In this document: one piece after another, positions 1-24,056 of the stretch
How positions within the stretch are numbered: the stretch's first letter is position 1
Layout: each line of letters begins with the position of its first letter
NCBI GenBank assembly: GCA_009602725.1
Contig: WELB01000338.1
Coordinates: 1 to 24,056 of the forward strand
Direction: 5' to 3'
Origin: Spirogloea muscicola
Taxonomy: Eukaryota > Streptophyta > Zygnematophyceae > Spirogloeales > Spirogloeaceae
DNA length: 24,056 nucleotides
Position numbers and translations under genes: made by a program
The notes under the pieces: model-generated
Databases searched by the model: none
What the model was told of the DNA's origin: nothing
Seen by the model: only the letters and a program-made list of their open reading frames with translations

Positions 1-788
1 TGCAGCCGTTACTTGAGCACGTGGAGTCGTCACCTGCCAGTCGCCTCTTGCGTTGAAGCCCTTCATAACGCTCCTGGGTATCGTTACAGAGTTTTGTGCG
101 ATGAGCCCGGAGTGGAGGAACGCGCTCATGAGGCCAGGTGCACTTGCGCAGCGCTGTTGGGAAGAGCTTGGGGTAGTAGCCAGTATCTACAAGCGTGGAC
201 ACTCCCTCTGTCATGTGGTTAACAGCCTGACAAGTCAAACGAACTAAGGATGCTCCTTCCACGGGCTCGAATTTGACATGGCAGCTGGTGAAGCGATCAG
301 CCGCTACGTGATCCCCTGCCTCACATGTCACACAGCGCCATCTGCCGCAACAAAAAGAAGCAGTCAATACCAGGGACCACATTTCTGAATGCTTACACGA
401 GACGCCCACCTCTGATGATCTGCGCAGATTTGCCGGTGTTCTGGGATGCACTGAGTAGAGAGGAACGACATAGGAAAGACGGCCACCTCAGAGCATGAAC
501 CATTAAACCTAGACCCTATACCCAAGGGGGCAGGCCGTCCACTCACCTTGCCCTCGAAGTGCAGCCTGTGTGATGCACCAGAATGCAGTCGTCACTGTTG
601 GTCGTCATGCCAACTGGCAGCCCCTTGGCGTGAAACATCTCCCCGGTCTCGTCGCTGAGAATGGCGTACTCGAGCTCCTCCTTGACAGCCTCGACATGGC
701 TGCAGCAGAGAGGTGCAACGACGGCAAGCAGCACGAGGTAACGGATGCGCAGCCACCGAGCTTCGTAAGCCAGACTGGATGGCGCCAT
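1..788 (-). CDS. Secreted Cys-containing protein, paralogue 1 (5' part, runs off the left edge)
   Basis: Two exons are visible on the minus strand. Exon 1 is 788 to 547 and ends in a CAAG/GTGAGT donor. Exon 2 begins at 341 after a GCGGCAG acceptor and runs out of the window at 1. The intron (546-342) joins the exons in phase 2. Exon 1 encodes a basic N-terminus and a hydrophobic core (YLVLLAVVAPLCC, about residues 17-29), which I read as a signal peptide, then a polar domain. Exon 2 continues with WRCVTCEAGDH and a Cys-containing region. The ATG at 788 was chosen because it precedes the signal peptide and lies 81 bp from a TATA-like box. The plus-strand gene at 17009 has the same exon lengths, splice sites and frame. 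Differences include an in-frame 6-base insertion near 27-36. I do not recognise the family and assign no function. Confidence 0.75.
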
Positions 789-895
789 GTGCAGGTAGCC
801 AGATGGGCAAGCAGAGGTGGAGGCAGGAGCCAGATGCGTCTGAGCCGAGGGCCGAGCACCTCGGGACTCTTATAGAAGAGGAGAGAGAAAGACTC
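789..895 (-). promoter_or_regulatory. Core promoter of paralogue 1 with TATA-like box
   Basis: TATAAG is read on the minus strand at 874-869, 81 bp upstream of the ATG at 788. The same box at the same distance precedes the plus-strand paralogue (16923-16928). The whole stretch is conserved between the two copies, which supports a shared core promoter and 5' UTR. The distal part is separated from it by the retrotransposon insertion at 896-1281. Confidence 0.6.
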
Positions 896-1281
896 TTCCA
901 GTAGAGGCGATGGCTGTGGATGGCCAGCTCAGAGAAGAAAAGAATTGATATAGTTCGAAGGGGCCAGAAGAGCGCTAAGGGACTCAGCGACACAGCAAGT
1001 GGCCACTAGGCACTCGATATCCCCTGTTGAGCAGCCGCAGGTCAGAGAAACTAGTCTCTGGGCAGCGGGAGAGACACTCAGAAGCGAAGTGCTCACCCAT
1101 TGAGAATAGGGACTTGAAAAGCCAGCCCAAAAAAGAATGAACAGAGTACGAGAAGGGGGCCAGGGGAAGCGCTAAGAAAAGAAAAGAAAGTGCTCGCCCA
1201 AGAAAAACAAGCACACAGAGAAACAAAGCAGCTACCAATCACTCAGTAACCTCAGCTAAGCAGCCGCAGGTCGGAGATGCT
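896..1281 (-). mobile_element. Chimeric retrotransposon tail (A2 3' end joined to D 3' end) inserted in the promoter
   Basis: The insertion is flanked by the direct repeat AAGACTC at 889-895 and 1282-1288. The plus-strand paralogue keeps the uninterrupted site at about 16905-16921, so this is a true insertion. On the minus strand it starts in the last codons of a family A-like ORF (ISDLRLLS, then a premature TGA), followed by an A2-type 3' UTR and hairpin near 1111-1129. It continues into a second end carrying SFSDLRLLNRGYR codons (about 1054-1020) and a D-type tail with hairpin near 912-930. Only one target duplication surrounds both tails. Confidence 0.8.
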
Positions 1282-1288
1282 AAGACTC

Positions 1289-1898
1289 AGAGGGGAAGGG
1301 ACGAGCCTCGGAAGTGCAGAGGGAGAGAGAAGGCGCGCGGTGCGCATGGAATGAAAGGGTGGCAAATTAAAGCCAATAAATTGTCCAGGCAGACCTAGTG
1401 CAAGAATTGGGGCAAAGGAAAGAGGCAAGAGGGGGACGAGAGTGAGGGGACTGGGGAGTGGAAGAGGGAGGCGTCGCTACGCCCGCGCATTTCTCCGCTA
1501 TGTAGTATGAATACCCTCTGCGTGCACCTGCTGGCTTCACTCTTATCATCAGCAGCCGCAATCTTCGCTTCCTGCCCGCGCGCCGCGGCGGCCGCCGCCA
1601 TGCCTGGCGCCGCACATCTCGCAGCCGGCGGCACGAGGCGCGGCATCTCGCTCCAATCAGAAGAGGAAAGGTGTTGTTGATCCAATCGGCATGAGCCACG
1701 CTCGTGGCATCCAGGCGGACCGCGGCAGCCACGGCGGCCCTCGGGGCGGCGCCCGGCCCGGCACCAACAGGGAAGAGTATACTAACGCAGTAATGGTGTT
1801 TGTTCTACGGTTGCCATTGCTCCATTCATTTGTTTCCAACAATGCGACGTTTTTCCGCCATCTAGTTATTCTGATTTTCACTGAAGTTACTTGCTGAC
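1289..1898 (-). promoter_or_regulatory. Distal upstream region of paralogue 1, conserved in three copies
   Basis: On the minus strand this stretch aligns by eye with 16193-16900 and 22893-23440. Shared landmarks are TGGTCAGCAAGTAA, GGAGCAATGGCAA, a GC-rich block, inverted CCAAT boxes (CCAAT on the plus strand at 1653-1657 and 1682-1686) and GTAGCGACGCCTCCCT. Conservation around the CCAAT boxes suggests upstream regulation, although plain segmental duplication would also preserve it. The outer boundary coincides with a short palindrome TGACCAGAGGTCA near 1889. The open frames inside it are not conserved and are not called as genes. Confidence 0.55.
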
Positions 1899-1940
1899 CA
1901 GAGGTCATGACGCGCGCAGGAGTCATGGAGAGTAATTTGG

Positions 1941-1974
1941 TGCTTTTCTGCCAGCCCCTCTCTTCTATGAGAGG
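1941..1974 (+). repeat. Left piece of a G-type retrotransposon tail, split by a B copy
   Basis: It contains CTGCCAGCCCCTC and TTCTATG as in the uninterrupted G-type tail at 13455-13545. The continuation GGGCGAGCTCATTC appears only after the minus-strand B fragment, at about 2495-2512. The end also forms a small stem, CCTCTC/GAGAGG. Confidence 0.5.
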
Positions 1975-2487
1975 AAATCCGTGTATTAGAAAGAAATGTA
2001 GGCCAAATGGCCAAGTACAAAGGCAAGCACAATTGAAGATCTACATAACCTACAGCAGAATGACCCGCTCAATAACCACGGGTCAAAACATAAAGGTCAC
2101 TACTCGATGCATAAATACCAGATGCCAGAAAGCCCTTCTCTAAACCCTTCTGCCACCAATTAGAGCTCGCCCAGCTTTCTGGTGCAAGGCACTAGCCTGA
2201 GCACGCTGCATATCTGTCGCAAGAGCGACAGATATGCAGCTGGCAAGCCCATCTCAGCCGGAAACACATCTGCACGTCGAGTGTAGCCTAGATTGGCAAT
2301 GTTTTGAAGCAGTGTGGAAACGAGGACCCAGACAGCCATAGATGTCGATTGCCGCTGGCAGGAGCTGATCGCATTGGGGGTAATCGGAGTAATGCCGCAG
2401 TTTTCTTTGTTCTGCGCCGCCCACTGCGTACCCAGCGATGTGTGTCGATGCTGGGCCTTTACATGCCTCCGTAACAACAACGAGCGA
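1975..2487 (-). pseudogene. Family B non-LTR retrotransposon, 5'-truncated C-terminal fragment (copy B5)
   Basis: On the minus strand it starts at codons for VVVTEAYKGPAST and continues through the C-terminal part of the endonuclease region (KLRHYSDYPQCDQLLPAAID) to the B-type 3' UTR. The frame is broken: a base is missing in the CLGPRFHT-LLQ region, and near 2205-2240 the normal sequence is replaced by a palindrome. The 3' end carries the stop-codon stem and the GGCCAAATGGCC motif seen in other B copies, ending near TACACGGATTTCC. It has no coding capacity. Confidence 0.75.
2205..2240. repeat. Perfect 16-bp palindrome inside B5
   Basis: GCTGCATATCTGTCGC (2205-2220) is followed by AAGA and its exact reverse complement (2225-2240). 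Intact B copies have one arm only, followed by CGACGAGTTTCGGCC. Confidence 0.9.
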
Positions 2488-2494
2488 GCGAGCT

Positions 2495-2790
2495 CATGGG
2501 CGAGCTCATTCTTCTTTCTGCTCCTTCCGGCTCTTTTAGACCTTTGCACATTTCTCTGGGCTGGCTTCTCACAGCCATTGCCTTGGATCGGAAGAGCGGT
2601 TTCCCCTTGTTCTAGAGCACTCAATGTACACTTCCACGCAAGCCTTGTATACTCACATTGGCATTCTTTTAATTTTCCTTTTACCTTCTATTACATAAAT
2701 AAGTAACATGAAGGTAGTGTGATGCGGGAAGGGCTTGCACTGTGCGACGCGCATGCTTGATGGTCGGCCTGCTGAGCCCCGCCGTCCTTC
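2495..2790 (+). repeat. G-tail remnant followed by E-type repeat (hairpin 2558-2576)
   Basis: The first ~18 bases finish the G-type tail split by B5. The rest matches, by eye, 8260-8530 and the inverted copy at about 15060-15350: a pyrimidine-rich box, the hairpin GGGCTGGCTTCTCACAGCC, a GAGCRCTCAAT box, ACATGAAGGTA, and TGCACTGTGCGACGCGCATG. It resembles the other tails but continues ~200 bp past the hairpin, so it may be a longer non-autonomous element. No coding sequence is recognised. From 2791 to about 3015 nothing is recognised. Confidence 0.55.
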
Positions 2791-3015
2791 CGCCAGTCTA
2801 GGCGAGCATTGCGGAACTGCAAATGTTGCCCGCCCAAGGATCGGAGAGTAGCCCATCCGCGGCAGCCACTCGTGCTGTCGAGATTGGGTTGCTATCAGCC
2901 TGGACGAGCTGTTTCTTGATATCGGTTGTCCTCTTCGACATTGCTTTGTCCTCTCGGATTGGGTTGTTGGCATCTAAATGCCGGTCGCGCCTTGGTTGCA
3001 GTCTCTGGCTATAAC

Positions 3016-3200
3016 CAGAGGACCCGCTACCCAAAGACTAGTTTCTTTGACCTGCGGCTGCTCAACAGGGGATAATGAGTGCCGAGGTCCCACTTGAGTC
3101 GCTGCGCTTCAGCGCTTCTCTGGCCCCTTCAGAACTTGTCCATTCTTGATTCTTCTGGGCTGGCCATTCACGGCCATCGCCCTTTCTTGATAGTGGTTTT
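3016..3200 (+). mobile_element. D-type non-LTR 3' end (copy D2)
   Basis: The start matches the D half of the chimeric insertion at 896-1281 (CCGCTRCCC then ACTAGTTTCT). It encodes FDLRLLNRG followed by TAA and TGA, then a UTR with TGGCCCCTTCAGAACTTGTC and the hairpin GGGCTGGCCATTCACGGCC near 3157-3176. It is a 5'-truncated end retaining only the last codons. Confidence 0.65.
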
Positions 3201-3313
3201 TCTTCGAGTCCTCCTCGCTTTTCGGCACCGTCGACGTCGTCAACACTTTTTGGGCTGCCTTTTTACCACCCTCGCCCCCTTTGGAATACAACAGCTCTTC
3301 CAAACTAAGGCAG

Positions 3314-3444
3314 GGGCTGTAGATAGCCAGCCCAGAATAATTGGACAAGGTCCACAGGGCCAAAAGGCGCCTAAATTTCAAACCCATGCAAGAGATAACA
3401 GCGGATGGGAGCTTAGTAACCTCAAGGTAGCAGCAGCAAGTCGG
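3314..3444 (-). repeat. F/D-like tail plus a short repeat shared with 22818-22892
   Basis: On the minus strand, 3372-3314 reads TTTTGGCCCTGTGGACCTTG, then TCCAATTATT and the hairpin GGGCTGGCTATCTACAGCC. The part upstream of it (3444-3369) matches 22818-22892 on the plus strand (ACTTGCTGCTGCTA, ACTAAGCTCCC, TTTAGG). From 3445 to about 3765 no gene is recognised; a 231-codon open frame spanning 3079-3774 crosses the D tail and looks accidental. Confidence 0.45.
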
Positions 3445-3765
3445 AGTGAGGTGCAGCTGGAAAAGAGGCACCCCGACAAGACGCAGAAGCAGCTGCCACG
3501 GCGCGGCCTGCCCGCTTCAGCACTGCGTGAGCCAGGGAGCGTTGGAAGGAAAACGACAGCCGCTTCGGAACACCTTGGCCAAGGACCCGGCAGTGCTGAA
3601 GCCGGGCAGCTCACCTTGCTGACCCTGCCCGCGACCGATGGCCTGCCGCGAAAGAAGTCACTCCTCTTCGATTTAGAAAGAAGGTGCTCGATTCGATTTA
3701 GGGCTCTCCGCGTTGACCTCCTGCCCGTTCCTCTGCTCAAGACCTTTTCAGATACCCCCCTCGGC

Positions 3766-4165
3766 CGCCATTAACACCTTCGGCTGCATGGGTCCTCGCT
3801 TAATACCCTTCTTGAGAACCTCGCGAGAATGGGATATGCACGACGTGAGGATATGCTTCCAGCTCAGATGGGCATGACGGCAGCCGACTTGTCATTTTTG
3901 TGACGTCGAGTGTCAGCCTGTCTGCAGCGAGCTCAGGCTCATGCGTTGCATTCAGAAAGCTGGTCGAGCCTTAGCTGGTGGCACAAGCGCATGTTTATTG
4001 CCGCCCGGTATTCGGGCATCAGTTAACGACCTCTTATGTGCTGACTCGTGGTTACTGAGCGGGTCAGCTTAGCAGCAGGTGATGTACATTTGTCAATGTG
4101 CATGCCTTTGTACTTGGCCACATAGGCCCTCCATCACTTAATACACACTCATTTCTCTTCGCAGG
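3766..4165 (+). pseudogene. Family B retrotransposon, old 5'-truncated copy (B4)
   Basis: Translation gives AINTFGCMGPRLNTLLENLA and GYARREDMLPAQMG, matching the C-terminal region of B1 and B2, then a stop and several frame breaks. The 3' part keeps CTCGTGGTTACTGAGCGGGTC and CTTTGTACTTGGCC. It is more diverged than the other B copies. The following 4166-4390 shows no clear gene; B1 may extend into it. Confidence 0.65.
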
Positions 4166-4390
4166 AAGGCTATTTTTAGCGTCGTCTCCCTAAGGAGGTG
4201 ATGGTGCCTCTTCTACAGTGTGTGGCTCTAGCCTGACAAAGGCATTTACTGCTGCACCGGCCTCCTCTGCCTTCGCCATCGTTCGAAGGCTTTCTTGACA
4301 TCTTTTCTGCCATTTCATTCTCCTTGAGGCTCCGATTTTCCACAACCGGGGGGTGGTAGTCGTCAGTGGGGAATCGTCAGTCTGATAGCC

Positions 4391-5300
4391 TTTGCCACAC
4401 CTGGTGCCACTGACTAGATCGCCTCTCCCCCCGTCGCCAACGCCTTCAGCATCAGCTCCGAGGCCTTTCGGACATCGCTTCAACTCTTTCTCGGCTCCCA
4501 CCTAATTGCCTGATTGGGGTGCGCCGGTGCGAGTGCGGCTTCCGTGCAGAGGGTGCTGTGCTCGCCACTCACATGCTGAGATGCCCCACTGGACCAGAAG
4601 TGGTGGGCATTTACAACCTCCTTTGCGATGCCCTGGCGGGCTTGATGCGCGACGCCGGCTACCGTGCGGTCGTGGAAGTCAACAATATCATGCCTATCAC
4701 CACGGACGCCCAGGGACGTCATCATCGCCGCACACTTGACACTGTGGGCGTGCAACCTGGTGGAGGACCACGGGCCCTGGTCGACGTTGTTACGGAGGCA
4801 TATAAAGGCCCAGCATCGACACACTTCGCTGGGCACGCAGTGGGCGGCGCAGAACCAAGAAAACTGCGGCATTACTCCGATTACCCCCAATGCGATCAGC
4901 TCCTGCCAGCGGTAATCGACATCTTTGGCAGTCTGGGTCCTCGTTTCCACACTCTCCTTCAAAACATTGCCAATCTAGGCTACACTCGACGTGCAGATGT
5001 GTTTCCGGCTGAGATGGGCTTGCCAGCTGCATATCTGTCGCTCTTGCGACGACGAGTTTCGGCCTGTTTGCGGCGTGCTCAGGCTAGTGCCTTGCACCAG
5101 AAAGCTGGGCGAGCTCTAGGTGGTGGCAGAAGGGCTCCGTTTCTGGCATCTGGTATGCATGCATCGAGTAGTGACATTTGTGGTTTGACCCGTGGTTATT
5201 GAGCGGGTCAATCTGCTGTGAGGTATGTATTTCTTCAGATGTGCTTGCCTTTGTACTTAAACATTTGACCTACATTTGTTTCTAATACACGGACTTTTTC
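4391..5300 (+). pseudogene. Family B retrotransposon, 5'-truncated (copy B1), endonuclease region
   Basis: The open frame 4519-5202 encodes the C-terminal endonuclease module: a CCHC motif (CECGF..THMLRC), RRTLDTVG, then LVDVVTEAY, keeping both acidic residues at 15-residue spacing, and a tail ending SDICGLTRGY-stop. Upstream coding similarity to B2 begins near 4391 but is broken by an in-frame TAG near 4413 and a one-base deletion near 4499, so this is not a functional gene. The 3' UTR runs to about 5300 (TTTCTAATACACGGA). In full elements this nuclease nicks target DNA to prime reverse transcription; here no RT is present. Confidence 0.75.
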
Positions 5301-6434
5301 TTACATAACGGGGCCACCGCCGAGACATAAAGGCCCGCCAGACATATGCGACAAGAGGGTCCCGCTAAGAGAGCCCTGCCTTCTCTTTAGATCTGACCAG
5401 GGGTCATGTAGAAGATTTAAGATGATGGAAGATACAATTATGCTGACGGCAGACTGCCGTCAGATCAGGTGTCTATCATCTGGAGGCCTTTGACTGGCCA
5501 GCCATATGACTGGCAATGGCATGTTGGAATGCGCTTCTCTACCGGGCTGGTAAACACGAGTGGCCAGGTTAATCAATGTCGACCTATCTGGACGGCCCGC
5601 AATCTCATTGATTGGCTACTCCGAAGGAGGGTGGCCTCCCGCACCCTGGCAAGGCCACTGTAAATTTGTACTGATGACCCGGCTGACAGGCATTGTTGAC
5701 TAGCCCCAACACCGGCTCCAGATGTGCCGTTGGTGTTGTTGCTGCACAAAGTTGCCATTCCCATGCACTACCGCAGGTACTGCTTTCTAGGTTACAGAAT
5801 GGGGGTGGAGAGATCATGCCCAAAAGCATGGACAGGCAAAAAGCAGAGACGGCACTTAGCCACTCTATGTCAAGTGTGAAAAATCATCACGAAGCCTGCT
5901 GATTGCGAAGCCCAACCCATTATTGCGCGGCCTTAGATAAGTAGCATCCACGCAAACAAGTTGGGAGGAGTGTTAGCGATCGCCAATTTTTTGTTTCATT
6001 GTTTGCCTTAAATCTTTAGTCAGGGTGCAGCAATAACAGAAATGCTTACACTGGCCCAACCCATACGACAACAATAGATCTCAGAGTGTTGGGGGCTATA
6101 GGACAATGCTCCTTTCAGCTCCCATACGGCGGGACTGCTGGCCTTTCGCTTGCCTGCTTTCTAGCAGGCAATTTACTTCGAAGGGCATTCCCTTGTTAGA
6201 GGCTCTAGTACTTAACAAGCACTTTGTTTGAGCTGGCATGTTGGATGATGGTGCTTCCAACAAGCGAAGGTACGATTGGAAAGCAGCTGCGCCTATCATC
6301 TGCCTTTTGAAAGGCTGACACTCTTTGCACCTCAACGTGCTGGACGTTAGTGGGAGCTGCAATACTATCCATGCCTCCGTAGAAGGACAGCCACTCCCTC
6401 GGCATCGAAATCTCATACTGAGAGTGGTATCTCA
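5301..6434. other. No recognisable gene; two palindromes
   Basis: I see no coding sequence or retrotransposon similarity here. Notable structures are a palindrome CTGACGGCAG-A-CTGCCGTCAG at 5443-5463, lying in a wider imperfect inverted repeat (about 5418-5482), and the hairpin TTGCCTGC-TTTCTA-GCAGGCAA at 6150-6171. A TGACCAGGGGTCA palindrome near 5397 resembles the one near 1889. Confidence 0.5.
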
Positions 6435-8170
6435 CTCGGCAGCAGCTGAAAACATGGCGGCTTACCCTTGCTCGTTCGCGAATTGGATCGATGGGCCTCC
6501 GGGTGCCCGTCCAAGAGCGTGGCCTGGTCCCCACACGGTCTCCCTGCCAACCTTAGCTCCCCCACGGCTGTCAGACCCCTGCCAATGGGCTGGCCATCCT
6601 TAAGGTCCCCTTCGGTACACCAGCTCATGTGGCGGTGGACTTGCGGGAACGCCTTCAAAAAAAATTGCCTCCCTCCCTTTCCTTCCCCTCCTTGGGGACA
6701 CGCAGCTGGCGTTGGCCATCCTCACCCGCTGCATCGGCCAACGGGCTTGCTATCTGCAACGGACAGTCGCCCCATTGGGCATGGTGGCGGAGCTCTAAAA
6801 GGAATATGATGACTCCCTTCAGCAGTCCCTGGCATCCCTACTACATTCTTCGTCTTTCCCCTCAGCTTCAGCTTCCCTCCAGGCTTCCTTCCCTACTCGC
6901 ATGGGCGGCCTTGGCTGCCGGTCGTCGGAGCAGACGGCGCAAGCAGCCTTCCTGGGCTGCTGGCACCAGATCGCCTCCCTGCTCCCCATGCGCTTCCCTT
7001 GCCCCCACGACCCTGTACGCAATGTGGAGGAAGGCTCATTCCCCTTCCAAGCGGATCTGAGGAGCATCCGCGTCTCAGCCATCAGCTCTTTTCCCTCTCT
7101 CTAACCCATACTCACGCCATTCTCCGCCCTCGCCCAGGCTTCTGATAGAGGGGCACAATCCAGACTGGTTACGGCAGTGGAAGACGAACGCCGCAGAAGG
7201 TTGAGGAGGCTGCCAGAGATTCTGAACAATCCAAGGAGCTTGGCAAGACTTACTTCTCTGGCCACACCTGGTGCCACTGACTGGATCACCTCTCCCCCCG
7301 TCACCAATGCCTTCAGCATCAGCTCCGAGGCCTTTCGGACATCGCTTCAACTCTTTCTCGGCCTCCCACCTAACTGCCTGATTGAGGTCCGCCAGTGCGA
7401 GTGCGGCTTCCGTGCAGAGGGTGCTGTGCTCGCCACTCACATGCCGAGATGCCCCACTGGACCAGAAGTGGTGGGCATTCACAACCTCCTTCGCGATGCG
7501 CTGGCGGGCTTGATGCGCGAAGCCGGCTACCGAGCGGTCGTGGAAGTCAACAACATCATGCCTATCACCACGGACGCCCAGGGACGTCATCATCGCCGCA
7601 CACTTGACATTGTGGGCGTGCAACCTGGTGGTGGATCACGGCCTTTGGTCGACGTTGTTGTTACGGAGGCATATAAGGGCCCAGCATCGACACATATCGC
7701 TGGGCATGCAGTGAGCGGTGCAGAACAGAGCAAACTGCGGCACTACTTCGATTACCCCCAATGCGATCAGCTCCTGCCAGCGGCAATCGACATCTATGGC
7801 TGTCTGGGTCCTCGTTTCCACACTCTGCTTCAAGACATTGCCAATCTAGGCTACACTCGACGTGCAGATGTGTTTCCGGCTGAGATGGGCTTGCCAGCTG
7901 CATATCTGTCGCTCTTGCGACGACGAGTTTCGGCCTGTTTGCAGCGTGCTCAGGCTAGTGCCTAGCGCCAGAAAGCTGGGCGAGCTCTAGTTGGTGGCAG
8001 AAGGGCTCCAATTCTGGCATCTAGTATTCATGCATCGAGTAGTGACCTTTATGTTTTGACCCGTGATTATTGAGCGGGCCAATCTGCTGTGAGTTATGTA
8101 GATCTTCAGATGTGCTTGCCTTTGTACTTGGCCATTTGGCCTACATTTGTTTTTTACACACGAAATTTTC
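6435..8170 (+). pseudogene. Family B retrotransposon, longest copy (B2): RT 3' half to tail, broken
   Basis: This copy begins in the late RT region. KSVAWSPHGLPANLS matches element A's KCAAWSPSGLPPNLT, and LALAILTRCIGQR matches LSLAMLTRAIGQR, but in different frames. From 7177 to 7965 a continuous 262-codon frame covers the pre-CCHC region, the CCHC (C74, C76, H88, C92 of that frame), RRTLDIVG (D144) and LVDVVVTEAY (D159). A TAG at 7963-7965 truncates it about 40 codons early; B1 has a Leu codon there. The remnant then reads SDLYVLTRDY-stop and a B-type 3' UTR ending around TTTTTTACACACGAA. Frameshifts and the stop make it non-functional. It is the best template for family B's domain order. 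Confidence 0.8.
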
Positions 8171-9145
8171 TTCCCAAGGGGACGCCAACCAGATCTGAAT
8201 ACTAAGACGACAGCAGGTGGACTCTCAAGGGGCTTAAGCGCAAGAGTTGTAGAGAGTTGTTTTGTGCTTTCTGCAACTTCCGGCCCTTTCAGAACTTGTA
8301 CTATTGTTGGACTGGCCTTTTACATCCATCGCCTAATATTGCAAGCCCTGTATCCCTATGTTCTACAGAGCGCTCAATACACTCTCACGCAAACTTTGTA
8401 TACTTGGATTGGAATCTTCAAAGTAGTTCAATTATTTTAAGTTTCTGTGGCTGACATGAAGGTAAACTTATATTCGAGGGCCTGCACGGTGCAACGCGCA
8501 TGAATAATTGACTCGCCGTCTGCAAGAAATGATTATCGTCAAGCGCTTTCCCTGAGGCCGAAGGCGTGGGTGTCGCAAGCAAGGGTCCGAGCCAAACAAT
8601 CAATGCGTCAAGACAAGGCAATAAGATAACGGTTGAATTGTAAACAATGTGTCATACAGGCGTCCAGGGGAATGAAAAAGAGAAACCTCCTTGGGCGCTT
8701 CTACTCTTTGTATACCACGTAGAGGTTTCGCGGAGCCCTGCCTGCGGCCTCATGGGACTAATAAGCGCCCGGCCACTTGCTACAACGCCTTCACGGAATA
8801 TCCCCGTGGCCGGCGCCTCCGCCGCTGCAGTTGCCGCCGAGTTCGGAAACCCGTGCCTAAGAAGAAAGTGCTCGCCCATTGAGAATAGGGGCTGGAACAA
8901 CCAGCCCGAAAAAGAATGAACAGAGTACGAGAAGGGGGCCAGGGGAAGCGCTAAGTAACAGAAACAAAGCTGCTACGAGACACTCAGAACTAGGAGTTAA
9001 GATTCCGCGATGGGGCTTGTGCCGCCGTCGCGCTCTGGAAATGAGGTTGTCAGCGTCGCGTGCCGTTATTAAGGTTTGCGCTTTCTCCAATATCGCGTGT
9101 CGTCCTTCGCCCGACTGGTGAGGTGGTTGGCCTCCTCAATGAAGG
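8170..9145 (-). repeat. Left arm of diverged inverted repeat (IR unit)
   Basis: Read on the minus strand it matches 14646-15430 on the plus strand, from CCTTCATTGAGGAGGCCAAC to GATCTGGTTGGCGTCCCC. By eye the first ~150 bases differ at roughly one position in ten. It contains an E-type repeat (about 8260-8530, plus). It has two differences from the right arm: the A-tail insertion at 8864-8985 and about 85 extra bases near 8750-8840. No gene is recognised in it. Confidence 0.75.
8864..8985 (-). mobile_element. 122-bp A1 tail insertion with 4-bp TSD
   Basis: The insert consists of family A's 3' UTR only, starting within the stop codon (GAGTGTCTCGTAGCAGC) and ending GCGAGCACTTTC. AGAA flanks it at 8860-8863 and 8986-8989. 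The inverted arm near 14805-14815 has the empty site CTAGTTCTTAGGCACGG, so the insertion postdates the duplication. The hairpin GGGCTGGTTGTTCCAGCCC lies at 8889-8907. Confidence 0.85.
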
Positions 9146-9179
9146 AAAGAAAGTGCTCGCCCATTGAGAATAGGCGCTG
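9146..9179 (-). repeat. 3' part of an older A-like tail, split by the full-length element
   Basis: CTATTCTCAATGGGCGAGC and ACTTTCTT are read on the minus strand, ending against IR-unit DNA. It is preceded by CAGCGC (plus strand GCGCTG, 9174-9179), which recurs at 13299-13304. The 5' part of the same tail is at 13305-13414. Confidence 0.75.
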
Positions 9180-9210
9180 AAAAAAGAAAGTGCTCGCCCA
9201 TTGAGAATAG

Positions 9211-9229
9211 GGGCTGGAACAACCAGCCC
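9211..9229 (-). other. Conserved 3' UTR hairpin of element A
   Basis: GGGCTGG-TTGTT-CCAGCCC forms a 7-bp stem with a 5-base loop. It is the reference copy of the tail hairpin found at 20 or more places in this window. RT recognition of 3' RNA structure is known for R2; that this hairpin serves that role is inference. Confidence 0.8.
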
Positions 9230-9305
9230 GAAAAAGAATGAACAGAGTACGAGAAGGGGGCCAGGGGAAGCGCTAAGTAACAGAAACAAAGCTGCTACGA
9301 GACAC

Positions 9306-12300
9306 TCAGTAACCCCTGCTAAGCAGCCGCAGATCAGAGATGCTGGGCTCCTGGAAGTGGGTCCCCTGGCCAGAGCCAGAGGCAGCAGCGAGGGCTCTGC
9401 CGGCACGAAGGTGCAGCGCCCGGGCCATGGACCTCTGCAGCGAGACGGCCAGGCGCATTCGATACACTTGCGCCAGCGACCCGGCTGCAGGGAAGTCAAC
9501 CGGCTCCCCATGGAAGCGCCGGGCGATGGTGTGGCGGGCGAGCTGGGTGAGCAGCTCGAGCCACCGAGCGCCCAGCGCCCCATGTGTGTCGATGGCCAAC
9601 GGGAAGAACTCGTCTTCCCGCGGATGATCCGCGTACTTCAGCTCTTTGGCCCGAGCAGCGCAGGCGACCGCATACCCAGCCGTGGTGGCACATTTGGCTG
9701 GGTGTGAGCGGTCATAGGCATCAGTAGTCACCACGTCCAGGAGAAGACGTGGCCCGCCGGCCTGTCGGGTGGCCACCAGGTCTACACGCCTGGCATGGAG
9801 ACCGTCGGCCCTGTGCTGGATTGGCATGATTCCGGAGTGCTCTGCTGCCACGGAGAAACCAGCCTCCAACAGGATGCCATGCATTACGTCGCGGAGGCGG
9901 TCGTGGGCCGCTGTCCGCTCTCCGCCGTGGGAACAGCGCAGAACATGAGCAGCCAGCTCTCCAGGCTCGGTCCCGCGCTCGCCACACTCACATTGACGCA
10001 CACCCTGGAGACATGGCGGCAGTAGGCCCAGGAGCCGGTGGACGGCACTTCGGAATACCTCGTCCGGGAGGGTGAGGGCGTCGTAGAGGGGGAGGGCCTG
10101 GAGCCACGCCGCAGCCCCCGGGGAAGAGGCCGAGTGGAGTCTCGCGCGCCCGCGCAAGTCGGCCTCGGGGAGCTGGAGCACGGCGGTGGTGTAGGCGGCC
10201 TTGTCGACCACTGCCGCGATGCGCGCTTGGACGCGCAAGTCGGCGGTGTGCGCGAGGTGCGCAAAGGATACCGCCTGGCCGGCCAGGTCCGGGTGCGCCG
10301 CGAGCAGCTCCTGGTGGGCGGAGCGAAGCGACACCTGGAACGGCAGCGGGCCCATGTCGACCTCCGCCACCGCCTGCTCCAGTGCCCGCCGGCCGTGGAC
10401 CAAGAAGCGCTGGGCCACGGAGGCGGCAGTCTGCGCCCAGCTGCCGAGGTATGCCGCCCGGCAAGAACGAGCGAGCGGGCGCAGGCCGAGACCACCGTGG
10501 CTGAGGGGTAGCGCCGCCTGGTGGATAGCTGCTGGCGACTGGAGGAAGCCCTGGTGGCGGACCAGGGCCGCCAAGCTCGCCACCATGCTTGCATCGAAAT
10601 CTGCATACGCTGCCAACGCCCCAGGGGACGGCGGAGTGGCCCGCGTCAGGTACTGGGGCCGCTGCCCAATGGCCCTGGTCAACATGGCCAGCGATAGTTG
10701 CATGTCGTCCAGCTCGGGAAGCCGGGCCGCAGGCTGAAGGTGCTCCGCCAGGCGGGCTCGCAGCTGCCCCTCCACGAAGGACGGCGCGCCGATGGGGACC
10801 CCCAGCAGGGTGAAGCCATCTGCTGGAGTTTGGCAGCCGGTGGGCAGCGTCAGGTTGGGTGGGAGGCCGCTGGGAGACCAGGCCGCGCACTTTGACGCCC
10901 GGGTGGACAGGCCGAGGGTGGCCAGCTGCAGCTCAAGGGTGATGAAGGCCGCCGCCACGTCTTCCGGAGGGCCGACGATGGTGGTGTCGTCCGCGAAGGA
11001 GGGGAGTAGGACTCCTGGGTGTGCCGCGGCGGTTGCCTGCAGGGCCCGGTGGTGAGCGAGCGCAAAGTAGAAGCCGGCGAGGGGGTCTCCTTGCCGCGTG
11101 CCCGCTTGGGACTGCAGGACCTCCACTTGATCTCCCCCTGTCCGCCAGAGGAGGTCGCTGGGCTGACCGTACCCCAAGCGGAAAAAGGGTACCAGGGAGG
11201 GGAAGGATGCCCGGAGCTCCTCCGCAATGCTGGCGCGCTCCACAGTGTTGAAGGCATTCTTCACGTCAACGGCCAGCACCAGCCACCCCGGGTGCTGGTC
11301 CAAGGTCGCACGAACCCCATGGACGACGGCCTCGCCCCCACTCCGCAGCCCCGCGCCGTACTGGTGTGGCGCCATGTGCACCTGCGCCGGCCCCGCATGC
11401 TGCTGCCAGAGTACGCGGCTCACCAGGCGGTACAGGACCTCCCCAATGGCAATGGGCCTGACTCCCCCGCTCGGCTTGTCGAGGGCGAGCAGCGTGCTGG
11501 TGCACAGTACGCCGCGGATGCTGGCCGGCACATTGTCGCGGGCCATATGCTGGCAGATCTGCAGCAGCGCGTTGAAGTCTGTTGCCTCACCCTCAAGGAA
11601 GATCTCCCGCAGGTGCTCAGTTAGCATGCGGGAGGGGCCGCCGGCGGCTGCGCGACGGCTGGTCTGGAGAGCCTTCATGAGGGCGTCGGCGTCCAAGACC
11701 ACCTCCTCCGGCGGGGCGAACGCGGCCAACCACGGTGGCAGGGGGGAGCTGGACGGGGGGTGGAGGGAGTCCAGAGCCGCCCGGGTTGCCGCATTGGTCG
11801 GCGCCAGCATCGCATCGTCCAGGGCCTGCACAGCCCGGGAGAGCTCGCCCGCGTGGCCGTAGCGAAGAGCCCTGCGGACGCTGGCGGCCCGGTCGTGTGT
11901 TGCCCCTCGACCACCACGGTTGGCTTCGGATGCCGCCACGGCTGCGTCGTGCCTCGCCAGGAGCTCCTCCCAGTGCCCGCTCTCGAACAACTGGACGCGT
12001 TCCAAGAGGGGCTGCTGGCCCTGCTTGCGGCTGTCGAGAGAGACCCGCCCGAGCAACAGCCGGGGGAAGAGGATGAACAGCTTCCACGCCGCCTCGTCTC
12101 TGTGGTCCACGACGATCCGCTGTGTCACCGGGCGGAGCGCGCGGCGGAGGTGTGGGCGTGCCCAGCGTGGAACATGGCGTAGGAGCGGCAGGGCCGCCTG
12201 GCGGTGAACTGCGGCCAGGTCAAGGTCGGCCAGCCACTGCCAGTGGTGAGGCGTGGGCGGGGACGGCGCGGGAGGCCTGCCTGGTCTGCCCCGACGACCA

Positions 12301-13205
12301 CCCGCCGCCGCTGCGCTCCGCGCCTGCTCCGCACGGTTGATGTTGCCCGCGCAAGTTCGCTGGTGGTTGGACCGGCCGGACCGCGTGGTGAAGGTCCTCT
12401 GGCAAAGCTGGCACCGAGGCGGGTCGGGCGAGGGAGGAGAGGGCGACGGCGGTGGAGCCGGCTCGCTCGGCGGGGGTGGAGGCGGCGGAGATGGGGGGGG
12501 CGTCGATGGCGCCGACTGTGGAAGGCTGGGCGGCTCGAGAGGCGGGATGGCGGATGATCGGGAAGGCGGCGTCGGAGGAGGTGGGGGCGGTGGGGACGTC
12601 GGCGGCTGTGGTGACGACGGCTCGGCGGGCGGTAGCGGCTGCCGCACCACTGTCGCCGGAGAAGCACACTCAGGGGCGTCAGGGCCGAGCACATGGGACA
12701 TGGTACCCTGAGGATGGAGGAGCGTGGTCACCTCGTGGGTCCCCTCGCTTCTCAGGGGTGGAGGCGATAACGTTGGTGCCCGACACTTCTCTCGGGCGGG
12801 AGGCGATAGAGTAGTGGCCTCCGTGGAATGCTCCGTGGAATGCTCCGTGGAATGCTCCGCCCGAGTGGATGCCAGGGCCTGGACGATGGGGCTGCAAGCC
12901 GCGACGGCCGCTGCGGGCGGCGGGCCGGTGGGGCTGGCATGCCCCTTGCAGTGTCGCCGATGCACAGAGACACCATGGGGAGTTGCGAAATCCCGCGGGC
13001 AGGTGGGGCACGGCGCGCGCGGGGGCTTCGCAGGCGAGGGTGGCGACGGCGGAAGAAGGGGGGGCTGCGGCGGAGGTGGCGTGGTGGCGGCATGGAAGGC
13101 GGCGAGGGTGAGAAACCGCTGCGCCCACGCGAACTTGGCCGGGGGAAGTTCGGGACTCCGGCTCCGAGGGCGGCGCCGAGAGCTGCACGCCGCCGCGGAC
13201 CCCAT
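9306..13205 (-). CDS. Non-LTR retrotransposon polyprotein: zinc knuckles, reverse transcriptase, RLE endonuclease
   Basis: 1299 aa from the ATG at 13205 (GCCCGCCATGG context); an upstream open stretch to 13316 lacks an ATG. Domains by residue: CCHC knuckle 1 (C66, C69, H82, C86); a 4-aa repeat at 117-129; a Pro-rich linker 190-263; CCHC knuckle 2 (C265, C268, H281, C285); an AT-hook-like RRGRPGRPP at 304-312; and the RT. RT motifs are GGVRPIAI 580-587, VDVKNAF with D647, GTRQGDPL 702-709, FADD with D739/D740 and LLGVPIG 800-806. The C-terminal module has CECG..HVLRC (C1072, C1074, H1087, C1091), HD 1101-1102, RRVDLV (D1142), LLLDVV (D1157) and KELKY 1188-1191. It ends SDLRLLSRGY. RT and nuclease catalytic residues are all present, so it should be active. 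The predicted role is to nick target DNA and reverse transcribe its own RNA. I cannot assign the clade within the R2 group. Confidence 0.9.
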   Translation of the reverse strand: MGSAAACSSRRRPRSRSPELPPAKFAWAQRFLTLAAFHAATTPPPPQPPLLPPSPPSPAKPPRAPCPTCPRDFATPHGVSVHRRHCKGHASPTGPPPAAAVAACSPIVQALASTRAEHSTEHSTEHSTEATTLSPPAREKCRAPTLSPPPLRSEGTHEVTTLLHPQGTMSHVLGPDAPECASPATVVRQPLPPAEPSSPQPPTSPPPPPPPTPPSRSSAIPPLEPPSLPQSAPSTPPPSPPPPPPPSEPAPPPSPSPPSPDPPRCQLCQRTFTTRSGRSNHQRTCAGNINRAEQARSAAAAGGRRGRPGRPPAPSPPTPHHWQWLADLDLAAVHRQAALPLLRHVPRWARPHLRRALRPVTQRIVVDHRDEAAWKLFILFPRLLLGRVSLDSRKQGQQPLLERVQLFESGHWEELLARHDAAVAASEANRGGRGATHDRAASVRRALRYGHAGELSRAVQALDDAMLAPTNAATRAALDSLHPPSSSPLPPWLAAFAPPEEVVLDADALMKALQTSRRAAAGGPSRMLTEHLREIFLEGEATDFNALLQICQHMARDNVPASIRGVLCTSTLLALDKPSGGVRPIAIGEVLYRLVSRVLWQQHAGPAQVHMAPHQYGAGLRSGGEAVVHGVRATLDQHPGWLVLAVDVKNAFNTVERASIAEELRASFPSLVPFFRLGYGQPSDLLWRTGGDQVEVLQSQAGTRQGDPLAGFYFALAHHRALQATAAAHPGVLLPSFADDTTIVGPPEDVAAAFITLELQLATLGLSTRASKCAAWSPSGLPPNLTLPTGCQTPADGFTLLGVPIGAPSFVEGQLRARLAEHLQPAARLPELDDMQLSLAMLTRAIGQRPQYLTRATPPSPGALAAYADFDASMVASLAALVRHQGFLQSPAAIHQAALPLSHGGLGLRPLARSCRAAYLGSWAQTAASVAQRFLVHGRRALEQAVAEVDMGPLPFQVSLRSAHQELLAAHPDLAGQAVSFAHLAHTADLRVQARIAAVVDKAAYTTAVLQLPEADLRGRARLHSASSPGAAAWLQALPLYDALTLPDEVFRSAVHRLLGLLPPCLQGVRQCECGERGTEPGELAAHVLRCSHGGERTAAHDRLRDVMHGILLEAGFSVAAEHSGIMPIQHRADGLHARRVDLVATRQAGGPRLLLDVVTTDAYDRSHPAKCATTAGYAVACAARAKELKYADHPREDEFFPLAIDTHGALGARWLELLTQLARHTIARRFHGEPVDFPAAGSLAQVYRMRLAVSLQRSMARALHLRAGRALAAASGSGQGTHFQEPSISDLRLLSRGY
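12823..12858 (-). repeat. Three 12-bp tandem repeats within the A ORF
   Basis: GTGGAATGCTCC (plus strand) is repeated exactly three times, encoding EHSTEHSTEHST-like repeats between zinc knuckle 1 and the Pro-rich linker. A whole-codon unit keeps the frame. Confidence 0.85.
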
Positions 13206-13212
13206 GGCGGGC

Positions 13213-13236
13213 GCCGCCGGCGACGGCGCCGGCGGC
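13213..13236 (-). promoter_or_regulatory. GC-rich 5' UTR hairpin just upstream of the A ORF start
   Basis: GCCGCCGGCG and CGCCGGCGGC form a perfect 10-bp stem with a 4-base loop, ending 7 bases upstream of the ATG. It could influence translation or RNA stability; no ribozyme fold is evident to me. Confidence 0.5.
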
Positions 13237-13304
13237 GGCCCGGGGTTTAAGAGGGGTGGCGGCCGCGGCGGCGGCGCCCGCGACCAGATGGATGGTGTGC
13301 GCTG

Positions 13305-13414
13305 CAGCCAGCCCAAAGAAGAACGAACAACGTACGAGAAGGGGGTCTGGTCGAAGCGCTAAGAAAAACAAGCACACACAGAAACAAAGCAGCTACGAGT
13401 CGCTCGGAGAACCA
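13305..13414 (-). repeat. 5' part of the older A2-like tail split by element A
   Basis: On the minus strand it reads CGTAGCTGCTTTGTTTC, TTAGCGCTTCGACC, CTTCTCGTACGTTGTTC and then GGGCTGGCTG. There it is cut, and the sequence CAGCGC leads into element A. Joined to 9146-9179 it gives a normal tail, with the insertion point in the hairpin. Confidence 0.75.
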
Positions 13415-13454
13415 CACCTGAACCCTATTCAGGACCTAGCCCTATCTCTCGGCA

Positions 13455-13545
13455 CCTGTTGTGGCCCTTTGGACTTTGTCCATCCTTTTCTGAGTGGCTT
13501 CTGCCAGCCCCTCTTCTATGGGCGAGCTCATTCTCTTGTCTCAAG
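13455..13545 (+). repeat. G-type retrotransposon tail
   Basis: GTGGCCCTTTGGACTTTGTC, then a degenerate hairpin TGGCTTCTGCCAGCCCC and TATGGGCGAGCTCATTC. This is the uninterrupted version of the tail split at 1941-2512. From 13546 to 13688 nothing else is recognised. Confidence 0.5.
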
Positions 13546-13688
13546 CCCTGGAACCTTTCACGTGATTCCTACTTTTCCCCTGTCGGCTACAGGATCTCGT
13601 TTCCCCCGCTTGGCATGTCGTCATCTTGGTATATGCCTGTAGGCTTTCAGAGCTTTTAGCGCTTCTCTCTTTTAGCAGACTCTGCATG

Positions 13689-14633
13689 CTCTTCCCCGGG
13701 GGCTGCGGCGTGGCTCCAGGCCCTCCCCCTCTACGACGCCCTCACCCTCCCGGACGAGGTATTCCGAAGTGCCGTCCACCGGCTCCTGGGCCTACTGCCG
13801 CCATGTCTCCAGGGTGTGCGTCAATGTGAGTGTGGCGAGCGCGGGACCGAGCCTGGAGAGCTGGCTGCTCATGTTCTGCGCTGTTCCCACGGCGGAGAGC
13901 GGACAGCGGCCCACGACCGCCTCCGCGACGTAATGCATGGCATCCTGTTGGAGGCTGGTTTCTCCGTGGCAGCAGAGCACTCCGGAATCATGCCAATCCA
14001 GCACAGGGCCGACGGTCTCCATGCCAGGCGTGTAGACCTGGTGGCCACCCGACAGGCCGGCGGGCCACGTCTTCTCCTGGACGTGGTGACTACTGATGCC
14101 TATGACCGCTCACACCCAGCCAAATGTGCCACCACGGCTGGGTATGCGGTCGCCTGCGCTGCTCGGGCCAAAGAGCTGAAGTACGCGGATCATCCGCGGG
14201 AAGACGAGTTCTTCCCGTTGGCCATCGACACACATGGGGCGCTGGGCGCTCGGTGGCTCGAGCTGCTCACCCAGCTCGCCCGCCACACCATCGCCCGGCG
14301 CTTCCATGGGGAGCCGGTTGACTTCCCTGCAGCCGGGTCGCTGGCGCAAGTGTATCGAATGCGCCTGGCCGTCTCGCTGCAGAGGTCCATGGCCCGGGCG
14401 CTGCACCTTCGTGCCGGCAGAGCCCTCGCTGCTGCCTCTGGCTCTGGCCAGGGGACCCACTTCCAGGAGCCCAGCATCTCTGATCTGCGGCTGCTTAGCA
14501 GGGGTTACTGAGTGTCTCGTAGCAGCTTTGTTTCTGTTACTTAGCGCTTCCCCTGGCCCCCTTCTCGTACTCTGTTCATTCTTTTTCGGGCTGGTTGTTC
14601 CAGCCCCTATTCTCAATGGGCGAGCACTTTCTT
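13689..14633 (+). mobile_element. 5'-truncated copy of element A (C-terminal 230 aa plus 3' UTR)
   Basis: It begins at CTCTTCCCCGGGGG and matches 10128-9306 as a reverse complement with no indel. The 230 shared codons are identical, and translations of the other frames are also identical. The open frame in the copy (13816-14511) keeps the CCHC and both nuclease Asp residues and ends SDLRLLSRGY. It lacks the RT and a start of its own, so I treat it as a dead truncated copy. The hairpin is at 14588-14606. The tail ends CACTTTCTT at 14633, followed by 12 bases absent from the left arm and then IR-unit DNA. Confidence 0.85.
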
Positions 14634-14645
14634 CGTTGAGAAGGC

Positions 14646-15430
14646 CCTTCATTGAGGAGGCCAACCACCTCACCAGTCGGGCGAAGGACGACGCGCGACA
14701 TTAGAGAAAGCGCAAACCTTAATAGCGGTACGCGACGCTGAAAACCTGAACTTCCAGCGCGCGACGGCAGCACAAGCCCCATCTCGGAATCTGAATTCCT
14801 AGTTCTTAGGCACGGGTTTCCGCATTCGGCGGCGACTCCAGCGGCTCCGCGAAACCTCTACGTGGTATACAAAGAGTAGAAGCGCCCAAGGAGGTTTCTC
14901 TTTTTCATTCCCCTGGACGCCTGTATGACACATTGTTTACAATTCAACCGTTATCTTATTGCCTTGTCTTGACGCATTGATTGTTTGGCTCGGACCTTTG
15001 CTTGCGACACCAACGCCTTCGGCCTGCCTCAGGGAAAGCGCTTGACGATAATCATTTCTTGCAGACGGCGGGTCTCAGCAGGCCGGCCATTAGTCATGCG
15101 CGTTGCAACGTGCAGGCCCTCGAATATAATTTTACCTTCATGTCAGCCACAGAAACTTAAAAGAATTTGAACTGCTTTGAAAATCCAATCCAAGTATACA
15201 ATGTCTGCGTGAGAGTGTCATTGAGCGCTCTGTAGAACAAAGGGATACAGGGCTTGCAATGTTAGGCGATGGCTGTAAGAGGCCAGTCCAACAATAGTAC
15301 AAGTTCTGAAAGGGCCGGAAGTTGCAGAAAGCACAAAACAACTCTCTACAACTCCTGCGCTTAAGCCCCTTGAGAATCCACCTGCTGTTGTCTTAGTATT
15401 TAGATCTGGTTGGCGTCCCCGTGGGAAGCG
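14646..15430 (+). repeat. Right arm of diverged inverted repeat (IR unit)
   Basis: It is the inverse of 8170-9145. It lacks the 122-bp tail insertion and about 85 bases near 14842. It includes an inverted E-type repeat (about 15060-15350, minus). The arm ends at GGCGTCCCCGTGGGAAG. No gene is recognised. Confidence 0.75.
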
Positions 15431-15464
15431 CGGCCAGATTGACTGGTGGCTGGTGGGTGGTATT

Positions 15465-15619
15465 TAGCACTCCGGCTCCTTCAGATCTTGTCCATTGCTT
15501 TGGGCTGGCCTCTCACATTCACCAGTCAATCTGGCTGCGCTTTCTTCCCCTTGCCCCCTTCTCGTACTTTTTGTTCATTGTTTTTGGGCTGGCTTTTCCA
15601 GCCCCTAAACTCAATGGGC
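15465..15619 (+). repeat. F-type tail fused to an A-type tail
   Basis: The F tail (CTTCAGATCTTGTCCATTG, GGGCTGGCCTCTCACA, CCAGTCAATCTGG) runs directly into an A-type tail at GCGCTTTCTTCCCC. The A-type part has its hairpin GGGCTGGCTTTTCCAGCCC at 15586-15604 and ends CTCAATGGGC. Confidence 0.6.
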
Positions 15620-15637
15620 CCTTTCTCGCCCATTGAG
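15610..15637. repeat. Fold-back of the tail tip
   Basis: CTCAATGGGC (15610-15619), CCTTTCTC, then GCCCATTGAG (15628-15637). The tail's terminal box is followed by its own reverse complement at the junction with the next truncated element. Confidence 0.85.
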
Positions 15638-15897
15638 AGGTCTATGGCCCGGGCGTTGCACCTTCGTGCCGGCAGAGCCCTCGCTGCTGCCTCTGGCTCC
15701 GGCCAGGGGACCCACTTCCACGAGCCTAGCATCTCCGACCTGCGGCTGCTTAGCAGAGGTTACTGAGTGATTCGTAGCTGCTTTGTTTCTCTGTGTGCTT
15801 GTTTTCTTAGCGCTTCCCCTGGCCCCCTTCTCGTACTGTTCATTCGTTTTTGGGCTGGCTTTTCCAGCCCCTATCTCAATGGGCGAGCACTTTCTTC
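15638..15897 (+). mobile_element. 5'-truncated A2 element end
   Basis: It begins AGGTCTATGGCCCGGGCG, matching element A's codons for RSMARA, and keeps the last ~42 codons to SDLRLLSRGY and TGA. The 3' UTR is A2-type (GTGATTCGTAGCTGC, GTGTGCTTG), with its hairpin at 15852-15870 and end GCGAGCACTTTCTTCTTTC. A single substitution gives HEPS instead of QEPS. Confidence 0.75.
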
Positions 15898-16192
15898 TTT
15901 CTCGCGGTCCACGCGCGCGGGGGCCGTGCTATGGCTACTGCTTCCGGGTCTCGACAGAGTGCCGCTTTTCCTGCTTCGAGTTACTTTGATCTGCTGTTGC
16001 TCAAACGTGGATACTCAGCATCCATCTGCATCTCCCTCCGCACCGTCTCGCACCGTCTCGTGCTTTTCACAGCCCTTGCTTTGTAGTGTAGTCCTTTTCC
16101 GGCACTTTTTACTTTGGCTTTGAACACTGTCCATTCTTTTTGGGTTGGCTTTGCCAGCCCCTCTTCTCTTTGGGCGAGCTCTTCTCTCTCTC
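15898..16192 (+). mobile_element. 5'-truncated C-type element end (C2)
   Basis: GGTCCACGCGCGCG through CTTCCGGGTCTCGACAGAG to SYFDLLLLKRGY matches the 3' end of C1 (22340-22600), followed by the C-type UTR. The hairpin GGGTTGGCTTTGCCAGCCC is at 16142-16160. The stop after RGY is lost (TACTCAGCA). It abuts the conserved upstream region of paralogue 2. Confidence 0.7.
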
Positions 16193-16922
16193 TGCGAGTG
16201 GGCGCTCAATAAATCTTTGGTTACCAAGTGGTTACCAGAACAACGACATTGCGGAAAGACGTCGCGAATGCTGAGAACCGAGGGGGCCAAAAGCGCTTTC
16301 TCAAGCTTGCCCGGTAGGATAATCACTTAGGACCCACTAGTGCAGTGGCAATGGCAGGATATTACAGTACTCGTTTGGAATCCTTCCCTCCTGTCATGTC
16401 GGCGCCGGCCCCGAGGGCTGCCTGGCGGCCGCGGTCGGCCCGTCAGCCGGCCGGCCGGCCAGCGAGGACATCACGAGCGTGGCCCGTGCCCGATTGGTTT
16501 GGCTGCTTCTCTCTCCTTTGATTGGAGCGAGAAACCGCGGCCTCGTGCGCCGGCTGCGAGACGTGCGGCATGCCCGGCATGGTGGCGGGCGCCGCGGCGC
16601 GTGGGCAGGAAAGCAGAATGCAGGTGCTGATAATTTGAGAGCGGCTGTGAGAGCCAGCCGGGTGCATGTAATGGGTGTTTTTGTCTATGTAGCAAAGAAT
16701 GCAGGCATCGCAACGCCTCCCTCTCCCTCTCCCACTCCCAAGTCTTCTCGCTCTCTTCGGCCTCTTTCATCTTTCCTTTGCCTCCCATCAATAATCGATT
16801 CTGTCTGAACAGTAAATTGGCTTGATTTGGCCACCCTTTCGTTTCATGCGCACCGCATGCCTTCTCTCTCCTTCTGCACTTTCGGGGCTCGACCCTCCCC
16901 CTCTGAGTCTCTCTCCCTCTTC
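16193..16922 (+). promoter_or_regulatory. Upstream region of paralogue 2
   Basis: It matches the regions at 1289-1898 (inverted) and 22893-23440. It has inverted CCAAT boxes (ATTGG) at 16493-16497 and 16521-16525, a GC-rich block and a pyrimidine-rich stretch leading to the TATA box. The uninterrupted site for the insertion at 896-1281 is at its downstream end. Confidence 0.55.
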
Positions 16923-16928
16923 TATAAG
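16923..16928 (+). promoter_or_regulatory. TATA-like box of paralogue 2
   Basis: TATAAG lies 81 bp upstream of the coding start, the same spacing as in paralogue 1. Confidence 0.6.
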
Positions 16929-17008
16929 AGTCCCGAGGTGCTCGGCCCTCGGCTCAGACGCGCCTGGCTCCTGCCTCCACATCTGCTTGCCCATCTGGCT
17001 ACCTGCAC

Positions 17009-18672
17009 ATGGCGACCTCCAGTCTGGCTTGCAAAGGTTGGCGGCTGCGCTTCCGTTACCTCGTGCTGCTTGCCGTCGTAGCACCCTTCTGCTGCAGCCA
17101 TGTCGATGCTGCCAAGGAGGAGCTCGAGTACGCCATTCTCAGCGACGACACCGGGGAGATGTTTCACGCCAAGGGGCTGCCAGTTGGCATGACGACCAAC
17201 AGCGACGACTGCATCCTGGTGCATCACACAGGATGCACTGCGAGGGCAAGGTGAGTGGACGAACTGCCCCCATTGCTACTGCTATCATGCCTTGCGGTGG
17301 CAGTATCTTCTATGCTGTTGACTCTAATCAGTGCACCCCAGAATAAGTGGCAAGTTCGCGCAGATTAGCGAAGGTGGGCGTATGAGCCTTCAGAAAAGTG
17401 GTCCCCGGAACTGACTGTTTCCTTCTTGATGCGGCAGATGGCGCTGTGTGACATGTGAGGCAGGAGACCACGTGGCGGCCGATCGCTTCACCAGCTGCCA
17501 TGTCAAATTCGAGCCCGTGGAAGGAGCATCCTTAGTTCGTTTAACATGTCAGGCTGTTAACCACATGACAGAGGGTGTCTCCACGCTTGTGGATACTGGC
17601 TACTACCCCAAGCTCTTTCCAACAGCGCTACGCAAGTGCACCTGGCCTCATGATCGCGTCCCTCCACTCCGGCCTCATCGCACAAAGCTCTGTAATGATA
17701 CCCAGGACCGATATGAAGGGCTTCAACGCGCAAGGCGACTGACAGGCTCCACGTGCGCAAGTAACGGCTGCACAAACAAGCCCTGCAGCGGCGCTCCTGG
17801 CGGTACCGCAGGCAGTTGTGGCTGCCAAGGAGACTGCACCCCTTCGTGTAAGATACTCCTCCACCCATTTGTATCATGTCCAGATTCGGAATAGTCGTAC
17901 ATGCATTTAGCATGTTGCTGTGTTGGTTTAAAAGCATGAGGTCAGCCCCATGCTTTGAATCCAACCTGCACGTCTCACAGTTACTGCAATCGTCCACACA
18001 GGAGTCCTTATTCACGTCTACACTGGAAGTACATCTATTAGCACCAATTAAGTTGACTTTATTTGCACATTAATCTCGTAACCTGGGATGTGAATACGGG
18101 ATGAAGATCATGACTCCTGTTTGTTGTTGCCACTTCCTGGCAGGCGGGTGCGCATGCCAAGACGTAGGGACCAATGGCAACACCGACTGCCAGTGCGTAT
18201 CAACAACTTCCAGCAACGGTAAGGAGGCCACAGGTGCATGTTCCTCGAAACAAAAGTCGAAATCAAATTAGGATCCAATAGTATAGCTCCAATGTATGGC
18301 TAGAGGCGGTCATACTTGCAAGCTCCTCTCCCGATGCTAGCTGCACAAGACCTGACAGTCGTGCAGGTATTAGCTCCAGTAACCTGCCTATTCGTATCCT
18401 GTAGATCTGCAGTGCTCTGCCACAAAGCAACTGCTGTGGTCCTTCGTGTCAGAACCTCATGAGTTCGCATTGTTCTGGCAGCTTGTAATACGCCACCGGC
18501 GCCGCCACCTCCAGTCTGTGCGAACCATGGATGTGCCTGTTCCGCAGTGACGGGGGGCTACCTCTGCACATGTAACACAGACGGATGTAGTGGGTGCTCT
18601 GGCGGAGACTTCGGAACAAATGAAGGGGATCATGTGGGATGTAGAGGCGTTGATTGTGGTCATTGTCTGTGA
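17009..18672 (+). CDS. Secreted Cys-rich protein, paralogue 2 (four exons, 294 aa)
   Basis: Proposed exons: 17009-17250, 17438-17847, 18144-18218 and 18515-18672, all with GT-AG borders and together an exact 295 codons including TGA. Residues 1-35 form a signal peptide (RYLVLLAVVAPFCC core), so secretion is likely. Exons 1-2 form a domain with few Cys (CVTC, SCHVKF, LTCQAV, RKCTWPH), shared with paralogue 1. Exons 2-4 add Cys-rich repeats: CASNGC..SCGCQGDC, CGCACQDVGTNGNTDCQC and CANHGCACSAVTGGYLCTC, then GCRGVDCGHCL-stop. Exons 3 and 4 were chosen because phase-1 joining gives a continuous Cys pattern, and CANHGC echoes CASNGC. Exon 4 could instead start at 18549. The family and function are unknown; Cys-rich repeats would fit disulfide-stabilised extracellular modules. 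Confidence 0.7.
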
Positions 18673-19680
18673 AGTGGTCGACTTGCGACTGTATGGAGAT
18701 TGCGGAGCTTGACATGTCAAATCAGTGAGACTAGAAGGTAGACCAATATGAAGTTTACAACTTGCTCTGCCTTCGTGGTCGACATGCACTAGCAGGTTGC
18801 AGAGCTTGATGACTCAAACGGAAGGCTAGAAGATTGGCTATCATGAGTCACATACTGCGGCTGCTTATGTTTAGGTGCGGTTGTGAAGATCAGCCTGTTC
18901 AATATAGGCGCAATGGGATTGCAAATTAGGGATGCGAAGCCGTCAGGCTGGGCAACAGGGCCCTCTCAGCGCTCTTATTGGGGGGCTGCGTTGCCTAAGA
19001 GCCTACATCCTACACATAGAGTCTGACAAGGTTTTATACAGAAGAACACCAATAACAGCTTCGGATATTTGTTTCTGAAAGCTGCGCTCCATGACTTCCT
19101 TTTACATTCTTGTGTGAATGCCTGAGCAGGCATAATGAGCAAGATAATGCAAGATCATGCATTCATAGGCACATCATTTTATCAGGTGCAATTGTCAGGC
19201 GCCTTGAGGGATTCGTGAGATGCACACAACTAGCACCAGACTAGCAAAAAATCGACACATGCAAGAAAAGGAGGACCGCAATTGGTGATATTACCTTGCT
19301 ATCGTCCGTGGAAAGCATTGCGCTAGAGGAGAGGAGAAGGCGAAGGGAACGGAAGAAGAATGGAAAGGGGAGGCAAGTTTAATGAAGTGCTTACAGGCAC
19401 GGGGGTAGGGAGACGAAAGCCAATATACGAAGGAAGAAAGTGGTATGGGTAACGAATGCTCGACAATAGACGGCAAAATTTGGAGTGATAGTGTCTGAAA
19501 TATACTGCAACACGTAAGAGCGGAGGAGGATGGTGGAAGTACGGACCAGAATAAAGAGGGGGAGAATGAAAGTAAGGAAGTCGGGAGAGAGTGGAGAGGG
19601 AGTGCATCTGAGAAGCTGACTCATGCTCTCATGACGTTTAGACAAAGGCATGTATTGACATACCAGCAAGCTGTTTAACA
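18673..19680. other. Intergenic region with a purine-rich tract
   Basis: No gene or retrotransposon similarity is visible. From about 19325 to 19620 the plus strand is strongly purine-rich (runs of GGAGAGGAGAAGG type). The minus-strand open frames there are compositional. No clear polyadenylation signal for the upstream gene was identified. Confidence 0.45.
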
Positions 19681-19828
19681 AGCGCTTTTGGCCCCTTCGG
19701 ACCTTGTCTGTTTTTCAACCTTGTCAATTGTTTTGGGCTGGCCTCTCACAGCCACCAGTCAATTTGGAAGCGCTGTTGAGATTTCGGGCTAGCTGTGCAC
19801 AGCCCTTACCCCGTTTTTGGGAGAGCTA
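19681..19828 (+). repeat. F-type tail followed by a second hairpin tail
   Basis: GCGCTTTTGGCCCCTTCGGA, then the hairpin GGGCTGGCCTCTCACAGCC near 19735-19752 and CCAGTCAATTTGG. A second stem, GGGCTAGCTGTGCACAGCCC, follows at about 19786-19805, just before the B3 fragment. Confidence 0.55.
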
Positions 19829-20155
19829 TGTATGACGTGCAGATGTGTTTCCGGCTGAGATGGGCCTGCCAGCTGCATATCTGTCGTACTTGCAACGACG
19901 CATTTCGCATTTCGGCCTGTTTGCAGCGTGCTCAGGCTAACGCTTTGCACCAGAAAGCTGGGCGAGCTCTAGTTGGTGGCAGGAGGCTTTCGTATCTGAC
20001 ATCTAAAATGTAGGCATCGATCAGCGACCTTCATGTTTGGACCCGTGATTACTGAGCGGGTCAGTCTGCTGTAGGTTATGCAGGTCTTGAGATGTGCTTG
20101 CCTTTGTACTTGGTCATTTGGCCTTCGTTTGTTGTCAAATATACGATATACTCCC
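19829..20155 (+). pseudogene. Family B 5'-truncated fragment (B3)
   Basis: It starts GACGTGCAGATGTGTTTCCG and covers the C-terminal ~60 codons of B (LPAAYLS.., ACLQRAQANALHQKAGRALV), with a 9-base duplication (GCATTTCGCATTTCG) and an early TAG. The 3' UTR matches B1 and B2 (GACCCGTGATTACTGAGCGG, CTTTGTACTTGG). Confidence 0.75.
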
Positions 20156-20395
20156 TTGCAGGGTGGACCTGGCGAGGGTATAACAGGATTGGCGGATTGC
20201 CCGCGCGCACCTGGGCGGGCACTTGCCCGTTAAGCCGCCCGCCCGTGCGGGCCACTTGCCAACTCTTGTCACTTCTTGTCGATTCTGTTCGGGCTGGCTT
20301 TTCACTGAGAAAGCGCGGCCAGATTCTGGTGGCTGGGAAAGGCCAGCCCAAAGGAATGGACAAAGTCCGAAGGAGCCGGAGCGCGAAGGACTTGG
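20156..20395. repeat. GC-rich fold-back region and two opposed tails
   Basis: 20190-20260 contains self-complementary GGCGGGC/GCCCGCC blocks. A plus-strand tail stub (GATTCTGTTCGGGCTGGC) near 20280-20306 meets a minus-strand F-type tail at 20316-20395, whose hairpin GGCTGGGAAAGGCCAGCCC is at 20331-20349. Both share GAAAGCGCGGCCAG, as F tails do. Confidence 0.45.
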
Positions 20396-20404
20396 GCCTA
20401 ACAC

Positions 20405-20445
20405 AGAGAAGTGGCTCTCCCAATCTCTTTGGGAGAGCCACTCTC
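20405..20445. repeat. Near-perfect 17-bp hairpin
   Basis: GTGGCTCTCCCAA (20411-20423), TCTCT, then TTGGGAGAGCCAC (20429-20441). The stem extends by GAGA/TCTC across one bulged A. Confidence 0.85.
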
Positions 20446-20492
20446 CCTGTAACAATTTTACATGGCTGGAATGTCAATGCAGCAGTAACGTA

Positions 20493-20603
20493 TTGACAGA
20501 TGCCTGGAGACTAGACACCTCATCCGGCTGATAAATAAATTGACTGTCAGTGCCGCAGGAAAGGCTTGACAGATGCTTGGAGACAGACAATTTCACCAGG
20601 CTG
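20493..20603 (+). repeat. Pair of ~38-bp imperfect direct repeats
   Basis: TTGACAGATGCCTGGAGAC at 20493 and TTGACAGATGCTTGGAGAC at 20566, each continuing to a GGCTG end (20530 and 20603). Function unknown. Confidence 0.7.
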
Positions 20604-20625
20604 GGCAGCGTGGCTTTAATATAGA

Positions 20626-20695
20626 AGAAGAAAGTGCTCGCCCATTGAGAATAGGGGCTGGAACAACCAGCCCGAAAAGGAATGAACAGAGTACG
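20626..20695 (-). mobile_element. Minimal 70-bp A-tail insertion with 11-bp TSD
   Basis: The direct repeat TTTAATATAGA flanks it at 20615-20625 and 20696-20706. The insert, on the minus strand, begins CGTACTCTGTTCATTC, contains GGGCTGGTTGTTCCAGCCC (20654-20672) and ends GCGAGCACTTTCTTCT. No coding bases are included. Confidence 0.9.
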
Positions 20696-20706
20696 TTTAA
20701 TATAGA

Positions 20707-21070
20707 GCTGAGAGCGGCGCAACCCGGAGTCGTGACACGCGAGACAGCATGGTGCTGGCGCTGGAACGGCGACGGGAGGTGGCAGTGCTGTAGACTGCCT
20801 TGACGGCGTTGTTAGTCGTTAGTGATGACGGCTGACGATAGCCTGGGGGTAGTGACCGTCAGCTGCTAGTGACGGGGGACCGTCAGTACGGCGGTGGTTG
20901 CCGATGGATGGGTAGATTGTCGGTGGTAGCCCGTTGATAGCCGTCGACAGGTCGTGGACGGGTCGTCAACGAGAGACTGGGTGCCAAATGTCCCACCCGG
21001 GCCCGTATGGCCGGGCTCGCAGTCCGTCGGGCTATATAGAGGGCACCCGAGATGGGAGGGGGGGTGAGTT
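20707..21070 (+). promoter_or_regulatory. GC-rich promoter-like region with TATATA
   Basis: TATATA lies at 21033-21038 in GGGCTATATAGAGGGC, preceded by repeated GACCGTCAG / GTGACGG motifs (20860-20890) and GGCCCGTATGGCCGGGC. It resembles a promoter or part of an LTR, but no matching second LTR, primer-binding site or downstream gene is visible. Confidence 0.3.
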
Positions 21071-21222
21071 CTTCACCCAACCTCGGACCCCTGGACCCTT
21101 GCCCCTGCAGTAACCGTTGCTCAATTTTACCGTTGCGGCCCCATCCCAATGCCTCCCCGCTTTTCCTAGAGACCGCCGGCAGCCCGGGCTTGGCGATCCA
21201 CAGCATTCCTTACAGTCCCCAT

Positions 21223-21420
21223 GGGGCCAAGGGCTGTGAAAAGCCAGCTCGAAAAGAATTGACGAAGGGGTCGAAGGGGCCACAATGACGGAGGGACCTG
21301 AAAATCTTCTTTTGTGCTTGTCTTGCGTAGCGCTGCCCCTGGCCCCGTTCTTGTACTTTGGTCATTCTGTTTTGGGCTGGCTGTTCCAGCCCCTATCCTC
21401 AATGGGCGAGCCCTTTTTCT
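21223..21420. repeat. Opposed tails: D/F-like (minus) and A2-like (plus)
   Basis: Minus: TTGTGGCCCCTTCGACCCC to a GAGCTGGCTTTTCACAGCCC hairpin at 21231-21250. Plus: GTGCTTGTCTTGCGTAGCGC, TTCTTGTACTTTGGTC, the hairpin GGGCTGGCTGTTCCAGCCC at 21373-21391 and CAATGGGCGAGC. From 21421 to 21522 no feature is recognised. Confidence 0.6.
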
Positions 21421-21522
21421 GAAAATGCTATGTTTCACAGCCCTTGCACCCTTTTGGGACTGCCACTTCTCTCTACTTGCTCGTCAAGCGGCAAGCGGCT
21501 AGCGGCTATAATGTGAACAGCC

Positions 21523-22600
21523 CCCGACCTGCGGGCCCAGGCCCGCTACACTGCGCTTGTGGACAAAGCGGCCTATGACCAGGTGGTGGAGCTCCTTCCG
21601 CCAAACGACATCCGAGGGCGCGCCTGGGTTTTCTACGCCCCCTTTCCAGGGGCGGCGGCGTGGCTATCAGCACTCCCCATCTGCGTGGCGCTGACAATTC
21701 CAGACGCGGTTGTCAGGACGACGGCCCACCGGCTCCTTGGCTTCCTCCCTCCCTGCCTCGTCGGGGTCCAACAGTGCGAGTGCAGTGCCCGCCACGATGA
21801 CCCTGCGGCGCTGGCGGCCCACATGCTCCGCTACGCGCATGGGGGCGAGCGGACAGGTTCACACGACCTCCTGCGAGACGCCATGCAGGGTGTGTTCCTG
21901 GAGGCCGGCTACAAGGTGGCAGTGGAGAACTCGACGATCAAGCCCATCCTGCGGGGCGCTGACGGACAGCTTCACACCCGCCGTGCGGACCTCGTTGCCA
22001 TTCCGCCCGGAGGAGGTCCGCATATCATCGCTAATGTGGTGACTGCAGATTGCGTTGATTCGGCCAACCCCGCGAAGTCGGCGACGCTCGTCGGGCACGC
22101 GGTCGCTTTGGCAGCTCGGAGTAAGGATCGCAAGTGCTCTGACCACCCTCCAGGCAATGCCTTCGCGGCACTGGCCATTGACTTACTCGGGGCCTTTGGC
22201 AGTGGCTGGTTGTATCTCCTCCAGCGGCTTGCCCGGGAGGCCATCGAGCGGCGGCAGGGTTCGCCAGGCTTCAAATGCTGCCGGCTCCCTCGCGCAGGTC
22301 TCTCGGATGAGGCTGGCGGTCTCGCTACAGCGCTCTTTGGCTCATGCGGTCCACGCGCGCGCTGGCCGTGCTATGCTTGCTGCTTCCGGGTCCCGGCAGA
22401 GTGCCGCTTTTCCTGCTCCGAGTTACTCTGATCTGCTGTTGCTCAGACGTGGATACTGAACGTCAATCTGCATCTCCCTCTGCACCGTCTTGCACTTTGT
22501 AGTGTAGTCCTTTTTCGGCACTTCTTTCTTTGGCTTTGAATATTGTCCATTGGGTTGGCTTTGCCAGCCCCTCTTCTCTAAGGCGAGCTCTTCTCTCGAA
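21523..22600 (+). pseudogene. Family C non-LTR retrotransposon, 5'-truncated, dead nuclease (C1)
   Basis: Coding similarity to element A starts at DLRAQARYTALVDKAAYD and runs through PGAAAWLSALP, HRLLGFLPPCL, a CCHC region (CECSA..HMLRYAH, where the last Cys is replaced by Tyr) and RRADLVA. The second catalytic Asp is Asn (IIANVV instead of LLLDVV). A frameshift near 22260 moves the remainder (AAGSLAQVSRMRLAVSLQRS to SDLLLLRRGY-stop) into another frame. The UTR has the hairpin GGGTTGGCTTTGCCAGCCC at 22552-22570 and ends GGCGAGCTCTTCTCTC. The frameshift and lost residues make it non-functional. Confidence 0.8.
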
Positions 22601-22679
22601 CAGCACCGGGGTGCCTAATCAAACGGTGAGATCGTTACAGTCAGGCTAAGTCAAGCGGGCACATATTGTGTAAGAAAAG

Positions 22680-22755
22680 AAGAAAGTGCTCGCATATTGA
22701 CGATAGGGCTGGAAATGCCAGCCCAAAAAGAGAATGAACAGAGTACGAGAAAAAG
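22680..22755 (-). mobile_element. A-type minimal tail insertion
   Basis: On the minus strand: TCTCGTACTCTGTTCATTC, the hairpin GGGCTGGCATTTCCAGCCC (22706-22724), then TATGCGAGCACTTTCTTC. It contains the tail only. A short GAAAAG-like duplication may flank it but is not clear. Confidence 0.7.
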
Positions 22756-22817
22756 GCACCTGCATCTATTTGGCTGATACGTCGATGAAAGTTGGCTCTA
22801 CAGCTGCAAGGTACGCA

Positions 22818-22892
22818 CGACTTGCTGCTGCTAACCCAGTTGTGACTAAGCTCCCCCCCGCTGTAGTCTCGTGCATAGCTGTGTGGTTTAGG
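22818..22892 (+). repeat. Short repeat shared with 3369-3444 (inverted)
   Basis: ACTTGCTGCTGCTAACC, GACTAAGCTCCC and GTTTAGG match the inverted stretch at 3369-3444. It sits directly upstream of the third copy of the gene upstream region. Confidence 0.5.
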
Positions 22893-23440
22893 TGCGAGTG
22901 GGCGCTCAACAATCCCTGGTCAGCAAGTAAGGATTGGAATGACTAGAGGGGCGGGAATGGACGCCCTGTAGGAAACAAATGAGTGGAGCAATGGCAATGG
23001 TAAAGTAACATGTTACTGTGTTGTTGGAGCATTACTGCGTCACTTCATTTTATTTTCCCACTTATTTGGGGCCGGCCTGGGTGCCGGGCCCAATAGCCCG
23101 CCATGGCGCCCGTTGGCAAGCCGGCCGGCAACAAGCTGACCAGCCGTTCGATCGGCCGCATCTGCGGTCGCCTGGCCAAGGACAGGCACAGGCGTGGCGC
23201 TCGCCGATTGGACGAGAACTATTGCCTACGTGTCTCTGGCGGCCGCACGTGCGGCCCCAGCCACGACGGCAGCCGCAACGGCGCGCCAGCAATGAATCAA
23301 ATTACGGCTGCTGATTTTTGGAAAGCGTCTGTGGAAGCCTGCCAGGTGCTTGCAGTAGGTGATCGTCACCATGTCACGGAGAAATGCGCTGGCGTAGCGA
23401 CGCCTCCCTGTCCCCTTCTTTTGGTATTAGCAGCCGCATT
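22893..23440 (+). promoter_or_regulatory. Third, orphan copy of the Cys-protein gene upstream region
   Basis: It shares TGCGAGTGGGCGCTCAA with 16193, and TGGTCAGCAAGTAA, GGAAACAAATGARTGGAGC and GGTGCCGGGCC with the left copy. It also has an inverted CCAAT (23207-23211) and GAGAAATGCGCTGGCGTAGC. After GCGACGCCTCCCT the similarity stops: no TATA box and no exon 1 follow. It looks like a truncated duplicate. Confidence 0.55.
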
Positions 23441-23712
23441 CCATCCCCCTTTCCGGTCCCCTCGCTCCCTCCTCCTCCTTTCCCAAATTTTTTTTTTGGG
23501 CCAGCCCCTCTTCTCGTCCTTCGCCTTCCGACCGTTGGGCGCCCGCGCCCGCGGTTCGCGCCGCCGCCGTCGCCGCCGTCGGCGGCGACGGCGGCGGCCC
23601 CATTGCCCCCTGCCGCCGCCGGCTGGCGCGCTCGCTTCGCCCCGCTCATGGCCGCGCCAGGCCCCGGGGCTTCCTCGGGTGCCCCGTTCATGGCTGCGCC
23701 TTCCGGCTGTTC
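23441..23712. other. Pyrimidine- and GC-rich DNA with an 18-bp palindrome
   Basis: It includes a tail-like GGGCCAGCCCCTCTTCTCG near 23498 after a T-run. GCCGCCGCCGTCGCCGCC (23560-23577), GTC and the exact reverse complement (23581-23598) form a palindrome. Open frames on both strands are low-complexity and are not called. Confidence 0.5.
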
Positions 23713-24056
23713 TTCCCCCCCATGCCATCCCTCCTGCCACTGCTGCTGCCCCACTCCTCCCATAGCAGCTCCAGCAGGACAGGTCGGCAACGCCCCAATC
23801 GGCACTTCGGGCTCTCTTTCCCCCCCCTCCATGCCTCCTGCCACTGCTACTGCCTCACTCCTCTAGCAGCTCCAGAAGTGGATGCAGGAAAGGCCCCATG
23901 CCAATGAGGGCCTTGTTGACCTGGCATGCGTCCGCTGCAGGAGCTGCTAGAAAAGTGGAGGAGCAGCAGTGGCAGGAGGGAGGGCGGGGATGGGAAGGAA
24001 GACCGGAAGTGCCGATGAGGGCCTTGTCGACCTGTCCAGCGTCTGCTTCTGGAGCT
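23713..24056. repeat. Direct and inverted repeats at the right edge
   Basis: CTCCTGCCACTGCTGCTGCC near 23730 recurs near 23835 and, inverted, near 23955-23978 (GCAGCAGTGGCAGGAGG). GATGAGGGCCTTGTCGACCT near 24013 repeats AATGAGGGCCTTGTTGACCT near 23903. The array continues beyond the window. Confidence 0.65.

Follow-up and report, generated by a model that had tools for sequence, protein, structure and literature searches.

Tails and elements in the 24-kb window

The window, meaning the whole stretch of DNA that was analysed (24,056 nt), comes from a photosynthetic eukaryote with a genome of 153 Mb. It holds a long copy of an R2-like non-LTR retrotransposon of the RLE (restriction-like endonuclease) type, here called element A, together with pieces of related elements and many copies of a 3' tail. 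The features are given below; tails without further comment were matched by the sequence-only model.

877..982, minus strand: type D tail
1080..1176, minus: type A tail copy with broken stem (the copy at 1111)
2523..2608, plus: G/D-like tail (seed profile, sequence-only model)
3104..3207, plus: type D tail
3215..3286, plus: J-like tail, degenerate
3287..3369, minus: degenerate tail
7177..8160, plus: family B piece, RLE coding end (40% amino acid identity to A) with its own unrelated tail
8264..8356, plus: G-like tail
8854..8958, minus: type A tail copy
9145..9186, minus: older A2-like tail, 3' half, split off by element A (matched piece 9145-9174)
9187..9308, minus: element A 3' tail (type A), ~122 nt (profiles, covariance and sequence-only models)
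9309..13298, minus: element A, long RLE-type LINE copy (ORF, RVT_1, R2 PDB matches, motifs)
13304..13405, minus: 5' half of the same older A2-like tail, split off by element A (matched piece 13304-13350)
13451..13544, plus: H-like tail
13689..14640, plus: 5'-truncated element A copy, 952 nt 100% identical to 9177-10128, type A tail at 14512-14634
15239..15334, minus: G-like tail, inverted-duplicate partner of 8264-8356
15470..15552, plus: E/F-like tail
15556..15620, plus: A-like tail, short
15803..15904, plus: type A2 tail, preceded by an A-like coding end (15636-15766)
16102..16192, plus: type C tail
19680..19777, plus: type F tail
19782..19831, plus: J-like tail fragment
20270..20305, plus: tail fragment abutting the type E tail 3'-3'
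20307..20386, minus: type E tail
20622..20695, minus: type A tail, short, truncated beside GTACTCTGTTC
21216..21291, minus: type J tail
21328..21421, plus: A-like tail (GGGCTGGCTGTTCCAGCCC)
21559..22459, plus: type C element, decayed C-terminal RLE coding piece, 54-57% amino acid identity to A
22508..22599, plus: type C tail belonging to copy 21559..22459
22673..22752, minus: A-like tail, short

The ORF of element A (1336 aa) is listed at 13316-9306, the actual copy beginning near 13298 as placed by alignment to other long copies. It has an RVT_1 match (8.3e-16, aa 613-841), its best PDB matches are R2 proteins (E 7e-07), and N-terminal zinc fingers are found at 103 (CPTC..HRRHC) and 302 (CQLC..HQRTC). 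The RLE-like motifs R.D..DV and KELKY lie at 1177-1228, the latter in the form KX2KY given for RLEs in PMC5678591. A profile search against PDB gave no confirmation of the RLE domain, and an AlphaFold2 model of the C-terminal domain (pLDDT 38.5) did not confirm the fold. The knuckle reads CX1CX12HX3C (CECGERGTEPGELAAHVLRC) rather than the CCHC spacing CX2-3CX7-8HX4C; the same spacing is found in a C-type copy (L014), and family B has CX1CX11HX3C. Element A thus has the features of a single-ORF LINE that, judged by its motifs, would be of the RLE type. In the decayed type C coding piece, a motif check found the knuckle and one acidic residue changed.

A shared tail at 20 or more sites had been proposed for the window, and the count holds with every model used: 27 pieces with the sequence-only model, 23 with the seed nhmmer profile, 25 with the iterated profile at 15 bits or more and 22 with the covariance model. 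In 20 dinucleotide-shuffled windows, the seed profile found no match at 15 bits or more (top score 6.2). All 14 stem positions named in the preliminary description fall inside sequence-only model matches, and Rfam at the gathering threshold had no match in the whole window. The tails at 9211 and 14588 (type A) are not independent evidence, since their host copies are 100% identical over 952 nt. Two loci that overlap the window (L001 and L011) were left out of the seed-profile search and of the upstream-stretch survey described below.

Tail clustering used 160 distinct tails of at least 25 bits among 228 matches. The GGGCTGG..CCAGCCC stem is present at its full 7 bp in A/C-like types but shorter or bulged in D, E, F and G, where the stem region reads GGGCTGGCCNNTCNCAGCC. 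The inner loop varies by type (TTGTT, CTTTT, CTTTG) with the arms unchanged. The box CCTGGCCCCYTTC, thought to be common to the tails, is not general: TGGCCCCYTTC occurs five times, in A/A2 tails only, type D has one C fewer, and C and H types have CTTTGGCTTTG or GGCTCTTTGG instead. Similarly, CAATGGGCGAGC, described as an addition of the A and C types, is present seven times, yet types D, G and J end in a related box as well, TGG(G/A)(C/A)GAG. Family B, as expected, lacks the shared tail, its own tail giving no profile match.

Tails at coding ends and the stem region

Forty loci were picked on coding sequence alone. A same-strand tail (at least 10 bits, within 400 nt) was found at 43 of their 50 coding ends, two of which share one tail, and seven ends in this sample had none. 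By locus, 35 of the 38 with a recognisable coding end have at least one tail, which sits 36-116 nt past the conserved coding end. The families of the group, family B excepted, therefore show the conserved 3'-terminal sequence that marks stringent-type LINEs. In our reading, which we regard as likely, each tail is the last 60-120 nt of an element from one of many related RLE-type, R2-like families and serves as a template-recognition element for the reverse transcriptase (RT), much as in stringent-type LINEs and R2.

The stem region was analysed in an alignment of 77 sequences, drawn from 100 listed references at 38 bits or more. For all but one of the seven stem pairs, pairing is seen in 73-76 of the 77 and hardly varies. 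The main change is one-sided, C to U opposite G in 10 of 77 rows that appear to be one family, and leaves a wobble pair. Loop changes with paired stems kept had been taken to suggest RNA structure under selection, with a covariance model and a test for compensatory changes as the way to check it. The model was built and recovered the 22 window tails given above, but no covariation above shuffles was found. For H0 (RRAC-N3-GUYC) together with H1, the covariation score of 0.074 lies below the 0.080 of shuffles, of which 426 of 500 are at least as high, and paired cells make up 85.7% (shuffles, 86.1%); the long-range GUYCAUU/AAUGGRC stem with H1 likewise did no better than shuffles. So little variation in the stem leaves covariation no room to show; with compensatory change absent, RNA structure under selection is not supported. 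Of the two outcomes named beforehand as refuting that idea, a lack of covariation was seen, whereas recent copying does not account for all the tails.

A stem-loop is nevertheless predicted at 13 of the 14 listed window positions. The mean fold z-score over 12 family tails is a modest -1.42 (opposite strand, -1.43), three of the 12 (G, J and J2) folding no better than shuffles, and a consensus fold of the 12 is obtained only when the ribosum option is set. A second hairpin (CUC..GAG) was rejected: its register shifts between types, and its pairing in 49-54 of 77 is a per-pair count without controls. On conservation and energy, the GGGCTGG/CCAGCCC inverted repeat is probably an RNA hairpin.

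Alternatively, the tail end could be recognised as primary sequence, as single-stranded RNA or read by protein, the inverted repeat being incidental or partly paired. We give this an appreciable, though below-even, chance. The stem arms are near-invariant in their letters, beyond what pairing asks, the fold z-score is alike on both strands, and the sequence-only model found 50 matches where the stem model found 39 (E<=0.01, same 21 sources), a comparison that is indicative only, since the two have different effective sequence numbers and treat partial matches differently. Against it, the arms are conserved though the inner loop differs, and the C to U change retains a pair, albeit in rows that look like one family.

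Descent and conservation of the core

Over 798 codons, element A and the C-type copy L014 are identical at 0.778, 0.802 and 0.475 of first, second and third positions, respectively. Their tail ends match at 54 of 60 terminal bases with one gap, giving an alignment score of 46, where the best of 1,000 shuffles reaches 10. In the 3' UTR immediately upstream of the tail, in contrast, 695 of 1,000 shuffles score at least as high as the real pair. An earlier control by identity was loose, because shuffled pairs reached 0.90-0.93 identity via gap opening, and was replaced by these alignment scores.

The core, the last ~50-60 nt, exceeds the adjacent coding DNA in conservation. Parsing worked in 34 of 45 copies, where distances average 0.108 in the core and 0.259 over the last 150 coding nt; it failed in the other 11, and the core-cutting regular expression favours conserved copies. 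When the extracted tail is taken in full, with a further 25 nt, its mean distance is 0.326, above the 0.269 of the last 150 coding nt, so the unusual conservation is confined to the core. Tail divergence correlates with coding divergence (Mantel r = 0.54; 0 of 2,000 permutations as high). Taken with the A/C match and the core conservation, this correlation means that the tail is vertically inherited with a constrained core, rather than being one recent copy. From the preliminary description, a constrained 3'-terminal architecture common to several families therefore stands, and a selected RNA structure is not supported. The same correlation speaks against the sharing being transfer, that is, tails moving from one family to another through template switching or recombination, which we hold to be improbable, even though R2-type RTs are able to jump templates and tails and coding pieces adjoin in many nested combinations.

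Insertion of young copies and probable template recognition

At least 40 type A tails are 100% identical (40 of 1,073 candidates were scored). Ten of these young copies match element A over all 400 nt fetched upstream and 30 over less; the young copies are scattered, and most have lost 5' parts. Their first 12 nt of 3' flank differ in 40 of 40, so no single 28S rDNA insertion site, as in R2, was found. In a junction sample of 25 (10 others being too long and five beside N), target duplications of 5-9 nt with differing sequences were seen at 15 of 25 junctions; in a stricter test that leaves out element letters, 13 of 25 remain, while mismatched pairs give 50 of 600. Two of the 25 empty sites have a tail running across the insertion point, as do 1.6% of positions chosen at random, by which a site preference for tails is not shown. 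In 12 of 25 the ~200 bp of the empty site contain some tail, against 6.2%, and thus the clustering is at least regional. When 3-kb pieces were drawn at random, 8 of 20 held tails.

In the window, element A itself interrupts the loop of an earlier tail, the two halves of which score 28.6 bits rejoined and 18.4 and 6.8 separately. The tail upstream of element A was thus rejected there as part of its 5' UTR. In three other loci (L004-L006), an A tail and an identical ~170-nt spacer precede the A 5' end, and the DNA beyond that tail differs between them. The best reading is a transposed dimer RNA whose transcript passed through the tail. Such read-through argues against the tail acting outside reverse transcription, on DNA or transcript, as a terminator or poly(A) signal; its 3'-end position and T-rich terminus would fit that role, which we consider quite improbable.

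Many tail-only copies could also be SINEs borrowing a LINE tail, given that 136 of 192 distinct upstream stretches lack LINE coding sequence immediately before the tail. With tails and LINE sequence masked, 86 of these 136 retain at least 60 nt, but the largest leftover cluster (12 members, 10 listed) shares an apparent D-type 3' UTR right after the coding end. The other clusters have 2-3 members, several being overlapping stretches of one locus, and the young short copies are 5' truncations of element A. No SINE partner was seen in this small sample of 192, and we find this explanation very improbable. Finally, that the tails are unconstrained recent copies of one sequence is extremely improbable: the identical type A tails and some identical copies in the window may reflect recent copying within family A, but as the source of sharing between families it is refuted by A and C tails that remained alike while third codon positions fell to 47.5%, and by several subtypes whose divergence tracks coding divergence.

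If the tails are template-recognition elements, the encoded RT would select and position its RNA template for target-primed reverse transcription through the ~60-nt end. Because of this choice, inserted copies would keep the 3' end and lose 5' parts, and repeated insertion into tail-rich regions may have produced the accumulation of at least 20 tails over 24 kb. According to PMC12222951, R2Tg donors whose 3' UTR is cut down to its last 67 nt still integrate, and those with 50 nt do not. R2 elements (R2Bm, R2Tg) resemble element A in their single ORF, N-terminal zinc fingers, RT, C-terminal RLE-like motifs and short 3'-terminal RNA element. They differ in that the element A family has no fixed target.

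UnaL2, ZfL2, SART1 and algal L1 are APE-type LINEs, many of which share their end with SINEs, and Zepp is another kind of LINE. The former, as described in PMC5135761, resemble the present element in a conserved 3' end, stem-loop-like there and probably so here, but the element here is of the RLE type and the 192 upstream stretches gave no SINE partner. Zepp in Coccomyxa/Chlorella likewise forms nested clustered insertions in a green alga (PMC3446292), yet with one cluster per chromosome, unlike the dispersed tails seen here. In the literature searched, outside which most subscription journals lie, no paper on RLE elements in green algae/Chlorophyta was found, and one turned up for algae more broadly.

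This RLE LINE of the green lineage is dispersed and present in many copies, whereas PMC5678591 describes the group as generally site-specific. It is conceivable, though unlikely, that the RTs of numerous diverged RLE-LINE families share a single ~60-nt 3' RNA code and can stand in for one another in reading it, which would make the tails, tens of thousands in number, one cross-mobilised pool. Elements of a usually site-specific type would then have turned into high-copy generalists that keep inserting among their own tails. These diverged families, with their matched 3' ends, offer a natural series in which template choice by R2-like RTs, as well as mobilisation between families, may be tested.

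Tails in the window and across the genome

Box searches, a seed profile and two Infernal models concur that the shared tails, the 3'-terminal 60-120 nt of these LINEs, are real. Exact searches of the window located five TGGCCCCYTTC, seven CAATGGGCGAGC, eight GTACT..GTTCATT and four TTGTCCATT boxes, and the number of tail places was 23 with the seed profile, 25 with the iterated profile (≥15 bits), 22 with the Infernal covariance model and 27 with the Infernal sequence-only model. In 20 dinucleotide-shuffled windows the seed profile retrieved zero tails at ≥15 bits. All 14 stem positions of the preliminary description lie inside sequence-only model matches. The GGGCTGG..CCAGCCC stem (H1), which it took to be common to the tail types, has its full 7 bp in the A and C types, but is incomplete in the others and broken in the copy at 1111. 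At 20270-20386 two tails are joined 3' end to 3' end, and similar convergent pairs occur at other loci.

The iterated search gave 228 tail hits in 122.7 kb (the window and selected loci). Clustering the 160 distinct tails of ≥25 bits at 30% distance gave 54 groups, of which 14 have at least two members; the main types are distinguished by the H1 loop, the box before H1 and the closing TGG(G/A)(C/A)GAG segment.

The genome searched comprises 153,112,186 bases in 471 contigs, the window being the first 24,056 bases of C338. When twenty 3-kb pieces were drawn at random (50,329 non-N bases in total), eight of them contained tails at ≥15 bits, 17 altogether (six in L116, four in L135, which overlaps a locus already taken for other reasons, two in L132 and one in each of five more), and five block-shuffled versions of the sample held none at this threshold. 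Projected genome-wide this is ~52,000 tails, with a wide bootstrap range (17,000-97,000) from the twenty 3-kb pieces. Chlorophyll a/b-binding proteins are also encoded in this genome (48 matches, with 100 candidates scored). For one such exon, translated, the top summed bits were those of the two-domain chain 9vfj_2, followed by 8htu_U and 7xqp_a (342 bits) and then 6kac (320 bits); the 8htu and 7xqp chains are from moss and 6kac is from Chlamydomonas, which tentatively makes a streptophyte-type green alga the probable source.

Coding regions and the descent of the tails

Element A, the long R2-like copy in the window, has a single reading frame:

13316-9306, minus strand: element A ORF, with RVT_1 at E 8.3e-16

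Its reverse transcriptase is best likened to R2 retrotransposon proteins in PDB (E 7e-07). Motif reading places two zinc fingers at the N-terminus and, at the C-terminus, a knuckle-like motif with unusual spacing; the RLE LINE residues R.D..DV and KX2KY are present too, by the motif descriptions in an excerpt of PMC5678591. C-terminal coding identity to A is 57% for type C and 40% for the related family B. The best 150 RVT_1 matches in the genome, C33:908349-908831 among them, all outscore that of element A; many have long open frames, for instance one of 1237 aa, with several copies scoring equally.

A genome search with a C-type piece yielded 9811 first-look candidates; scoring 135 of these gave at least 136 matches at E ≤1e-10. 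From the matches to this piece, 40 loci were picked by coding similarity alone, and 38 had a recognisable coding end (50 ends altogether). A same-strand tail (≥10 bits) follows 43 of the 50 ends, at a distance of 36-116 nt in 42 cases, the remaining one, at +271, belonging to a nearer coding end; after seven ends in these loci no tail reached 10 bits. As previously described, family B is without the shared tail, though its coding region is of the same kind. Its own tail has a small inverted repeat, GGCC-ATTT-GGCC and variants, at 8110-8150, 4105-4125 and 20110-20125.

A and the C-type copy L014, compared across 798 codons, agree at 77.8% of first, 80.2% of second and 47.5% of third positions, and 54 of their final 60 aligned tail bases are identical. 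The tail alignment scores 46, against 10 for the best of 1000 shuffles; the 3' UTR directly before this tail end does not score above shuffles. In a set of 45 copies, the tail distance rises with the coding distance (r 0.54, reached in 0 of 2000 permutations). The tail as cut plus 25 nt beyond has a mean distance of 0.326, versus 0.269 for the last 150 coding bases, and the ~50-nt core has 0.108 versus 0.259 for coding in the 34 of 45 copies with a parsable core. Thus, the core is strongly constrained and inherited together with the coding region. A single recent source poorly explains the sharing between families, considering the similar tail ends beside such divergent third positions, and so does free tail exchange, given the correlation with coding distance.

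Insertion history

Forty tails, in 39 fetched pieces, are identical to A over 123 nt. Ten of them match A through all 400 nt fetched upstream and the other 30 are 5'-truncated inside this stretch. The 3' flanks differ in all 40 and are T-rich at the first bases (T at +1 in 30). In 15 of 25 usable junction pairs the target is duplicated over 5-9 nt (median 7); under a stricter test without element letters, the figures are 13 of 25 versus 50 of 600 mismatched pairs. An older tail was present in the ~200 bp of 12 of 25 reconstructed empty sites (versus 6.2% of 2000 random windows), and 25 of 40 3' flanks of 200 nt held a tail piece (versus 5% of 1000 random flanks). Element A itself has interrupted an older tail within the H1 loop; the rejoined flanks score 28.6 bits, against 18.4 and 6.8 for the halves. 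Given these truncations, nearby older tails and the position of element A, nested, truncated insertion explains the tail density. A search for a SINE-like head in 192 distinct stretches upstream of the tails found none.

L004 and L005 (each at about 1205-1501) and L006 (about 1599-1895), long A copies on three different contigs, have an A tail and a common ~170-nt spacer before the A 5' end, and their DNA differs beyond it; the arrangement is probably a transposed dimer or a read-through RNA with the inner tail unused. Element A is also flanked by a large inverted duplication (33-9145 versus 14646-17746), within which a Cys-rich, secreted-looking host gene (33-881, minus strand, versus 16916-17746, plus strand) has a similarity of 93% between its two copies; 8170-9145 and 14646-15428 correspond piecewise at 87-99%. 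Near the end of C20, C20:1131614-1132104 is 100% identical to 13200-13690 over 491 bp, and represents either a recent duplication or a haplotype left uncollapsed.

RNA structure and proposed recognition

In a structure-blind alignment of 77 sequences, H1 has six pairs that scarcely vary, being standard in 73-76 rows, and a seventh, the outermost, that is formed in 42. Two-sided changes in H1 and H0 (RRAC-N3-GUYC) amount to two pairs and 11 cells, where shuffles average 2.8 and 11.5, and the covariation score is 0.074 versus 0.080 shuffled; adding the long-range stem (GUYCAUU/AAUGGRC) again gave values at the shuffled mean. The covariation by which the preliminary description proposed to verify the stems therefore does not rise above shuffles in either set, and stem invariance speaks neither for nor against pairing. 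Relative to shuffles, the folds of the family tails are a little more stable (mean z -1.42, z from -3.13 to +0.53), as are those of their reverse complements (mean z -1.43); the mean z of 25 ORF pieces is -0.28. On these values, a tail stem is likely.

The R2 reverse transcriptase recognises a short 3'-terminal RNA element, R2Tg needing just the 3' 67 nt (excerpt of PMC12222951), and such an element is also recognised in stringent LINEs, with 3' stem-loops reported in L1 of algae as well (excerpt of PMC5135761). The tails described here are alike in anatomy to both, although, unlike R2, these LINEs have dispersed targets, and their endonuclease class is not that of stringent LINEs. By this analogy, the tails would be recognised by the reverse transcriptase.
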